This document shows positions 1 through 64,000 of a stretch of DNA of 64,000 nt, piece by piece. Each line of letters begins with the position of its first letter. Positions within the stretch are counted from its first letter, which is position 1. The stretch is from Nevskia sp. (GTDB lineage: Bacteria; Pseudomonadota; Gammaproteobacteria; Nevskiales; Nevskiaceae), in the NCBI GenBank assembly GCA_031291075.1, contig JARLJS010000088.1, positions 1 to 64,000 of the forward strand. Direction: 5' to 3'. Under the pieces are notes generated by a model that saw only the letters and a program-made list of their open reading frames with translations, searched no databases and had not been told where the DNA came from. Position numbers and translations under genes: made by a program.

Positions 1-165
1 CGCTTACGTACTCCCAGTACGCTACGCTCCTCGCGCCTGGAAGCCCCGCCACGGTGCCCGAGCGCAGCGAGGTGGGTGCGGGCGGGGCTGACCTGGCCGC
101 AAATCCGGGGCCAACGCAGCGTCAAAGTAATTGTCAACAGGCCCTAGTCTGGATGCGCACATGCT

Positions 166-196
166 GTTCCCCCTCCCGCCTGCGGGAGAGGGGAAC
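166..196. repeat. Hairpin repeat downstream of the acyl-CoA-binding protein gene
   Basis: A near-perfect inverted repeat: gttccccctcccgc on the left pairs with gcgggagaggggaac on the right, with one extra base in one arm. It lies just past the stop codon of the minus-strand gene at 209-475, so it could end that transcript, although no T-run follows. The ccctctccc/gggagaggg core resembles the repeats flanking the DUF559 gene near 9.4 and 9.8 kb. The rest of 1-208 shows no gene I can support. Confidence 0.55.
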
Positions 197-208
197 GTAC
201 CCGCTGAA

Positions 209-475
209 TTACTTGTGCGTCTTGAGCAACTCGGCAACCTTGGCCACGTAGGCCGTCATCGCCGCGTCCTTGCCGGTACCCTTGAGCTTGGCCCAGGCGT
301 CGTACTTGGCGCGGCCGACCATGTCCAGCATACCCGGGCGAGACCCGGACACGTCGCCCTGGCTGGCCTGCTTGAACGATGCGTAGAGCGCCAGCATGTC
401 ATCGTTGCCGGGGCGCTTGGTGAGAGTCTTGACGTCCTGCTGAGCTTGCTCGAACTGAGCTTTCAAATCGGCCAC
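209..475 (-). CDS. Acyl-CoA-binding protein (ACBP)
   Basis: An 88-residue protein matching the whole length of the small four-helix ACBP family, which binds long-chain acyl-CoA esters in the cytosol and buffers the acyl-CoA pool. The family signature is visible: an N-terminal FEQAQQDVKTL segment, the LALYASFKQA helix, GDVSGSRPGML, and the ARAKYDAW-like stretch KYDAWAKLKG in the third helix. The start is a GTG at 475, preceded at a good distance by AGGAG on the minus strand. It is followed by a hairpin at 166-196. Bacterial ACBPs are scattered among lipid- and hydrocarbon-using proteobacteria; an acyl-CoA dehydrogenase elsewhere in the window fits that lifestyle but is not linked to it. Confidence 0.9.
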   Translation of the reverse strand: MADLKAQFEQAQQDVKTLTKRPGNDDMLALYASFKQASQGDVSGSRPGMLDMVGRAKYDAWAKLKGTGKDAAMTAYVAKVAELLKTHK

Positions 476-530
476 GGTGGCTCCTGTTGTGGTTGTGCCG
501 AGCCCCTTATATCAGGCCGCCCGGCCGCCC

Positions 531-1820
531 TCAACGATTGGCGTCGACCGAGCCCGCGAACGGCCGCACGCCGCTGCCGCCGACCAGCGGCACTGCCGCA
601 CCGGCCTCCACCTCGACGTTGACCAGCCAGTTGATGCGCAGCCGCAGGCCCACGCCGATCGAGGCGTACAGCGGCCGGCCGCCGGTCTGGCCGAATTCGG
701 GATAGACGGTGCCTGCCTCGGCGATGACCAGCAGGCGCAGCCAATCCCAGTGCACCGGGCGCAGGTAGGCGCCCGCAAAGTAGTAGCCGGAGTCGCCTTC
801 GGCGAACGAGGACGAATAGCCGCGCAGCGCCCGTGCGCCGCCCAGCGAGTAAAAGTTGTGGATATGGCCCGGCGCGCCGCCCAGGTACACGCCGGTGTTG
901 CCGAGGAACTCCACCGTCTGGTGTGGCGTGTCGCCTACGTGCCAGTCGCGGCGATAGGAGAAGTAGTAGTTGGAAGCGGTATAGCTGGAACCCAGGCCGT
1001 CGATCGAGAACTGGCTGGCGGCGCGGAAGCGCTGGCCTTCCTCGCTGTAGATCAGGTAGCGCAGATCGTCGTAGGTGACGTAGACCACCGGCCCCAGCGC
1101 CTCGCCAGGAGACGGGGGAGCGAACGGGCCGCTGGTGGAATCGCGCTGCCAGGACAGCCCGCCGGCGACGCTCCAGCCCTTGCTGGGGTGCTCGCTGGCA
1201 AACGCATAGGAGGCGACGACCTGCGCGTTCTCGAAAGTTTCCTTGTAGGGCTGGCCCTGCGGGTTGAGGGAATCCTGGCTGATATAGCCGAGCGAGCCGG
1301 ACACCCCGTAGTGAGTGTCGTCCAGGAACGGCAGGCTGTAGCTGGCCTGGGCATTGGTCTGTCCGGTCTTGTCGGGATCGTGCAGCTTCAGCTTGGTGGC
1401 CTGCACGTTCAGGGTGTGGTTGAGTCCCCACAGGTTGTTCCAGCGCAGTTGACCGCCGTAGCCGTATTCGCCGTTGGAGTTCCCCTGCACCCGCGGCACC
1501 GGCAGGATGTACCACTTCTCGTGCACCCGGAACAGCAGCCGCACACCGCCGTCCACCGGCCGGCTTTCCACCTCGACCGACTTGAACAGGCCCAGGTCCT
1601 GCACCGCCTGGCGGCTGCGCTCGATCGCCGCCGGGTCGGCCGGGTCGCCGACGTGCACCAGCAGCTCGCGCTGCATGGTTTCCGGCCTGGTGACGTCGTT
1701 GCCGGCGAAGTCGATGGTGCGGATCGTCGGCCAGCCGGCGGCGCGGGCGGCGCAAGCGACCAGGCAGAGCGCGATCAGCAGGGCTGCGCGCGGCAGACGA
1801 ATGTCGGGAAGGGCACTCAT
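531..1820 (-). CDS. Omp85/BamA-TamA family outer-membrane protein with a single POTRA domain
   Basis: About 429 residues. A signal peptide (PRAALLIALCLVACAARA) is followed by one POTRA-like unit at roughly residues 30-110 (IRTIDFAGNDVTRPETM ... LGLFKSVEVESRP). The rest alternates short polar and aromatic strands, as expected for a beta barrel, and contains the Omp85 lid motif as LRGY in GGARALRGYSSS. BamA has five POTRA units and TamA three, so this is a reduced member. A role in outer-membrane insertion or secretion is an inference. I chose the ATG at 1820 because the signal peptide begins right after it; an in-frame upstream start would add 12 residues before it. No adjacent partner gene suggests a substrate. 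Confidence 0.8.
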   Translation of the reverse strand: MSALPDIRLPRAALLIALCLVACAARAAGWPTIRTIDFAGNDVTRPETMQRELLVHVGDPADPAAIERSRQAVQDLGLFKSVEVESRPVDGGVRLLFRVHEKWYILPVPRVQGNSNGEYGYGGQLRWNNLWGLNHTLNVQATKLKLHDPDKTGQTNAQASYSLPFLDDTHYGVSGSLGYISQDSLNPQGQPYKETFENAQVVASYAFASEHPSKGWSVAGGLSWQRDSTSGPFAPPSPGEALGPVVYVTYDDLRYLIYSEEGQRFRAASQFSIDGLGSSYTASNYYFSYRRDWHVGDTPHQTVEFLGNTGVYLGGAPGHIHNFYSLGGARALRGYSSSFAEGDSGYYFAGAYLRPVHWDWLRLLVIAEAGTVYPEFGQTGGRPLYASIGVGLRLRINWLVNVEVEAGAAVPLVGGSGVRPFAGSVDANR

Positions 1821-1888
1821 GAACCCATCATCAGCCCGGGCAGCCCGGCCGTACAACGATCTAGATCAATTCACCGGACCGCCGGGAC

Positions 1889-2389
1889 TCAAGCCCGGAC
1901 GAGCGTGACGAAGCTGTAGGGCCAGGCGTGGCGCGGGTCGGCCGGGTGGTCCTCCCGCGCCATCTCCCGCCACTGCGCCGGGTCGAACTGCGGGAAGCGG
2001 GTGTCGCCCTCCACCGCCGCGTGTACCCGGGTCAGCTCTAGGCGCTGCGCCAGCGGCAGGGTCAGCCGGTACAGCTCCGCCCCGCCGATGACCATCAACT
2101 GGCCCTGCGGGGGCTGCGCCAGGACCGTCTCCAGGTCGTGGAACACCCGCACCCCCGCCGGTGCGAAGCCGGGCTGGCGGGTCAGCACCCAGTTGCTGCG
2201 ACCGTCCAGGGGCTTGCCGAGCGATTCAAAGGTCTTGCGGCCCATCAGGACGGTGTTGCCCAGAGTCAGGCGCCGGAACCGCTTCAAGTCCTCCGGCAGG
2301 CGCCAGGGCAGGCCGCCGTCGCGACCGATCACGCCGTTTTCGGCAACCGCGGCGACCAGGGTCAGGACTGCGGTCAGTGCCGGCACCAT
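1889..2389 (-). CDS. folA: Dihydrofolate reductase
   Basis: About 166 residues, the normal length for bacterial DHFR. It reduces dihydrofolate to tetrahydrofolate with NADPH. Visible landmarks are the N-terminal AENGVIGRDGGLPWRLPEDL, which includes the catalytic acidic residue (D in LPEDLKRF) and the substrate-site Trp, the NADPH-binding MGRKTFES, and VIGGAELY. The start overlaps the thyA stop (TGATG), and a GTG three bases upstream is equally possible. Coupling with thyA is functionally sensible because thymidylate synthase produces the dihydrofolate that this enzyme recycles. Confidence 0.97.
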   Translation of the reverse strand: MVPALTAVLTLVAAVAENGVIGRDGGLPWRLPEDLKRFRRLTLGNTVLMGRKTFESLGKPLDGRSNWVLTRQPGFAPAGVRVFHDLETVLAQPPQGQLMVIGGAELYRLTLPLAQRLELTRVHAAVEGDTRFPQFDPAQWREMAREDHPADPRHAWPYSFVTLVRA

Positions 2390-3183
2390 CACACCGCCAC
2401 GGCGGCCTTGATGTGCGGGTGGGCCTGGTAGTTCTCCAGCGTGAAGTCCTCCAGCCGGAACGCGAACAGGTCCTTCACCTCCGGATTGAGCCGCATGGTC
2501 GGCGGCGGCAGAAGCTCACGGCCGAGTTGCAGGCGGGCCTGCTCCAGGTGGTTGGAATAGAGGTGGCAGTCGCCGCCGGTCCAGATGAATTCGCCCGGCT
2601 GGAAGCCGCTCACCTGCGCCACCATCATGGTCAGCAGGGCGTAGGAGGCGATGTTGAACGGCACGCCGAGGAAGATATCGGCGCTGCGCTGATAAAGCTG
2701 GCAGGACAGCCGGCCGCCGGCGGTGTAGAACTGGAACAGGGCATGGCAGGGCATCAGCGCCATGCTGTCGAGCTCGCCCACGTTCCAGGCCGACACCAGC
2801 ATGCGGCGCGAGTCCGGGCTCTTCCTGAGCTGCTCCAGCAGGATGGCGATCTGGTCGATGTGGCGGCCGTCCGCGGTGGGCCAGGAGCGCCATTGACGGC
2901 CATAGACCGGGCCCAGTTCGCCGTCGGCGTCGGCCCATTCGTCCCAGATCGACACGCCGTGCTCATGCAGGTAGCGCACGTTGGTCTCGCCGCGCAGGAA
3001 CCACAGCAGCTCGACGATGATCGAGCGGGTGTGCAGCTTCTTGGTGGTGAGCAGCGGGAACCCCTGCCGCAGGTCGAAACGCATCTGGTGACCGAACACC
3101 GAGCGCGTGCCGGTGCCGGTACGGTCGCTCTTTTCCACGCCGTGTTCCAGCACGTGGCGCATCAGATCGAGATACTGCTTCAC
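2389..3183 (-). CDS. thyA: Thymidylate synthase
   Basis: 264 residues from a GTG start at 3183, exactly the length of the E. coli enzyme. It methylates dUMP to dTMP using methylene-tetrahydrofolate. The nucleophilic Cys falls at residue 146 in [12 protein letters not shown], as in E. coli, and the [17 protein letters not shown] and GDCHLYSNH substrate segments are intact. The frame is open further upstream to 3240, but that stretch is the overlapping end of the tautomerase gene and not thymidylate synthase sequence. It sits four bases after the tautomerase gene and overlaps folA, so lgt, tautomerase, thyA and folA are probably one transcript. Confidence 0.97.
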
Positions 3184-3187
3184 CGCC

Positions 3188-3577
3188 CTACACCTCCACC
3201 TTGAAACCGGCGTCCAACTCCGAGCCGGGGATGCCGCCACGCAGACCCCAGTCCTCGCGGGGCACCTCGTACAGTATGACGCGGACGTCCGCCGGCGCCA
3301 CGCCGAAGTCGCCGAGGCACCGCACCAGGGCCTGGTACAGGCTGCGCTTGGCGGCCAGGCTGCGGCCGGGGAACAGGGATACTTCGACCAGGGTGAAATT
3401 TTCCGAGGCCTGGGCTGCCACCGCGAAGTCGTCCGGCTCGAACGCCTGCAGACGCACCGAGCGATCGTGCGCGGGAATGCCGATCGACTCCACCAGGGCG
3501 GCGTGGACGGCGTCGATGATCGCCCGGCGTTCGGCCGGCGGGCGGGGCTTGCGGATGGAGACGAGCGTACTGGGCAA
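3188..3577 (-). CDS. Tautomerase-family protein (Tautomerase_2-like)
   Basis: 129 residues. The family uses an N-terminal proline as catalytic base, so the start codon matters: a TTG at 3577 gives [10 protein letters not shown], placing Pro at position 2. It lies directly after the lgt stop codon (3580-3582), the position expected for coupling. The downstream body has the family's [13 protein letters not shown] helix, [11 protein letters not shown] strand, and a C-terminal [13 protein letters not shown] motif. The physiological substrate is unknown for most members of this family. The insertion between lgt and thyA, which are often adjacent in gammaproteobacteria, is a local addition. An alternative longer start within lgt would bury the proline and is unlikely. 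Confidence 0.85.
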
Positions 3578-3579
3578 GA

Positions 3580-4389
3580 TCAGGCACCCGGCTTGCGGCG
3601 CAGGGCCATCCACACGAAGGCCGCGCCGAACAGGAACATCGGCACGCAGAGCTGCATGCCCATGGTGAACCAACCGGTGCCGTACAGATAGCCGAGCTGG
3701 GCATCGGGCAGGCGCACGAACTCGATGGCGAAGCGGAAACTGGCGTAGAGCATCAGGAACAGTCCGCTGATCAGCCCTCGTGGCGTCGGCCGGGTGCCGA
3801 CCCACCAGAGGATCCCCAGCAGCACCAGCCCCTCGAGGCCGGCTTCATAGAGCTGGCTGGGGTGGCGCGGGACGTCGTCGTGGGCGCTCTGGAACACCAT
3901 GCCCCAGGGCAGGGTGGTGGGGGCGCCCCACAGCTCGCCGTTGATGAAATTGCCGATACGGCCGGTGAACAGGCCAAAGGGGGTCAGCACCGCGCAGAAG
4001 TCCGCCACCTCCCAGAAGGTCAGCTTCTGGTGGCGGGCGAACACCGCCATGGCGACGATCACGCCCATCAGGCCGCCGTGGAAGGCCATGCCGCCGTCCC
4101 AGATGCGGAACACCACCAGGGGGTCCTGCGCCACCAGCCAGTGCCCTTGGGCATCGTAGGCGTAGAACAGCATGTAGCCGATGCGGCCGCCGAGGATGAC
4201 GCCCAGCACCACATAGAAAAGGACATCGCCGACACGTTCGCGCGGCCAGTTCACGTGCGGCCACCTGGCGCGGATGGTGCCGAGCCACCAGGCCCCCCAG
4301 AACCCCAGCAGGTACATCAGACCGTACCAATGCACTTTCAGGGGACCCAGGCGGACGGCGACCGGGTCGATGTTGGGATGGGTGAGCAT
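3580..4389 (-). CDS. lgt: Prolipoprotein diacylglyceryl transferase
   Basis: 269 residues from the ATG at 4389. This inner-membrane enzyme transfers diacylglycerol from phosphatidylglycerol to the lipobox cysteine of prolipoproteins, the first step of lipoprotein maturation. Several hydrophobic helices are evident (e.g. WYGLMYLLGFWGAWWLG and VLFYVVLGVILGGRIGY). The catalytic-site segment with His104 (MAFHGGLMG) and the Lgt signature GRIGNFINGELWG with Arg144 are present. The frame is open for 45 codons upstream, but that part is not family-like and runs into an inverted-repeat spacer. First gene of the lgt-tautomerase-thyA-folA group. Confidence 0.97.
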   Translation of the reverse strand: MLTHPNIDPVAVRLGPLKVHWYGLMYLLGFWGAWWLGTIRARWPHVNWPRERVGDVLFYVVLGVILGGRIGYMLFYAYDAQGHWLVAQDPLVVFRIWDGGMAFHGGLMGVIVAMAVFARHQKLTFWEVADFCAVLTPFGLFTGRIGNFINGELWGAPTTLPWGMVFQSAHDDVPRHPSQLYEAGLEGLVLLGILWWVGTRPTPRGLISGLFLMLYASFRFAIEFVRLPDAQLGYLYGTGWFTMGMQLCVPMFLFGAAFVWMALRRKPGA

Positions 4390-4469
4390 GAGCCGGTTCT
4401 GATTCTGTGTGACGCGGGTTGAGGGCCAGGAGGCTGGCAGCGGGCAGCGCGGATTGTAACAAGTGAGGG

Positions 4470-4531
4470 GTGAGGAGTGAGGTCGGGCCTTCGGCCCTGT
4501 GAGGGGACAAGCCTGTCTCCTCACTCCTCAC
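4470..4531. repeat. Inverted repeat in the rlmI-lgt spacer
   Basis: A 13-base perfect inverted repeat: gtgaggagtgagg at 4470-4482 and cctcactcctcac at 4519-4531. The 36-base loop contains a second stem (cgggcc ttc ggccc). It lies between two minus-strand genes, after the rlmI stop, and could fold as a cruciform or RNA hairpin; no T-run marks it as an intrinsic terminator on the minus strand. The same gtgagg... words occur twice in tandem on the left arm. Looks like a dispersed REP-like element. Confidence 0.6.
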
Positions 4532-4558
4532 AGCCCGCGCAGCGGGCAACCTCACCCT

Positions 4559-5752
4559 TCACCGTTCTTCTGCGCCGCCCACGGCGCAGAAGAACGCCTT
4601 CAGATAGCGCGTCTCCGGGATCGCCGGGTGCACCGGGTGGTCGGGGCCCTGCCCGCCCTGCTCCAGGATCTGCAAGCGCCTGCAGGCGGCGCGCGATTCG
4701 CGCAGCAGCAGGCGCTGCAGCTCGGCCGGCTCCAGGTGGTAGGAGCAGGAGCAGGACACCAGGAACCCGCCCGGCGCCAGCAGGTTGATGGCGGCGCGGT
4801 TGAGCCGGGAGTACAGGGTCAGCCCCTCGGCATGGTCCTTCTTGCGCTTGATCAGCGCCGGGGGGTCGACGATCACCAGCTCGAAGCGGCGGCCGTCAGC
4901 GGCGAGTTGCTTGAGCACGTCCAGGGCCTGGCCGCGCAGCGCTTCGAGTTGGACGCCGTTGAGGGACGCATTGTGCTGCGCCGCCTCCAGCGCGGCGGCG
5001 GAGCTGTCGACGCAAGCCACCTCCCGTGCCCCGTGGCGGTGCGCCCGCAGGGCCCAGCCGCCGACATAGCTGAACACGTCCAGCACCCGCGCGCCGGGCG
5101 CGTAGCGCGCAAGGCGGTCGCGGTTGTCGCGCTGGTCGTAGAACCAGCCGGTCTTCTGGCCGCCGCGCATCGCCACCTCGAAGCGTACTCCGTCCTCCTC
5201 GATCGTCACCGCCGAAGGCACCTCGCCCAGCTCTTCCACGTACAGGGGCAGACCTTCCGCCTCCCGCGCGGAGGAGTCGTTGCGCAGCACGATGCCGCGC
5301 GGCCGGAACAGGGCGCGCAGGGCGTCCAGCAGCTGCGGCTTCAGGTTCTCCATGCCGGCGGTGCCGATCTGCACCACGTAGACGTCGTCGTAGCGGTCGA
5401 TCACCAGTCCCGGCAGGGCGTCCCCCTCGCCATGAACCAGGCGATAATGGGGCTTGCCGTAGAGTCGCTGGCGCAGGGCGGCGGCGGCGGCGAGGCGGCG
5501 CTCGAACCAGGCGACGTCGATGGCGGCGTCGCCCTGGCCCGTCAGCAGCCGTCCGCACAATAGGGCGTGTGGATTGAGATACCCGGTGCCGAGCGGCCTG
5601 CCACCGGCGTCTTCGAACCGGCACAGCGCCCCCTGCGGGAGCTGCTTCAGGGGGGTCCGCTCGGTATCGATCTCGTTGGAATAGACCCACAGGTGCCCGG
5701 CCCGGAGGCGGCGCTCTTCTTGGGGTTTCAGACGCAGGACTATGTCGGGCAC
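4559..5752 (-). CDS. rlmI: RlmI-type 23S rRNA (cytosine) methyltransferase
   Basis: 397 residues, matching the YccW/RlmI family, which makes m5C1962 in 23S rRNA. The N-terminal PUA domain is visible at about 1-75 (RLKPQEERRLRAGHLWVYSNEI). It is followed by a middle EEHUD-like region (YRLVHGEGDALPGLVIDRYDD) and a C-terminal Rossmann methyltransferase with ARVLDVFSYVGGWALRA as the S-adenosylmethionine site. The VIVDPPALIKRK motif and the SCSCSYHL cysteine motif are typical of m5C methyltransferases. It is divergent from nuoA and ends near the inverted repeat at 4470-4531. The exact target base is inferred from the family. Confidence 0.9.
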   Translation of the reverse strand: MPDIVLRLKPQEERRLRAGHLWVYSNEIDTERTPLKQLPQGALCRFEDAGGRPLGTGYLNPHALLCGRLLTGQGDAAIDVAWFERRLAAAAALRQRLYGKPHYRLVHGEGDALPGLVIDRYDDVYVVQIGTAGMENLKPQLLDALRALFRPRGIVLRNDSSAREAEGLPLYVEELGEVPSAVTIEEDGVRFEVAMRGGQKTGWFYDQRDNRDRLARYAPGARVLDVFSYVGGWALRAHRHGAREVACVDSSAAALEAAQHNASLNGVQLEALRGQALDVLKQLAADGRRFELVIVDPPALIKRKKDHAEGLTLYSRLNRAAINLLAPGGFLVSCSCSYHLEPAELQRLLLRESRAACRRLQILEQGGQGPDHPVHPAIPETRYLKAFFCAVGGAEER

Positions 5753-5807
5753 GGCTTTCGCTTACAAAGTTGGAACGCGTTGTGCAAGCTGCGATCGGGG
5801 GAACGTT

Positions 5808-5822
5808 CGCGTATCATACGCG
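5808..5822. promoter_or_regulatory. 15-base palindrome in the rlmI/nuoA divergent region
   Basis: The perfect palindrome cgcgtat-c-atacgcg lies about 100 bases before the nuoA start in the 166-base divergent gap. It contains TATCAT, which could be part of a -10 box for nuoA, but I see no convincing -35 box at 16-18 bases. It could be an operator for the nuo operon or rlmI. Only the symmetry is seen; the function is a guess. Confidence 0.35.
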
Positions 5823-5918
5823 GCATCTGTTTCTGGCCGCCGCCAACCGCGCTCGGGGCTGTTTGGGGCTTCCCGCCGTATGTGGCCGGCGTAGCGCAAC
5901 CTTTCGTCGAGACTGGGC

Positions 5919-6353
5919 GTGCATTTCCTGATCGAAAACTTACCTCGCTCGCCGCAAACCTGGGCCTTCCTGGTCTACACCGTGGCGGTGCTGGGCGTGG
6001 TGTTGCTGATGCTGGGCCTGTCCTGGGTGTTGGGGGGACGGGACCAGGGCCGTGCCAAGAATGACCCGTTCGAATCCGGCGTGGTGTCGGTGGGCAGCGG
6101 CCGCCTGCGCATCTCGGCCAAGTTCTACCTGGTGGCGATGTTCTTCGTCATCTTCGACCTGGAGGCGGTGTTCCTGTACGCCTGGGCGGTGTCCCTGCGC
6201 GACAGCGGCTGGCCGGGCTTCGTCGAGGCGGCCATCTTCATCGTGGTGCTGCTGGTCGGCCTGGTCTACGTCTGGCGCCTGGGCGGCCTCGACTGGGCGC
6301 CCAAACCCCGCCTGCAGAAGCTGCGCGAAGCCGCCGCTGCCAAGAAACCCTGA
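5919..6353 (+). CDS. nuoA: NADH-quinone oxidoreductase subunit A
   Basis: 144 residues, a small membrane subunit of complex I at the junction of the hydrophilic and membrane arms. Three transmembrane helices are readable ([56 protein letters not shown]). The conserved NDPFESGVV loop and [11 protein letters not shown] are the family hallmarks. It starts with GTG at 5919. First gene of a 13-gene nuo operon that runs without strand change to 21912. The gap upstream lacks the secG and tRNA-Leu genes that precede nuoA in some gammaproteobacteria. Confidence 0.96.
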
Positions 6354-6363
6354 GTAAGCCGCC

Positions 6364-7023
6364 ATGGAATATTCGCTGACCCGCATCGACCCCCACGCCA
6401 AGCGCTCGCCCACCCCGGCGGGCGTCAACGCGGGCACCGGCTACATCGAGGAACAGGTCAAGCGCACGGTGCTGACCACCACGCTGGACAAGGTGGTGAA
6501 CTGGGGCCGCAAGAACTCGATCTGGCCGTACAACTTCGGCCTGTCCTGCTGCTACGTGGAGATGGCCACCGCCTTCACCTCGCCGCACGACCTGGCCCGC
6601 TTCGGCGCCGAGGTGATCCGGGCCAGCCCGCGCCAGGCCGACCTGATGGTGATCGCCGGCACCTGCTTCATCAAGATGGCGCCGGTGGTGCAGCGCCTGT
6701 ACGAACAGATGGTGGAGCCGCGCTGGGTCATCTCGATGGGTTCCTGCGCCAATTCCGGCGGCATGTACGATATTTATTCGGTTGTGCAGGGGGTGGACAA
6801 GTTCCTGCCCGTCGATGTCTACATCCCGGGCTGCCCGCCGCGGCCGGAGGCGTTCCTGCAGGCCCTGATGCTGCTGCAGAACGCCATCGACAAGGAAAGC
6901 CGCCCGCTGTCGTGGGTGGTGGGCGACCAGGGCGTGTACCGCATGCCGATGCCGGCGCAGCGCGACGTCAAGCTGGCCGAGCGCCAGGCGCAGACCACCC
7001 TGCGCACCCCGGATCAGGTGTAA
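6364..7023 (+). CDS. nuoB: NADH-quinone oxidoreductase subunit B
   Basis: 219 residues. This peripheral-arm subunit holds the terminal [4Fe-4S] cluster N2, which passes electrons to quinone. All four expected cysteine ligands are visible: the tandem Cys62-Cys63 in GLSCCYVEM, Cys128 in MGSCANSGG, and Cys157 in PGCPPRPE. Family-typical length with a slightly extended tail. It sits 10 bases after nuoA and 52 bases before nuoCD. Confidence 0.97.
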
Positions 7024-7075
7024 TGCCTATGACGCGCATCAATTCCAGTAACGCACAAAGGCGGGACAGTATCTG

Positions 7076-8884
7076 ATGGCCGACGACGCACCCGCCCCGA
7101 CCAGCCCCGCCGTGACGCCGGCCACCCTGCCGGAAGTGGTGCGCGAGCTGTACGCGCGCTTCGGCGAGAACCTGTTCGTGCTGCAGCCCACCAAGGACGG
7201 CGTGCCGACCCTGTGGGTGCCGAAGGAGCGCTACGCCGAGGTGCTGGCCTTCCTCAAGAACGAGGTGCCACGCCCGTACAAGATGCTGCTCGATCTGAGC
7301 GCGGTGGACGAGCGCCTGCGCCGTCACCGCGAGGGCCTGCCGCCGGCGGACTTCACCCTGTTCTACCACCTGCTGTCGATCGAGCGCGACATCGCCACCC
7401 GCGGCGCCGGCGACGTGCGCATCAAGGTGGCGTTGCAGGGCGACGCGCCGTCGGTCCCCACGCTGTGCAAGCTGTGGGCCAATGCCAACTGGTACGAGCG
7501 CGAGGTGTGGGACCTGTTCGGCATCGTGTTCGAGGGCCATCCCAATCTGCAGCGCATCCTGCTGCCGCGCACATGGAAGGGCCACCCGCTGCGCAAGGAC
7601 TACCCGGCGCGCGCCACCGAGTTCGACCCGTTCATGCTCGACGCGGCCCGCCAGGACGCCGAGCAGGAAGGCCTCATGTTCAAGCCCGAGGAATGGGGCA
7701 TGAAGCGGTCCGAGACGGACCACGATTTCATGTTCCTCAACCTGGGCCCCAACCATCCCAGCGCCCACGGCGCCTTCCGCATCGTGCTGCAGCTCGACGG
7801 CGAGGAGATCGTGGACTGCGTGCCGGACATCGGCTACCACCACCGCGGCGCCGAAAAGATGGCGGAGCGCCAGTCCTGGCACACCTTCATCCCGTACACG
7901 GACCGCATCGACTACCTGGGCGGGGTGATGAACAACCTGCCCTACGTGCTGGCGGTGGAGAAGCTGGCCGGCATCGAGGTGCCGGACCGGGTCAAAACCA
8001 TCCGCGTGATGATGACCGAGTTCTTCCGCATCACCTCGCACCTGCTGTTCCTGGGCACCTATATCCAGGACGTGGGGGCGATGACGCCGATCTTCTTCAT
8101 GTTCACCGACCGCATGAAGGCCTACGACGTGATCGAGGCCATCACCGGTTTCCGCATGCACCCGGCCTGGTTCCGCATCGGCGGCGTGGCCCACGACCTG
8201 CCCAAGGGCTGGGACCGGCTGGTGCGCGAGTTCGTGGAATGGCTGCCGCGGCGCCTGGACGAGTACGAAAAGGCCGCCATGAAGAACGGCATCCTGCGCG
8301 CCCGCACCATCAGCGTGGCACAGTACAACACCGCTGAAGCGATCGAATGGGGCGCTACCGGCCCCGGCCTGCGCGCCACCGGCTGCAACTACGACCTGCG
8401 TAAGGCCCGCCCCTACTCCGGCTACGAGAACTTCGAGTTCGAAGTGCCGCTGGCCAGCAATGGCGACGCCTACGACCGCGGCATGGTGCGCCTGGAGGAG
8501 ATGCGGCAGAGCGTGCGCATCATCAAGCAGTGCCTGGACCACATGCCGGCCGGTCCCTACAAGGCCGACCATCCCCTCACCTGCCCGCCGCCGAAGGAAC
8601 GCACGCTGCAGGACATCGAGACCCTCATCACCCATTTCCTGGGCGTGTCCTGGGGGCCGGTGATGCCGCCGGGCGAATCCTCGCAGTTGATCGAGGCCAC
8701 CAAGGGCATCAACAGCTACTACCTGAGCAGCGACGGCAGCACCACCAGCTACCGCACCCGTATCCGTACTCCCAGTTTCCCGCACCTGCAGATGATCCCT
8801 TACGTGATCAACGGCAGCATGATCCCGGACCTGATCATGCTGCTCGCCTCCATTGACTTCGTAATGGCAGACGTCGACCGTTAG
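7076..8884 (+). CDS. nuoCD: NADH-quinone oxidoreductase fused subunit C/D
   Basis: 602 residues, a natural fusion of NuoC (about 1-190, with [12 protein letters not shown] and HPLRKDYP) and NuoD (about 215-602, with [25 protein letters not shown], and the C-terminal [11 protein letters not shown]). The linker is the charged stretch around [13 protein letters not shown]. The D part forms the quinone-binding pocket with NuoB. The C/D fusion is typical of enterobacteria, Pseudomonas and relatives, and is one of the best taxonomic hints in this window. No frameshift is seen across the junction. Confidence 0.97.
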
Positions 8885-8891
8885 ACCCGAT

Positions 8892-9407
8892 ATGAGCGAA
8901 GCCGCCATCAAACTCGCCGACCTGCCCGCCGCCAGGCCGTTCATGCTGCATCCGGACGACCGCGCCGCGATCGAGCACGAGACGCACCACTACGAAGACC
9001 CGCGCGCCGCCAGCATCGAGGCGCTGAAGATCGTGCAGCATCGCCACGGCTGGGTGCCCGACGGCGCCCTCGCCGCAATCGGCGAGGTGCTCGGCATCCC
9101 GGCCTCCGACGTGGAGGGCGTGGCCACCTTCTACAACCTGATCTTCCGCCGCCCGGTGGGCCGACACGTGATCAAGGTGTGCGACAGCGTGTCCTGCTTC
9201 CTCACCGGCTACGACGAGGTCAAGCAGGCGTTCCAGGCCAGGCTGGGCATCGGCCTGGGCCACACCACCCCGGACAACCGCTTCACCCTGCTGCCGATCT
9301 GCTGCCTCGGCGCCTGCGACAAGGGCCCGGTGCTGATGATCGACGAGGACACGCACGTCAACGTGCAGCCCGACCACATCAACGAGCTGTTGGAGCAATA
9401 CAAGTGA
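8892..9407 (+). CDS. nuoE: NADH-quinone oxidoreductase subunit E
   Basis: 171 residues with a thioredoxin-like C-terminal domain that binds the [2Fe-2S] cluster N1a. The four ligands Cys97, Cys102, Cys138 and Cys142 (in CDSVSC and CCLGAC) keep the spacing of 5, 36 and 4 known for the family. It partners with NuoF and NuoG in the NADH-oxidising module. Seven bases separate it from nuoCD. In most genomes nuoF follows directly; here a DUF559 gene bracketed by inverted repeats intervenes. Confidence 0.97.
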   Translation: MSEAAIKLADLPAARPFMLHPDDRAAIEHETHHYEDPRAASIEALKIVQHRHGWVPDGALAAIGEVLGIPASDVEGVATFYNLIFRRPVGRHVIKVCDSVSCFLTGYDEVKQAFQARLGIGLGHTTPDNRFTLLPICCLGACDKGPVLMIDEDTHVNVQPDHINELLEQYK

Positions 9408-9436
9408 GCTCCGCCCTGGCATCCCGCGCTCTTGAT

Positions 9437-9470
9437 CCCCTCTCCCTCTGGGAGAGGGCTAGGGTGAGGG
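9437..9470. repeat. Left inverted repeat of the DUF559 unit
   Basis: Contains CCTCTCCCTCTGGGAGAGG, itself a palindrome, followed by ctagggtgagggc. The same 19-base core followed by gggtgagggc occurs in inverted orientation at 9826-9870, on the far side of the DUF559 gene. The two copies therefore act as terminal inverted repeats of a roughly 430-base unit. Confidence 0.8.
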
Positions 9471-9484
9471 CCGCCGGAGCGACC

Positions 9485-9898
9485 ATGCCCGACAACTACC
9501 GCAAACCTTTGACCAGAATTCTTCGGCAGCGAATGACCGATGCCGAGGCGAGGATGTGGTTTTTGCTACGCGGTCGCCGTCTAATGGGGGCGAAGTTCCG
9601 CCGTCAATATCCGATCGGCTCGTATACCGTCGACTTCTTCTGTCATGAATATGGCTTGGTCATCGAAATCGACGGCGGACAGCATCTCGAAAACCACAAG
9701 GACGGGATACGTACCCGCTTTCTCGAAGAACAGGGGTATATGGTTCTCCGTTTCTGGAATGACGAGGTATTAAAGAATCAAGATGGCGTGCTCGATAGAA
9801 TTCGGGAAGTCCTACTAACCCGCGCGCCCTCACCCGCCGCTTCGCGGCGGCCTCTCCCAGAGGGAGAGGCGAACAAGAACGAAGGATCCGGGACATGA
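9485..9898 (+). CDS. DUF559 endonuclease-like protein
   Basis: 137 residues of the DUF559/very-short-patch-repair-like superfamily with a PD-(D/E)XK-type core: [11 protein letters not shown], then VIEIDGGQH, then [10 protein letters not shown]. An N-terminal basic segment ([18 protein letters not shown]) is typical. The last 20 or so residues (after [14 protein letters not shown]) are encoded by the right inverted repeat and are probably not functional. Codon use is visibly less GC-rich than the nuo genes around it. It is inserted between nuoE and nuoF, and its stop codon overlaps the nuoF start. Cellular function is unknown; restriction-like, repair-like or mobility-related nuclease roles are all possible. 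Confidence 0.85.
9826..9870. repeat. Right inverted repeat of the DUF559 unit
   Basis: Inverted copy of the repeat at 9437-9470: gccctcaccc, then a ccgccgc-ttc-gcggcgg hairpin insert absent from the left copy, then CCTCTCCCAGAGGGAGAGG. It codes for the C-terminal tail of the DUF559 protein and lies just 25 bases before the nuoF start. Confidence 0.8.
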
Positions 9899-11187
9899 TG
9901 TCGGCCGATACCCACCCGCTGACCTATCGCGTCAACCTGGCGCAGCCGCTGGACCTCAAGGGCTACGAGGCGCAGGAAGGCTATGCCGCCCTGCGCAAGG
10001 CGCTCAAGGAGATGCAGCCGGGCGACGTCACCAAGGTGGTGAAGGACGCCAACCTGCGCGGCCGCGGCGGCGCAGGCTTCCCCACCGGCGTGAAGTGGGG
10101 CTTGGTGCCGATGGGCGCGGATGCGCCCAAGCAGAAATACCTGGTGTGCAACGCCGACGAGATGGAGCCGGGCACCTTCAAGGACCGGTTGCTGATGGAG
10201 GGCGCGCCGCACCAGATGGTGGAGGCGATGATCGTCGCCGCCTGGGCGCTGCAGGCCAGCCGCGGCTACATCTTCCTGCGCGGCGAGTACGTGGTGGCGG
10301 CGGAGCGGCTCAACCGCGCCATCGCCGAGGCCAAGGCCGCCGGCTACCTCGGCGCCGACATCCTCGGCACCGGCTGGAGCTACGAGCTGTTCGTGCACAC
10401 CGGCGCCGGCCGCTACATCTGCGGCGAGGAAACCGCGCTGCTCAACTCGCTGGAAGGCCGCCGCGCCAACCCGCGCGCCAAGCCGCCGTTCCCCCAGATC
10501 GCCGGCCTGTGGGGCAAGCCGACGGTGGTGAACAACGTCGAGACCCTCTGCAACGTGCCGCACATCGTGCTGCGCGGCGGCACCTGGTTCCAGGGCCTGT
10601 CGCAGGGCAAGAGCAAGGACGCCGGCACCAAGCTGTACGGGGTGTCCGGCCGCGCCAGGCGCACCGGCTGCTGGGAGCTGCCGTTCGGCACCAGCGCCCG
10701 CGAGCTGCTGGAGGTGCACGCCGGCGGCATGAAGGACGGCCTCAAGCTCAAGTGCTGGCTGCCGGGCGGCGCCTCCACCGACTTCCTGATGCCGGAACAC
10801 CTGGACCTGGCGATGGACTTCGACACCATCGCCAAGGCCGGCAGCCGTATGGGCACCGGCCTGATCACGGTGGTGGACGATAAGCAGAACATCGTCTCGG
10901 TGGTGCGCAACCTCGAGGAATTCTTCGCCCGCGAGTCCTGCGGCTGGTGCACCCCCTGCCGCGACGGGCTGCCCTGGACCGAGAAGGTGCTGGCCGCGCT
11001 GGAGCAAGGCCAGGGCCGCCCCGGCGACCTGGAGGTGCTGGAGCAGCTCACCCGCTTCCTCGGCCCGGGCAAGACCTTCTGCGCCCACGCACCCGGCGCG
11101 ATGGAGCCGCTGCAGTCGGCGCTCAAGTATTTCCGCGCCGAGTTCGAGGCCTGCATCGCCAAGCCGGACGCCAGGGTGGCTGCGTGA
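9895..11187 (+). CDS. nuoF: NADH-quinone oxidoreductase subunit F
   Basis: 430 residues, the NADH-binding subunit with FMN and cluster N3. The glycine-rich nucleotide motif [13 protein letters not shown] is near residue 60, the FMN-site [14 protein letters not shown] follows, and cluster N3 ligands appear in [12 protein letters not shown] at about 348-358, with a further Cys in [10 protein letters not shown]. The start is one of two adjacent ATG codons at 9895/9898 and overlaps the end of the DUF559 gene. Ribosome access may therefore depend on that inserted gene or on its hairpin. Confidence 0.97.
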
Positions 11188-11258
11188 ACAGACCCTCCGC
11201 GAGTGCCTGCACCGTGCGTTCGGCACGCAAGCAGCGCGAATTGCCTTCGGATGACAAG

Positions 11259-11639
11259 ATGGGACACGCCTACGCCAAGATCACGCTGCGCAACCCGCGC
11301 AAGCCCGATTTAAAACCGGTACACGTCACGGCGCTGGCGGATACCGGAGCATTTCTGCTTTGTATTCCCCAGCACATTGCCCTGCAACTTGAATTGGATA
11401 CTGCCGATCATCGGGAGGTCACGCTTGCCGACGGCCGCACGGAAAAGTTTCCGTATGTGGGCCCGATCGAGCTGAGCTTCGAAAAGCGGCGTTGCTTTGT
11501 CGGAGCAATGGTGATGGGCGACGAGACCTTGTTGGGCGCTGTGCCGATGGAGGACATGGACTTAGTCGTCGCGCCCCTGCGGGGCACTGTTGCCGTGAAT
11601 CCGGACAGCCCCAACCTCGCGCACCTAAAGGCGAAGTGA
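11259..11639 (+). CDS. Clan AA (retropepsin-like) aspartic protease family protein
   Basis: 126 residues beginning [18 protein letters not shown], with the retropepsin-like active-site motif [13 protein letters not shown] (Asp-Thr-Gly) near residue 32 and a second conserved block [14 protein letters not shown] near the C-terminus. The family (clan AA aspartic protease) is mostly uncharacterised; one-domain members would act as dimers. It lies between nuoF and nuoG, which are normally adjacent. A GTG at 11184 that overlaps the nuoF stop is an in-frame alternative start and would add 25 residues. Base use is less GC-rich than neighbours, suggesting acquisition. A role in complex I maturation is conceivable but unsupported. 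Confidence 0.8.
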
Positions 11640-11646
11640 ACCACCT

Positions 11647-14388
11647 ATGGCGACGATTCACGTAGACGGCAAGCAGTACGAGGTCGACGGCAGCGACAAC
11701 CTGCTGCACGCCTGCCTGTCCCTGGGGCTGGACATCCCCTACTTCTGCTGGCACCCGGCGCTGGGCAGCGTGGGCGCCTGCCGCCAGTGCGCGGTGAAGC
11801 AGTACCGCGACGCCAACGACAAGCAGGGCCGCCTGGTGATGTCGTGCATGACGCCCTCGGCCGACGGCACCTACATCTCCATCTCCGACGAGGAAGCCAA
11901 GAGCTTCCGCGCCAGCGTGGTGGAGTGGCTGATGACCAACCACCCGCACGACTGCCCGGTGTGCGAGGAAGGCGGCCACTGCCACCTGCAGGACATGACG
12001 GTGATGACCGGCCACGCCGCGCGGCGCTACCGCTTCACCAAGCGCACCCACCAGAACCAGTACCTGGGGCCGTTCATCAACCACGAGATGAATCGCTGCA
12101 TCGCCTGCTACCGCTGCGTGCGCTATTACAAGGACTACGCCGGCGGCACCGACCTGGGCGTGTACGGCACCGCCGCCAACGTGTATTTCGGCCGCGACAC
12201 CGACGGCGTGCTGGAGAGCGAGTTCTCCGGCAACCTGGTCGAGGTCTGCCCCACCGGCGTGTTCACCGACAAGACCCACGGCGAGCGCTACAACCGCAAG
12301 TGGGACATGCAGTTCGCACCCTCCGTCTGCCAGGGCTGCTCGCTCGGCTGCAACACGTCGCCGGGCGAACGCTACGGCGAGCTGCGCCGCATCGAGAACC
12401 GCTACAACGGCGTGGTGAACCATTACTTCCTGTGCGACCGCGGCCGCTTCGGCTACGGCTTCGTCAACCGCAAGGACCGTCCGCGCCGGCCGCTGGTCAG
12501 GCGCGACGGCAGCCAGGTGGTGGTGGACGCCAACGAGGCGGTGGTGCACGCCGCCAACCTGCTCAAGTCGGCCAGGCGGGTGATCGGCATCGGCTCACCG
12601 CGCGCCAGCCTGGAGGCGAACTACGCCCTGCGCAAGCTGGTCGGCGCCGACAACTTCTTCGACGGCCACGCCGCCGCCGAGGGCGCGCTGGTACGCAAGG
12701 CGGCCCAGATCCTGCAGCAGGGGCATGTGCGCATCCCCAGCCTGCGCGTGATCGAGCAGGCCGACGCCGCCTTCGTGCTCGGCGAGGACGTCAGCAACAC
12801 CGCGCCGCGCACCGCGCTGGCGCTGCGCCAGACAGCCCGCGGCCGCCATGCCACGCTGGCCGCGCAGAAGCACATCGCGGACTGGCAGGCCGCCGCCCTG
12901 GCCGACATCGGCCAGCGCGCCCGTAATCCGGTTTTCATCGCCAGCGTCGCGCCCACGCGCATCGACGACATCGCCAGCTGCACCCTGCACGCCGCGCCGG
13001 AAGACCTGGCCCGGCTCGGCTTCGCGGTGGCGAACGCGATCGACCCCGCCGCCCCGGCGGTGGCCGGGCTCGACCCGGACAGCGCGGCACTGGCGCGCAC
13101 CATCGCCGACAGCCTGCTGGCCGCGGAACGGCCACTGGTCGTATCGGGCACCGGTGCCGGCCTGGACGCGGTGATCGAAGCCGCCACCAACGTGACCCGC
13201 GCGTTGCAGGCCAAGGGCAAGCACGTCGAGCTGAGCCTGGTGGTGCCGGAAGCCAACAGCCTGGGGCTGGCGCTGATGCAGCCGGCCGGGATCGAACAGG
13301 CCCTGGACCTGCTGCAGCGCGGCGAGGCCGACGCCGTGGTGGTTCTGGAAAACGACCTGTACCGCCGCGCTCCGCGCGCCCGGGTCGACGCCGCCCTGAA
13401 GAACGCCAAGCTGGTGGTCGCCGACCACCAGCTCACCGCCATGGCGGAAGGCGCCGGGGTGCTGCTGTCCGCCGCCAGCTTCGCCGAAGGCGACGGCACC
13501 ATGGTCAACAATGAAGGCCGCGCCCAGCGCTACTTCCAGGTGTACGACCCGGCCTACTACGATGCCACCGTGCAGGTGCGCGAGGCCTGGTACTGGCTGC
13601 GCGACCTGCGCGCCCAGGTCCACGGCGTGGCGGTCGACTGGCAGCATTTCGACGATGTCAATGCCGCCTGCGCGCAGGAACTGCCGCAGCTCGCCGGCAT
13701 GGTCAAGGCGGCGCCGAACGCGCAGTTCCGCATGCGCGGCCTCAAGGTTGCGCGCGAGCCGCACCGCTACAGCGGCCGCACCGCGATGCGCGCCAACATC
13801 TCGGTGCACGAGCCGCGTGCCTCGCAGGATCCCGACACGGCGCTGGCGTTCTCCATGGAAGGCCATCACGGCATCGAAGCCGGCCAGCTGCCCTCCTCGC
13901 TCATCCCCTTCGCCTGGTCGCCGGGCTGGAACTCGCCGCAATCCTGGAACAAGTTCCAGGACGAGGTGGGCGGCCACCTGCGCGGCGGCGACCCCGGCGT
14001 CCGCCTGTTCGACCCGCTGCACAATCCGCCGGCGGCCAGCTATTTCGATCGCATTCCGCCAGCCTTCGTCGCCACCGCCGGCCAGTGGCGCGGCGTGGCA
14101 CTGCATCACATTTTCGGCGGCGAGGAGCTGTCGGCGCGCGCGGCGCCCATCGCCGAGCGCGCGCCCAAGCCGTATGTCGCGCTCAACCCGCAGGACGCGG
14201 CCGATCTCGGCGCGGGCGCCGACGAGCCGCTGGACGTGTGGGTGGAGGACGCCGCGCTGCGCCTGCCGCTGCGCCTGCTGCCGCAGCTGCCGCGCGGCGC
14301 GGCCGGCCTGCCGGTGGGGCTGGAGGCCATGGCCTACGCCGAGTCCGGCATGACGGTGCGCCTGTCACGAGTGAGGAGCAGCACGTGA
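11647..14388 (+). CDS. nuoG: NADH-quinone oxidoreductase subunit G
   Basis: 913 residues, the largest complex I subunit. N-terminal [2Fe-2S] N1b ligands are in [17 protein letters not shown], followed by the His-Cys N5 segment ([16 protein letters not shown]) and N4 ligands ([21 protein letters not shown]). A further CQGCSLGC followed 27 residues later by Cys matches the C-x2-C-x3-C-x27-C pattern for cluster N7, which only some bacteria (E. coli among them) keep. The rest is a molybdopterin-oxidoreductase-like fold. The stop overlaps the nuoH start by one base. Confidence 0.96.
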
Positions 14389-15389
14389 TGAGCTGGCTAT
14401 CCCCCCAAGTGATCGACGTCATCGTCGCCTGCCTCAAGGCGCTGGTGCTGCTGTTCGGCTCGGTCATCGTCGCCGCCTTGGTGATCTGGGTGGAGCGGCG
14501 CCTGCTCGGCGTGTGGCAGGTCCGCTACGGCCCGAACCGCGTCGGCCCCCTGGGGCTGGGGCAGGTGGTGGCGGACATGGTCAAGATCTTCTTCAAGGAA
14601 GACTGGATTCCGCCGTTCGTCGACAAGCCGGCGTTCCTGATCGCGCCGATGGTGGCGATGACCACCATGATGATGGCCTTCGTGCTGGTGCCGGTGGCGC
14701 CGGGCTGGGCGGTGGCCGGCGATCTCAACGTGGGCGTGCTGCTGTTCTTCGCCCTGGCCGGCCTGGCGGTGTACGCGGTGATGCTGGGCGGCTGGTCCAG
14801 CAACAGCAAGTACGCCCTGCTCGGCGGCCTGCGCTCGGCGGCGCAGATGCTCAGCTACGAGGTGTTCATGGGGGTGGCGCTGATGGGCGTGGTGATGGAG
14901 ACCGGCTCGTTCGCGGTCAACGACATCGTGGCCTACCAGGGCGCCCATCACTGGTTCATCCTCACCCAGTTTTTCGGCTTCTGCACCTTCTCGCTTGCCG
15001 CCGTGGCCACCACCCACCGCCACCCGTTCGACCTGCCGGAAGCGGAGCAGGAACTGGCCGCCGGCTACCACACCGAATATTCCGGCATGAAGTTCGGCAT
15101 GTTCTTCGTGGCGGAGTACGTCGGCGTGGTGGTCGTCTCCGGCCTACTGACCACGCTGTATTTCGGCGGCTGGCACGGCCCGCTGGCGGAACGCTGGCCA
15201 CTGCTGGGGTTCGTTTGGTTCTTCATCAAGACCTTTTTCTTCATCATGCTGTTCATCCTGCTGCGCGGCGCGCTGCCGCGGCCCCGCTACGACCAGGTGA
15301 TGGCGGGCGGCTGGAAGTTCTGCCTGCCCCTGGCACTGGTCAACATGCTGGTCACCGGCGCCGTGATCCTGGCGCGGCAGGGAGGTTGA
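14388..15389 (+). CDS. nuoH: NADH-quinone oxidoreductase subunit H
   Basis: 333 residues, the membrane subunit that closes the quinone chamber against NuoB/D. The hallmark [20 protein letters not shown] segment, the [13 protein letters not shown] loop, and the acidic [20 protein letters not shown] motif are all readable, with about eight hydrophobic helices. I chose the ATG at 14388, which overlaps the nuoG stop (TGATG); the frame is open far upstream inside nuoG but that is not family sequence. Confidence 0.97.
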
Positions 15390-15393
15390 TACC

Positions 15394-15951
<558 letters not shown>

Positions 15952-15982
15952 GTGCAGACCGGAAATGATCGAAATGCAAGAA

Positions 15983-16064
15983 CAGTCCGCAAATGAACGC
16001 CAATGCACGCAAATAGACTGCTCGGACAGATTTTTATTTGCGTTTGTTTGCGTTCATTTGCGGA
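15983..16064. repeat. Long hairpin repeat, copy 1 (nuoI-nuoJ spacer)
   Basis: Left arm gtccgcaaatgaacgccaat... (15984-16014) pairs with right arm ...gcgttcatttgcggat (16035-16064) over about 30 bases with few mismatches, around a 20-base loop. Each arm is itself made of an 8-10 base motif acgcaaat repeated. A second copy of the same element is at 27270-27350. AT-rich compared with the surrounding genome. It splits the nuo operon between I and J and could reduce or modulate downstream expression. Confidence 0.85.
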
Positions 16065-16101
16065 TTGTCGTGCCCGGTTTGCGCAATAGGCTCTAGGGAC
16101 T

Positions 16102-16590
16102 ATGGAAATCGCGTTCTACCTCGCAGGCGCCATCGCGGTCATCGCCACCGTGCTGGCTGTGACCAACACCAACCCCGTGCACGCCCTGCTCTACCTGATC
16201 GCCTCGCTGCTGGCGGTGGCGATGGTGTTCTTTGCCATCGGCGCGCCGTTCGCGGGCATCCTGGAGATCATCGTCTACGCCGGCGCCATCATGGTGCTGT
16301 TCGTGTTCGTGGTGATGATGCTGAACCTGGGACGTGCCGCCATCGAGCAGGAGAAACGCTGGCTCAGGCCGGGCGTGTGGATCGGTCCGACGGTGCTGTG
16401 GGCCGCCCTGCTGATCGAGCTGATGCATGTGCTGTGGCCACTGGGGTTCAACCAGCCGGTCGGCCAGGCGGTCGGCGCGCGGGTGGTCGGCATCGCGCTG
16501 TTCGGGCCTTACCTGCTGGCGGTGGAACTGGCGTCGATGCTGCTGCTGGCGGCGCTGGTTGCGGCCTTCCACATGGGCCGGCACGATTGA
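16102..16590 (+). CDS. nuoJ: NADH-quinone oxidoreductase subunit J
   Basis: 162 residues, a five-helix membrane subunit of complex I. Conserved features: [21 protein letters not shown], the [26 protein letters not shown] helix region (third-helix pi-bulge region in known structures), and a C-terminal helix [23 protein letters not shown]. The start ATG at 16102 follows the hairpin repeat. About 70 bases separate it from nuoK. Confidence 0.96.
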
Positions 16591-16663
16591 TCGAAGCTGC
16601 GATAACAACCAAGCCGGGTACGGCCTGCGACGGCACATTTTAGGGAATGAACGAACTGGAACC

Positions 16664-16981
16664 ATGAACGGAGTGAGCGCCATACCGCTGCAGCACGCGC
16701 TGATCCTGGCCGGGATGCTGTTTTCGCTGGGGCTGCTCGGCATCCTGATCCGCCGCAACATCCTGTTCGTGCTGATGTCGATCGAGGTCATGATGAACAG
16801 CGCGGCGCTGGCCTTCGTCAGCGCCGGCAGCCGCTGGGGAACGGCCGACGGGCAGGTCATGTTCATCCTGATCCTGACCCTGGCGGCGGCCGAGGCCAGC
16901 GTGGGACTGGCGCTGGTGCTGCAGATCTACCGCCGCTTCCAGACGCTGGACACCGACGCCGCGGGCGAAATGAAGGGCTAA
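16664..16981 (+). CDS. nuoK: NADH-quinone oxidoreductase subunit K
   Basis: 105 residues with three transmembrane helices: [40 protein letters not shown] and [20 protein letters not shown]. The two buried glutamates essential for proton transfer in the family are visible in MSIEVMMN and AAAEASVG. The frame extends upstream, but the ATG at 16664 gives the family N-terminus. Confidence 0.96.
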
Positions 16982-16991
16982 GGCACACTTT

Positions 16992-18842
16992 ATGGATCTT
17001 CTGTTTCTGGTGTTCCTGTTCCCCCTGCTGGGCTTCCTGGTGCTGGCCTTCGGCCGGGCCCGCATCCCGGAGAACGCGGCGGCGGTGATCGGGGTCGGCT
17101 CGGTGGGCCTGTCGGCGCTGGTGACGGCGATCGTCGGAACCCAGTTCCTGCTCCACCCGCCCGCCGGCGGCGCCTACACCCAGGACCTGTGGACCTGGAT
17201 GCGGGCCGGGGAGTTCGCGCCGCACTTCGCGCTGCGGCTGGACGGCCTGTCGCTGACCATGATGGGCGTGATCACCGGGGTGGGCTTCATGATCCACCTG
17301 TTCGCCTCCTGGTACATGCGCGGCGACGCCGGCTACGAGCGCTTCTTCGCCTACATGAACCTGTTCGTGGCCAGCATGCTGTTCCTGGTGCTGGGCGACA
17401 ACCTGCTGTTCCTGTACTTCGGCTGGGAAGGCGTGGGCCTGTGCAGCTACCTGCTGATCGGCTTCTGGTACCAGGATCCGGCCAACGGCAAGGCCGCGCG
17501 CAAGGCCTTCATCGTCACCCGCGTGGGCGACACCTTCATGGCGATCGGCCTGTTCCTGCTGTTCCACACCCTGGGCACGCTCAACATCCAGGAGGCGCTG
17601 CAGGCCGCGCCGGGCCATTTCCCGCTGGGCGACATCACCGTCACCATCATCGCGCTGCTGCTGCTGGGCGGCGCGGTCGGCAAGTCGGCGCAGCTGCCGC
17701 TGCAGACCTGGCTGCCGGATGCGATGGCCGGCCCCACCCCGGTGTCGGCGCTGATCCACGCCGCCACCATGGTCACCGCCGGCGTGTACCTGATCGCGCG
17801 CACCCATACCCTGTTCGAGCTGGCGCCGTACGCGCAGCACATGGTCGGCGTGGTCGGCGCCATCACGCTGCTGCTGGCCGGCTTCACCGCCCTGGTGCAG
17901 ACCGACATCAAGCGCGTGCTGGCCTACTCCACCATGAGCCAGATCGGCTACATGTTCCTGGCCCTGGGCGCCGGGGCCTGGTCGGCCGCGATCTTCCACC
18001 TGATGACCCACGCCTTCTTCAAGGCCCTGCTGTTCCTCTCCGCCGGCGCGGTGATCCTGGCCTGCCACCACGAGCAGGACATCCGCAAGATGGGCGGGCT
18101 GCGCAAGAAGCTGCCGCTGGTGTTCTGGTGCTTCGTCGTGGGCGGCGGCGCGCTGACGGCGGTTCCGTTCCTGACCGCCGGCTTCTTCAGCAAGGACAAG
18201 ATCCTGTGGCAGGCCTTCGCCGGCGGCCATATGGACCTGTTCCTCGCCGGGCTGGTCGGCGCCTTCCTCACCTCGCTCTACACCTTCCGGATGATCTTCA
18301 CCGTGTTCTTCGGCGAGGTGAAGACCGACGCCCATGCCGGCCACGGCGTGTCCTACTGGCTGCCGCTGACGGTGCTGCTGGTGCTGTCCACCACGGTGGG
18401 CGGCCTGATCCACCCGCCGCTGTCCGGCGTGCTGCCGCCGACCATCATCCCCGAGGGGATGGAGAGCGCCGAACGCCCGGTGGCGCTGCTGTCCGCCGCG
18501 GTGGCCCTGAGCGGCATCGCCGTCGCCGCCTGGCTGTTCTTCGCCAAGCCGGCCCTCGGCCGCTGGCTGCAGACCAACCCGCTGGCGCAGAAGGTCGGGC
18601 GGTTCTGGTTCAGCGCCTTCGGCTTCGACTGGCTGTATGACCGCCTGTTCGTGAAGCCCTTCCTCTGGTTCGTGCGCATCAACGCCAAGGACGTGTTCGA
18701 CGTCATCATCGGCGGCATCCCGCTGCTGCTGCGCTGGCTCAATGGCGTTACGGCGGTCAGCGAGAACGGCCGCCTGCGCTGGTACACCGCCAGCGTCGCT
18801 TTCGGCGCGGTGCTCGTGATCGCAGCGGTGGTCTACCTATGA
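16992..18842 (+). CDS. nuoL: NADH-quinone oxidoreductase subunit L
   Basis: 616 residues, an antiporter-like proton-pumping subunit at the distal end of the membrane arm. Conserved blocks include [17 protein letters not shown], the [19 protein letters not shown] segment, [18 protein letters not shown] and [14 protein letters not shown]. The C-terminal part contains the long lateral helix region followed by a last membrane helix. Its end overlaps the nuoM start by four bases. Confidence 0.97.
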
Positions 18843-20386
18843 TCCTCATCTGGCTGTTCGCACTGCCCTTCATCGGCGGCTTCCTCTGCTGGCAGATCGA
18901 GCGCGCCGGGCGCGGTCTCCCGCGCTGGGCGGCGCTCGGCACCATGGTCGCGGTGCTGCTGATGGCGGTGCACCTGTGGCTCACCGGCGACTACTCGCTG
19001 ACCCTGCTCGGCGAGCGCCACCGCTGGGTGCAGGAGGTGCAGCTGCCGTGGATCCCGCGCTTCGGCATCAGCTTCCACCTGGCGCTGGACGGCCTGTCGC
19101 TGATCCTGGTGGCGCTGACCGCGTTGCTCGGCATCATGGCGGTGGCCTGCTCCTGGCGCGAGGTGCAGCGCCACGTCGGCTTCTTCCACCTCAACCTGCT
19201 GTGGAACCTGGGCGGCGTCATCGGCGTGTTCCTGGCGATGGACCTGTTCCTGTTCTTCTTCTTCTGGGAAATGATGCTGGTGCCGATGTATTTCCTTATC
19301 GCGCTATGGGGCCACAACGCTCCCGGCGGCAAGGGACGCGTCTACGCGGCGACCAAGTTCTTCATCTTCACCCAGGCCAGCGGCCTGCTGATGCTGCTGG
19401 CGATCCTGGGGCTGGTGTTCGTGCACTACCGCGCCACCGGCCAGATCACCTTCGACTATCCGCAGCTCCTCAATACGCCGATGAGCCCGCGGACGGAGTG
19501 GTGGCTGATGCTGGGCTTCTTCGTCGCCTTCGCGGTCAAGCTGCCGGTGGTGCCGATCCATTCCTGGCTGCCGGACGCCCATTCGCAGGCACCCACCGCC
19601 GGCTCGGTGGACCTGGCCGGCATCCTGCTGAAGACCGCCGCCTACGGCCTGCTGCGCTTCGGCCTGCCGCTGTTCCCGCACGCCTCGGTGGAGTTCGCGC
19701 CGGTGGCGATGTGGCTGGGCGTACTCGGCATCATCTACGGCGCCCTGATGGCCTTCGCCCAGAACGACGTCAAGCGGCTGGTGGCCTACACCAGCATCAG
19801 CCACATGGGCTTCGTGCTGGTCGGCATCTACGCCGGCACCGAGGTGGCGCTGCAGGGCGCGGTGGTCAACATGGTGGCGCATGGCATCTCGGCCGGCGCG
19901 CTGTTCATCCTGTGCGGTGAGATCTACGAGCGCCTGCATACCCGCGATCTGCGCGAGATGGGCGGCCTGTGGTCGCGCTTCCCGTTCCTGCCGCCGATCG
20001 CGCTGTTCTTCGCCGCCGCCAGCCTGGGCCTGCCGGGCACGGGCAATTTCGTCGGCGAGTTCCTGATCCTGCTGGGCACTTTCAAGGTCGCCCCGCTGGT
20101 GACGGTGTTCGCCGCCAGCGGCCTCATCCTCGCCGCGGCCTATGCGCTGATCTTCGTGCAGCGCGCTTTCTACGGCCCGGTGCAGGGCCGCGAAAACAAG
20201 ATGCTCGCCGACCTCAACCAGCGCGAACTCGCCACCATGCTCAGCCTGATGGCCATCCTGGCGGCGCTCGGCCTCTACCCGCAGCCGATCCTGGATCTCG
20301 CCGCGGCGCCGATGCACGCGGTGCACACCGTTTACGAGGCGGTCCAGACCGCCGCAACCGGGCTCAACGCCGCGGGGGCCCCATGA
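18839..20386 (+). CDS. nuoM: NADH-quinone oxidoreductase subunit M
   Basis: 515 residues, the second antiporter-like subunit. The catalytic Glu is in FFFFWEMMLVPMYFLI, and the conserved PVVPIHSWLPDAHSQAPTAG and NDVKRLVAYTSISHMGFV segments are intact. It starts with ATG at 18839 overlapping nuoL, and its stop overlaps the nuoN start (ATGA), consistent with translational coupling. Confidence 0.97.
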   Translation: MILIWLFALPFIGGFLCWQIERAGRGLPRWAALGTMVAVLLMAVHLWLTGDYSLTLLGERHRWVQEVQLPWIPRFGISFHLALDGLSLILVALTALLGIMAVACSWREVQRHVGFFHLNLLWNLGGVIGVFLAMDLFLFFFFWEMMLVPMYFLIALWGHNAPGGKGRVYAATKFFIFTQASGLLMLLAILGLVFVHYRATGQITFDYPQLLNTPMSPRTEWWLMLGFFVAFAVKLPVVPIHSWLPDAHSQAPTAGSVDLAGILLKTAAYGLLRFGLPLFPHASVEFAPVAMWLGVLGIIYGALMAFAQNDVKRLVAYTSISHMGFVLVGIYAGTEVALQGAVVNMVAHGISAGALFILCGEIYERLHTRDLREMGGLWSRFPFLPPIALFFAAASLGLPGTGNFVGEFLILLGTFKVAPLVTVFAASGLILAAAYALIFVQRAFYGPVQGRENKMLADLNQRELATMLSLMAILAALGLYPQPILDLAAAPMHAVHTVYEAVQTAATGLNAAGAP

Positions 20387-21912
20387 AATTCGCGCTCGAT
20401 GCCAGCCAGTGGCTGGCGCTGTCGCCGATCCTGATCGTCAGCGCCACCATCCTGTGGGTGATGGTGGCTATCGCCTTCCGCCGCCACCACTGGTGGAACG
20501 CCACCGTGGTCGCGGTGGGCCTGAACCTGGCGCTGTTCGCCGCGACATATCTGGTGCTGCCGGAGCTGGCGAAGCAGCTGCCGGCATTCCTGCAGGGACC
20601 GCTGCTGAAACTGGCCGGGCCTTCACAGCTTCCGCAGATGGTCACGCCGCTGCTGATGGTGGACACCTACGCCGCGTTCTACATGGGCCTGGTGCTGGCC
20701 GCCGGCCTGGCCACCGCCACCCTGACCTACGCCTACATGGAAGGACACAAGGGCAACCAGGAGGAGATCTACATCCTGCTGGCCCTGTCCGCCCTGGGCG
20801 GCCTGGTGATCGTGTGCAGCCGGCACTTCGCGGCCTTCTTTGTCGGCCTGGAACTGCTGTCGATCCCGCTTTACGGCATGATCGGCTACCTGGTGAAGGA
20901 GCGGCGCTCGCTGGAGGCGAGCGTGAAATACCTGGTGCTGTCGGCGGTGGCCTCGGCGTTCATCCTGTTCGGCATGGCGCTGGTGTACTCGCAGACCGGC
21001 ACCCTGGATTTCCACCAGATCGGCGTGACCGTCCCCGGCCTGCGCGGCAACGAAGCCGCAGTCGTAACCGTGGGCGCGGCAATGCTGCTGGTCGGCATCG
21101 CCTTCAAGCTGTCGCTGGCGCCATTCCACCTGTGGACCCCGGACGTGTACGAAGGTGCGCCGGCGCCGGTGGCGGCCTACCTCGCCACCGCCTCCAAGAC
21201 CGCGGTGCTGGCGTTGCTGCTGCGCTACTTCGTGGAGTCCGGCGCCTACCGCTATGCCACGCTGCTGAACGTGCTGTCGGTGCTGGCGATCCTGTCGATC
21301 GTGCTGGGCAACGTGCTGGCGCTGCTGCAGGACAACATCAAGCGCCTGCTCGCCTATTCCTCGATCGCCCACTTCGGCTACATCCTGGTGGCCTTCATCG
21401 CCGCCGGGCCGCTGGCGACCGAGGCGGTGGGGATCTACCTGCTGACCTACGTCGTCACCACCCTCGCCGCCTTCGGCGTGGTGACCCTGCTGTCGAGCCC
21501 CTACGTCGACCACGATGCCGATACGCTGTGGGACTACCGCGGCCTGTTCTGGCGCCGGCCCAACCTCGCCGGCATCCTCACGGTGGCGCTGCTGTCGCTG
21601 GCCGGCATCCCGCTCACCGCGGGCTTCATCGGCAAGTTCTACGTGGTTGCCGCCGGCGTGGACAAACGGCTGTGGCTGCTGCTCGCCACCCTGGTGTTCG
21701 GCAGCGCGGTGGGCCTGTTCTACTACCTGCGCGCGATGCTGCAGCTGTACCTGCGCGCGCCCTGGGTGCGCAAGTACTCGCCGCCGAACGACTGGGCGCA
21801 GAACACCGGCGGCCTGATGCTGCTGGCGCTGATGCTGCTGATGCTGCTGCTGGGCGTGTTCCCCACCCCGTTCATCGCGGTGGTGCAGGCGGCGGGTCTG
21901 GCGGGGCAATAG
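20383..21912 (+). CDS. nuoN: NADH-quinone oxidoreductase subunit N
   Basis: 509 residues, the third antiporter-like subunit. Landmarks: FFVGLELLSIPLYGMIGY, the SLAPFHLWTPDVYEGAPAPV loop, and DNIKRLLAYSSIAHFGYIL. The ATG at 20383 overlaps the nuoM stop by four bases. Last gene of the operon and followed 21 bases later by an intrinsic terminator. Confidence 0.97.
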   Translation: MKFALDASQWLALSPILIVSATILWVMVAIAFRRHHWWNATVVAVGLNLALFAATYLVLPELAKQLPAFLQGPLLKLAGPSQLPQMVTPLLMVDTYAAFYMGLVLAAGLATATLTYAYMEGHKGNQEEIYILLALSALGGLVIVCSRHFAAFFVGLELLSIPLYGMIGYLVKERRSLEASVKYLVLSAVASAFILFGMALVYSQTGTLDFHQIGVTVPGLRGNEAAVVTVGAAMLLVGIAFKLSLAPFHLWTPDVYEGAPAPVAAYLATASKTAVLALLLRYFVESGAYRYATLLNVLSVLAILSIVLGNVLALLQDNIKRLLAYSSIAHFGYILVAFIAAGPLATEAVGIYLLTYVVTTLAAFGVVTLLSSPYVDHDADTLWDYRGLFWRRPNLAGILTVALLSLAGIPLTAGFIGKFYVVAAGVDKRLWLLLATLVFGSAVGLFYYLRAMLQLYLRAPWVRKYSPPNDWAQNTGGLMLLALMLLMLLLGVFPTPFIAVVQAAGLAGQ

Positions 21913-21933
21913 TCGTTTCGCTGCCTTGAAAGA

Positions 21934-21958
21934 GCCGGGCTGCGCCCGGCTTCTTGTT
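21934..21958 (+). terminator. Intrinsic terminator of the nuo operon
   Basis: A perfect gccgggc-tgc-gcccggc stem-loop followed by ttcttgtt, 21 bases after the nuoN stop. It also lies just beyond the hicA 3' end on the other strand. Confidence 0.85.
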
Positions 21959-21978
21959 CAGGGCGGCCACAATACCCG

Positions 21979-22191
21979 TCAGAGATCTTCTGGACGCAAT
22001 CCGGTATGTTTGGCGATTCTGGCGAGCATGCGAGGACCAATTTCCTCACGCTCATGGAACGCGAATACGAAGTCTTGCCAACCTTCGCGCGCCAAAGTCT
22101 TATGCGATCCGGATTGACACTTGATATGCCAACCGATTTTTTGCGGGGAAGAAAGGACTCGACTGGCCTTCGAGGATGGCCAATTGCTCAT
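21979..22191 (-). CDS. hicA: HicA-family mRNA interferase toxin
   Basis: 70 residues with the HicA double-stranded-RNA-binding-like fold: IGWHIKCQSGSHKTLAREG contains the catalytic histidine in GSHKTL, and the C-terminal HEREEIGPRMLARIAKHTGL is the family hallmark. HicA toxins cleave mRNA to stop growth. Encoded six bases downstream of hicB, so this is a reversed (antitoxin-first) hicBA pair. Lower GC than neighbours, and sitting in the nuoN/permease gap, which fits horizontal acquisition. Confidence 0.9.
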   Translation of the reverse strand: MSNWPSSKASRVLSSPQKIGWHIKCQSGSHKTLAREGWQDFVFAFHEREEIGPRMLARIAKHTGLRPEDL

Positions 22192-22197
22192 GCAGCC

Positions 22198-22395
22198 TTA
22201 AGCCCAATTGCGAATCGCCAGGGGAGCTGTTTCCTCTTGTTCCAACCGCTCCGCCAAAGCCCGCAGCGCCAGTGCTTCCGCCTTGCGCATCGCGTCATCC
22301 GATGTAGTGCCATAGGCGAGAACACCCGGCAATTCGGGGACTTCCGCAATCCAGCGTCCATCCGCTTCCTGCTCAAACTCAATCGTGAAGTCCAT
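22198..22395 (-). CDS. hicB: HicB-family antitoxin (short form)
   Basis: 65 residues with the partially degraded RNase H-like fold of HicB: FTIEFEQEADGRWIAEVPELPGVLAYG, then DDAMRKAEALALRALAERLE. No C-terminal DNA-binding domain is visible, so autorepression must use another route or the partner. It precedes hicA in the same operon. The divergent permease gene starts 110 bases away. Confidence 0.9.
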   Translation of the reverse strand: MDFTIEFEQEADGRWIAEVPELPGVLAYGTTSDDAMRKAEALALRALAERLEQEETAPLAIRNWA

Positions 22396-22505
22396 GACGC
22401 GCTCAGGTGCCTGCGGGATATCGGAATTCTACGCCTAAGTTGACAGCCGCCGCCGCATCCCGCGCAATCGCGCCAAGGGAATCGTCCGCTTCAACCTGCG
22501 CCATC

Positions 22506-23750
22506 ATGCCATCCACCGAATCGCCGCGCCCGCCGCCTCCGCCGTGGCTGTTCGGCATCACCAACCTGTCGTTCGGCATCAGCGGTGGCTACACCAGCGT
22601 GGCGATGCCTTTCATCCTACGGCAGGCCGGGGTGCCGGTCGGCACCATCGCGGCGGCCTCCGCGGCAGTGTTGATCCCGATGTCGTACCAGTTCCTGTGG
22701 GCGCCCGTGCTCGACGTGGGGCTGCGCCGCCGCGCCTGGCTGGTGCTGTTCGCCGCGCTCAGCGCCTTGTTGCTGGGCCTGTCGCTGTTCCTCGACCTGC
22801 CCTCGCAACTGCTGCCTTTCGAGATCTGCTGCGTGCTGGGCCAGGGCTGCGCCGGCCTGGTGAGCTCCTGCAACGGCGCCCTGGTGGCGACCACCGTCCC
22901 CGGCGCCTGGCATGGACGCGCCAGCGGCTGGCTCAATGCCGCCAACCTGGGCGGCAATGCCATCGGCGGCGGCCTGGTGCTGGGTGTGACGCGGTATTTC
23001 GGAGCCCATGCGGCCGGCCTGATGCTGGCAATTCTGTGCCTGCTCCCCACGCTCGCGGTGGTGTCGGTGAGGGAGCGTCCGCGCTTGCGGCGCCGCCCCG
23101 CCGAGGTGTTCGGCGGCATGCTGCGCGACGTTTGGCACACGGCATCCTCCCGCCGCGGCTGGACCGGGATCCTGTTCTGCCTCGCGCCGGTGAGCACGCC
23201 GGCCCTGCTGGACCTGTTCTCCGCCATCGGCGAGGACTTCCATGCCCCGGCCCACACGGTGGAGCTCAGCATGGGCTACGGCAGCGGTCTGGTCACCGCC
23301 TTCGGCGCCCTGCTCGGCGGACGGCTGCTGGACCGCGCCCATCGCCGCACCGCCTACCTGCTGTCAGGGCTGCTGGTTGCCGTGGTGGACCTGGCCATGG
23401 CCTATGCCCCGCTCACCCCGCAGGCCTACGTCGCCGGCACCCTGTGTTATTCGCTGGTCGCCGGCCTGTGCTATGCCGCTTTCACGGCGGTGGTGTTCGA
23501 GATCATCGACGGGGCGGACCGCTCGGCGGCGGTGCAGTACACGCTGTTCGACGCCGCCGGCAACCTGGCCACCTCGTACCTCGCCTGGCTGGACGGTCTC
23601 GGCTACGACTATTACAAGAGCCGGCACCTGTCGGGCCCGGCCGGGATGCTGCTCACCGACGCCGGGATGAATGTGGCCGGGGCCTGTGCGCTGGGCCTGC
23701 TGATGCTGGCCCTGTTCTCGCGCGGGCATAGGCAACGGCAGGCCGCCTGA
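22506..23750 (+). CDS. MFS permease of the AmpG/PAT (acetyl-CoA transporter-like) type
   Basis: 414 residues with about 12 hydrophobic segments. The N-terminal WLFGITNLSFGISGGYTSVAMPFILRQ and MSYQFLWAPVLDVG resemble the AmpG-like PAT group, which includes muropeptide permeases and acetyl-CoA transporters. AmpG itself has a different central loop, so the substrate is uncertain. ATG at 22506 chosen because the preceding 33 codons are Pro/Ala/Arg-rich and unlike the family. A TTGACA hexamer at 22440-22445 could belong to its promoter, but the matching -10 is weak. Followed by a terminator at 23763-23783. Confidence 0.75.
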   Translation: MPSTESPRPPPPPWLFGITNLSFGISGGYTSVAMPFILRQAGVPVGTIAAASAAVLIPMSYQFLWAPVLDVGLRRRAWLVLFAALSALLLGLSLFLDLPSQLLPFEICCVLGQGCAGLVSSCNGALVATTVPGAWHGRASGWLNAANLGGNAIGGGLVLGVTRYFGAHAAGLMLAILCLLPTLAVVSVRERPRLRRRPAEVFGGMLRDVWHTASSRRGWTGILFCLAPVSTPALLDLFSAIGEDFHAPAHTVELSMGYGSGLVTAFGALLGGRLLDRAHRRTAYLLSGLLVAVVDLAMAYAPLTPQAYVAGTLCYSLVAGLCYAAFTAVVFEIIDGADRSAAVQYTLFDAAGNLATSYLAWLDGLGYDYYKSRHLSGPAGMLLTDAGMNVAGACALGLLMLALFSRGHRQRQAA

Positions 23751-23762
23751 GCGCAAACGAAA

Positions 23763-23783
23763 AGGCCGGGCGATGCCCGGCCT
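23763..23783. terminator. Bidirectional terminator between convergent genes
   Basis: The perfect stem aggccgggc-gat-gcccggcct sits between the plus-strand permease stop and the minus-strand kinase stop. Reading minus-strand transcripts, the stem is followed by tttcgtttgc; reading plus, by cgtcgc. So it probably works best for the kinase side. Confidence 0.7.
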
Positions 23784-23803
23784 CGTCGCAACCCGATCGA
23801 GCC

Positions 23804-24748
23804 TCACAGCAACTCGTAACGGAACTCCTTCTTGAAGCGGGCGCGGAACTGCTCGATGGTGATGTGGTGGTTCTGCGGGCCCGGCCGCTCGATCTTGATG
23901 GCGCCCATCAGCGAGGCGACGCGGCCGGTGGTCTCCCAGTCCAGCCCGCGCAGCAGGCCGTACAGCAGGCCGCCGCGATAGGCGTCGCCGCAGCCGGTGG
24001 GGTCGGCCAGCGAATTGGCGTTGGCGCAGGGGATGTCGAACACCTTGCTCTTGGCGAAGATGTGCGAACCCTTGCCGCCGCTGGTGACGATCAGGGCGTC
24101 GACGCGCTCGGCGATCTGCTTCAGCGTCCAGCCGGTCTTGGCCATGATGATCTCCGACTCGTAGTCGTTGACCGCCACGTAGCTGGCCTTGTTGACGAAG
24201 TCCTTGATCTCGTCGCCGGTGAACATGGGCAGGCCCTGGCCCGGGTCGAACACGAACGGGATGCCGGCGTCGGCGAACTGGGTGGCGTGCAGCAGCATGC
24301 CGTCGCGGCCGTCCGGCGAGACGGTGCCGATCCTGACGGCGCCGCGCTCGGTCTTCTTCACGATGTCCTGGGTGTGGGCAAAGCTCATCGCGCCCGGATG
24401 GAAGGCGGTGATCTGGTTGTCGTCCAGGTCGGTGGTGATGTAGGCCTGCGCGGTGTAGGAGTCCGGAACCTGCTTGAGGAACTGGCGCGAGATGCCGTGC
24501 TGGTCCAACCAGGTGGCGTAGCCGTTGAAGTCCGTGCCGATGGTGGCCATCGGCACCGCCTCGCCGCCCAGCATGTTGAGGTTGTAGGCGATGTTGCCGG
24601 CGGTGCCGCCGAACTCGCGGCGCAGCTTGGGCACCAGGAAGGACACGTTCAGGATGTGCACCTTGTCCGGCAGGATCTCGTTCTTGAATTGGCCGGAAAA
24701 CACCATGATGGTGTCGTAAGCCATTGAACCGCAAATTAAAGCTGACAT
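23804..24748 (-). CDS. PfkB-family carbohydrate/nucleoside kinase (adenosine kinase-like)
   Basis: 314 residues of the ribokinase/PfkB superfamily. The N-terminal signature is FGGTAGNIAYNLNMLGG and the C-terminal one is DPTGCGDAYRGGLLYGLL, with the catalytic Asp in GCGD. The substrate-lid region and length fit the group often annotated as adenosine kinase or sugar kinase, but I cannot fix the substrate. ATG at 24748 chosen; the longer frame adds a non-conserved 27-residue leader. It follows the HD-domain gene by 38 bases, so it may be the last gene of a transcript running from gcvT. Confidence 0.85.
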   Translation of the reverse strand: MSALICGSMAYDTIMVFSGQFKNEILPDKVHILNVSFLVPKLRREFGGTAGNIAYNLNMLGGEAVPMATIGTDFNGYATWLDQHGISRQFLKQVPDSYTAQAYITTDLDDNQITAFHPGAMSFAHTQDIVKKTERGAVRIGTVSPDGRDGMLLHATQFADAGIPFVFDPGQGLPMFTGDEIKDFVNKASYVAVNDYESEIIMAKTGWTLKQIAERVDALIVTSGGKGSHIFAKSKVFDIPCANANSLADPTGCGDAYRGGLLYGLLRGLDWETTGRVASLMGAIKIERPGPQNHHITIEQFRARFKKEFRYELL

Positions 24749-24786
24749 GCGTGGTCTGTTTCCTTTGATATCCGTTCGACGAACCG

Positions 24787-25329
24787 CTAAAGCTTCAGCA
24801 TCGGCAGCGGACTCCAGGGATGGGTGCACAGCCGCCGCAGGCTGAGCTGCACCAGCCGGAGGTGGAAGCCGGCGTTGGGAAACGCCCGGCGTACCGCCCT
24901 CACATAGCCGGCGGGCAGCCCGAAGCGCAGCAAACCCAGGCTGACATCCGTCCAGTCCGCCCGCCGGAACGCATCGGCGCGCGCGCTGTTTCGATAGGGT
25001 GACAGTTTGTGGTGTTCACGCACCATCGGCAATACCTCGTGCAGCCAGCCTTCCAGCCCGTGCCGGCGCAGGTGGGCCTCCGCCAGCCGTGCCGAGGGCT
25101 CCAGGTAGTCGAAGGTGCGGTCGGTCCAGATGCCGAGGTCGTGGAAGCAGGCCGCCACCGCCGCCTGCGCCTCGCCCTCCGGGTCCGGACCGGCGAAGGC
25201 GCGGAAGAAGTGCAGCACGCGGTAAACGTGGTTGCGGTAGGCGGCATAGTCGCGGCCCAGCGCCTGGCGCCAGAGCGGCAGGATCGCCTCCACCGCTGGC
25301 AGTTCGGCTGACACCGCCGGCAGCGGCAT
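24787..25329 (-). CDS. HD-domain protein
   Basis: 180 residues with HD phosphohydrolase-like metal motifs: an early His in YRNHVYRVLHF, the HD pair in ACFHDLGIWTDRTFDY, and a downstream EHHKLSPY. The fold suggests a small metal-dependent phosphohydrolase; the substrate is unknown. The start ATG at 25329 overlaps the dgkA stop by four-base ATGA, so the two genes are coupled. A lipid-phosphate or nucleotide link to dgkA is only guessed from context. Confidence 0.8.
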   Translation of the reverse strand: MPLPAVSAELPAVEAILPLWRQALGRDYAAYRNHVYRVLHFFRAFAGPDPEGEAQAAVAACFHDLGIWTDRTFDYLEPSARLAEAHLRRHGLEGWLHEVLPMVREHHKLSPYRNSARADAFRRADWTDVSLGLLRFGLPAGYVRAVRRAFPNAGFHLRLVQLSLRRLCTHPWSPLPMLKL

Positions 25330-25688
25330 CAGTCGAACAGGATCAGGCCCCATACCAGGGGTACCTGCAGCAGGGACAGGTGCACCGCGGCCGAGCCCAG
25401 GTCCTTGGCGCGCCCGGACAGGATGTGGCGTTCGGGACCGATGCGGTCGATGGCAACCTCGATGCCGGTATTGAGCAGTTCGACGATCAAGACCACCACC
25501 AGGGACAGCAGCATCACCGCCTTCTGCAGGCCGCCGCGACCGAACCACAGGGCCAGCGGGGCCATCAGGACGGCGACCCCCGCCTCGATGCGGAACGCCT
25601 CCTCCTGGCGGATCGCCCAGCCCAGTCCCTGGTAGGAGACCTTGGTGGCCCGCACCAGCCGCGCCCAGCCTTTGATGCCGTCAGCCAT
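25329..25688 (-). CDS. dgkA: Diacylglycerol kinase
   Basis: 119 residues, the size of the E. coli trimeric membrane enzyme that phosphorylates diacylglycerol to phosphatidate. The catalytic block ELLNTGIEVAIDRIG is complete, as is the N-terminal amphipathic ATKVSYQGLGWAIRQEEAFR. Three hydrophobic helices follow the family pattern. It lies 36 bases downstream of gcvPB on the same strand without a visible terminator. Confidence 0.95.
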   Translation of the reverse strand: MADGIKGWARLVRATKVSYQGLGWAIRQEEAFRIEAGVAVLMAPLALWFGRGGLQKAVMLLSLVVVLIVELLNTGIEVAIDRIGPERHILSGRAKDLGSAAVHLSLLQVPLVWGLILFD

Positions 25689-25724
25689 AGTGGAGCCGTC
25701 GTGGTCGCCGTTGTCGTTGCGGGA

Positions 25725-27236
25725 TCAGCCAACGGCGGCCAGTTTACCAAGCCCGGGGCTTTCGCTCGCCTGCGCCTGCCCGCCGCTGCCGCTGTAACGG
25801 ATATCCAGCTGGCGCGCCGCCCGCACGTCGTCCAGGCGCCGTACCGGCATGGTGTAGGGCGCGCCCTTGACGTAAGCGATGTCCTTCTTCGCCTCCTCCC
25901 AGATCGAGCACAGCGCTTCGACGAAGGCGTCCAGCGTCTCGCGGTCCTCGGTCTCGGTGGGCTCGATCAGCAGGCACTCCGGCACCAGCAAGGGAAAGTA
26001 GACGGTGGGCGCGTGGAAGCCGTAATCGAGCAGGCGCTTGGCCACGTCGGTGGCGGTCAGCTCGATCTCCTGCTTCTGGCGCTTGAGGGTGACGATGAAC
26101 TCGTGGCTGGCGCGGCGCGTGGGGAAAGCCAGGTCGAAACCGCGCTCGCGCAGGCGCGCCTGCAGGTAATTGGCGTTGAGCGTGGCGAACTCGGCCACCC
26201 GGTGCATGCCCTCGCGCCCCAACATGCGGGCGTAAACGTAGGCACGCAGCAGTACGCCGGCGTTGCCCATGAAGGCCGACAGCCGGCCGATGCTGTGCGG
26301 CAACTCGCGCTCATCGACCCAGCGGTACTTGCGGCCCCTCTTGCCCACCAGCGGGATCGGCATGTACGGCAGCAGGCGCTTCGACACGCCCACCGCGCCC
26401 GCGCCGGGACCACCGCCGCCGTGCGGCGTGCTGAAGGTCTTGTGCAGGTTCATGTGGATGACGTCGAAACCCATGTCGCCGGGGCGTACCTTGCCGAGGA
26501 TGGCGTTGAGGTTGGCACCGTCGTAGTACAGCAGGCCGCCGGCCTTGTGCACGATCTTCGCGATCAGCGAGATGCGCCGCTCGAAGACGCCCAGCGTGGA
26601 CGGGTTGGTCAGCATGATGCCGGCGGTCTGCGGTCCCAGGGCGGCCTGCAGCGCCTCCAGGTCGACGTCGCCCTGGGCGTCGGTGGGGATCTCGCGCACC
26701 GTCATGCCGAGCATGGTGGCGGTGGCGGGATTGGTGCCGTGGGCGGCGTTCGGCACCAGGATCTCGGTGCGCGCCAGGTCGTTGCGGGCACGGTGGTAGG
26801 CGCGGATCATCGCCACCCCGGCAAACTCGCCCTGCGCCCCGGCCATGGGCGTCAGGGAGACGCCGGCCATGCCGGTGACTTCCTTCAGCATCTCCTGCAG
26901 CTCGTACATGCAGGCGAGGAAGCCCTGGCTGTGCGACTCCGGCGCCAGCGGGTGGCGCCCGGCGAATTCCGGCAGCAACGCCAGCCGGTTGCAGGCGCGC
27001 GGGTTGTACTTCATGGTGCAACTGCCCAGCGGGTAGAAGTGCGTGTCGATGCTGAAGTTGAGCTGCGACAGGCGCGTGTAGTGGCGCACCGCCTGCAGCT
27101 CCGACACCTCGGGCAGGGCCGGCGCCGACTTGCGGCGCAGGCGCTGCGGCAGCTCCGCCTGCACGGCGGCGGTGGGGCTCTGCGCGGTGGCGCGGCGGCC
27201 GGGGCGGGAGATTTCGAAGATCAGAGGTTCGGACAT
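25725..27236 (-). CDS. gcvPB: Glycine dehydrogenase (decarboxylating) subunit 2
   Basis: 503 residues, the PLP-bearing half of the two-subunit P-protein. The PLP lysine is Lys266 in [18 protein letters not shown]. The protein decarboxylates glycine and passes aminomethyl to the lipoyl arm of GcvH. Most gammaproteobacteria have a single long gcvP, so the split form is a notable lineage trait. It is separated from gcvPA by tpx and a hairpin repeat, which is unusual because the subunits form an obligate complex. ATG at 27236 chosen over an upstream extension into the repeat. Confidence 0.96.
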
Positions 27237-27269
27237 GCAGGCTTTCCGTTGTCCAGCAGGGCTAAAACA

Positions 27270-27350
27270 GTCCGCGAATGAACGCAAATAAACGCAAATC
27301 AAGAACAGCTTTGGATGTGCATTTGCGTTTATTTGCGTCCATTTGCGGAC
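27270..27350. repeat. Long hairpin repeat, copy 2 (tpx-gcvPB spacer)
   Basis: Left arm 27270-27299 begins gtccgcgaatgaacgcaaat and right arm 27321-27350 ends gcgtccatttgcggac. The arms are inverted copies with two mismatches in 30 bases around a 21-base loop. Same family as 15983-16064, with the outer ends (tccgc...gcgga) and the repeated acgcaaat words conserved. It stands within the gcv operon, immediately after the tpx stop in the direction of transcription it precedes gcvPB. Confidence 0.88.
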
Positions 27351-27359
27351 CGCGCTTGT

Positions 27360-27860
27360 TCAGGCCAGTGCCTTCAAGGCGGCGTCGTAGTCGGGTTCGT
27401 CGGCGATTTCCGGCACCAGCTCGGAATGCCGCACGATGTTGTCGGTGTCGAGCACCAGCACCGCGCGCGCAGTGACGCCGGCAAGCGGGCCGTCCTCGAT
27501 CAGCACGCCGAGGTCGCGGGCGAAGTTGCGGTCGCGCATCAGCGAGAGGGTCACCACGTTGGCGATGCCCTCCGCCCCGCAGAAGCGCTTCTGCGCGAAC
27601 GGCAGGTCGGCCGAAATGCACAGCACCACGGTGTTGTCGAGCTGGGCCGCCCGTTCATTGAACTTGCGTACCGACATGGCACAGGTGGGCGTGTCGATGG
27701 ACGGGAAGATGTTCAGCACTTTGCGCTTGCCGGCATAGTCGTGCAGGCTCACGTCCTTCAGATTGGCGTCGACCAGGCGAAAGCCCGGGATGCCGCTGCC
27801 GGCCTTGGGCAGTTCGCCGGAGGTCTGTACGGGTTTGCCACGCAGGGTTACGGTCGCCAT
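27360..27860 (-). CDS. tpx: Thiol peroxidase
   Basis: 166 residues, an atypical 2-Cys peroxiredoxin that reduces peroxides with thioredoxin. The peroxidatic Cys60 is in [11 protein letters not shown] and the resolving Cys94 in KRFCGAEG, matching the spacing of E. coli Tpx. It sits between gcvPA and gcvPB, 27 bases after gcvPA. Placement inside a glycine-cleavage operon means it should rise with glycine through the riboswitch. The lipoamide dithiol of GcvH offers a speculative functional link. Confidence 0.95.
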
Positions 27861-27887
27861 GTCGGATCTCCGGGTGATTGCTGTGGT

Positions 27888-29249
27888 TCATTGACTCAGG
27901 ATTTTGCGCAGGGCCTCGGCGTAGCGCTCGAGGTCGGCCCCGGTCTTGGTCTCGGTGGCGCACACCAGGATCGCCTCGCCCAGCTCGGGGTAATGCCGTC
28001 CCAGGTCGAAGCCGCCGAGCAGGTCCTGCTTCGCCAGCCTCTCCAGCACCGCCGCCGCCGGCCGCGGCAGGCGCAGCACCGCCTCGTGGAAGCGGTCGCC
28101 GCCGAACACCGCCTCGACGCCGGGGATCGCCGTCAGCTTTTCCACCAGCGCGCGGGTATTGGCGACGCACTGCGCGGCGGCGCGGGCCAGGCCCTCGGCG
28201 CCGAGCAGCGACATGTGGATGGTCGCCGCCGTCACCAGCAGGCCCTGGTTGGTGCAGATGTTGGAGGTCGCCTTGGAGCGGCGGATGTGCTGCTCGCGCG
28301 CCTGCAAAGTGAGGGTGTAGCCGGGCTTGCCGTCCAGGTCCACGGTGCGGCCGACGATGCGGCCGGGCATCTGCCGCACGAAGACCTGGCGCGCGGTGAG
28401 GAAGCCGAAGTACGGCCCGCCGGACGACAGCGGCGCACCCAGCGGCTGGCCGTCGCCGCAGACGATGTCGGCGCCCTTGCCGCCCCACTCGCCCGGCGGC
28501 TTGAGCAGCGCCAGCGACAGCGGGTTGACCAGGCCCACCACCAGCGCGCCGTTGGCATGCGCCCAGTCGGTGAGCACGTCCACGTCCTCCAGCACGCCGA
28601 AGAAGTTCGGCTGCGGGATCACCAGCGCGGTGATCTCCTGTCCGTCGTAGCGGCCGAGCTGGGCGGCGGCGGTGTCGCCGCGCGCGGCGTCGTATTCCAG
28701 CGGCAGCAGCTGGATCTGCTGAGCCGCGCAGATGGCGTGCGCCGCCTCGCGATAATAGGGATGCACGGTGGCCGGTATCAGGATCCGGGCGCCGCCGGCC
28801 TTGGGATTGGAGCGCACCGCCATCAGCAGGGCTTCAGCCAGGGCCGAGGCGCCGTCGTACAGCGAGGCGTTGCTGACCTCCATGCCGGTCAGAGCGGTCA
28901 TCATGCTCTGGAATTCGTACAGGAGCTGCAGCGTGCCCTGGCTGGCCTCGGCCTGGTACGGGGTATAGGCGGAATAGAACTCGCCGCGGGTGGTGATGTC
29001 CCACACCGCCGCCGGGATATGGTGCTCGTAGGCACCGGCGCCGATGAAGCCTAGCGGCTCCCCGTCCTGCCGCGCCCGCGCCCGCATCAGCGCGGCGATA
29101 TCCATTTCCGACAGGCCTTCGGGCACGCCGTGCAGGCCCTTGCACAGCAGCTCCGGCGGAATCTCGTCGAACAGCGCGGCCAGGGAGTCGGCACCGACCG
29201 CGGCGAGCATTTCGCGCACGTCGGGATCGGTGTGGGGAATGAACGGCAT
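27888..29249 (-). CDS. gcvPA: Glycine dehydrogenase (decarboxylating) subunit 1
   Basis: 453 residues, the non-PLP-lysine half of the split P-protein. Conserved stretches include [15 protein letters not shown] at the N-terminus, [20 protein letters not shown], and [14 protein letters not shown]. Length and sequence order fit GcvPA of two-subunit systems (also seen in Gram-positives, Thermus and some proteobacteria). It is 23 bases downstream of gcvH. Confidence 0.96.
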
Positions 29250-29272
29250 TCAAAAACCTCGCAAAAGCAGTA

Positions 29273-29662
29273 TCAGAGATCGGCCAGCACTTTTTCGTAG
29301 CCGGCCGCATCCAGCAGGCCGTCGACGTCGGCGGGGTTGGCGGGCTTGAGCTTCCACAGCCAGCCGGCACCGTAGGGGTCGGCGTTGAGCGTTTCCGGCG
29401 CGTCGGCCAGCTTGGGATTGGCGTCGGTCACTTCGCCCGCGAGCGGGGCGTACACGTCCGATGCGGCCTTGACCGACTCCACCACCGCGCAGGCCTCGCC
29501 GGCGGCGAGCTTGCGGCCGGTCTTCGGCACCTCGACGAACACCAGGTCGCCGAGCGACTGCTGGGCATAGTCGGTGATACCCACCAGCACGCTGCCGTCG
29601 GGCAGCGGCTTCACCCACTCGTGGGACTTGGCGTATTTCAGCTCGGCAGGGACTTTGCTCAC
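29273..29662 (-). CDS. gcvH: Glycine cleavage system H protein
   Basis: 129 residues, the lipoyl carrier that shuttles the aminomethyl group between GcvP and GcvT. The lipoylated lysine is Lys65 in [13 protein letters not shown], and the [22 protein letters not shown]-terminal block is typical. Located 71 bases downstream of gcvT; that spacer holds a GC-rich ggccggga/tggccggc hairpin that might act as a processing or stability element. Confidence 0.97.
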
Positions 29663-29733
29663 GATCGGTTCCTCGTCAATGATTCGGGGCCGCCGGCCAT
29701 TCCCGGCCGGGGCGGGTTTCTATACGGTTTGCT

Positions 29734-30816
29734 TCACACCAGAACTTTGCCGTTGCGCACGAACGGCGGTTTGACCTCGCGCGCCGCCAGCCACTGGCCG
29801 CGGATCTCCACTTCATAGGGGCCGGCCGCCGCAGCAGGGACCCGGGCCAGGGCGACCGAGCCCTTGAGGGTGGGCGCGAAGCCCCCACTGGTCACCTCGC
29901 CTCGCTCGCCGTTGGCGGAGCGCACCGGCATGTGCGCGCGCACCACGCCGCGGCCTTCGAGCACCAGTCCCACGCAGCGCCGCGGCGGGGCCTGACGCTG
30001 CGCCTCCAGTGCCCGGCGGCCGATGAAATCGCGCTCCTCCGGCTGCCAGGCGACGGTCCAGGCCAGGCCGCATTCGAGCGGGCTGACCGTATCGTCCATG
30101 TCCTGGCCGTACAGGTTCATGCCGGCTTCCAGCCGCAGCGTATCGCGCGCGCCCAGGCCGCAGGGCTTGACGCCGGCGGCCAGCAGCGCGGACCACAGAT
30201 CGACGAGCTGCGTGTGCGGCAGGATCAGCTCGAACCCGTCCTCGCCGGTATAACCGGTGCGGGCAACGAAGCGCTCGTCCTCCCAGGCGGCGCTGAACGG
30301 CCCCAGCGCCAGCGCCCGCGGCGCCAGCGAAGGCGGCAGCAGGGCGCCGACCCGCTCGCGCGCCTGCGGGCCCTGCACCGCCAGGATCCCAAGGTCATCG
30401 CGGTGCCGTACCTCGACGCCGTAGCCCGGCGCATGCTGCCCGATCCAGGCGAGGTCCTTGGCAGTGGTGCCGGCGTTGACGACCAGGCGGAAGCTGCGCT
30501 CGTCGACGAAATAGACGATGAGATCGTCAATGACGCCGCCGGCGTCGTTCAGCATGCAGGAATACAGGGCCTTGCCGGGGGCCTTCAGCTTGGCCACGTC
30601 GTTGGCGAGCAGCCGGCGCAGGAACTCACGCGTGCGCTCGCCGCGCAGGTCCACCACCGCCATGTGGGCCACGTCGAACATGCCGGCCCCCGCGCGCACG
30701 GCGTGATGCTCGTCAAGCTGGGAGGCGTACTGGATCGGCATCTCCCAACCGGCGAAATCGACCAGTTTGGCGCCGAGCGCCTGGTGCTGGGCATGGAGTG
30801 CGGTTTTTTTGAGCAT
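29734..30816 (-). CDS. gcvT: Glycine cleavage system aminomethyltransferase (T protein)
   Basis: 360 residues from the ATG at 30816. It releases ammonia and loads the methylene group onto tetrahydrofolate. Family blocks: DFAGWEMPIQY near the N-terminus, DVAHMAVVDLRG, a GYTGEDGFEL folate-site motif, and LRLEAGMNLYGQDMDD. The frame continues upstream through the riboswitch, but that part is RNA, not protein. First gene of the gcvT-H-PA-tpx-PB group. Confidence 0.97.
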   Translation of the reverse strand: MLKKTALHAQHQALGAKLVDFAGWEMPIQYASQLDEHHAVRAGAGMFDVAHMAVVDLRGERTREFLRRLLANDVAKLKAPGKALYSCMLNDAGGVIDDLIVYFVDERSFRLVVNAGTTAKDLAWIGQHAPGYGVEVRHRDDLGILAVQGPQARERVGALLPPSLAPRALALGPFSAAWEDERFVARTGYTGEDGFELILPHTQLVDLWSALLAAGVKPCGLGARDTLRLEAGMNLYGQDMDDTVSPLECGLAWTVAWQPEERDFIGRRALEAQRQAPPRRCVGLVLEGRGVVRAHMPVRSANGERGEVTSGGFAPTLKGSVALARVPAAAAGPYEVEIRGQWLAAREVKPPFVRNGKVLV

Positions 30817-30861
30817 GCGGTTCGGACAGGCAAGTGAAAACGACAATTGCTTCGAACCGCC

Positions 30862-31043
30862 CCTCTGTCTTGGTACCTGAGAGTTGGAGGTCCGCTTACG
30901 AGGACCCTTGCCCCATCGGTGGGTCGCGCCGAGGGCGCGGCCTCTCTCCAGAGTTGGCTTAAGCAGCGCGCTCCTTTTGCCTGAGCGATTCCGGGCGGTT
31001 TTGCGCCTTCGGCGCCGTCCATTTGCGGGACGGTCTCTCGCGC
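30862..31043 (-). promoter_or_regulatory. Tandem glycine riboswitch upstream of gcvT
   Basis: Read on the minus strand, aptamer 1 (31043-30965) begins gcgcgagagaccg, continues cgccgaaggcgcaa, and ends cggaatcgctcaggcaaaag. Aptamer 2 (about 30955-30862) begins actctggagagagg, continues caccgatggggcaag, and ends actctcaggtaccaagacag. These are the conserved GAGAG, CCGA-GGGGCAA and CUCAGGYAAA/CAGGUACC words of the two-aptamer glycine riboswitch. It should activate gcvT-H-PA-tpx-PB when glycine is abundant. About 45 bases separate aptamer 2 from the gcvT start. Confidence 0.92.
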
Positions 31044-31219
31044 GTTGCTTGTGCCGGGGAGCACTATACCCTGTGAGCGTGATGCTTCCAACAAGCAAGT
31101 AAAGCGTCACCGCCATCTATGGCGAGACTTCTATCTATTCGGGAAACCCCGGCCCGGCCGTCCTGGCCGGGCGTTCAGAATCGCGCGAAGCTGCGCTTCG
31201 CAAGCAGCGATTCTGAACC
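30981..31219. repeat. 239-base tandem duplication, gcvT-proximal copy
   Basis: This unit runs from the ctgagcgattccgggcgg part of glycine aptamer 1 through the gcv promoter to a strong hairpin (gttcagaatcgc 31173-31184 / gcgattctgaac 31207-31218, with gcgaagc-tgc-gcttcgc nested inside) and is repeated directly at 31220-31458. The proximal copy joins to intact riboswitch sequence at 30980. Confidence 0.9.
31063..31091 (-). promoter_or_regulatory. Promoter of the gcv operon
   Basis: On the minus strand a TTGGAA -35 (31091-31086) and TATAGT -10 (31068-31063) are separated by exactly 17 bases. The predicted start lies about 15-20 bases before aptamer 1 of the glycine riboswitch. The sequence is present again in the tandem duplicate at 31302-31330. 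Confidence 0.75.
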
Positions 31220-31458
31220 CTGAGCGATTCCGGGCGGTTTTGCGCCTTCGGCGCCGTCCATGTGCGGGACGGTCTCTCGCGCGTTGCTTGTGCCGGAGAG
31301 CACTATACCTTGTGAGCGTGATGCTTCCAACAAGCAAAAAAGCGTCACCGCCATCCATGGCGAGACTTCAATCTATTCGGGAAACCCCGGCCCGGCCGTC
31401 CTGGCCGGGCGTTCAGAATCGCGCGAAGCTGCGCTTCGCAAGCAGCGATTCTGAACCC
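31220..31458. repeat. 239-base tandem duplication, distal copy with truncated aptamer and second promoter
   Basis: Direct repeat of 30981-31219 with only scattered differences (for example tgtgcggg for tttgcggg, and caaaaaagcg for caagtaaagcg). It contains the same promoter hexamers on the minus strand (31330-31325 and 31307-31302, 17-base spacer). Those should transcribe the first part of glycine aptamer 1 only, since the unit ends at ctcag before aptamer 1 closes and aptamer 2 begins. It also repeats the 31412-31457 hairpin. Confidence 0.9.
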
Positions 31459-31485
31459 TGAGCGCAAAAAAACGTCACCGCCAAG
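31459..31485. repeat. Third, partial copy edge of the tandem duplication
   Basis: After the second copy, ctgagcg restarts the unit and is followed by caaaaaaacgtcaccgcca, which matches the caaaaaagcgtcaccgcca of the unit interior (31335-31352). A third copy has apparently been reduced by deletion to its two ends. The remaining 31486-31584 shows nothing recognisable. Confidence 0.6.
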
Positions 31486-31584
31486 CGTGCCTCCAAGCCA
31501 CGCTGCTGCGACGCATCAAACCGAACCGGATCAGCGGCTTCTCTCCAGCATCCCCCGTGGTGTGAACTACCCCGCATATAGGTG

Positions 31585-31613
31585 TTGGAACACCCTGGAC
31601 GCTCGGCTATAGT
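31585..31613 (+). promoter_or_regulatory. Promoter of the two-partner secretion operon
   Basis: TTGGAA at 31585-31590 and TATAGT at 31608-31613 with a 17-base spacer, pointing toward tpsB, whose start codon is at 31696. The hexamers and spacing are identical to those of the divergent gcv promoter. The leader of about 75 bases includes a small ggaat-catc-attcc hairpin. Confidence 0.65.
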
Positions 31614-31695
31614 GCCTGTTCGCCGTTTCGTACGACTACGACAGAGGGCCCAGGCGAGCGGCGGTTCCGGAATCATCATTCCAGTCGGGGGTTGC

Positions 31696-33333
31696 ATGCA
31701 CGCAGTGATCGCGGGACGACGGCTCTTGATTGCGGCGGGGCTGACACTCGCTTCAGGGTTTGTACACGCGGCTCCCCCCGCCCCGCCCACTCCCGGGGCG
31801 ATCGGCGAAACCCTGAAGCAACCTCCGGCCCTGCAGCCGCCTCCTCCGGCGCCCCAGATTGGTGCGCCCGAGCGGCAGGCGCCGACCGCGCCGGCGCGGG
31901 GCGCGACGCTCACCGTCTCCCACTTCGTCTTCAGCGGCAACACGCTATACAGCCAGGATGAACTGGCCGGGTTGATCGCGGACTACCTGAACAAACCGAT
32001 CACCCTGGCACAGGTCTACGAAGCGGCCGACAAGGTGTCGGACTTCTACGTGCGCCACGGTTACTCGCTCGCCAGCGTCACGGTGCCGGCACAGAAGGTG
32101 AAGGACGGCACGATCCGGCTGGAGGTGATCGAGGGGCGCGTGGGCAAGATCGGCTTCGAAGGCAACAGCCGCTACCACGACGGCCTGTTGCGCGGCTTCG
32201 TCAGCCACACACATCCGGACCAGGTCTACCAGTCCGCCCCGCTCGAGAAGGACCTGCAGACGCTCAACAGCCTGCCCGGCCTGGCGGCGCGCGCGGTGAT
32301 CCAGCCGGGCACCGACTACGGCACCAGCGACGTGATGGTGAAGGTCCAGGAGGATCCGATCGACGGCTACGCGGTGCTCGACAACTATGGCCGCAAGGAC
32401 TCGGGCCAGTACCGGGTATCGGCCTCGGTGACGGTCAACAATCCCTTCGAGGTGGCCGACCAGTTGCAGGTGCTGGGCACGCATGCCGACGCCAATCTGC
32501 TGAACTACGGCTACGTCGACTACAACGTGCCGATCGGCTACGGCGGCCTGCGGTTCGATGCCAACTACGGCCACGCCTACTTCAAGACGCCGGCATTCCT
32601 CACCAGCGGCAAGAACAACAACCTGCAGCTGAGCCTGATGCAGCCGTTCTGGCGTACCCCCGTCGATCAGCTGACGGCGTCGGCCGGCCTGATCCACACC
32701 GACGCCAACGCCCTGCTGTCGGGCGTGCCGATCCCCGGCACCTCCGCCAACGTCAACCTGCTCAACCTGGGCGCGACCTATTCGCACATCTGGTCGAACT
32801 CGGCGGTGACGCAGTACATCGGCAGCCTGCACACCAATTTCAACCAGTCCGACGCCGGCGATCTGAACCGCCGCGAGCGCCTGCGCCTGGAAATCAACGC
32901 GCAGCACCTGCAGCCGCTGCCCTGGTGGAAGCTGCAGGCGCTGGCGCAGGTGGACGGCGTGTACTCGCCCGACCCGCTGGTGGACACCGAGCAGTTCTCG
33001 ATCGGCGGTCCCACCAGCATCCGCGGCTTTCCGGCCTCCGAAGCCCGCGGTGACCGCGGCTTCTTCGGCCAGTTCACGCTGAGGCGGCCGTTCGCCGCCG
33101 GTCCGGTCAGCCTGGTGCCGCGCATCTACGCCGATAGCGGACGGGTCAAGACCCTGGGCTTCGCCCCCACCCCGGACACCAGCAACAGCCTCACCAGCGC
33201 CGGCCTCGGCAGCGACGTGATCTACCGCACTCTCGACCTCAAGGTCGACTGGGCCTACCCGTTGGACAGCCGCCCGGTAAGCGATGGCCGCGATCACGGC
33301 CGCGTCTACGCCGCGCTGACCGCGGGATTCTGA
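31696..33333 (+). CDS. TpsB outer-membrane transporter (ShlB/FhaC/HecB family)
   Basis: 545 residues. A signal peptide (RRLLIAAGLTLASGFVHA) is followed by a Pro-rich linker (about 25-60). Two POTRA domains follow, the first beginning LTVSHFVFSGNTLYSQDEL and the second IGFEGNSRYHDGLLRGF. The C-terminal half is a 16-strand-type barrel with the FhaC lid motif as GGPTSIRGFPASE (VRGF-like IRGF). TpsB proteins export their large TpsA partner across the outer membrane; the giant adhesin gene begins ten bases downstream. ATG at 31696 chosen because the signal peptide follows it at once. Confidence 0.94.
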   Translation: MHAVIAGRRLLIAAGLTLASGFVHAAPPAPPTPGAIGETLKQPPALQPPPPAPQIGAPERQAPTAPARGATLTVSHFVFSGNTLYSQDELAGLIADYLNKPITLAQVYEAADKVSDFYVRHGYSLASVTVPAQKVKDGTIRLEVIEGRVGKIGFEGNSRYHDGLLRGFVSHTHPDQVYQSAPLEKDLQTLNSLPGLAARAVIQPGTDYGTSDVMVKVQEDPIDGYAVLDNYGRKDSGQYRVSASVTVNNPFEVADQLQVLGTHADANLLNYGYVDYNVPIGYGGLRFDANYGHAYFKTPAFLTSGKNNNLQLSLMQPFWRTPVDQLTASAGLIHTDANALLSGVPIPGTSANVNLLNLGATYSHIWSNSAVTQYIGSLHTNFNQSDAGDLNRRERLRLEINAQHLQPLPWWKLQALAQVDGVYSPDPLVDTEQFSIGGPTSIRGFPASEARGDRGFFGQFTLRRPFAAGPVSLVPRIYADSGRVKTLGFAPTPDTSNSLTSAGLGSDVIYRTLDLKVDWAYPLDSRPVSDGRDHGRVYAALTAGF

Positions 33334-33343
33334 GGAACACCCG

Positions 33344-36300
33344 ATGAGCAAGCACTCCCTCCGGACCAAGCGCCTGCCGATTCCGGCGGCGATCTCGCGG
33401 GTCTTCGCCGCGGCCTCGCTGCTGGCGCCCGGCCTGGCCCTGGCCAACCCCAGCGGCGGCGTGGTGGCGGCCGGCCAGGCCACCATCAGCAATCCCTCGG
33501 CCAACGGCACCGTCGTCAACCAGGGCAGCAACTCCGCCGTCATCAACTGGCAGCAGTTCAGCATCGGCGGCCACGAGTACGTGCAGTTCGTGCAGCCCTC
33601 GTCCAGCAGCGTGGTGCTCAACCGCGTCATCGGCGGCTCGCCGTCGCAGATCTTCGGCAGCCTGTCGGCCAACGGCCGGGTGTTCCTGCTCAACCCGCAG
33701 GGTGTGATGTTCGCGCCGGGCGCACAGCTCGACGTCGGCGGCCTGGTGGCCTCGACGATGAATATCAAGGACCAGGATTTCATGGCCGGCCGCTACCAGC
33801 TGGCCGGCAGCAGCGCGCCGGGCGCTGCGGTGACCAACGCCGGCACCATCCGCGCCGCCGATGGCGGCTTCGTGGTGCTGGCCGGCGACCAGGTGAAGAA
33901 CACCGGCCTGATCCAGGCCAGGCTGGGCCAGGTGGTGCTGGCCAGCGGCTCGGCCACTACCCTGAACCTGGACGGCAGCGGCCTGGTGAGCTTTGCCGTG
34001 ACCAAGGCGGCGCTGTCGCAACAGGCCGGGGTGGACAACGCCGGGCAGATCATCGCCGACGGCGGCAAGGTGGTGATGACGGCCCAGACCGCCCATAACC
34101 TGGTGAGCAGCGCGGTCAACAACACCGGGCTGGTGCGTGCCCAGGGCATCGCCGAGCACGACGGCGAGATCGAGCTGACCGCCAGCGGCGGCGACATCGC
34201 CGACAGCGGCACGCTGAATGCCAGTAGCGCCGGCGGCAACGGCGGCAAGGTGACGGTGCACGGCGACGCCGACATCGATATCCAGCAGGGCGCGCAGATC
34301 CTGGCCGGCGGCGCCAGCCAGGGCGGCGCCGTCAGCGTGGTGGCCGACGGCACCCTCAACACCCGCACCGGCTCGCTGATCGACGTGCGCGGCAACAACG
34401 GCCCCGGCGGCTTCACCGAGCTGTCCGGCCACGGCAACCTGGCGGTGCGCGGCGACCTGCAGCTGGGCCAGGGCGGCACCCTGCTGATCGACCCGACCAA
34501 TCTCACCGTGGCCGCCGGTTCCGGCGGCAGCGGCAGCGCCGGCGGCAATGCCACAGTGTTCCAGAACACTGTGCAGACCACCCTGCAGCAGGGTGCCAAC
34601 GTGCAGCTGGTGGCCAGCAACAGCATCACCGTCGGCAACCTGGCCGTCGCCGGCAACACCAGCGGTGTGCTCAACGGCCAGAACGCCGGCAAGGGCGGCT
34701 CGCTGCTGCTGGGCATCGGCAGCGTCAGCGGCGGCGGCAACCTGGGCGTGGGCGGCGGCTACAGCGAGGGCAGCAGCGGCACCATCAGCTTCGTCAATTC
34801 CAAGGACACCATCACGTTGGACGGCCAGCTGACGATCGACGCCGGCAGCAGCGGCGGCACGGTCAATGTCGGCAGCCTGACCGGAAGCCAGGTCAACGTC
34901 AAAGGACTTGGCGGCGTGACGGCACGCAACCTGATCGCGACGCGGGGCAGTGTCACCCTCAACGCGAATTCCGGCAGCATCGCCACCGGCAATCTCACCG
35001 CCGCCCAGGGCAGCGTCAACATCACCAATACCGGCGGCGGCATCGCCGTCGGCAACCTCATTGCGACTTCCAGCGGCAGCAGCGGCGCCAGCGCCAGCGT
35101 CACCGCCTATTCCGCCGGCGGCATCAGCACCGGCAGCGTCACCGCCGCCGCCTCGGCCAAGGGCAACGTCGGCTCCGCCAGCGCCAATGTCTCGCTCAAC
35201 GCGAACTACTACGGCTCCAACAGCGGCGACCTGGTCGTCAACGGCCCCGTCGCGGTAAGTGCCAGCACCGCCGCGTCGAGCTACTCTGCGAGCGCGACGG
35301 CCAGCCTGAACGACTACAACGGCAGCGTGAACGTCGGCACCAACGCCATCGTCACCAACGCCAGTGGCGGCTCGAACCTCAGCGGCGGCAACGTCGCCGT
35401 TTATGCCGCCAACGGCGGCAACGTCAGCGTCGGCGGCATCGTCGCGACCAACAGCGCCATCAGCATCAATACCAGCGGAGGCGGTGGCATCACCCTGGGC
35501 TCGCTCTCCGGCGGCAGCTACGGCAGCCTGACCGCGGTCAACCTGACGTCATCCGGCAAGCTGACGCTCGGCAACAACTCCATCACCGCCGGGAACATCT
35601 CCATCTCCGCCGCCGCGGGTAATGTCAGCTTCGGCGCGCTGACCGCCAACTTCGGCAATATCAGTGTCAGCACCAGCGGCAGCGGCGGCAACATCACCCT
35701 GGGCAACGTCTCGGGCAGTTCCGCCTTCGGCCTGAACAACCTCACGGTGAACGCCTCGGGCGGGCTCAGCATCGGATCCGGCGTCAGCGCCGCCCAGATC
35801 AGCCTCAGCGCTTCCGGCGGCAAACTGAGCACCGGCGACCTTACCGCCAGCAACGGCAGCATCAGCCTCAGCGACACCGGCGGCGCCATCACTGCCGGCA
35901 ACCTGTCCGCCAGGTTTGCGGGAGAAGGCGGCAGCAGCACGGCCACCATCACCGCCTACTCCGCCGGCGGCATCAGCGTGGGCAGCGTCGGCACCTCGGC
36001 GCAGACCTCCAATCCCAGCGGCTACGCCAATGCCGGCATCTCGCTGAACGCCAACTATTACGGCTCCAACAGCGGCGACCTGGTGATCGCCGGCCCGGTC
36101 AACGCCGTGGCCAATGTCTCCGGCAACACGGTGACGGCCAGCGCCGCCGTGACCCTCAACGACTATCACGGCAACGTCAACCTCGGCGGCAACGGCGTCA
36201 GCACCAACGCCAGCGGCGGCGCCACCGTCAGCGGCGGCAACATCGCGGTCTACGCCGCCAACGGCAACATCGTCGCCGGCAACCTGCTGGCCATCAACAG

Positions 36301-39300
36301 CGCCATCAGCGCCAGCGCCAATGGCACCGGCGGCAGCATCGCCGTGGGCACGCTGTCCGGCACCGGCAGCTATGGCGGAGCGCTCAGCGCGGTCAGCCTG
36401 TCGTCGAGCGGTTCGCTGTCGACGGCCACCACCACGATCACGGCCGGAACGATTTCGATCTCCGCCGGTGCCGGCAACCTGGTGTTCGGCAACCTCACCG
36501 CCAGCAACGGCTCGATCAGCCTCACCGACAGCGGCGGCAATATCACCGCCGGCAACCTGTCCGCCACCTCGATCAGCACCGCCGGCAGCAGCGCCAACGC
36601 CACCATCAGCGCCTCCTCCGCTGGCGCCATCAGCGTGGGCAGCGTGAGCAGCAACGCCCAGGCGACCGGCAACGTCGGCTACGCCAGCTCGAGCATCACG
36701 CTTTACGCCAACAACTACGGCTCCAACAGCGGCGACCTGGTGCTTGGTGGACCGGTCAACGCCATCGCCGCCACCTCGGCCCCGGCTGCCAGCGGGTACT
36801 ACGCCAGCGCGCAGGTGACCCTGAACAACTACCGCGGCAACGTCAACGCGGGCAGCAACGCCGTCACGGCGATGGCCACCGGTGGCAGCACCGGCAACGG
36901 CTCCGGCCTCAACTTCTACACCGGCAACGGCGGCAGCATCGCCGCCGGCAACCTGAGTGCCGCCAACGGCACCATCAACGTCAACAGCAGCGGCAATGTC
37001 ACGGTGGGCACGCTGTCCGGAGGTTCCGGCGGAGTCCTGAGCAGTCTGAGCCTGTCGTCGAGCGGCACGCTCTCCACCGCCGGCGGGAACATCACCGCCG
37101 GAACCATCACGGTTTCCGCCGGCGCCGGAAACCTGAGCTTCGGCGACCTGACCTCCACCAACGGCTCGATCAGCCTGACCGACAGCGGCGGCGGCATCAC
37201 TGCCGGCAACCTGTCCGCCACCTCGATCAGCCCCACCAGCAGTGCCAACGCCACCATCAGCGCCTCGTCCGCGGGCGCCATCACCGTGGGCAGCGTCACC
37301 AGCAACGCCCAGGCCGCCGGCAACGTCGGCTACGCCAGTTCGAACATCACGCTTTACGCCAACAACTACGGCAGCAACAGCGGCGACCTGGTGATCAATG
37401 GACCGGTCAGCGCCGTCGCCAGCACCGCGGCCCCGGCCGCCACGGGTTATACCGCCAGCGCACAGGTGACCCTGTACGACTACCGCGGCAACGTGAGCGC
37501 CGGCAGCAACGCCGTCACCGCCATGGCCACCGGCGGCAACACCAGTAACGGCTCCAGCATCAACTTCTACACCGGCAATGGCGGCAACATCGCTGCCGGC
37601 AACCTGACCGCCACCAACGGCACCATCAGCGCCAACGGCAGCGGCAACATCACGCTGGGCACGCTCTCCGGCGGCAGCTATGGCGGGGTCCTGACCAACG
37701 TAAACCTGTCGGCGGGGGGCGCGCTGACTTCCGCCAGCAGCAACATCACCGCCGGCGTCATCAGCTTGACCGCTGGCGCCGGGAACCTGAGCTTCGGCAA
37801 CCTGACCTCCACCAACGGCTCGATCAGTCTCGCCGATAGCGGCGGCAGCATCACCGCCGGCAATCTGTCCGCCAGTTCGATCAGCTCCACCAACAGCGTC
37901 AATGCCAGCATCAGCGCCTACTCCGCCGGCGCCATCACCGTGGGCAGCGTCACCAGCAACGCCCAGGCCACCGGCAACGTCGGCTATGCCAGTTCGAGCA
38001 TCACGCTCTACGCCAACAATTATGGCTCCACCAGTACCGGCGACCTGACAATCGGCGGGCCGGTCAACGCCGTCGCCGCCACCGCGGCTCCTGCCGGCAG
38101 CGGTTACACCGCCAGCGCGCAGGTGACCCTGAACGACTACCGCGGCAACGTGAACCTGGGCGGCAACTCCGTCACGGCCATGGCCAGCGGCGGCAACACC
38201 ATCAACGGCTCCAGCCTCAGCCTCTACGCCGGTAACGGCGGCAGCATCGCCGCCGGCAACCTCACCGCCGTGAACGGCAGCATCAATGCCAGCACCAGCG
38301 GCACCGGCGGCAACATCGCCGTCGGCACGATTTCCGGCGGCAGCGGCGCGCTCAGTTCGGTCAACCTGTCGGCTTCCGGCGCCTTGTCGACGGCCAATAC
38401 CTCCATCACGGCAGGCACCATCAATCTGTCCGCCGGCGCGGGCACGCTGAGCTTCGGCGCCCTCACTGCCAGCAGCGGCGGTGTCAACGTCAGCAACAGC
38501 GGCGGAAATATTACAGGCGGCATGGTTTCGGCCCCCGGCGGCGGCATCCAGATCACCGACAGCGGCGGCACCGTCACCACGGGCGACCTGACTGCCGGCA
38601 ACGGTTCGATTTACTTGTCCGACACCACCGGCGGCATCACGGCCGGCAATCTCTCGGCGAGTTCCAGCAGTTCCATCGGCAGCGCCACCGCGACGATCAC
38701 CGCGTACTCTGGCGGCGGCATTTCGCTGGGCAGCGTCACCACCAATGCCCGTGCGACGGGTAACGTCGGCTACGCCTCCGGAGACATTAATCTCAACGCC
38801 AATTACTACAGTTCCAACAGCGGCGACTTGGTGATTGCGGGCCCGGTCAACGCCATGGCGAGTATCGGCGCTCCGTTCGGCAGCGGCTATAGCTCCAGCG
38901 CGCAGGTGACCCTGAACAACTACCGCGGCAACGTGAACCTTGGCAAGAACGGCGTCACGACCAACGTGAGTGGCGGCGGGATCAGCAGCAATGATGACGT
39001 CAACATCTACGCCAGCAACGGCGGCAATATTATTACCGGCAAACTCAATGTAATGGCCGGTGCAGTCAGCGTCACCACCAGCGGGGGCGGCGGAATCGCC
39101 CTGGGCGGACTCATCGGTGGCAGCATGAACGGCGCCGACGCGGGCGAGCTGACGTCGGTCAACCTGTCCTCGTCTGGGACGCTGAGCGTAGCGCAGCAAC
39201 GCATTCTCGCCGGCAACATCACCCTCTCGGCCGGCACCGGCAACATCAGCTTTGGCGGTTTGACGACCACCTTCGGCGGCAACGTCAGTGTTACCACCAG

Positions 39301-42300
39301 CGGCACGGGTGGCAATATCACGCTGGGCGCGGTCTCCGGTGGCTCGACCTTCTTCTCCGGTTATGGTGGGCTGGTGAATGTAGGAATGAACGCATCGGGG
39401 GCCATCAATGTCGGCTCCGATATCAAGGCACAACGCATCAACCTGAGCGCCTCGGGCGGCAACATCGCCGCCGGCAATCTCACCGCCACCAACGGCAGTA
39501 TCAGCATCAGCGACAGCGGCGGGGGGATTACAGCCGGCAGCCTGTCCGCAACCCAGGTCGGCAATCTGGGTAGCTCCACAGCCACCATCAATGTGTATTC
39601 CGCCGGCGGCATCACGCTGGGCAGCGTCGGCACCAATGCCCAGGCGACCGGCAACGTCGGCTATGCCCAGGGAGACGTCTACCTGTATGCCAACTACTAC
39701 GGCAACAACAGCGGCGACCTAGTCGTCGCCGGACCGATCAATACCAATGCGAGTACCGCCGGACCCGGCTACACCGCCAGCGCCAGCGTGAATCTGAACG
39801 ACTACCGCGGCAACGTCAGCCTGGGCGGCAACGGGATCGTCGCCTTTGCCAGCGACGGGAATACAGGCGCCTACGCGGCGAACATTAGCCTCTATGCCGC
39901 TAACGGCGGCAGCATCACCGCGGGCAACCTCATCGCCTCGAACAGCTCGATCAGCGCCAGCACGAACAGTGGCAACATCGGCGCCGGCAACATCACGCTG
40001 GGTACCTTGTCCGGGGGCCTACTCGGCCTTGCCCCGATCTCGATCGACCTGACGGCGGCGGGAAGCCTGTCCAGCGCCAGCAGCAGCATCACCGCCGGCA
40101 GCATTTCGCTGAGTGCGGGGGGCGGCAATCTCGCTTTCGGCGGTCTCACCGCCAGCAACGGCTCAGTCTACGTCAGCAACAGCGGCGGCGGCATCACACT
40201 GGGCCAAGTCTCGGCCAGCCAAGGCAGCGTCCATGTTTCCGCCACCGGCGGCGCCATCACCACCGGTGACGTGACCAGCGGCAATGGCGCAATCAACATC
40301 TACGACACGACGGCGGGGATCAGCACGGGCAATCTCGCCGCCACCTCCACCGGCGGCAATTCCGACAGCTCGAGCGCCTACACATACATTGACGTGTATT
40401 CGGCTGGAGCCATCTCGGTCGGCAGCGTCACGGCGAATGCCCAGGTCACCGGCAATGTCGGCTACGCCCAGTCGAACATCTACCTGTATGCCAACTACTA
40501 CGGCGGCAACAGCGGCGACCTGACCATCGGCGGACCGGTCAGCGCCACGGCGAACACGGCGGCGCCGACCTATACGGCCTCCGCCTCGGTCAGCCTGAAC
40601 GACTACAGCGGCAATATCAACGCCGGCAGCAACGCCGTCACCGCCATGGCCAGCGGCGGCAACACCGCACCCGGAGCCTCCAGCGTCAGCCTCTATGCCA
40701 ACAACGGCGGCAGCATTGCCGCCGGCAACCTGACCGCCACCAGCGGCTCCATCACGGCCAATACCAACAGCGGCAACATCGGTGCCGGCAACATCACCGT
40801 CGGGGGGCTCTCCGCCGGCGCCGGCAACGTCCTGACCAGCGTCAACCTGTCCGCAGCCGGCGGCCTGGGCGTCGGTGGCGATGTCATCGGATCGAACGTG
40901 TCGCTGTCCGCCAACAACGGCAACCTCGGCGCGGGCAATGTCAGCGCGCTGCAGTCCGCGCTGTACGTCAACGATTACGGCGGCAACATCAGCCTGGGCA
41001 ACGTCGGCTCCAACGGCGCGATCCAGCTCTACGACACCACCGGCAGCATCACCGCCGGCAGCCTGACCGCGCAGAGCAGCTCGATCTACGTCTACGGCGG
41101 CGGCAACGTCGCAGTGGGCGGGCTGTCGGGCGGCAGCGGCGCGCTGACCTCGGCGAGCATCAGCTCTACCGGTGGCGGCGTCACGGTTGGCGGCGACGTG
41201 GTCGCGCCGGTCGTGACGCTCTACGCCGGCAACGGCAACCTCACCGCCGGCAACGTCGCGGCAACCACGCAGTCCGGACTTTCGATCAGCGACTACGGCG
41301 GCAGCATGAGCCTGGGCAGCGTCAGCGCCAACGGCGGCATCCAGCTCTATGACACCGGCGGCAACCTCGGCGCAGGGAACATCACCGCCAACGGCGGAGG
41401 CATCTACGTATCCGATGCCGGCGGCAACATCAGCGTCGGCAACCTCGCCGCGAGCACCAACTCCGCTTCGAGCGGGCAGGCGACCGTCAGCCTGTTCGCC
41501 GCCGGCGGGATCAGCACCGGCAGCATCACCACCAGCGCGCAGGTCACCGGCAGCGGCTACGCATCCGGCTCCGTGCAGATCACCGCCAATTCCTCGGAAG
41601 GCGCCCCGACCACCCAGGGCGATATTGTGATCGGCGGCCCGGTCACCACCAGCGCAATGAGTTCGGGCAACGGCAGTTATTACACCGATGCCAGCGTAAG
41701 CATCACCAACGGCAACGGCGGCATCTACCTCGGCACCAACGCCATCGCCACCAATCCCACCGGCACCAATGCCTTTGGCGACATTGGCCTCATCGCCACC
41801 AACGGCGGCATCACCAGCGGCGGGCTGACGGTTGGGCCCGGCGGCAACATTACCGTCACCACCACCGGTACCGGCGGCAACGTCGCCGTGGGCGCGCTTT
41901 CCGGCGGCAGCGGCGGCCTGAACAACGTGGTGCTGACCGCCTCCGGCACCCTCTCCACCGGCAGCCCCAGCATCACCGCCGGCGCCATCACCATTTCCGC
42001 GGGCAACGGCAACCTCAGCGCCGGCGACCTCACCGCCACCAATGCCAACACCAGCCTGTCGGTATCCGATACCAATGGCAGCATGACGCTGGGCAACCTG
42101 AGCGCCACCGGCAACATCGGCCTGAACGACACCGGCGGCAACCTCAGCACCGGCAGCCTCACCGCCAGCGGCGGCAGCGTCAACGCCACCGACAGCGGCG
42201 GCAGCATGACGGTGGGTGCGATCTCGGGCGGCAGCGGCAGCCTCACCGCGGTAAGTCTCAGCGCAACAGGTGGCCTGAGCGTCGGCGGCGCTGGCATCAC

Positions 42301-45300
42301 TGCCGGCAGCATCATGCTGTCCGCCGGCAGCGGCAATCTCAGTGCCGGCAACCTGCTGCAGACAAATGCCGGCTCCGGCATCAGCGTGGCTGACAGCGGC
42401 GGCAGTATCACGCTGGGCAGCGTCACCGCCAATGGCAACATCGGCCTCAGCGCCGGCGGTGGCGTCACGGCCGGCAATCTCGCCGCCAACGCCGGTGGCG
42501 CCACCATCACTGTGGCCGCCAATGGCGGCAATTTGGTCGTGGGCAGCCTGTCCGATTCGGCCGGACTGCTGTCCGCCGTCACCCTCAGTGCCGGCGGCGG
42601 CTTGAGCGCCGGCGGCGCGGGCATCACCGCCGGCAGCATCGGACTGTCCGCCGGCAACGGGAACCTGAGCGCGGGCAACCTGCTCGTCACCAACTTCGGC
42701 GCCGGCATCAGCGTCTCTGACGCCGGCGGCAGCATGACCCTGGGCAGCGTCACCGCCAACGGCGGCATTACGCTGAACGACGCCGGCGGCGGCATCACCG
42801 CCGGCAACCTCGCCGCCAACGGCAGCGGGGCGTCCGTCAGCGTGACGGCCACGGGCAGCGGCTCCAACATCGCGCTGGGTACGGTGTCGGGCGGTTCCTA
42901 CGGGGGTCTGAACTCGGTGGCGCTGGTCGCCGGCGGCTCGCTGACCACGGCCCAGCGCAACATCACCGCCGGCAACATCACGCTCTCCTCCGGCGCCGGC
43001 AACCTCAGCTTCGGGGCACTCACCGCGACCAGCGGCCCGCTCCTGGTGACCGATACCGCCGGCAACATCGCCACCGGCGATCTCAATGCCGCCGGCAAGA
43101 TCCACGTCGAGGCGGCGAGCGGCGCGCTCGCGCTCGGCAACGTCGCCTCCAGCGGGACTTCCAGCGGCGTGCGGCTGTTCGGCGGCACCACCATCTCCGC
43201 CGTCAACGTGGTGGCGAACGGCAACATCTACGTGGGCGGCGCCTTCACGACCTCATCCGGCGGGATGAACAACTCGCCGTCCGGCCCGATCGCGAACGGC
43301 GTGACGCTGGGCAACGTGACCAGCAACGGCGCCGACGTGCGGATCGGCCAGGTCGGGTATACACAGAGCACCACCGGCCCCGCCTTCTCCACCGCCAGCA
43401 ACGTCACGGTCGGCAACGTCGGCGCCGCCGGCAACATCGCCGTGCGCGGCGTGACGCAGCTCACCACCGGATCGCTGTCCGCCGGCGGCGCGGTGCGCCT
43501 GCGCGGCGGCGGCACCATCACCGTCAACGGCAACATCAGCACCAGTTCGCTCGACGCCGGCATTTCGCTCGCCAACTTCACGCTCGACTCCAGCGGCAAC
43601 ATCGTCAGCGAGACCGTGGCGCAGCAGCTGTCGCAACTGACGGTCAACGGCGCGATCAGTTCCACCGGCAACATCCTGCTCGGCGGCCTGGATTCCAACA
43701 ACAACTACTTCATCCAGAACGCTGCCGTGACCGGCCCGATCAGCGCCGGCGGCAGCTTCAGGAGCTTCACCGCCAACAGCCTGAACCTGGGCGGCGCGGT
43801 CACCGCCACCGGCAGTCTCATAGTCAAGGGCGGCGGCGGCCTCAACCTGGCCGATGTCAGCACCACTGGAAACATCGCCCTCAACGCCGGCGGCGGCGTC
43901 AGCGCCGGCAACCTCGCGGCGAACGCGAGCGGCGCCACCATCACCGTGGCCGCCAATGGCGGCAACGTGCTGGTGGGCAGCCTGTCCGACTCGGCCGGTT
44001 CGCTGGCGTCGGTGAGCCTGACTGCGGCGGGCGGCTTGACCGCGGGCGGCGCGGGGATCACCGCGGGCACCGTCGCGCTGTCGGCCGGCAACGGCAATCT
44101 CAGCGCCGGCAATCTGGTCGTCACCAACGCCGGGACCGGCATCAGCGTCAGCGACGCCGGCGGCAACATCACGCTGGGCAGCGTCACCGCGCCCGGCAGC
44201 ATCAGCCTGAGCGACACCACCGGCGGCATCAGCGCCGGCACGCTCGGCACCTCGGCCAACGTCAGCGTAACCGCCGGAAGCGGCGTGACCCTCGGCGCCA
44301 TCAGCCTGGGCAGCAGCGCCAACAACGGCGCCCTGCAGATCAGCGGCGCCAGGGTACAGACCGGCGACATCGCCAACAACAGCCCGCTGGCTCCGACCGG
44401 CACGGCCAACGACATGAGCGTCACCGCCACGGCCGGCAACATCGCCCTGGGCAATCTGACCACGCCGGGCACCGGCACCGTGGCATTGATTCTCAACTCC
44501 GCCGGCGCCATCAATACCGGCAACATCAATCTCGAAGTCATCCAGGCCCAGGCCGTCGGCAATATCGCCCTCGGCAACCTCTCGCTGCAATCGTTGACCC
44601 CGGGCCTGGCCGGCAGCAGCAGCCTGACCTCGAGCGGCGGCAGCGTCAGCACCGGCAGCATCGCCTCCAACCACGGGCTGAGCGTGTCCGCGGCCACCGG
44701 CATCGCACTGGGCGACACCGGCGTGGCGGGGCCGATCCAGCTCGCCACCGGCGGCGGCACCCTCGCCACCGGCAACCTCAGCACCACCGGCGACGGCATC
44801 ACCGCCACCGACGGCGGCGGCGGCATCACGGTGGGCAACCTCAACGGCGGCGCCATCCAGCTCGCCGCCATCGGCGGCGCGGTCAGCGCCGGCAACATCA
44901 CGACCGGCAGCGACGCCGTCAGCGTGAGCGGCACCAACCTCGCCCTTGGCAGCCTGTCGGCGGGCGGCGGCACCCTGACCTCGCTCAGCCTCACCACCTC
45001 CGGCACCCTGACCACCGGCATCACCAGCCTCAGCGCCGGCTCGATCAACCTCGCCGCCGGCGCCGGCAACCTCAGCCTCGGCAACCTCACCGCCACCAGC
45101 GGCGCCCTCAGCGTGGCCGACAGCGGCGGTGCGGTGCGCACCGGCGACCTCAGCGCCGCCAACGGCGCTGTGACGCTGACCGCCCAGAACGGCCTGAGCG
45201 CCGGCAACGTCAGCGGCTCCAGCGTCACCGCCACCGCCGTCCTGGGCAACGCCAGCTTCGGCAACTTCAGCTCGCCGGGCACCGTCACCCTCAATGTGCC

Positions 45301-46798
45301 CAACGGCAGCCTCGCCACCGGCAACATCAACGCCGGGCAGTTCTTCAGCAACCTGGGCGGCGGCAACGAGCAGGTCGGCGCAGTCAAGGTCACCGGCAGC
45401 CAGCTCGGCTTCAAACTGGGCGATGTGGCCGGCCAGACCCTGCAGATCGGCAGCCTCAACTTCGGCGGCGCGGCGAACTTCACCTACAAGAACGCCAGCC
45501 TGACGGTGGGTTCGGCCACGGTCGGCGGCGGTTTCACCGCCAACCTCACCAGCGGCAACCTCGCCACCGGCGACCTCACCGCCGCCGGCGACATCGACCT
45601 CACCGCCGGATCCGGCAGCCTGGCCTTCGGCAACCTGTCCGGCACCAACATCGCGATCATGGCCAGCCAGGCGCTGGGCATTGCCAGCCGGATCAGCGCC
45701 AGCGGCAACCTCAGCGTCAACGACACGGCCAGCATCAGCATCACCGGCTCGACCATCAACGCCAATGCCATCGGCCTCAGCAGCGGGGCCAGCCTGGGCA
45801 TCAGCAACAGCACGCTGCAGGGCCAGTCGATCAACGCCACCGCGACCGGCGGCGTCACCATCGCCAACAGCACGCTGAGCGCGCCGACGGTCACCACCAG
45901 CGCCGCCGTGGCGCACAGCCCGCTGGCGTCCACCAGCGGGAGCAGCCTGACGCTGACCAGCCAGGGGGCCATCGCGCTGAACCAGGCCACCCTGGGCTTG
46001 TTCTCGCAGATCACGCTCAACGGTGCCGGGGCGGTCGGCTCCACCGGCGGCACCTCGTCCATCAATGCCGGCTCGCTGTCGGTGACGGGCAACAGCATCA
46101 ACTTCGGCACCGCCAATATCGCCGTCGGCAGCGGGCTGGCCGGCTTCGGCAGCGACCCCGCGCTGCTGCAGCTGATCCAGGCCAAGTCGCCGGGCCTGGC
46201 ACCGTCCTCGACGGGCCCCAACGCCAGCTTCTCGGCGCCCAACGGGGTCACGCTGGGCAATGTCAGTGTCGCCGGCGGCTACCTGTTCATCCAGGCGCCC
46301 ACCCTGCAGCTGCCGGGTTCGGTCGGCGGCACCACCCCGCTGTTCGTCGACTACCTGCCCACCAATACGCAGGCGCCGGTGACGCTCACCCTGCTGCAGC
46401 CGCCGTCCGGCGTCGGCACCCTGGTCATCGGCGGCACGCCGGAGACCGGCACCATCCAGGTCGGCGACGGCACGCAGACCTTCGCGCTGGCCACCAACAC
46501 CAACCTGGTCTTCGCCACCAACGGCACCACCCTCTATCCGGACGCGATCAGCACCGCCGGCCAGGTGGTGGTGCTGGGCGAAGCAGTGCTGCGCACGCCA
46601 CCGGTCACGCTGACGGACATCCCCATCACCGCCAGCCAGTACCAGGTGACGGCGCCGAACCAGGGTGTGCTCGGCAATGCGCCCGAGACCGGCGACGTCA
46701 ACGACCCGGGAGTCAGCAACGCCAACCGCGGACTCATCGACCAGAAGACCGCCGTCGAAACCGGCGGCCTGAGCTGCGGCATGGGAGGATCACCGTGA
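33344..46798 (+). CDS. Giant TpsA adhesin (filamentous-haemagglutinin type, 4,484 residues)
   Basis: One uninterrupted 13.4-kb frame, roughly 400 kDa. An extended basic N-terminus and signal peptide end around APGLALA-NPSGG. Residues about 40-300 form the TPS/haemagglutination-activity domain, with NRVIGGSPSQIFGSLSANG and the NPQGVMFAPGAQLDVGG version of the NPNG motif, which binds TpsB POTRAs. Nearly all the rest is Gly/Ser/Ala/Asn/Thr-rich, in about 20-residue rungs such as ITAGNLSA..GSISLTDSGG, as expected for a long beta-helix. The rungs are grouped into longer repeats. No toxin (CDI-type) or other globular C-terminal domain is recognisable. The only cysteine I noticed is in the last ten residues (LSCGMGG). 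GAGGA precedes the ATG by seven bases. Surface adhesion or matrix function is inferred from the family. Confidence 0.93.
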   Translation: MSKHSLRTKRLPIPAAISRVFAAASLLAPGLALANPSGGVVAAGQATISNPSANGTVVNQGSNSAVINWQQFSIGGHEYVQFVQPSSSSVVLNRVIGGSPSQIFGSLSANGRVFLLNPQGVMFAPGAQLDVGGLVASTMNIKDQDFMAGRYQLAGSSAPGAAVTNAGTIRAADGGFVVLAGDQVKNTGLIQARLGQVVLASGSATTLNLDGSGLVSFAVTKAALSQQAGVDNAGQIIADGGKVVMTAQTAHNLVSSAVNNTGLVRAQGIAEHDGEIELTASGGDIADSGTLNASSAGGNGGKVTVHGDADIDIQQGAQILAGGASQGGAVSVVADGTLNTRTGSLIDVRGNNGPGGFTELSGHGNLAVRGDLQLGQGGTLLIDPTNLTVAAGSGGSGSAGGNATVFQNTVQTTLQQGANVQLVASNSITVGNLAVAGNTSGVLNGQNAGKGGSLLLGIGSVSGGGNLGVGGGYSEGSSGTISFVNSKDTITLDGQLTIDAGSSGGTVNVGSLTGSQVNVKGLGGVTARNLIATRGSVTLNANSGSIATGNLTAAQGSVNITNTGGGIAVGNLIATSSGSSGASASVTAYSAGGISTGSVTAAASAKGNVGSASANVSLNANYYGSNSGDLVVNGPVAVSASTAASSYSASATASLNDYNGSVNVGTNAIVTNASGGSNLSGGNVAVYAANGGNVSVGGIVATNSAISINTSGGGGITLGSLSGGSYGSLTAVNLTSSGKLTLGNNSITAGNISISAAAGNVSFGALTANFGNISVSTSGSGGNITLGNVSGSSAFGLNNLTVNASGGLSIGSGVSAAQISLSASGGKLSTGDLTASNGSISLSDTGGAITAGNLSARFAGEGGSSTATITAYSAGGISVGSVGTSAQTSNPSGYANAGISLNANYYGSNSGDLVIAGPVNAVANVSGNTVTASAAVTLNDYHGNVNLGGNGVSTNASGGATVSGGNIAVYAANGNIVAGNLLAINSAISASANGTGGSIAVGTLSGTGSYGGALSAVSLSSSGSLSTATTTITAGTISISAGAGNLVFGNLTASNGSISLTDSGGNITAGNLSATSISTAGSSANATISASSAGAISVGSVSSNAQATGNVGYASSSITLYANNYGSNSGDLVLGGPVNAIAATSAPAASGYYASAQVTLNNYRGNVNAGSNAVTAMATGGSTGNGSGLNFYTGNGGSIAAGNLSAANGTINVNSSGNVTVGTLSGGSGGVLSSLSLSSSGTLSTAGGNITAGTITVSAGAGNLSFGDLTSTNGSISLTDSGGGITAGNLSATSISPTSSANATISASSAGAITVGSVTSNAQAAGNVGYASSNITLYANNYGSNSGDLVINGPVSAVASTAAPAATGYTASAQVTLYDYRGNVSAGSNAVTAMATGGNTSNGSSINFYTGNGGNIAAGNLTATNGTISANGSGNITLGTLSGGSYGGVLTNVNLSAGGALTSASSNITAGVISLTAGAGNLSFGNLTSTNGSISLADSGGSITAGNLSASSISSTNSVNASISAYSAGAITVGSVTSNAQATGNVGYASSSITLYANNYGSTSTGDLTIGGPVNAVAATAAPAGSGYTASAQVTLNDYRGNVNLGGNSVTAMASGGNTINGSSLSLYAGNGGSIAAGNLTAVNGSINASTSGTGGNIAVGTISGGSGALSSVNLSASGALSTANTSITAGTINLSAGAGTLSFGALTASSGGVNVSNSGGNITGGMVSAPGGGIQITDSGGTVTTGDLTAGNGSIYLSDTTGGITAGNLSASSSSSIGSATATITAYSGGGISLGSVTTNARATGNVGYASGDINLNANYYSSNSGDLVIAGPVNAMASIGAPFGSGYSSSAQVTLNNYRGNVNLGKNGVTTNVSGGGISSNDDVNIYASNGGNIITGKLNVMAGAVSVTTSGGGGIALGGLIGGSMNGADAGELTSVNLSSSGTLSVAQQRILAGNITLSAGTGNISFGGLTTTFGGNVSVTTSGTGGNITLGAVSGGSTFFSGYGGLVNVGMNASGAINVGSDIKAQRINLSASGGNIAAGNLTATNGSISISDSGGGITAGSLSATQVGNLGSSTATINVYSAGGITLGSVGTNAQATGNVGYAQGDVYLYANYYGNNSGDLVVAGPINTNASTAGPGYTASASVNLNDYRGNVSLGGNGIVAFASDGNTGAYAANISLYAANGGSITAGNLIASNSSISASTNSGNIGAGNITLGTLSGGLLGLAPISIDLTAAGSLSSASSSITAGSISLSAGGGNLAFGGLTASNGSVYVSNSGGGITLGQVSASQGSVHVSATGGAITTGDVTSGNGAINIYDTTAGISTGNLAATSTGGNSDSSSAYTYIDVYSAGAISVGSVTANAQVTGNVGYAQSNIYLYANYYGGNSGDLTIGGPVSATANTAAPTYTASASVSLNDYSGNINAGSNAVTAMASGGNTAPGASSVSLYANNGGSIAAGNLTATSGSITANTNSGNIGAGNITVGGLSAGAGNVLTSVNLSAAGGLGVGGDVIGSNVSLSANNGNLGAGNVSALQSALYVNDYGGNISLGNVGSNGAIQLYDTTGSITAGSLTAQSSSIYVYGGGNVAVGGLSGGSGALTSASISSTGGGVTVGGDVVAPVVTLYAGNGNLTAGNVAATTQSGLSISDYGGSMSLGSVSANGGIQLYDTGGNLGAGNITANGGGIYVSDAGGNISVGNLAASTNSASSGQATVSLFAAGGISTGSITTSAQVTGSGYASGSVQITANSSEGAPTTQGDIVIGGPVTTSAMSSGNGSYYTDASVSITNGNGGIYLGTNAIATNPTGTNAFGDIGLIATNGGITSGGLTVGPGGNITVTTTGTGGNVAVGALSGGSGGLNNVVLTASGTLSTGSPSITAGAITISAGNGNLSAGDLTATNANTSLSVSDTNGSMTLGNLSATGNIGLNDTGGNLSTGSLTASGGSVNATDSGGSMTVGAISGGSGSLTAVSLSATGGLSVGGAGITAGSIMLSAGSGNLSAGNLLQTNAGSGISVADSGGSITLGSVTANGNIGLSAGGGVTAGNLAANAGGATITVAANGGNLVVGSLSDSAGLLSAVTLSAGGGLSAGGAGITAGSIGLSAGNGNLSAGNLLVTNFGAGISVSDAGGSMTLGSVTANGGITLNDAGGGITAGNLAANGSGASVSVTATGSGSNIALGTVSGGSYGGLNSVALVAGGSLTTAQRNITAGNITLSSGAGNLSFGALTATSGPLLVTDTAGNIATGDLNAAGKIHVEAASGALALGNVASSGTSSGVRLFGGTTISAVNVVANGNIYVGGAFTTSSGGMNNSPSGPIANGVTLGNVTSNGADVRIGQVGYTQSTTGPAFSTASNVTVGNVGAAGNIAVRGVTQLTTGSLSAGGAVRLRGGGTITVNGNISTSSLDAGISLANFTLDSSGNIVSETVAQQLSQLTVNGAISSTGNILLGGLDSNNNYFIQNAAVTGPISAGGSFRSFTANSLNLGGAVTATGSLIVKGGGGLNLADVSTTGNIALNAGGGVSAGNLAANASGATITVAANGGNVLVGSLSDSAGSLASVSLTAAGGLTAGGAGITAGTVALSAGNGNLSAGNLVVTNAGTGISVSDAGGNITLGSVTAPGSISLSDTTGGISAGTLGTSANVSVTAGSGVTLGAISLGSSANNGALQISGARVQTGDIANNSPLAPTGTANDMSVTATAGNIALGNLTTPGTGTVALILNSAGAINTGNINLEVIQAQAVGNIALGNLSLQSLTPGLAGSSSLTSSGGSVSTGSIASNHGLSVSAATGIALGDTGVAGPIQLATGGGTLATGNLSTTGDGITATDGGGGITVGNLNGGAIQLAAIGGAVSAGNITTGSDAVSVSGTNLALGSLSAGGGTLTSLSLTTSGTLTTGITSLSAGSINLAAGAGNLSLGNLTATSGALSVADSGGAVRTGDLSAANGAVTLTAQNGLSAGNVSGSSVTATAVLGNASFGNFSSPGTVTLNVPNGSLATGNINAGQFFSNLGGGNEQVGAVKVTGSQLGFKLGDVAGQTLQIGSLNFGGAANFTYKNASLTVGSATVGGGFTANLTSGNLATGDLTAAGDIDLTAGSGSLAFGNLSGTNIAIMASQALGIASRISASGNLSVNDTASISITGSTINANAIGLSSGASLGISNSTLQGQSINATATGGVTIANSTLSAPTVTTSAAVAHSPLASTSGSSLTLTSQGAIALNQATLGLFSQITLNGAGAVGSTGGTSSINAGSLSVTGNSINFGTANIAVGSGLAGFGSDPALLQLIQAKSPGLAPSSTGPNASFSAPNGVTLGNVSVAGGYLFIQAPTLQLPGSVGGTTPLFVDYLPTNTQAPVTLTLLQPPSGVGTLVIGGTPETGTIQVGDGTQTFALATNTNLVFATNGTTLYPDAISTAGQVVVLGEAVLRTPPVTLTDIPITASQYQVTAPNQGVLGNAPETGDVNDPGVSNANRGLIDQKTAVETGGLSCGMGGSP
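34900..40700 (+). repeat. Eight long-period repeats in the adhesin gene
   Basis: A module marked by YANYYG-S/N-NSGDLV-like text recurs eight times; the tyrosine-glycine codons lie near 35210, 36059, 36716, 37367, 38021, 38807, 39698 and 40499. Spacings are 283, 219, 217, 218, 262, 297 and 267 codons. Each module runs GNLSA..., ATITAYSAGGIS-GSV, NVGYA, NSGDLV-GPV, then a DYRGNV segment. All length changes are multiples of three. Confidence 0.85.
36473..38440 (+). repeat. Three near-identical 654-660 base tandem units within the adhesin gene
   Basis: Units begin at about 36473, 37127 and 37781 (ggcaacct/ggaaacct/gggaacct followed by ttcggc) with the next related start at 38441, giving periods of 654, 654 and 660 bases. 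Long stretches match at the nucleotide level, including synonymous positions, so the copies are recent or kept alike by recombination. They encode the 217-219 residue version of the long repeat. Confidence 0.85.
42293..44200 (+). repeat. Second repeat family in the adhesin gene
   Basis: A different module beginning GGAGITAG-I-LSAG-GNLSAGNL and ending SDSAG-L occurs from about 42293, 42620 (period 327 bases, 109 codons) and again near 44053. It shares SVTANG and NLAANASGATITVAANGG blocks. This shows that the distal stalk is built from a second amplified unit. Confidence 0.75.
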
Positions 46799-47631
46799 AT
46801 TTCCAGCTTTGCCTTCGCGCCGCCGCGGCGGTGGTGTTGTCGCTCCCGGCCCTGGCCTGGTCCGCCGACGCCCCGCCCGCCGGGACGGTCACCATGCTGA
46901 CCGGCCGCGGCACCGCGACCTCGCCCGACGGCACCATCCGCCAGCTGGCCAAGGGCGACCCGGTGTTCGCCGGCGAGATCATCAGCTCCAGCATCAACAC
47001 CTACGTCAACCTGAAGTTCAGCGACGGCGGCTATTTCCTGCTGCGGCCGAACAGCCGCTTCCATATCGTCGATTTCGTCGACCATACCGGCGCCGCCGCC
47101 GCACCTGCGGCGCCGCCCGCCCCGGCACCGGGCGCTCCGCCGGCTTCGCCGGTCCAGCCCGTGGCGCCGCTGGTCACGCAGCAGGCCACCCAGGGCGGGG
47201 AATCGCACGCCTTCTTCCGCCTGCTCAAGGGCGGCTTCCGCTCCATCAGCGGGCTGGTGGGCAAGCTCAACCACGACGAGTACCAGGTGGCGACGCCGGT
47301 CGCCACCATCGGCATCCGCGGCACCGACTACGAGGCGGTGATCTGCGACGCCGCCTGTGCCTCGGACCCGGTGGTGGCGGCGGGACTGCCGGCCGGCCAG
47401 AAGGCCGAGGGTGGCCTGCTGACCGGTGTGATCGAAGGCCGGATCGCCGTCGGCGACCCCAGCCAGTGCCCGGGCAACGCCAGTCCGGCCGGGCAGCAGT
47501 CCGGCGGCTGCGTGGAGGTACCCGCGGGCCAGTACCATCTGACCACGGCGGACGGCAGCCAGGTGGTGCTGGGCAGCCAGCCGCACTTCCTGAACGTCGA
47601 CCCGATCCCGAATCCGCGCCTGTGCCAGTAG
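46795..47631 (+). CDS. FecR-domain periplasmic protein
   Basis: 278 residues. A signal peptide (LCLRAAAAVVLSLPALAWS-ADAP) precedes a FecR-like domain at about 28-90, with VTMLTGRGTATSPDGTIRQL, KGDPVFAGEIISS and YVNLKFSDGGYFLLRPNSRF. An Ala/Pro hinge (about 98-125) follows, then a second block with ATPVATIGIRGTDYEA. Unlike classical FecR it has no membrane-spanning anti-sigma segment and no sigma factor nearby. The mature part carries five cysteines. The GTG start overlaps the adhesin stop (GTGA), so it is co-translated with TpsA and probably helps it in the periplasm or at the surface. Confidence 0.85.
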   Translation: MNFQLCLRAAAAVVLSLPALAWSADAPPAGTVTMLTGRGTATSPDGTIRQLAKGDPVFAGEIISSSINTYVNLKFSDGGYFLLRPNSRFHIVDFVDHTGAAAAPAAPPAPAPGAPPASPVQPVAPLVTQQATQGGESHAFFRLLKGGFRSISGLVGKLNHDEYQVATPVATIGIRGTDYEAVICDAACASDPVVAAGLPAGQKAEGGLLTGVIEGRIAVGDPSQCPGNASPAGQQSGGCVEVPAGQYHLTTADGSQVVLGSQPHFLNVDPIPNPRLCQ

Positions 47632-47636
47632 CCTGA

Positions 47637-47667
47637 CGCCCGCCGCGAAGCGAAACCGCGGCGGGCG
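47637..47667 (+). terminator. Strong GC hairpin after the FecR-domain gene
   Basis: cgcccgccgcg pairs perfectly with cgcggcgggcg around the nine-base loop aagcgaaac, six bases after the stop codon. There is no T-run, so it may slow, stabilise or partly end transcription instead of acting as a full terminator. A TAGTAT hexamer at about 47679-47684 may serve a separate promoter for sapC. Confidence 0.45.
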
Positions 47668-47722
47668 CGGCCCGGTGTAGTATCTGAAGCCGGTCGACCC
47701 TGACCTTCCGATCGCAGATTCC

Positions 47723-48490
47723 ATGAGCCAGATCACGCTGCAGGCACCGCCGGGCTACGGCGCCCTGACGCCGTTCGACCGGCAGCGCCATGCCGGCCTC
47801 GGCCTGCGCGAGGATCGCACACTGGGCTGGTGCGCCGTCCTCAACAGCGTGTTCCTCAACGCGGTGGAACTGGCGCGCGCCGCCCTCGACTACCCCATCG
47901 CCTTCGTGCGGGAGGAAAGCAGCGGCGAGTTCCTGCCGGTGGCGGTGCTGGGCCTGCGCGCCAAGGAGAACCTGTTCGTGGACCGGGAGGGCCGCTGGAG
48001 CCCGCATGCCTACATCCCGGCCTACGTACGCCGCCATCCCTTCTGCATCGCCGAGATCCCGGCGGCGGAAGGCGCCGAGCCGCAGCGGCTGGTATGCGTG
48101 CAGGAGGACCAGCTCGCGCCCTCGGCGTCCCCGTTGCTCGACAGTCGTGGCGAGGCCACGCCGACCTGGGTGCCGTTGCTGCAGCTGATCGAGGCGGTGG
48201 AGGGCGCGCGCCAGCAGACCCGCGCCTTCACCCGCCGCCTGGAGGCTTTCGGCCTGTTCACCCCCTTCGACGCCCTGGCGCTGCCGCGCGACGGCCAGCA
48301 GCTGCGGCTGCAGGGCATGCACCGCGTCGACGAGGATCGCCTCAACGCCCTGGGCGCGCGCGAGCAGAAACTGCTGATGCGCAAAGGCGAGCTGCGCGCG
48401 GTCTACGCCCACCTGTTGTCGCTGGAAAACTTCGCCAAGCTGCTGAACCTGACCGCCGAAAAAGATGGGCGTCGAGATACGGCTCACTGA
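47723..48490 (+). CDS. SapC-family protein
   Basis: 255 residues matching the SapC family (named after a Campylobacter S-layer locus). It has family-like text such as HAGLGLREDRTLGWCAVLN, VFLNAVELARAALDYPIAFVRE, FLPVAVLGLRAKENLFVD and YIPAYVRRHPFCIAE. No signal peptide, so it is cytoplasmic. The biochemical activity is unknown; in other proteobacteria family members often lie beside TonB receptors, cupin-like and halogenase-like genes. Here its 3' end overlaps the sulfotransferase-like gene by 26 bases, which argues for joint action. Confidence 0.85.
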   Translation: MSQITLQAPPGYGALTPFDRQRHAGLGLREDRTLGWCAVLNSVFLNAVELARAALDYPIAFVREESSGEFLPVAVLGLRAKENLFVDREGRWSPHAYIPAYVRRHPFCIAEIPAAEGAEPQRLVCVQEDQLAPSASPLLDSRGEATPTWVPLLQLIEAVEGARQQTRAFTRRLEAFGLFTPFDALALPRDGQQLRLQGMHRVDEDRLNALGAREQKLLMRKGELRAVYAHLLSLENFAKLLNLTAEKDGRRDTAH

Positions 48491-49553
48491 CCGCGAGCTG
48501 CCGGTCTCGCCGGTCTTCATCGACTACCTGGCCCACCTGCTCGACGGCCGTCCCTACGACGACGACGAGTGGGCCAACCAGACCTCGGAGGCGCTCAACT
48601 ACGGCCTGCCCGAGCTGCAGCGCCGCGCCGAGTCCGCCGCCCCGCGGGTGATCGACGACCCGCAGGGGCGCGCCTGCATCGGCCGCGCCTACAGCCTGCT
48701 GATGGCGCTGCTCACCGGGGATTTCCAGCCGATCGCCGATCTGCAGAAAAGGTTCGATTTCGTCAACGTGGTCGGCATCCCGCGCACCGGCGGCTCCTAC
48801 CTCACAGCGGAGCTGTACCGCGCGCTGGGAATCGAGCCGCGCCACGTACCGTTCGCCCTCGCCCACGACGGTTTTCCCGAAGCCGGCCCGTTCGAGCTGG
48901 AACCGGCGGCCAACAGCTGGATCCGCAGCCTGCACACCATGGCCGAATACCTGACCATGGTGGAGCTGTTCTTCGGCGGGCGCGCGCCGCACGGCGAGCG
49001 CATCGTGGTGCCCAAGAAGCTGACCAAGGGAATCTACGCCGGCGGCTTCATCCACCGCGTGCTGGGCGATGCGGTGGAGCACATCGTGACCCTGCGCCAC
49101 CCGGTGGCGGCCTGCATATCGACCTACGAGAAGTCCGGTGGCCTGCCGGCCGACGGCCGCTTCACGGTGCGCTCCAACATCGAGGACTGGTGCCGGCGCG
49201 ACCTGCTCTACACCGGCTGCGACCGCGACGAGATGGCAGCGATGGACTACTTCGACGCCTACCTGCGCTACTGGGAGCAGTACCACTACTACGCCGCCAC
49301 CACCGGGCTCTCGGCCAGCCGCGGGCTGCGCGTGGTGGTCTACGGCCGCGAGCGGCTGGAAGGACTGGCGCGCAGCTTCCACGCCCGTTTCGGCAGCGCG
49401 CTGCAACCCCATGCGTTCCTGGCGGACGATACGGCACGACGGCGGCATCCGGACTGGATCGAACGCGCCCGGCCGGCACTATTGCGGGTGGCGGGGGTGT
49501 GGCAACGCGTCGGCCTGACGTTTCCCGTCGACGAAGTGGAAGAATGCTGGTGA
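48465..49553 (+). CDS. Sulfotransferase-like P-loop protein
   Basis: 362 residues. The PAPS-binding type P-loop is visible as VVGIPRTGGSYLTAEL at about 102-117, and a downstream TLRHPVAACISTYEKSGG matches the 3'-phosphate-binding RxP..S region of sulfotransferases. A glycosaminoglycan or protein tyrosine sulfotransferase-like fold is likely, but the acceptor is unknown. The first 95 residues are an unrecognised extension (PVSPVFIDYLAHLLDGRPYD). The ATG at 48465 lies inside sapC in another frame. Located 34 bases before the glycosyltransferase gene. Confidence 0.7.
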   Translation: MGVEIRLTDRELPVSPVFIDYLAHLLDGRPYDDDEWANQTSEALNYGLPELQRRAESAAPRVIDDPQGRACIGRAYSLLMALLTGDFQPIADLQKRFDFVNVVGIPRTGGSYLTAELYRALGIEPRHVPFALAHDGFPEAGPFELEPAANSWIRSLHTMAEYLTMVELFFGGRAPHGERIVVPKKLTKGIYAGGFIHRVLGDAVEHIVTLRHPVAACISTYEKSGGLPADGRFTVRSNIEDWCRRDLLYTGCDRDEMAAMDYFDAYLRYWEQYHYYAATTGLSASRGLRVVVYGRERLEGLARSFHARFGSALQPHAFLADDTARRRHPDWIERARPALLRVAGVWQRVGLTFPVDEVEECW

Positions 49554-49587
49554 GCCGCGGCGACCGGCCGGCGGAGCGCTGAGGCGT

Positions 49588-50766
49588 ATGGCGCGCGTCC
49601 TCCTGGCCTGGGAACTGGGCGGCGGCTATGGCCACCTGGCGAAGCTGCGGCTGGTGGCGCGCGCGCTGCGCAGCGCCGGGCACGAATGCGTGTTCGCGGT
49701 GCGCCTGCTGGAGAACGCGGCGGAGTTCCTCGAACCGGGGCTGGGCCCGGTGCTGCAGGCACCGGTGCGGCTGGGGCCTGGCCGCAACCCGGTGGACGTG
49801 CAGCTCAGCTACGCCAGCCTGCTGCACAACACCGGCTTCGACGACCCGCTCGGACTGTCCGCCCGCATCGCCGCCTGGCGCGAGCTGATGCGTGCCTTCC
49901 GCGTCGACCGGGTGCTCGCCGACCACAGTCCGATCGCCATCATCGCGGCGCGCGCCGAGGGCCTGCCCGTCGCGGCCGGAGGCAGCGGCTTCATGCTGCC
50001 GCCGCTGACGCGGCCGTTCCCATGCTTCCAGCCGTGGACGCGGGTGGACCCGGAACAACTGGTGCGCAACGAGGAACAGGTGCTGCTGGAGCTGAACTGC
50101 GCCCTGGAGCACCTGCGGCTGCCACCCTATCCCAGCCTGCAGCACATCTTCGACAGCTGCACCCGGCTGCTGCTGACCTATCCGGAGCTGGACCACTACG
50201 ACATCCCGCGCAACGAGCCCTACCTGGGGGTGCCGGAGTTCTCGCACGGAGCGGCGCCGCAATGGCCGCCGGGAACGGCGCCGAAGGTGCTGGCCTACCT
50301 GCGGCCGCACCAGAACATCGAGGCGATGCTGCAGGCGCTCTCCGCCAGCCGGGCGCGGGTGCTGCTGCGCATCGCCGAGGTCGAGCCGGAACGCCTGCGC
50401 GGCTACCTGCGGCCAGGGCTTGCGATCGTGGGCTCCGCGGTCGACCTGCGCCGCGCCGCCGAGGAGTGCGACGCATATATCAACTATGCCGCCTACGGCA
50501 ACATCGTCGACATGCTGCTCGCCGGCAAGCCCGGCGTGCTGTGGCCGGACCACCTGGAACGCTCGCTGGTGGCGCGGCGCGTGGAGCAGATGGGCGCCGC
50601 GGTGGTGGCGCCGCCGCAGGGCGGCTTCGACGCCGGCGCAGCGCTGGAGCGGGCACTGACCGATCCCGCGCTCCGCCGCGCCGCCGAGGGCTTCGCCGCG
50701 CGCTATGGCGGCTGGGACCGCGCCGGCCTGCCGGCGCTGATGGCGCAGCGGCTGCTCGGCACCTGA
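49588..50766 (+). CDS. GT-B glycosyltransferase (GT1/UGT-like)
   Basis: 392 residues with a two-Rossmann GT-B plan. The N-terminal LLAWELGGGYGHLAKLRLVARAL is an acceptor-domain opening. The C-terminal donor site has ECDAYINYAAYGNIVDMLLAGKPGVLWPDHLERSLVARRVEQMG, the HGGxGT...GxPxxxxPxxxDQ pattern with Tyr in place of the usual His/Gly. No signal peptide or membrane helix. End of the plus-strand run that begins at tpsB; sugar donor and acceptor are unknown. Confidence 0.78.
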   Translation: MARVLLAWELGGGYGHLAKLRLVARALRSAGHECVFAVRLLENAAEFLEPGLGPVLQAPVRLGPGRNPVDVQLSYASLLHNTGFDDPLGLSARIAAWRELMRAFRVDRVLADHSPIAIIAARAEGLPVAAGGSGFMLPPLTRPFPCFQPWTRVDPEQLVRNEEQVLLELNCALEHLRLPPYPSLQHIFDSCTRLLLTYPELDHYDIPRNEPYLGVPEFSHGAAPQWPPGTAPKVLAYLRPHQNIEAMLQALSASRARVLLRIAEVEPERLRGYLRPGLAIVGSAVDLRRAAEECDAYINYAAYGNIVDMLLAGKPGVLWPDHLERSLVARRVEQMGAAVVAPPQGGFDAGAALERALTDPALRRAAEGFAARYGGWDRAGLPALMAQRLLGT

Positions 50767-50802
50767 GCCCCTAGGGCCATACCACGTGGCCATCGGATCC
50801 GC

Positions 50803-51399
50803 TCAGGCCTTGCGCACGGCGTTCCAGGCCGCGCTGGCGAACAGCCCGGCGTGCTCGGTGATGTCGCTGCTCACCTGGCCGTTGAGCCAGCGCCGCGCGT
50901 AGTCGTGCACGGGCCCCAACACCAGGGACGGCACACAGTCCGGCGGCAGCCGGCGCAGGGTGCCGGCTTTGAAATGCGGTCCGAAGAAGTCGCCGACCAC
51001 CTTGGCGTAATGGTCGTTCACCTCCTGCAGCTGGGCACGGCCGGTCTGCGCAAGGCGGCTGCTCGACACGGTATAGATGAAGCGCGCCCATTCCGGGTTG
51101 GCGCTGATCCAGTCGATCAGCGACTCGACCACGATCCTGACCCCCTGCTGAGCGGTGCCGGCCTTGCGCAGCCGCTTTTCAAGCTGCAGCAGGTTGCCGC
51201 GCAGGCCCTCGGCCAGCAGGGCGATCGCGATCCCTTCCTTGCTGGAAAAGTGATAGTAGATGCTGCCGACGCTGGCGCCGGCGCGCCGCCCGATCTCGTC
51301 GATCGGCGTCGCCTCGATGCCGTTCTGGTTGAAACACTGCAGCGCAGTCATCAGGATGGCGCTGCGCCGATCCACCGGCCTGGCTTCTTTCTCACTCAT
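50803..51399 (-). CDS. TetR/AcrR-family transcriptional repressor
   Basis: 198 residues. The N-terminal helix-turn-helix is typical (RRSAILMTALQCFNQNGIEA, then TPIDEIGRRAGASVGSIYYHFSSKEG). The ligand domain (about 70-190) is not assignable but contains WARFIYTVSSSRL. It lies 59 bases downstream of an acyl-CoA dehydrogenase gene on the same strand, with its own palindromic operator-like site just upstream. It probably senses an acyl-CoA or related metabolite and represses both genes. Confidence 0.92.
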   Translation of the reverse strand: MSEKEARPVDRRSAILMTALQCFNQNGIEATPIDEIGRRAGASVGSIYYHFSSKEGIAIALLAEGLRGNLLQLEKRLRKAGTAQQGVRIVVESLIDWISANPEWARFIYTVSSSRLAQTGRAQLQEVNDHYAKVVGDFFGPHFKAGTLRRLPPDCVPSLVLGPVHDYARRWLNGQVSSDITEHAGLFASAAWNAVRKA

Positions 51400-51405
51400 G
51401 GGACC

Positions 51406-51420
51406 TAGAATACCGCTCTA
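51406..51420. promoter_or_regulatory. Operator-like palindrome before the TetR gene
   Basis: TAGAATACCGCTCTA, a TAGAR-N5-YTCTA palindrome, lies seven bases upstream of the tetR start. The same pattern occurs twice upstream of the acyl-CoA dehydrogenase. Its position suggests autorepression. Confidence 0.7.
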
Positions 51421-51458
51421 GCCCGCCGACCGCTCCAGCACCGGGCCGGCCCCGGCGG

Positions 51459-52598
51459 CTACAAACCAAGGCTCCTGGCGATGACGTTGCGCTGGATCTC
51501 GCAGGTGCCGCCGGCGTAGAGCGCCAGCAACGACTCCCGCATCCGCCGCTGCATCGGCGTCTCGTTGAGGTAGGCTTTCGCGCCCAGCAGGCGCATCCCG
51601 TTCATTACGATCTCGTTGACGCCCTCGGCGGCGAACACCTTGGCCATGCTGACCTCCTTGATGGCCGGCAGCCCCTGCGCGATTTTCCATGCTGCCGAAT
51701 AGGTCAGCAGACGCATCGCCTCGATCCGCGTCGCCATGTCGGCGAGCTGGTGCTGGATCGCCTGGAACCGCGCCACCGGCTGCCCGAACTGCTCGCGGGT
51801 GTTGACGTAGGCGAGCGCCTCCTCGAACGCCGCCCGCGCCAGGCCCACGCAGGAAGCCGCCACCGTCAGGCGTTCCAGGCCGCCGCCGAGCATGAGGAAG
51901 GACCAGCCCTGGTTCTCGCCACCCAGGCAGGCGTCCCGCGCCACGCGCACGTCGCGGTATTCGATCCGGCAGGACGCCACGTCGTTGCCGGCGATCTTGT
52001 CCAGCGGCGTGATGGTCAGGCCCGCACTCTGCCTGGGCACGATCAGCAGGCTGGTGCCGCGGCTGGCCTTGCCTTCCGTGGCGGTGCGCGCGGCGGTGAG
52101 GATGAAGTCGGCATCCGCGGCGCCGGTGGTGTAGAGCTTGGTGCCGTTGAGCAGGTAACCGTCCGTGTCGCGGACGGCGCCGAGCTGGATGGCGGCAGCG
52201 TCCGAACCGGCCCCCGGCTCGGTGAGGGCGAAGGCGAACCGCACCCCGCCCCCGGCGATGCCGCGCACGTACCGCTGCTTCTGTTCCTCGCTGCCCGCGA
52301 GGCCGATCAGCGCGCCGCAGATGCCGTTGACGAACAGGATGTTGCTCGCGCTGGTGCTGTGGCGGGCCACCTCTTCGTTGATCACGCACAGATCGACGGT
52401 GCCGCCGCCTCCGCCGTCGTAGGCCGCGGGCAGGCAGTGGCCGAGGATACCGGCCGTCGCCATCGCCTGGTGCAGCTCGGCGGGGTAGGCGGGATGGCGG
52501 TCGCGCCGCGCCTCTCCCTCGGTCGGGCAGTGCGCCGCGCAAAAGGCGACGACCCGGTCACGCAGCGCTTCCTGTTCCTTCGAGAAATGGAAATTCAT
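51459..52598 (-). CDS. Acyl-CoA dehydrogenase family protein
   Basis: 379 residues of the flavin-dependent acyl-CoA dehydrogenase fold. The N-terminal FSKEQEALRDRVVAF helix, the FAD-site FALTEPGAGSDAA, and the C-terminal CEIQRNVIARSLGL are conserved. The usual C-terminal YEGT glutamate is replaced by YAGGT, so the catalytic base must come from elsewhere or the substrate is atypical. ATG at 52598 used; a TTG two codons upstream is the alternative. Under an apparent double TetR operator at 52617-52644. Confidence 0.9.
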   Translation of the reverse strand: MNFHFSKEQEALRDRVVAFCAAHCPTEGEARRDRHPAYPAELHQAMATAGILGHCLPAAYDGGGGGTVDLCVINEEVARHSTSASNILFVNGICGALIGLAGSEEQKQRYVRGIAGGGVRFAFALTEPGAGSDAAAIQLGAVRDTDGYLLNGTKLYTTGAADADFILTAARTATEGKASRGTSLLIVPRQSAGLTITPLDKIAGNDVASCRIEYRDVRVARDACLGGENQGWSFLMLGGGLERLTVAASCVGLARAAFEEALAYVNTREQFGQPVARFQAIQHQLADMATRIEAMRLLTYSAAWKIAQGLPAIKEVSMAKVFAAEGVNEIVMNGMRLLGAKAYLNETPMQRRMRESLLALYAGGTCEIQRNVIARSLGL

Positions 52599-52616
52599 CG
52601 GCAAGTCCTCGCTGAA

Positions 52617-52644
52617 TAGAACGATGTTCTAGAGTATCGTTCTA
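52617..52644. promoter_or_regulatory. Double TetR-type operator upstream of the acyl-CoA dehydrogenase
   Basis: Two palindromes overlap by two bases: TAGAACGATGTTCTA (52617-52631) and TAGAGTATCGTTCTA (52630-52644). The outer arms tagaacgat and atcgttcta are also exact inverted copies. They match the single site at 51406-51420 and sit 19-46 bases before the dehydrogenase start, a promoter position. Confidence 0.78.
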
Positions 52645-52815
52645 CTCAAAGCGCGCAGTCAACCCGCCGCCGGGGACAGTCCGCGACGCGGCCGCCGGCC
52701 GCGATCCCGGCCGCCCGGAGTGATGGGATGTCTCGTTAACTTTCCCGCGGGTCGCCCGTCTTGGGCCGGCGGCGCCGGCGCGAGGACGGGCGCGGGGCGG
52801 CGTTTCAGCCGCTGC

Positions 52816-53982
52816 TCAAAGAGCCTGCCGGGCCAGCCAGCCCTTCAACGGCCCGAGCCGGTCCACCGCTTCCAGGCCCAGGCCCAGCGCCGCCTTCAGC
52901 CCCGGCAGACGCAGGCGGAAGGCGCGGTACAGGCTGTCGGTGAGCGCGAGCATCTCCACGTTCTGTGCCTTGCGCGCACGGCCATAGCGCTGCAGGTTGC
53001 GCAGGCTGTAGGGGTCGCGTCCCGCCTCGCGCGCCTCCGCCAGGGTCGCGCCAAGCTGCGCGACGTCGGCAAAGCCGAGGTTGACGCCCTGCCCGGCCAG
53101 CGGGTGCACGGTGTGGGCGGCGTCGCCCACCAGCACCAGGCCGGGCCGCACGTACTCGGTGGCGTGCTGCAGCCGCAGCGGGAAGGAGATGCGCCGGGTC
53201 ACCGCGGTCACTTCGCCCAGCGCGTATTCCGCGGCGGCGCCGAGACGGGTCATGAAGGCCGCGTCGTCCAGCGCCAGCAGCTCGGCGGCCAGCGGTTGCT
53301 CCGCCGACCAGACGATGGAGCAGCGGCCGTCGGCCAGCGGCAGGAAGGCCAGCGGGCCGGTGCCGAGGAAGCGCTGCCAGGCGGTGGCCTCATGGGGCCT
53401 GCCGGTCTGCACATGACAGACGATGGCATGGTGGGCATAGGCCCAGCCCACCGTGTCGATGCCGGCCAGCGCACGCAGCTGCGAGTCGGCGCCGTCCGCC
53501 GCCACCACCAGCCGGGCCCGCAGCTCGCGGCCGTCGGCCAGGCGCAGCACGCTTTCCGGCGCGCCGAATTCAGCCGAAGCGATGGTGGCGTGCTCGAAGC
53601 GCGCGATGTCGCCCAGGCGCCGCCACAGCACGTCCAGGATGAGGCCGTGCTCGACGATCCAGCCCAGCTCGCTGCGCCCAACGTCGGCGGCGCCGAAACG
53701 CAGCGCGTGCGCGGGATCGCGCTCCCACACGCGCATCGACACGTACGGCGACACGCGCCGGGCCGCGATCTCCGGCCAGGCGCCCAGCGCGTCGAGCAAC
53801 TGCATGGAAGCCGGCGAGGTGGCGTAGACGCGCAGGTCGTAGTCGGCCGGGTCGTGCGCCGGCGGCGCGCCGCCGCGCTCCAGCAGCGCCACCGCGCAGC
53901 CCTGCCCACGCAGCGCCAGCGCCGCGGCGGCGCCCACCGGGCCGCCGCCCACCACGATCGCGTCGAAGCGCAGCGAGGTCAT
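52816..53982 (-). CDS. UbiH/UbiF/VisC-family FAD-dependent ubiquinone-biosynthesis hydroxylase
   Basis: 388 residues. The FAD dinucleotide motif FDAIVVGGGPVGAAAALAL starts the protein, and the family motif GDAAHTVHPLAGQGVNLGFAD binds the ribityl chain of FAD. VVAADGADSQLR is the central DG motif. It hydroxylates the ubiquinone ring during biosynthesis; I cannot decide between UbiH, UbiI and UbiF. It is last of a ygfB-pepP-hydroxylase order that is conserved in gammaproteobacteria. A GC stem cgcccgtc/gacgggcg at 52753-52792 lies beyond its stop. Confidence 0.9.
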   Translation of the reverse strand: MTSLRFDAIVVGGGPVGAAAALALRGQGCAVALLERGGAPPAHDPADYDLRVYATSPASMQLLDALGAWPEIAARRVSPYVSMRVWERDPAHALRFGAADVGRSELGWIVEHGLILDVLWRRLGDIARFEHATIASAEFGAPESVLRLADGRELRARLVVAADGADSQLRALAGIDTVGWAYAHHAIVCHVQTGRPHEATAWQRFLGTGPLAFLPLADGRCSIVWSAEQPLAAELLALDDAAFMTRLGAAAEYALGEVTAVTRRISFPLRLQHATEYVRPGLVLVGDAAHTVHPLAGQGVNLGFADVAQLGATLAEAREAGRDPYSLRNLQRYGRARKAQNVEMLALTDSLYRAFRLRLPGLKAALGLGLEAVDRLGPLKGWLARQAL

Positions 53983-54004
53983 GCGCCGCAGAGGTTCCCT
54001 GGCG

Positions 54005-55327
54005 TCAAGAGGCCATCAGCGCTTCAATGTCGGCAACCCGCTTGGGCACGCCGCCGGTCAGCACCTCGGGACCGCGCTCGGTGATCAGCACGTCGTCCTC
54101 GATGCGGATGCCGATGCCGAGAAAGCGCGGGTCCACGCCCTCGCTGTCCGGCGCGATGTACAGGCCCGGCTCCACCGTCATCACCATGCCGGGGACGAAC
54201 GGCCGCGGCTGGCCGTCGAGTTTGTAGCGGCCGACGTCGTGCACGTCCAGGCCCAGCCAGTGGCCGGTGCCGTGCATGTAGAAGCGGCGGTGCTGCTCGG
54301 TCTTGATCAACTCGTCGGGGTCGCCCTTGAGCAGGCCCAGCGCCACCATACCCTCGGTCAGCACGCGGGTCGCCACCTCGTGCGGGCGGCCGGAGGAATT
54401 GCCGGGGCGCAGCTCGGCGATGGCGGCGAGCTGCGCCGCCAGCACCACCTCGTACACCGCCTTCTGCGCGCCGCTGAACCTGCCGTTCACCGGGAAGCTG
54501 CGGGTGATGTCGGCGGTGTAGCCGTGGTACTCGCCGCCGGCGTCGATCAGCAGCAAGTCGCCGTCGCGGAGCTGCGCCTCGTTTTCCTTGTAGTGCAGGA
54601 TGCAGGAATTGTGGCCGCCGCCGACGATGGAACCGTAGCCCGGCTCCATCTGGTGATTCTCGAACTCGTTGTGGATCTCCGCCGCCACCTGCCATTCCCA
54701 GCGACCGGGCGTGGTGCTGCGCATGGCGCGCACGTGCGCGCGCGCCGACACCCCGCAGGCGTGCCGCAGCAGCGCCAGCTCCGCCTCGGTCTTGACCAGG
54801 CGCAGCTCGTGCAGGCTGGTGTCCAGCGAGACGAACTCGGTCGGCGCGGCCGGCCCGCGCCGCGACACCTCGCGAATCTCGCGCACGCAGGCGGTGATGC
54901 GCACATCCCACTCCGGGTGCTCGCCCAGGGTGTAGTAGACCTTGCCGCGGCCGGCCAGCAGGCCCGGCAGCATGTTGGCCAGATCCCCGACGACGAAAGC
55001 CTGGTCGGCGCCGTAATCGGCCACCGCCCCTTCCGGGCCGGCGCGGCGGCCGTCCCAGATCTCGCGTTCCTTGTTGCGCTCGCGCACGAACAGCAGGAAG
55101 GCGCCCTCGGCCCGGCCCGGCGCCAGCACCGCCATCGCCTCCGGCTCGTTGAAGCCGGTGAGGTACCAGAAATCGGAGTCCTGCCGGAACTTGTAGTGCA
55201 CGTCGCGGTTGCGCACCACCTCCCGCGCGGCGGGGATGATGGCCACGCCGTCGCGGCCGATCGCCTCCATCAGGCGCGCGCGCCGGAGCGCCAGTTCCTT
55301 GAGTTCGGCGGCAGCGGGTGCAGGCAT
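54005..55327 (-). CDS. pepP: Xaa-Pro aminopeptidase
   Basis: 440 residues, close to the E. coli enzyme. N-terminal creatinase-like domain with DSDFWYLTGFNEPEA, then a pita-bread metallopeptidase domain. Two-metal ligands are visible in LLLIDAGGEYHGYTADITR (two Asp), HGTGHWLGLDVHD (His), VEPGLY (Glu) and GIRIEDDVL (Glu). It removes N-terminal residues before proline. Located 10 bases after ygfB and 22 before the hydroxylase gene. Confidence 0.96.
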   Translation of the reverse strand: MPAPAAAELKELALRRARLMEAIGRDGVAIIPAAREVVRNRDVHYKFRQDSDFWYLTGFNEPEAMAVLAPGRAEGAFLLFVRERNKEREIWDGRRAGPEGAVADYGADQAFVVGDLANMLPGLLAGRGKVYYTLGEHPEWDVRITACVREIREVSRRGPAAPTEFVSLDTSLHELRLVKTEAELALLRHACGVSARAHVRAMRSTTPGRWEWQVAAEIHNEFENHQMEPGYGSIVGGGHNSCILHYKENEAQLRDGDLLLIDAGGEYHGYTADITRSFPVNGRFSGAQKAVYEVVLAAQLAAIAELRPGNSSGRPHEVATRVLTEGMVALGLLKGDPDELIKTEQHRRFYMHGTGHWLGLDVHDVGRYKLDGQPRPFVPGMVMTVEPGLYIAPDSEGVDPRFLGIGIRIEDDVLITERGPEVLTGGVPKRVADIEALMAS

Positions 55328-55337
55328 GGCGGAAAGC

Positions 55338-55907
55338 TCAGTGCAGGGTCGTCGAATGCGCCACGGCAGCGGGCGGGCGCGGGTGCAGTTCCATGTAGAT
55401 CAGCTGGGCGCCGACGCGGATGTACTCCACCAGCTCGGCGTAGGCGCCTTCCTCGACCTCGAGGTCATCGCCGGATTCCAGCGAGGCGCGGGTGAACTGG
55501 GTGAAGTCCTTGATGATCTCGCGCACCTCGTCGGAGCACTCGCGCAGCTCCAACTCGATGCGCCCGGCGAGGCCGTAGAGGAAGCCCTCGCACCAGGCAC
55601 CGAGGGCGCGGGCCCGCTCGGCCAGGCTGACGTCGTCCTCCGGCAGCAGCGGCATGAAGCCGGTCTGCATGTCGGCCAGGGCGAAGACGGCCTGCTCGCA
55701 GAGCCGGCGCAGCTCGGCCACGGCGGCGCCGTCCGGCTGCACTTCCTCCTCGTCCAGCAGTTCCACCGGGTCGATTTCCTCCGGCTTCTGCCGGCACAGG
55801 GCGCCGCACAGGGCACCGTGGTAGCCGGACGCCTCATCGGCGTAGCCAAGGCTGGACAGGACGCCGGCAAGGTCTTCGTAGTGCAGCATCGATGACGACA
55901 TGTTCAT
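55338..55907 (-). CDS. ygfB: UPF0149/YgfB-family protein
   Basis: 189 residues of the all-alpha YgfB/YecA family, with GYHGALCGALCRQ near the N-terminus, EGFLYGL and a C-terminal AELVEYIRVGAQLIYMEL. Acidic overall. In Pseudomonas YgfB affects antibiotic-stress gene expression, but the general role is unknown. A clear GGAGG lies six bases before the ATG at 55907. The gene is first in the ygfB-pepP-hydroxylase operon and divergent from argA across 63 bases. Confidence 0.93.
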   Translation of the reverse strand: MNMSSSMLHYEDLAGVLSSLGYADEASGYHGALCGALCRQKPEEIDPVELLDEEEVQPDGAAVAELRRLCEQAVFALADMQTGFMPLLPEDDVSLAERARALGAWCEGFLYGLAGRIELELRECSDEVREIIKDFTQFTRASLESGDDLEVEEGAYAELVEYIRVGAQLIYMELHPRPPAAVAHSTTLH

Positions 55908-55970
55908 AGTATACCTCCGGCCGCCCGCCGCACGGGCGGGCCGGCCGGCACTGGCTTAAAATCCCCGGCA

Positions 55971-57332
55971 ATGAACGATTCCGCCCCCAAGCCGGAAGCC
56001 CCCGGCGCGCTGGACTTCGTCGCCGCCCTGCGCGGCGCGGCGCCGTACATCCACGCCCACAACGGCCGCGTCTTCGTCATCGCCTTCGGCGGCGAGGCGG
56101 CGCTGCGCCAGGATTTCGAGCGCCTGATCTACGACATCGCGCTGCTGCACAGCCTGGGCGTGCGGCTGGTGCTGGTGCACGGCGTGCGCCCGCAGATCGA
56201 GGCGGAACTGGCGGCGCGGAAGATCAAGCCGCAGTTCGCCGGCGACCTGCGCATCACCGATGGCACCGCCATGGAATGCGTCAAGGCGGCGATCGGCCGC
56301 CTGCGCATGGACATCGAGGCCAGGCTCAGCACCGGCCTGGCCAGCACGCCGATGGGCGGGGCGCGGCTGCGGGTGGCGGGCGGCAACTGGGTCACGGCGC
56401 GCCCGGTGGGCGTGCGCAACGGCATCGACCACCAGCTCACCGGCGAGGTGCGGCGCATCGACATCGCCACCATCCGCGAGGTGCTGGCGCAGGACCGCAT
56501 CGCCCTGCTCTCCCCCATCGGCTACTCGCCCACCGGCGAGATCTTCAACCTGCGCGCCGGCGAGGTGGCGCAGGCGGTGGCGACCGGCCTGGGCGCCGAC
56601 AAGCTGATCTTCGTGCTCAACTCCGACCCCGACAACTGGAAGCTGGCGGACGAGACCGGCGACGCCGGCCAGCTCCCGCTGGGCGAGGCCGAGCGCCTGC
56701 TGGCGGCGAAGAGCGATACCCTGCAACTGTCGGCCGAGGACCGCGCCCTGCTGCAGTCGGCCATGGCCGCCGGCCGCGGCGGCGTCAAGCGCGTGCACCT
56801 GATCGGCGCCGATCCGCACGGCGCCCTGCTGCGCGAGCTGTACACCCGCGACGGCTGCGGCCTGATGTTCTATTCCGACGAGAACTACGAGGCGGTGCGC
56901 GAAGCCAGCATCGAGGACGTCGGCGGCATCCTGGCCCTGATCAAGCCGCTGGAGGACGCCGGCATCCTGGTGCCGCGCTCGCGCGAGCAGCTGGAACTGG
57001 AGATCAGCTTCTTCGACGTGATGGTGCGCGACGGCACCGTCATCGCCTGCAGCGCCCTGTTCCCCTTCCCGCAGAACCAGATAGGCGAGTTCTCCTGCGT
57101 CGCCGTGCACCCCGACTACCGCAATTCCGGCCGCGCCAGCGCCCTGCTGCTGCGCGCCGAGGAGTCGGCGCGCAAGTTGGGGCTGAAGAAGCTGTTCTCG
57201 CTCACCACCCACACGCCGCACTGGTTCCTGGAGCACGGCTTCGTGCAGGCCGTGATCGAGGACCTGCCGATGCAGAAGCAGCGGATTTACAACTATCAGC
57301 GCAAGTCGATTGTGCTGGTGAAGGAGTTGTGA
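55971..57332 (+). CDS. argA: Amino-acid N-acetyltransferase (N-acetylglutamate synthase)
   Basis: 453 residues in the classical ArgA arrangement. An amino-acid-kinase-like domain (about 1-290; FVIAFGGEAALRQDF, LVLVHGVRPQIE) carries feedback control by arginine in the family. A GNAT domain (about 300-453) follows, with CVAVHPDYRNSGRASALL as acetyl-CoA site. It makes N-acetylglutamate, the first step of arginine synthesis. A TAAAAT hexamer lies 12 bases before the start, but no good -35. Confidence 0.96.
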   Translation: MNDSAPKPEAPGALDFVAALRGAAPYIHAHNGRVFVIAFGGEAALRQDFERLIYDIALLHSLGVRLVLVHGVRPQIEAELAARKIKPQFAGDLRITDGTAMECVKAAIGRLRMDIEARLSTGLASTPMGGARLRVAGGNWVTARPVGVRNGIDHQLTGEVRRIDIATIREVLAQDRIALLSPIGYSPTGEIFNLRAGEVAQAVATGLGADKLIFVLNSDPDNWKLADETGDAGQLPLGEAERLLAAKSDTLQLSAEDRALLQSAMAAGRGGVKRVHLIGADPHGALLRELYTRDGCGLMFYSDENYEAVREASIEDVGGILALIKPLEDAGILVPRSREQLELEISFFDVMVRDGTVIACSALFPFPQNQIGEFSCVAVHPDYRNSGRASALLLRAEESARKLGLKKLFSLTTHTPHWFLEHGFVQAVIEDLPMQKQRIYNYQRKSIVLVKEL

Positions 57333-57577
57333 GCACCCGCTGCGAAGTGCACGGGCAGGCGCTCGTGCCGGGCGAGGCGGAAGTGGTCTACGGCATCTGG
57401 ACCGGCGACGGCTTCGAGGAGACGCGGCGCAGGTTGTTCCCGCAGGCGCACTCGCACATCGCCTGCGGCTGCTTCTACAGTGCTGAATTCCCCAGGACGG
57501 GCGCGGTGCTCATGTGTCCTGCATGCCGGGAGGCGGAGGCGGACTGGATGTCCTTTTTCAGTCCGGCCGGGGGATGA
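57329..57577 (+). CDS. Small cysteine-containing hypothetical protein
   Basis: 82 residues, not recognised. It overlaps the argA stop by four bases (GTGA), the usual sign of translational coupling. It has STRCEVHGQALVPGEAEVVYG, then an AHSHIACGCFYS block, and a C-terminal MCPACREAEADW pair of cysteines, so a small zinc-binding fold is possible. No signal peptide. Coupling to argA suggests a real gene; its function is unknown. Confidence 0.6.
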   Translation: MSTRCEVHGQALVPGEAEVVYGIWTGDGFEETRRRLFPQAHSHIACGCFYSAEFPRTGAVLMCPACREAEADWMSFFSPAGG

Positions 57578-57599
57578 AGCCAAGTAGTACACTCTTGTT

Positions 57600-57839
57600 A
57601 TGAAAAGCGCCGCGCAACTCGAGAAGGACGTTCTCCGCCTGCCCCCGGCTGAACGCGCCCACCTGGCCTTGGCGGCCTGGGAAAGCCTGGAGGCCGATCC
57701 TGCTCTCGCAGCAGATCCCGCCTTGGACCCCGAAGGGGTGGCCCTGGCGCTCGAACGCGACCGCCAAATCGATTCCGGGCTCCGAAACGCCCTGACCCAT
57801 GAAGAATTTCGCGAGCGCACGCGCGGCGCCGTGAAATGA
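57600..57839 (+). CDS. Antitoxin of a ParE-type module (addiction module component family)
   Basis: 79 residues similar to the 'putative addiction module component' family: VLRLPPAERAHLALAAWESLE, then a C-terminal acidic/basic tail. Such proteins pair with ParE/RelE-like toxins; here the toxin gene starts at the overlapping ATGA (57836-57839). Preceded by about 20 bases of intergenic sequence after the small cysteine protein gene. Confidence 0.85.
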   Translation: MKSAAQLEKDVLRLPPAERAHLALAAWESLEADPALAADPALDPEGVALALERDRQIDSGLRNALTHEEFRERTRGAVK

Positions 57840-58129
57840 AGGTCGAATATCATCCCGAAACTGCGGATGATCTGAATTCGGCCGTATCACACTACAACGC
57901 GTTGCGGCCGGGCCTCGGCGATGCACTCAGAGCGCAAGTCTACGCCGCCGTCGACCGCATCCTTGGCCGGCCGTTGACATACCCCAGGATTGAAGGCGAA
58001 ATCCGGCGCTGCCTGGTACATCGCTTTCCCTATTCGATCCTGTTCAGGGTCGTGACTTCCGAGAATATTCGTATTCTCGTGATCCGGCACCACCGCCGCC
58101 ATCCGGCCTTTGGTTTGTCGAGACGATAG
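57836..58129 (+). CDS. ParE/RelE-superfamily toxin
   Basis: 97 residues: KVEYHPETADDLNSAVSHYN, LGDALRAQVYAAVDRIL, the YPRIEGEIRRCLVHRFPYSILFRV core, and a C-terminal IRILVIRHHRRHP. This is the usual ParE/RelE small beta-alpha fold. Whether it targets gyrase or mRNA cannot be told from sequence alone. Overlaps its antitoxin gene by four bases. Confidence 0.9.
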   Translation: MKVEYHPETADDLNSAVSHYNALRPGLGDALRAQVYAAVDRILGRPLTYPRIEGEIRRCLVHRFPYSILFRVVTSENIRILVIRHHRRHPAFGLSRR

Positions 58130-58176
58130 CTCGGCGGGGATGAAGCGGAGCGAATCCCGGCGAAACCGAGTGCACC

Positions 58177-58202
58177 GCTGGGTTCACTTCGTTCAACCCA
58201 GC
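58177..58202. terminator. Hairpin between convergent ParE-type toxin and MerR/TPR genes
   Basis: gctgggtt (58177-58184) and aacccagc (58195-58202) form a perfect eight-base stem with a ten-base loop. A further gtgca/tgcac and a more distant gaagcggag/ctccgcttc pair extend it. It lies between two converging genes and may end both transcripts, though T-runs are weak. Confidence 0.55.
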
Positions 58203-58209
58203 CTGCACA

Positions 58210-59031
58210 TCACTCCGCTTCGGCCTGCATCAGCCGCCGGTACCGCGACATGTGCCGGATCGCGTCCTGCGGCTTTCCCAGCTTTTCGTAGAGCAGCGCC
58301 ACGTTGTAGTGGGCGTCGGCCAGGCCGGGATCGCCGTGCAGGGCGGCCTCGTAGTTCTCGACCGCTTCCGGCTTGCGGTCCAGGTCGTCCATCAGCACGG
58401 CGAGGTTATAGCGCAACAGTGCATCCTCGCCGCAGGTCTCCAGGGCCGCGCGGTAGACCTTCTCCGCCTCGGCGTACCGCCCGGCCTCGTGCAGCAGCCG
58501 ACCGAGATTGATGCGGGCATCGAGCCGCCCGGGATCGGCCTCGATGGCCTTGGCATAGGCGTCCATCGCGGCCTTGGGGTCCTTCGCTTCCAGTGCCAGG
58601 CCGCGATCGAACCAGTCATCTCCCGCCGTCTCCGGTGGGGCGGCGGGGCGCTCGATCACGCTGAGCGAGCCCTGATCCGGGTCGCCTTCGAACGCCAACA
58701 GGTACTGCCCGGAATCGGCCTGCCGCTGGCCGGTGCCGTCGCGCACCACCACCTGGTCGCCCACCGCGCCGATCGACAGCCCGGACAGCGGCATGGTTTC
58801 GGGCAACTGGCGCCGCAATTCCTTCAACGAGCGTGTGATGCGCTTGGCCGGCACCTTGGCGGCGGCCAGAGACTGCGCGGTGCGCAGCACGATCAGGTCC
58901 TGGAACGAGAACAGCAGGGCATTGCGGGGACCGCGGCCCGGCGTGACGAAGCCGGCGGAGACCAGCGCGCGGATCGCGCTGCGGGGCATGCCCAGCATCT
59001 TCTCGACGTCGCTCACGCCATACTGGTGCAT
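58210..59031 (-). CDS. MerR-like HTH plus TPR-repeat protein
   Basis: 273 residues. An N-terminal MerR/HTH_17-like DNA-binding segment (about 1-70: YGVSDVEKMLGMPRSAIRALVSAGFVTPGRGPRNALLFSFQDLIVL) is followed by a linker and then at least four TPR units (about 130-270: WFDRGLALEAKDPKAAMDAY, ARINLGRLLHEAGRYAEAEK, LRYNLAVLMDDLDRKPEAVE, AHYNVALLYEKLGKPQDAIR). It is the third gene of the ligD-ku run, 33 bases after ku. This suggests a regulator or adaptor of non-homologous end joining. Confidence 0.85.
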   Translation of the reverse strand: MHQYGVSDVEKMLGMPRSAIRALVSAGFVTPGRGPRNALLFSFQDLIVLRTAQSLAAAKVPAKRITRSLKELRRQLPETMPLSGLSIGAVGDQVVVRDGTGQRQADSGQYLLAFEGDPDQGSLSVIERPAAPPETAGDDWFDRGLALEAKDPKAAMDAYAKAIEADPGRLDARINLGRLLHEAGRYAEAEKVYRAALETCGEDALLRYNLAVLMDDLDRKPEAVENYEAALHGDPGLADAHYNVALLYEKLGKPQDAIRHMSRYRRLMQAEAE

Positions 59032-59064
59032 GGACCCGCCGGACGCGTGTGAAGTGGGTTCGCC

Positions 59065-59967
59065 TTATTTCTTGGCGCGGCCGCGTGCAGGGGCTGCCTC
59101 GGTCGCTTCAGCCAATGCCGGCGCCCGCTTGGGCGGCTTGCGCTTGCCGGCTTCGGCCGGCTGCTCGGCTTCCGCCTGCTTGGCCGGGGCGGCGCCCTTG
59201 CGCTCCAGGCTGGCGCGCAGCGCTTCCATCAGGTCGATCACCTGGGCCCCGCCCTCGGGCGCCTCGGCCATGGTGATCTCCTGGCCGTCCACCTTCTTCT
59301 GCACCGCGGCCTCGATGCGCTCGCGCACCTCGTCCTTGTAGAGGCTGGGATCGAAGGCCTTGCTGGTTTGCTGCTCGATGAGCTGCTCGGCCAGCTTGAG
59401 CTCGCCTTCGCGCACGTCCATTTTCGGGATGTCGAGGTCCTTCATCGAGCGGACCTCCTCGCGGTACAGCAGCTGCTGCATGATGAGCCCGTCGTCCAGC
59501 GCGCGGATCATCACGATGTGCTCCTTGCCGCGCGCGGCCCAGTGGCCGATGGCGCAACGGCCGGACTCGCGCAGGGCGCGGGCGAACAGGGCGTAGGGCT
59601 TGGCGCCGCCCTTGTCGGGAGCGAGGTAGTAGGCCTTGTCGAAGTAGACCGGGTCCACCGTCTCCAGCGGCACGAATTCGGTGATGTCGGCGCAGTGGGT
59701 ACCGGCCTCCTCCAGCGCCTTGATCTCCTCCGGCGAGAACATCACGTACTGGTCCTTGGCGAACTCGTAGCCCTTGACGATGTCCTCGCGCGCGACCGGG
59801 ACCTCCTCCTTCACGCAGATGTACTGCTGCTTGAGGCGCGAGCCGCAGCCCTTGTGCAGCATGTTGAAGGTGATGGAGCGGCTCGACTCGGTGGCCGTAT
59901 ACAGCTTCACCGGGATCGACACCAGCCCGAAGGAAATCGTCAGCGACCCTATCGACCGTGCAGCCAT
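59065..59967 (-). CDS. ku: Ku DNA-end-binding protein
   Basis: 300 residues, the bacterial Ku homodimer that threads onto double-strand breaks and recruits LigD. The N-terminal SIGSLTISFGLVSIPVKLYTATE is the family hallmark, followed by the Ku core (DDITEFVPLE-like DITEFVPLETVDPVYF) and a Lys/Ala/Pro-rich C-terminal tail as usual. Start ATG at 59967 chosen; upstream sequence belongs to the ligD end. It follows ligD by 20 bases. Confidence 0.97.
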   Translation of the reverse strand: MAARSIGSLTISFGLVSIPVKLYTATESSRSITFNMLHKGCGSRLKQQYICVKEEVPVAREDIVKGYEFAKDQYVMFSPEEIKALEEAGTHCADITEFVPLETVDPVYFDKAYYLAPDKGGAKPYALFARALRESGRCAIGHWAARGKEHIVMIRALDDGLIMQQLLYREEVRSMKDLDIPKMDVREGELKLAEQLIEQQTSKAFDPSLYKDEVRERIEAAVQKKVDGQEITMAEAPEGGAQVIDLMEALRASLERKGAAPAKQAEAEQPAEAGKRKPPKRAPALAEATEAAPARGRAKK

Positions 59968-59987
59968 GACCACCTCCCAACCGGCAA

Positions 59988-62690
59988 TCAGCCCTTGAGT
60001 ACATCCTCCAGGCTTTGCTTGCGCTTGAGGGCGTCGCGCCAGCGATCGCCCGTTTCCGCCAGCCGCTGCGCCGCATTGGTGAGCCTGAAATCGAGCGGGT
60101 GCGCAGCGGCAAGCTCTTCCCAGGTCACCGGCATAGAGACCGGCGCACCTGCCTCGCCTCTTGGCGAGTATGCCACATTCAGGGTCTTGCCGCGGACGTT
60201 CATGTTGTAATCCATGAAGATTTTGCCGGTGCGCTTGGGGATGCTCCATTCCAGGGTGATGTCCTTGGGGTGCTGGCGCATGAGGTGCCGCCCCACCAGC
60301 TCGGAGACGTGGCGGGCGGCCTCGAAGTCGAGCGTGCGCCGGATCGGCACGAACACGTGCAGGCCGGTCTTGCCGGAGGTCTTGACGATCGGCTCCAGGC
60401 TCATGCTGTTCAGCAGCTCGCGCAGCCAGAACGCCACTTCCTTGCCCTTGTTGAAGGCGACCGTGTTCAGCTCCGGCTCGTCGCCCGGCTTCTCCTTGCC
60501 GGAATAAATATAAGGGTCGAGGTCGAATACCACGTAGTCGGGGTAGTTCAGCACCGAGGCTTCCAGCGATTCCTTCGACGTCGCGTAGTCGGTGCTCTTC
60601 GACGCCGCGTCCGCCTCCACCCGCGCGCGCGAGTGCCAGACGTGAAACTCCAGCGTGCCCGATTGGGCCAGCCACAGCAGGGTGGCCAGGTTGTTGCACA
60701 GCAGGTATTCGTGTTCCTCGTCCTTGTGGGCCGAGTACACCGTGATGGTCTCGGTGAACTCCGGCCGCTCCTGCTCCCAGTGCTTCTGGAAGAAGCGCTG
60801 CTTGCCGATGCCGTCCGGCATGCGGATCATGGTCAGCGGACGATCCGCCAGGTGCGGCAGCATGCAGGGCGAGACCTGCGCCAGGTAGCGCAGCAGGTCG
60901 CGCTTGGTCAGGGCCGGCTGGCGCAGCGCCGCGTCGGCCGGCCAGTAGACTCGGTCGAGATGGGTGAGCCGGACCTGGTGCTCCCCCACCAGCAGCGGGA
61001 ACGCGTTGCGGCGGTTGTCGAGCGGGGGCACCACCACCACGACGGGGGTCTGCCGTCCCCTCGCCGCGGGAGCGGCACCGGCGCTGATGCGGGTGCCGTC
61101 GTGGCGCCGCACCTTGGCGGCGTCGACATCGTCGCGCAGGCGCAGGAAGATGGGCTCGCGCAGGTGACCGTCGGCGGTCCAGCTGTGGAACTTGATCTCC
61201 GCCACCAGTTGCGGCTCGACCCAGGTGGCCGGGTTGTTCAGCTCTGGTTTCTCGGCGAAGGGGCACTTGTCGTGCTTGAGCGGCTGCAAGCGCTTCAGGA
61301 TCTGCTTGAGCGTGCGTTCGTCGAAGCCGGAGCCGACGTGGGTGGCGAAGTGCAGGCGCTTCCTGTCCCAGTAGCCGACCAGCAGCGCGCCGAGCGGCTG
61401 GCGCGAGCCGCCGCCGCGGGTATAGCCGCCGATGACGAATTCGGCGCTGAGCATGGGCTTGACCTTGATCCAGGACGGCGAGCGCTTGCCGGCCTCGTAG
61501 GCGCTCAACTTGCGCTTGCCCACCACGCCCTCGAAACCGCTGGCCAACGCCGCCTCCTGCAGGGCCAGGCCGTCCTCCATGGCATGCACCGGCTGCACCG
61601 TCGACGAAGGCAGCAGGCACTGCAGCAGGTAGCGGCGCCGGTCCTGGTAGGGCGCCTTGCGCAGATCGACGCCGGCGAAGTACAGCAGGTCGAAGCAGTA
61701 GAAGATCACCGCCACGCTGCGATCGGCGGCGGCGATCTCGCGTTCGGTCTTGAGCTGCACGCGGTTCTGCAGGGCGTTGAACGAAGGCCGGCCGGCGGCG
61801 TCGAACGCCACCAGCTCGCCGTCGAGGATCATGCCGTCCACCGCCTGCTTGCGCAGCTCTTCCGCCAGCTGCGGAAAGATGGCGGACAACTCCAGCTCGC
61901 GCCGCGACCGCAGCTTCACGCCGTTGGCGTCGATGAAGGCCAGCACGCGGTAGCCGTCGAGCTTGGGCTCCCACATCCAGTCCGGGCGGTTGAAGGCGGC
62001 GTCCGCGGTTTCGGCCAGCATCGGCGAGAGTTTCGCCGGCATCGGCGCGACCTTCCCCGCCGGCACCAGCTGGGCCGCGCCCATGCGCCGCACCGGCACC
62101 GTCTTCAGGTGTTCGACCGCCACGCCGGACAACACCGAACGGTTCTGCGCCGTGACGTCCACTTTTACGGCGAAGCGGTCGCGGTGCTTGAGCAGCAGCC
62201 AGCTCGTGGGGTCCTTGGCGGTGCGCACCAGGGCGAAGGAGCCCTTGAGCTTCTCGCCGCGCAGCTGGAAGCTGAGCTTGCCCTGCTCCAACCCCTCGCG
62301 CACGCGGCGTTCCGCCTCGGCGCGGTCATGGAACCAGGTGCCGCCCTCGTCCGGCGAGTACACACCGCAGTCCCACACGATCACCTCGCCGGCGCCGTAC
62401 TGGCCGGGCGGGATCACGCCCTCGAAGGAGGCGTAGTCGTAGGGATGGTCCTCGGTCTGCACCGCCAGGCGCTTGTCCTCCAGGCTCAGCGAAGGGCCCT
62501 TGGGCACCGCCCAGGACTTGAGCACGCCGTCGCACTCGAGGCGGAAGTCGTAGTGCAGGCGCCGCGCCGAATGCTGCTGCACCACGAACAGCAACGGTCC
62601 CGCCGCCGCACCCGCAGCCGCGGGCGCCGGTTCCGGCGTCGCTTCGAATTTCCGCTTGGCGGCGTATTCGCTAAGCTTGTTCTTCGCCAT
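59988..62690 (-). CDS. ligD: ATP-dependent DNA ligase D (PE-LIG-POL)
   Basis: 900 residues in Pseudomonas-type order. A 3'-phosphoesterase domain is at about 30-170 (RLHYDFRLECDGVLKSWAVP). The ligase domain is at about 215-520 with Lys243 in EPKLDGYR as the adenylated lysine and DGMILDGELVAFD as motif III. The C-terminal primase/polymerase domain is at about 590-880 (HLDRVYWP, VVFDLDP, KTSGKTGLHVFVP). All three catalytic parts look intact. First gene of a ligD-ku-MerR/TPR operon. Its start codon is only 15 bases from the divergent hydrolase gene. Confidence 0.97.
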   Translation of the reverse strand: MAKNKLSEYAAKRKFEATPEPAPAAAGAAAGPLLFVVQQHSARRLHYDFRLECDGVLKSWAVPKGPSLSLEDKRLAVQTEDHPYDYASFEGVIPPGQYGAGEVIVWDCGVYSPDEGGTWFHDRAEAERRVREGLEQGKLSFQLRGEKLKGSFALVRTAKDPTSWLLLKHRDRFAVKVDVTAQNRSVLSGVAVEHLKTVPVRRMGAAQLVPAGKVAPMPAKLSPMLAETADAAFNRPDWMWEPKLDGYRVLAFIDANGVKLRSRRELELSAIFPQLAEELRKQAVDGMILDGELVAFDAAGRPSFNALQNRVQLKTEREIAAADRSVAVIFYCFDLLYFAGVDLRKAPYQDRRRYLLQCLLPSSTVQPVHAMEDGLALQEAALASGFEGVVGKRKLSAYEAGKRSPSWIKVKPMLSAEFVIGGYTRGGGSRQPLGALLVGYWDRKRLHFATHVGSGFDERTLKQILKRLQPLKHDKCPFAEKPELNNPATWVEPQLVAEIKFHSWTADGHLREPIFLRLRDDVDAAKVRRHDGTRISAGAAPAARGRQTPVVVVVPPLDNRRNAFPLLVGEHQVRLTHLDRVYWPADAALRQPALTKRDLLRYLAQVSPCMLPHLADRPLTMIRMPDGIGKQRFFQKHWEQERPEFTETITVYSAHKDEEHEYLLCNNLATLLWLAQSGTLEFHVWHSRARVEADAASKSTDYATSKESLEASVLNYPDYVVFDLDPYIYSGKEKPGDEPELNTVAFNKGKEVAFWLRELLNSMSLEPIVKTSGKTGLHVFVPIRRTLDFEAARHVSELVGRHLMRQHPKDITLEWSIPKRTGKIFMDYNMNVRGKTLNVAYSPRGEAGAPVSMPVTWEELAAAHPLDFRLTNAAQRLAETGDRWRDALKRKQSLEDVLKG

Positions 62691-62705
62691 GTCACGGATT
62701 TAAGC

Positions 62706-63389
62706 ATGGGCTCCGCCGAGGCGCAGCAGCTGAAGATCGCGGTCGAAGGCGCGCAACCGGTTTCCGGCCTGCTGCTGGTGCCGCCCAAGGCGCGCGCCTG
62801 CCTGGTGCTGGCCCATGGCGCCGGAGCGGGGATGAACCACCCCTTCATGGCCGCCGCCGCGGCCGGCCTGGCGCAACGCGGCATCGCCAGCCTGCGCTAC
62901 CAGTTCCCCTATATGGAACGCGGGTCCAAGCGGCCGGACGCGCCGGCACTGGCCCAGGCCACCGTGCGCGCGGCCGTCGGCGAAGCGACCAGGCACTTGC
63001 CAAAGCTGGCGCTGTTCGCGGCCGGCAAGTCCTTCGGCGGCCGCATGAGCTCGCAGGCCCAGGCGGCGGCCGAACTGCCCGGCGTGCGCGGGCTGGTGTT
63101 CTTCGGCTTTCCGCTGCATGCGCCGGGCCAGCCCGGCAGCGCGCGCGGCGAGCACCTGTTCCAGGTCAAGGTGCCGATGTTGTTCCTGCAGGGTACGCGC
63201 GACGAGTTCGCCGGGCTGGACCTGCTGCGAGGGCTGGTCGGCAGGCTAGGCCAACGGGCGCATCTCGAGCTGCTGGAGCACGCCAACCACTCCTTCCACG
63301 TGCCCGCGCGCAGCGGCCGCACCGACGCGCAGGTGATGGCTCAGGCACTGGACAGCGCGGCGCAGTGGATCGGGGAGGTGCTGCAATGA
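62706..63389 (+). CDS. Alpha/beta-hydrolase (dienelactone-hydrolase-like)
   Basis: 227 residues. LVLAHGAGAGMNHPFM supplies the oxyanion region, the nucleophile Ser is in AAGKSFGGRMSS, and a late Asp in FLQGTRDEFA and His in LEHANHSFHVP complete the triad. Similar to the KANL3/Tex30-like hydrolase group whose substrates are unknown. ATG at 62706. It overlaps the DUF72 gene by four bases. Confidence 0.88.
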   Translation: MGSAEAQQLKIAVEGAQPVSGLLLVPPKARACLVLAHGAGAGMNHPFMAAAAAGLAQRGIASLRYQFPYMERGSKRPDAPALAQATVRAAVGEATRHLPKLALFAAGKSFGGRMSSQAQAAAELPGVRGLVFFGFPLHAPGQPGSARGEHLFQVKVPMLFLQGTRDEFAGLDLLRGLVGRLGQRAHLELLEHANHSFHVPARSGRTDAQVMAQALDSAAQWIGEVLQ

Positions 63390-64000
63390 CCAGGCTCGTG
63401 GCCGGCGCCAGCGGTTACTCCTTCAAGGAGTGGAAGGGCAGCTTCTACCCGGACGACATCAAGCCGGACGGCATGCTGGCCTGGTACTCGCAGCGCCTGC
63501 CGACGGTGGAGATCAACAACACCTTCTACCAGATGCCCAAGGTGACGGTGCTGGAGAACTGGGCGCGCAGCACGCCGGAGAGCTTCCGCTTCGCCATCAA
63601 GGCCTCGCAGCGCATCACCCACAAGGCGCGCATCAAGGCAGAGGACGCGGCGGATTCGCTGGCATACCTGTACAAGAACCTGGAAGCGCTCGGCGCCAAG
63701 CGCGGGCCGGTGCTGTTCCAGCTGCCGCCATTCCTGAAGAAGGACCTGCCGCGCCTGCGGGACTTCCTGCAGATCCTGCCGGCCGGACACGTGGCCGCCT
63801 TCGAGTTCCGCAACGACAGCTGGTTCGACGACGAGGTCTACGCCCTGCTCAGGGGCGCGGAAGCGGCGCTGTGCCTGTCCGAGCGCGAGGACAACGCGCC
63901 GCCGCCGCTGGTCGAAACCGCCCCCTGGGGCTACGTGCGGCTGCGCCTGGAGCAATACACCGAGCGCGAGCTGCAGCAGTGGGCGGACCGGCTGAACGCC
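63386..64000 (+). CDS. DUF72-domain protein (cut by the window end)
   Basis: 205 codons are present, with no stop before the window ends. DUF72/COG1801 TIM-barrel-like protein: VAGASGYSFKEWKGSFYPDD at the N-terminus, TVEINNTFYQMP, FRFAIKASQRITH, and VLFQLPPFLKKD. Function unknown. The ATG overlaps the hydrolase stop by four bases (ATGA). Full length in the family is about 240-300 residues, so perhaps 40-90 residues are missing. Confidence 0.9.
   Translation, partial: MTRLVAGASGYSFKEWKGSFYPDDIKPDGMLAWYSQRLPTVEINNTFYQMPKVTVLENWARSTPESFRFAIKASQRITHKARIKAEDAADSLAYLYKNLEALGAKRGPVLFQLPPFLKKDLPRLRDFLQILPAGHVAAFEFRNDSWFDDEVYALLRGAEAALCLSEREDNAPPPLVETAPWGYVRLRLEQYTERELQQWADRLNA

Follow-up and report, generated by a model that had tools for sequence, protein, structure and literature searches.

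The window examined in this study, a 64,000-nucleotide stretch of DNA from a Nevskia-like bacterium, contains at a single locus the genes for a giant surface protein, for a protein that probably anchors it in the periplasm, and for enzymes with a possible role in adding sulfate or sugar. Open reading frame (ORF) calls place six genes on the plus strand in the order TpsB, TpsA, FecR, SapC, a sulfotransferase-like gene (ST) and a GT-B glycosyltransferase gene (GT). TpsA and FecR share a GTGA overlap at 46795-46798, SapC and ST overlap by 26 bases (48465-48490), and a 34-base gap separates ST from GT; an earlier note on this DNA had described this gene content, the shared direction and these three junctions, and the ORF coordinates agree exactly on every point. 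The gap between FecR and SapC measures 91 bp and contains a G+C-rich plus-strand hairpin without a T run (47637-47667; z -1.94, with 8 of 200 shuffles folding equally well). A consensus scan of the locus, in which 3 promoter-like sites were found versus 1.2 expected by chance, placed a single plus-strand site at 31585-31613, just upstream of the probable TpsB ATG, and returned no terminator-like sites in plus-strand intergenic sequence. The scan is weakly suggestive of a single transcript; given the hairpin, it is also possible that SapC is transcribed separately from the upstream genes.

TpsB (ORF 31582-33333) is an outer-membrane transporter of the ShlB/FhaC type, with both the POTRA domains (Pfam POTRA_2, 71.2 bits) and the FhaC/ShlB barrel (ShlB, 127.8 bits, E 8e-37) of two-partner (type Vb) secretion, TPS. 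Its true start is likely the ATG at 31696, because a signal-peptide-like N terminus begins there (ORF residue 39). TpsA (33344-46798) is a filamentous-haemagglutinin-type exoprotein of 4484 residues with the N-terminal TPS/FHA domain of the same secretion type (TIGR01901, 79.1 bits versus a cut-off of 29.1) and, by inspection, a signal-like N terminus. A Pfam scan of TpsA listed no family. Glycine, serine, alanine, threonine and asparagine together account for 66.6% of its residues, and it repeats with a period of approximately 217 residues. A role for TpsA as a toxin carrier was considered and rejected, with no toxin family found in Pfam or NCBIfam at E 0.1. The FecR-domain protein (46795-47631; Pfam FecR, 28.7 bits, E 1.9e-6) has a signal-peptide-like N terminus and is the proposed periplasmic anchor of TpsA. 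SapC (47723-48490) matches PF07277 over the full length of the profile (positions 2-220 of 220; 183.6 versus 28.9 bits, E 5e-54) and is probably cytoplasmic, since it carries no obvious signal peptide; its structural model (pLDDT 90.8) found no convincing fold match in the PDB (best E 4.8e-3, probability 0.12, TM-score 0.13).

A recurring core with optional genes

Counted by tblastn and HMMER in flanks of limited length, with many loci lying on metagenome contigs cut at their ends and ORFs in part of the contexts called mechanically, ST adjoins TPS genes in 11 of the 16 non-self genomes with a match in an even sample of the class (4 not, 1 unclear), while full-length ST in the order is TPS-linked in 11 of 12 genomes, window included, and the single non-self ST match in a phylum sample of 398 genomes is TPS-linked as well. 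The linkage of ST to TPS genes is real, and it spans many families, 35-78% ST identity and different gene orders (TpsB-TpsA-FecR-SapC-ST-GT; GT-TpsB-TpsA-FecR-SapC-ST; SapC-ST-TpsA; TpsA-TpsB-ST; TpsB-FecR-SapC-TpsA-GT). Sinimarinibacterium sp. CAU 1509 (L059), for example, shows the first of these orders, and Solimonas fluminis HR-BB (L058) the third. Within the order, 27 of 45 SapC matches (1 outside the context look-up) and 19 of 26 GT matches (3 outside it) lie in TPS or FecR loci. The earlier note had looked to conserved synteny for support, and all three genes do recur with TpsB, TpsA and FecR; its treatment of SapC, ST and GT as one unit, however, did not hold. SapC and GT occur without ST in 11 TPS or FecR loci (L187, L194, L196, L198, L201, L202, L203, L205, L208, L209 and L150), one genome (G004) has the core and ST with no GT match anywhere in the genome, and on two Alphaproteobacterial plasmids TpsA is followed by SapC with neither ST nor GT adjoining. 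TpsB-TpsA-FecR-SapC is a recurring core, to which ST and GT are variable additions.

On the SapC tree, well-supported branches show at least 3 switches between having and lacking ST, and the link to TPS genes is kept. Two loci without TPS genes carry a broken ST, frame-disrupted in L084 and reduced to its 3' part in L085, beside neighbor genes that flank the TPS locus in relatives. An apparently intact ST without TPS genes in the flank was found in L070, L077, L080, L081 and L082 (the flanks of L077 and L082 being short), and around the ST of an A. caldus plasmid (37%) the annotation shows no TPS gene up to a distance of 15 kb. In addition, L053 contains SapC-ST without TpsA, L212 contains an orphan SapC belonging to the TPS clade, and L087 and L088 carry a divergent ST beside GT41 and other sulfotransferase genes.

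Candidate tailoring enzymes and their possible substrates

The ST of the window (48465-49553, plus strand) had no match in Pfam at E 0.01, in NCBIfam at E 0.1 or among PDB sequences at E 10; Sulfotransfer_3 was picked up in a divergent relative, under the cut-off (E 0.00087). Across 32 aligned ST sequences (alignment A1), residues P106, R107, G109, G110, R211 and S219 are invariant. The conserved region GIPRTGGSYL (48774-48803) is read as the 5'-phosphosulfate-binding (5'-PSB) loop, and R211 to S219 (R-x7-S; 49095-49121) as the 3'-phosphate-binding (3'-PB) motif, both of which we take to be those of PAPS-dependent sulfotransferases. When the AlphaFold model (pLDDT 87.4) was compared with the PDB using Foldseek, ranks 1-7 were tyrosylprotein sulfotransferases, all weak matches (best E 2.7e-3, query TM-scores 0.31-0.33), and ranks 1-24 were sulfotransferases with query TM-scores of 0.21-0.34 and none at E <= 0.001, StaL and Teg12 among them. 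The motifs point to a PAPS-sulfotransferase-like protein with a predicted sulfotransferase activity. APS kinase does not discriminate, being matched in 81 of the order's 85 genomes, and was rejected as a marker for ST. GT (49588-50766, plus strand) is of the EryCIII/YjiC kind, which we take to be a GT1-like family; it scores 22.2 bits against the Pfam EryCIII-like_C cut-off of 31.7, a cut-off that two of its relatives exceed, and matches CalG2 in the PDB at E 1.1e-3. This sub-cut-off match does not place GT in the HMW1C-like GT41 family, and among the proteins scanned Glyco_transf_41 was seen only in L087 and L088. By simple inspection, neither ST nor GT has an obvious signal peptide.

Enrichment of TpsA in tyrosine, as a sign of tyrosine sulfation, was not observed: median tyrosine content was 1.5% in 20 TpsAs from loci with ST versus 2.5% in 14 from loci without it, a difference opposite to the expected direction (Mann-Whitney p 0.0014, the rows being related) in a comparison that excluded TpsAs shorter than 600 residues or with fewer than 300 residues beyond the first 400 and retained four cut-off TpsAs (L058, L060, L232 and L242). 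TpsAs accompanied by ST are also higher in asparagine and lower in aspartate plus glutamate, and some are nearly free of tyrosine. A few TpsA sites could nevertheless be sulfated.

A somewhat doubtful alternative is that ST and GT modify another surface molecule (LPS, an exopolysaccharide or a glycolipid) that is bound by or cooperates with TpsA, in which case a shared surface phenotype would explain the linkage. Small or lipid acceptors are common among the enzymes that GT resembles, divergent ST copies cluster with genes for GT41, a TPR-sulfotransferase and an FkbM methyltransferase, and the tyrosine data agree with a substrate other than TpsA. However, the same TPS core is found with ST or with GT independently of the other, so that neither needs the product of the other nearby, and ST is broken in two loci that are missing TPS genes. 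Moreover, the GT41 of the L087 and L088 clusters is of a family that includes HMW1C and the O-GlcNAc transferases (PMC3983070). Sulfation of the product of GT by ST is also disfavored because the two genes occur independently. We infer that TpsA itself may be sulfated or glycosylated; if its sulfation is true, it would to our knowledge be the first sulfated two-partner adhesin.

Paired terminal cysteines and a proposed anchor

The only cysteine in the whole of TpsA is Cys4478, the 7th residue counted from the C terminus (codon 46775-46777, plus strand). FecR ends with a comparable residue, Cys277 (codon 47623-47625, plus strand), which is invariant in 22 of 22 aligned FecR proteins (alignment A3). 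Since C184 and C188 of FecR are close together and nearly invariant, Cys277 has no obvious partner inside the protein; the window FecR has two further cysteines, C225 and C239. A C-terminal cysteine is present in 44 of 44 FecR proteins of TPS loci but in only 1 of 28 elsewhere, in a sampling that counted repeats of the same length and tail once, tested only L245-L291 out of many FecR matches and for many loci used flanks of just 1.5 kb, in which TPS genes could be missed. All 41 of the 41 TpsAs sharing a locus with FecR have a single cysteine within the last 60 residues, near the end (for L072, L150 and L195 the sequence covered showed no TpsA), while 8 of 14 FecR-less TpsAs have no cysteine near the end and 3 have a cysteine pair. 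These paired terminal cysteines are a new element of the locus and suggest that a disulfide between TpsA and FecR tethers the adhesin. The LapA retention module NF033682 is matched at E <= 0.01 by all 22 aligned FecR proteins, among them that of the window (32.4 bits), although the scores stay under the curated cut-off of 50 bits; a role as an anchor appears a better reading of FecR than one as a modifier.

It is rather unlikely that the terminal cysteines instead make other bonds (TpsA to TpsA, FecR to FecR, or to a third protein) and that FecR is a regulator or chaperone. FecR domains are classically parts of signalling systems, and two Solimonas-type TpsAs (L217 and L218) have a lone terminal cysteine with no FecR found nearby, as does the FecR-less TpsA of L294, with one cysteine 10 residues from its end. 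Against this stand the co-occurrence of the two cysteines, their absence from 27 of the 28 FecR proteins away from TPS loci and from the ends of most FecR-less TpsAs examined, and the lack of an obvious internal partner for Cys277. That the six genes are neighbors through shared descent alone, with SapC-ST-GT a separate operon functionally unrelated to TpsA, is highly improbable: the strong hairpin before SapC and the orphan ST and SapC copies would fit such an arrangement, but the survey disfavors it through linkage across many families and varied gene orders and through the repeated changes in ST presence with the TPS link kept.

In the reading that we favor, with a probability of roughly one half, the giant TPS protein is held by a disulfide between TpsA and FecR, and SapC, ST and GT act in the cytoplasm before export. 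TpsA would be exported first by Sec and then by TpsB, with its tail remaining periplasmic and the lone cysteine near its C terminus joining that of FecR in an intermolecular disulfide. FecR would be a detached anchor resembling a retention module, itself confined to the periplasm and not passing the TpsB pore. SapC may be a companion or adaptor for giant surface proteins, while ST, with PAPS as its donor, and GT, with a nucleotide sugar, would be independent, optional tailoring enzymes. A fuller proposal, less likely than not, adds cytoplasmic sulfation of the tethered TpsA, and its glycosylation in some lineages, by the linked enzymes acting with SapC.

There are precedents for several of these steps in the literature. 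HMW1 is retained through a C-terminal disulfide region and modified in the cytoplasm by HMW1C before export (PMC5422565, PMC13192263, PMC3983070), and the HMW1ABC and EtpBAC systems similarly combine TpsB and TpsA with a dedicated glycosyltransferase (PMC5422565, PMC3983070, PMC8151025). In contrast, the Nevskia GT is EryCIII-like rather than GT41, the locus adds SapC and ST, and the HMW1 disulfide lies within TpsA, for which the window TpsA has one cysteine too few; the paired cysteines instead predict a direct covalent link between two proteins. LapA-type adhesins, which use type I secretion and an N-terminal retention module, also have a periplasmic module that holds a giant adhesin (PMC6890996), a module that the Nevskia FecR resembles, although here it would be a separate protein of a TPS system scoring under the NF033682 cut-off. 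In RaxST-RaxX, which is reported to sulfate tyrosine in a secreted bacterial peptide, a sulfotransferase gene adjoins that of the exported substrate, but RaxX is a 60-residue peptide precursor while TpsA is giant and not enriched in tyrosine. Searches of one literature collection found nothing joining FecR domains with filamentous hemagglutinin, nothing on the SapC family, nothing joining SapC, tryptophan halogenase and TonB-dependent receptor, and no title concerning a locus that pairs two-partner secretion, SapC and a sulfotransferase. Three papers on Xanthomonas mention two-partner secretion as well as sulfotransferase.

The arrangement recurs in a number of bacteria and is a candidate new way to hold and decorate giant surface proteins. 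It offers a handle on whether bacteria sulfate large surface proteins, with sister loci that have or lack ST or GT serving as natural controls, and on the role of the widespread SapC, a frequent companion of giant surface proteins whose export routes differ. The wider SapC family also adjoins RTX or cadherin-type giant proteins and other giant ORFs. In addition, SapC is found beside TonB-receptor, cupin and tryptophan-halogenase genes (e.g., L234 and L236), again next to an outer-membrane protein and tailoring-type enzymes, although the exported protein and the enzymes differ and SapC falls in a separate clade.

Organization of the locus and linkage of its sulfotransferase gene

The open reading frames of the window bear out the six genes, the gene order and the three junctions that an earlier note had described for this locus (31582-50766, forward strand), which encodes TpsB and TpsA of a two-partner secretion (TPS) system, a FecR protein, SapC (PF07277), a PAPS-sulfotransferase-like protein (ST) and an EryCIII-like GT-B glycosyltransferase (GT). 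TpsB probably starts at 31696, and the 91 bp between FecR and SapC contain a strong hairpin. TpsA has an FHA N-terminal domain, a repeat period of approximately 217 residues, a G+S+A+T+N content of 66.6% and only one Cys, the 7th residue from the end. One flank of the locus holds a GcvT-like gene and the other holds TetR and acyl-CoA dehydrogenase genes; the named close relatives carry the label Nevskia. Directly upstream of TpsB lie two copies (31103-31226 and 31341-31465, 98% identical) of a 125-bp element with 15 matches in total in the genome; since it recurs elsewhere, in weaker and partial copies, it looks like a dispersed repeat.

The most specific probe for testing the gene set as a system was ST, which matched 14 of the 85 genomes in the order sample (12 in full, including the window's), counts that, here and below, are not independent events because the loci share descent. 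TPS genes were found near ST in 11 of the 12 full-ST genomes, window included, the exception being G001 (locus L053). Among 369 genomes drawn evenly from the class, 17 contained an ST match; excluding the window's own, TPS genes adjoin ST in 11 of 16 (G092, G295, G438, G263, G310, G194, G391, G288, G164, G117 and G439), with G117 having only a 23% TpsB match and an ST divided between two ORFs. ST had no adjoining TPS genes in four of the 16: G261 and G205, where it occurs with GT41 clusters (the G261 contig starts just before ST), G408, with only the 3' part of ST, and G144, with a weak match. The last, G293, lies at a contig edge and was counted neither way. The sole other ST match among the 398 genomes of the phylum sample, G763, has the order TpsA-TpsB-ST. 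Among 35 named ST contigs, a set that shares certain genomes with the class sample, TpsA or TpsB was seen in 19, the C-terminal part of TpsA stood at the contig start in five (L064, L067, L068, L073, L076), SapC was present with no TpsA in view in three (L053, L063, L072) and neither TPS genes nor SapC were found in eight (L070, L077, L080-L085), many loci being incomplete metagenome contigs.

Within the last group, L083 is a fragment at a contig edge, and the ST copies of L084 and L085 are broken. L084 has both flanks of its relatives' TPS locus, no TPS genes and an ST in two halves in different frames. In the L085 stretch, compared with relatives on the downstream side only, no TPS genes were found, the downstream neighbor ThiF-rhodanese is common to relatives and just the 3' part of ST remains. 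Broken ST genes where TPS genes are missing suggest that ST is not retained without them.

Core genes, variable genes and the contexts of SapC

The distribution of SapC, GT and ST across loci identifies TpsB-TpsA-FecR-SapC as the core, with ST and GT varying between loci. SapC had 45 matches in 39 of the 85 genomes of the order, of which 27 belong to TPS or FecR loci (in two, FecR alone is in view), one (L197) lies beside an FHA-type giant protein (DUF3739), 16 showed no TPS genes with the queries used and one (G084) was left out of the context count. SapC and GT occur without ST in eleven TPS/FecR loci of the order. Of its 26 GT matches, 19 were in TPS or FecR loci, two were checked and lie outside them (L219, L222), two are contig-edge fragments and three were left out of the context count; G004 has the core and ST, with no GT match in the genome. 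In the SapC tree, the sequences from these TPS or FecR loci group together in a set (40 rows, support 99/97) that holds one orphan, L212, and seven more distant TPS-linked SapC fall outside it. Two contigs titled Klebsiella pneumoniae (L064, L069) group with unnamed Gammaproteobacteria contigs in this tree, and their labels look wrong.

Among 143 genomes of the class, seven of 24 SapC matches were beside TPS genes, two in TonB-receptor/cupin/halogenase loci, seven adjoining a further ORF that spans 1200 codons or more (in L226 with one small ORF in between), one beside an HlyD gene and seven in none of these contexts (six of them inspected, all but G162). Giants identified near SapC, order loci included, are of RTX (L186, L224) and Ig/cadherin (L204, L211) types. 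Contexts from nine of 43 plasmid records with a SapC match included TpsA-SapC (Azospirillum and Thalassospira), SapC adjoining a giant LEPR-XLL protein (Rhodobacteraceae), TonB-receptor-SapC-cupin-halogenase (Sphingobium) and, in five records, other neighbors. SapC is thus often, not always, a companion of large exported proteins, regardless of how these are exported. Separately, four genomes belonging to the window's genus (L188, L190, L191, L192) carry a distant SapC at most 1.4 kb from a gene for APS kinase (PF01583); the L188 copy also adjoins a 3132-codon ORF.

Terminal cysteines of TpsA and FecR

The TpsA tails of FecR-bearing loci are highly varied in sequence, and all 41 contain one Cys in the last 60 residues, at most 7 residues from the end (24 loci with ST, 14 without, L209, and the distant L279 and L282). 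Likewise, FecR of TPS loci has a Cys at most 8 residues from its C-terminal end in 44 of 44 cases (25/25 and 17/17, plus L248/L279 and L251/L282), and the pairing is kept despite changed gene order (L209, L279). In the phylum survey, a terminal Cys was present in 1 of 28 FecR with no TPS genes found (L245/L276, two Cys near the end); the figure is not 2/29 because L251 and L282 are one locus at two stretch lengths, and the longer one, L282, has TPS genes. Of fourteen TpsAs with no FecR nearby, eight had no Cys near the end (L089, L090, L091, L093, L098, L105, L297 and L231, a presumed TpsA with its start cut), three had two (residues 12 and 5 from the end in L197, 13 and 4 in L292, 40 and 5 in L296) and three a single one (10 from the end in L294, 2 in L217 and L218).

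Across 22 aligned FecR sequences, C277 (window numbering) is invariant and C184 and C188, which may bond with each other within FecR, are nearly so. Each of the 22 also gives a match to the LapA retention module (NF033682), with the window's FecR scoring under the cut-off. Two further FecR in the window's genome (L274, L275; contigs C93, C158) score well against the profile of the window's own FecR; they have no terminal Cys, and the stretches around them showed no TPS genes. Many FecR-like matches of other groups in the phylum survey are parts of open frames 2000-7800 codons long, which would be consistent with fusion of a retention module to giant proteins.

Proposed mechanism and the ST protein

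In PMC3983070, PMC5422565 and PMC13192263, HMW1 is described as glycosylated in the cytoplasm by a third gene product and held on the cell by a disulfide region at its C terminus that lodges at the partner TpsB. The window locus would perform the same two jobs, modification and cell retention, using different components: the adhesin would be held on the cell through its bond to FecR as a distinct anchor protein, and SapC with ST and/or GT would be the tailoring genes. All of these functional roles are predicted from sequence. The review PMC5422565 contains 0 occurrences of FecR or sulfotransferase, and PMC8151025 none of FecR or SapC.

The window's ST matched no curated family. Residues invariant among 32 aligned ST sequences are compatible with PAPS-binding motifs. 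The best PDB neighbors of the ST model were sulfotransferases, led by tyrosylprotein sulfotransferases, with weak scores; Tyr sulfation of TpsA is unsupported by its Tyr content. Divergent ST relatives (42-43%) in L087 and L088 lie in clusters with GT41, other sulfotransferase (TPR-sulfotransferase in L088) and FkbM methyltransferase genes, possibly for glycan sulfation. In L093, a TpsA-TpsB locus includes a divergent ST, after which comes a TPR protein that carries a GT9-type domain, perhaps another glycosyltransferase add-on.
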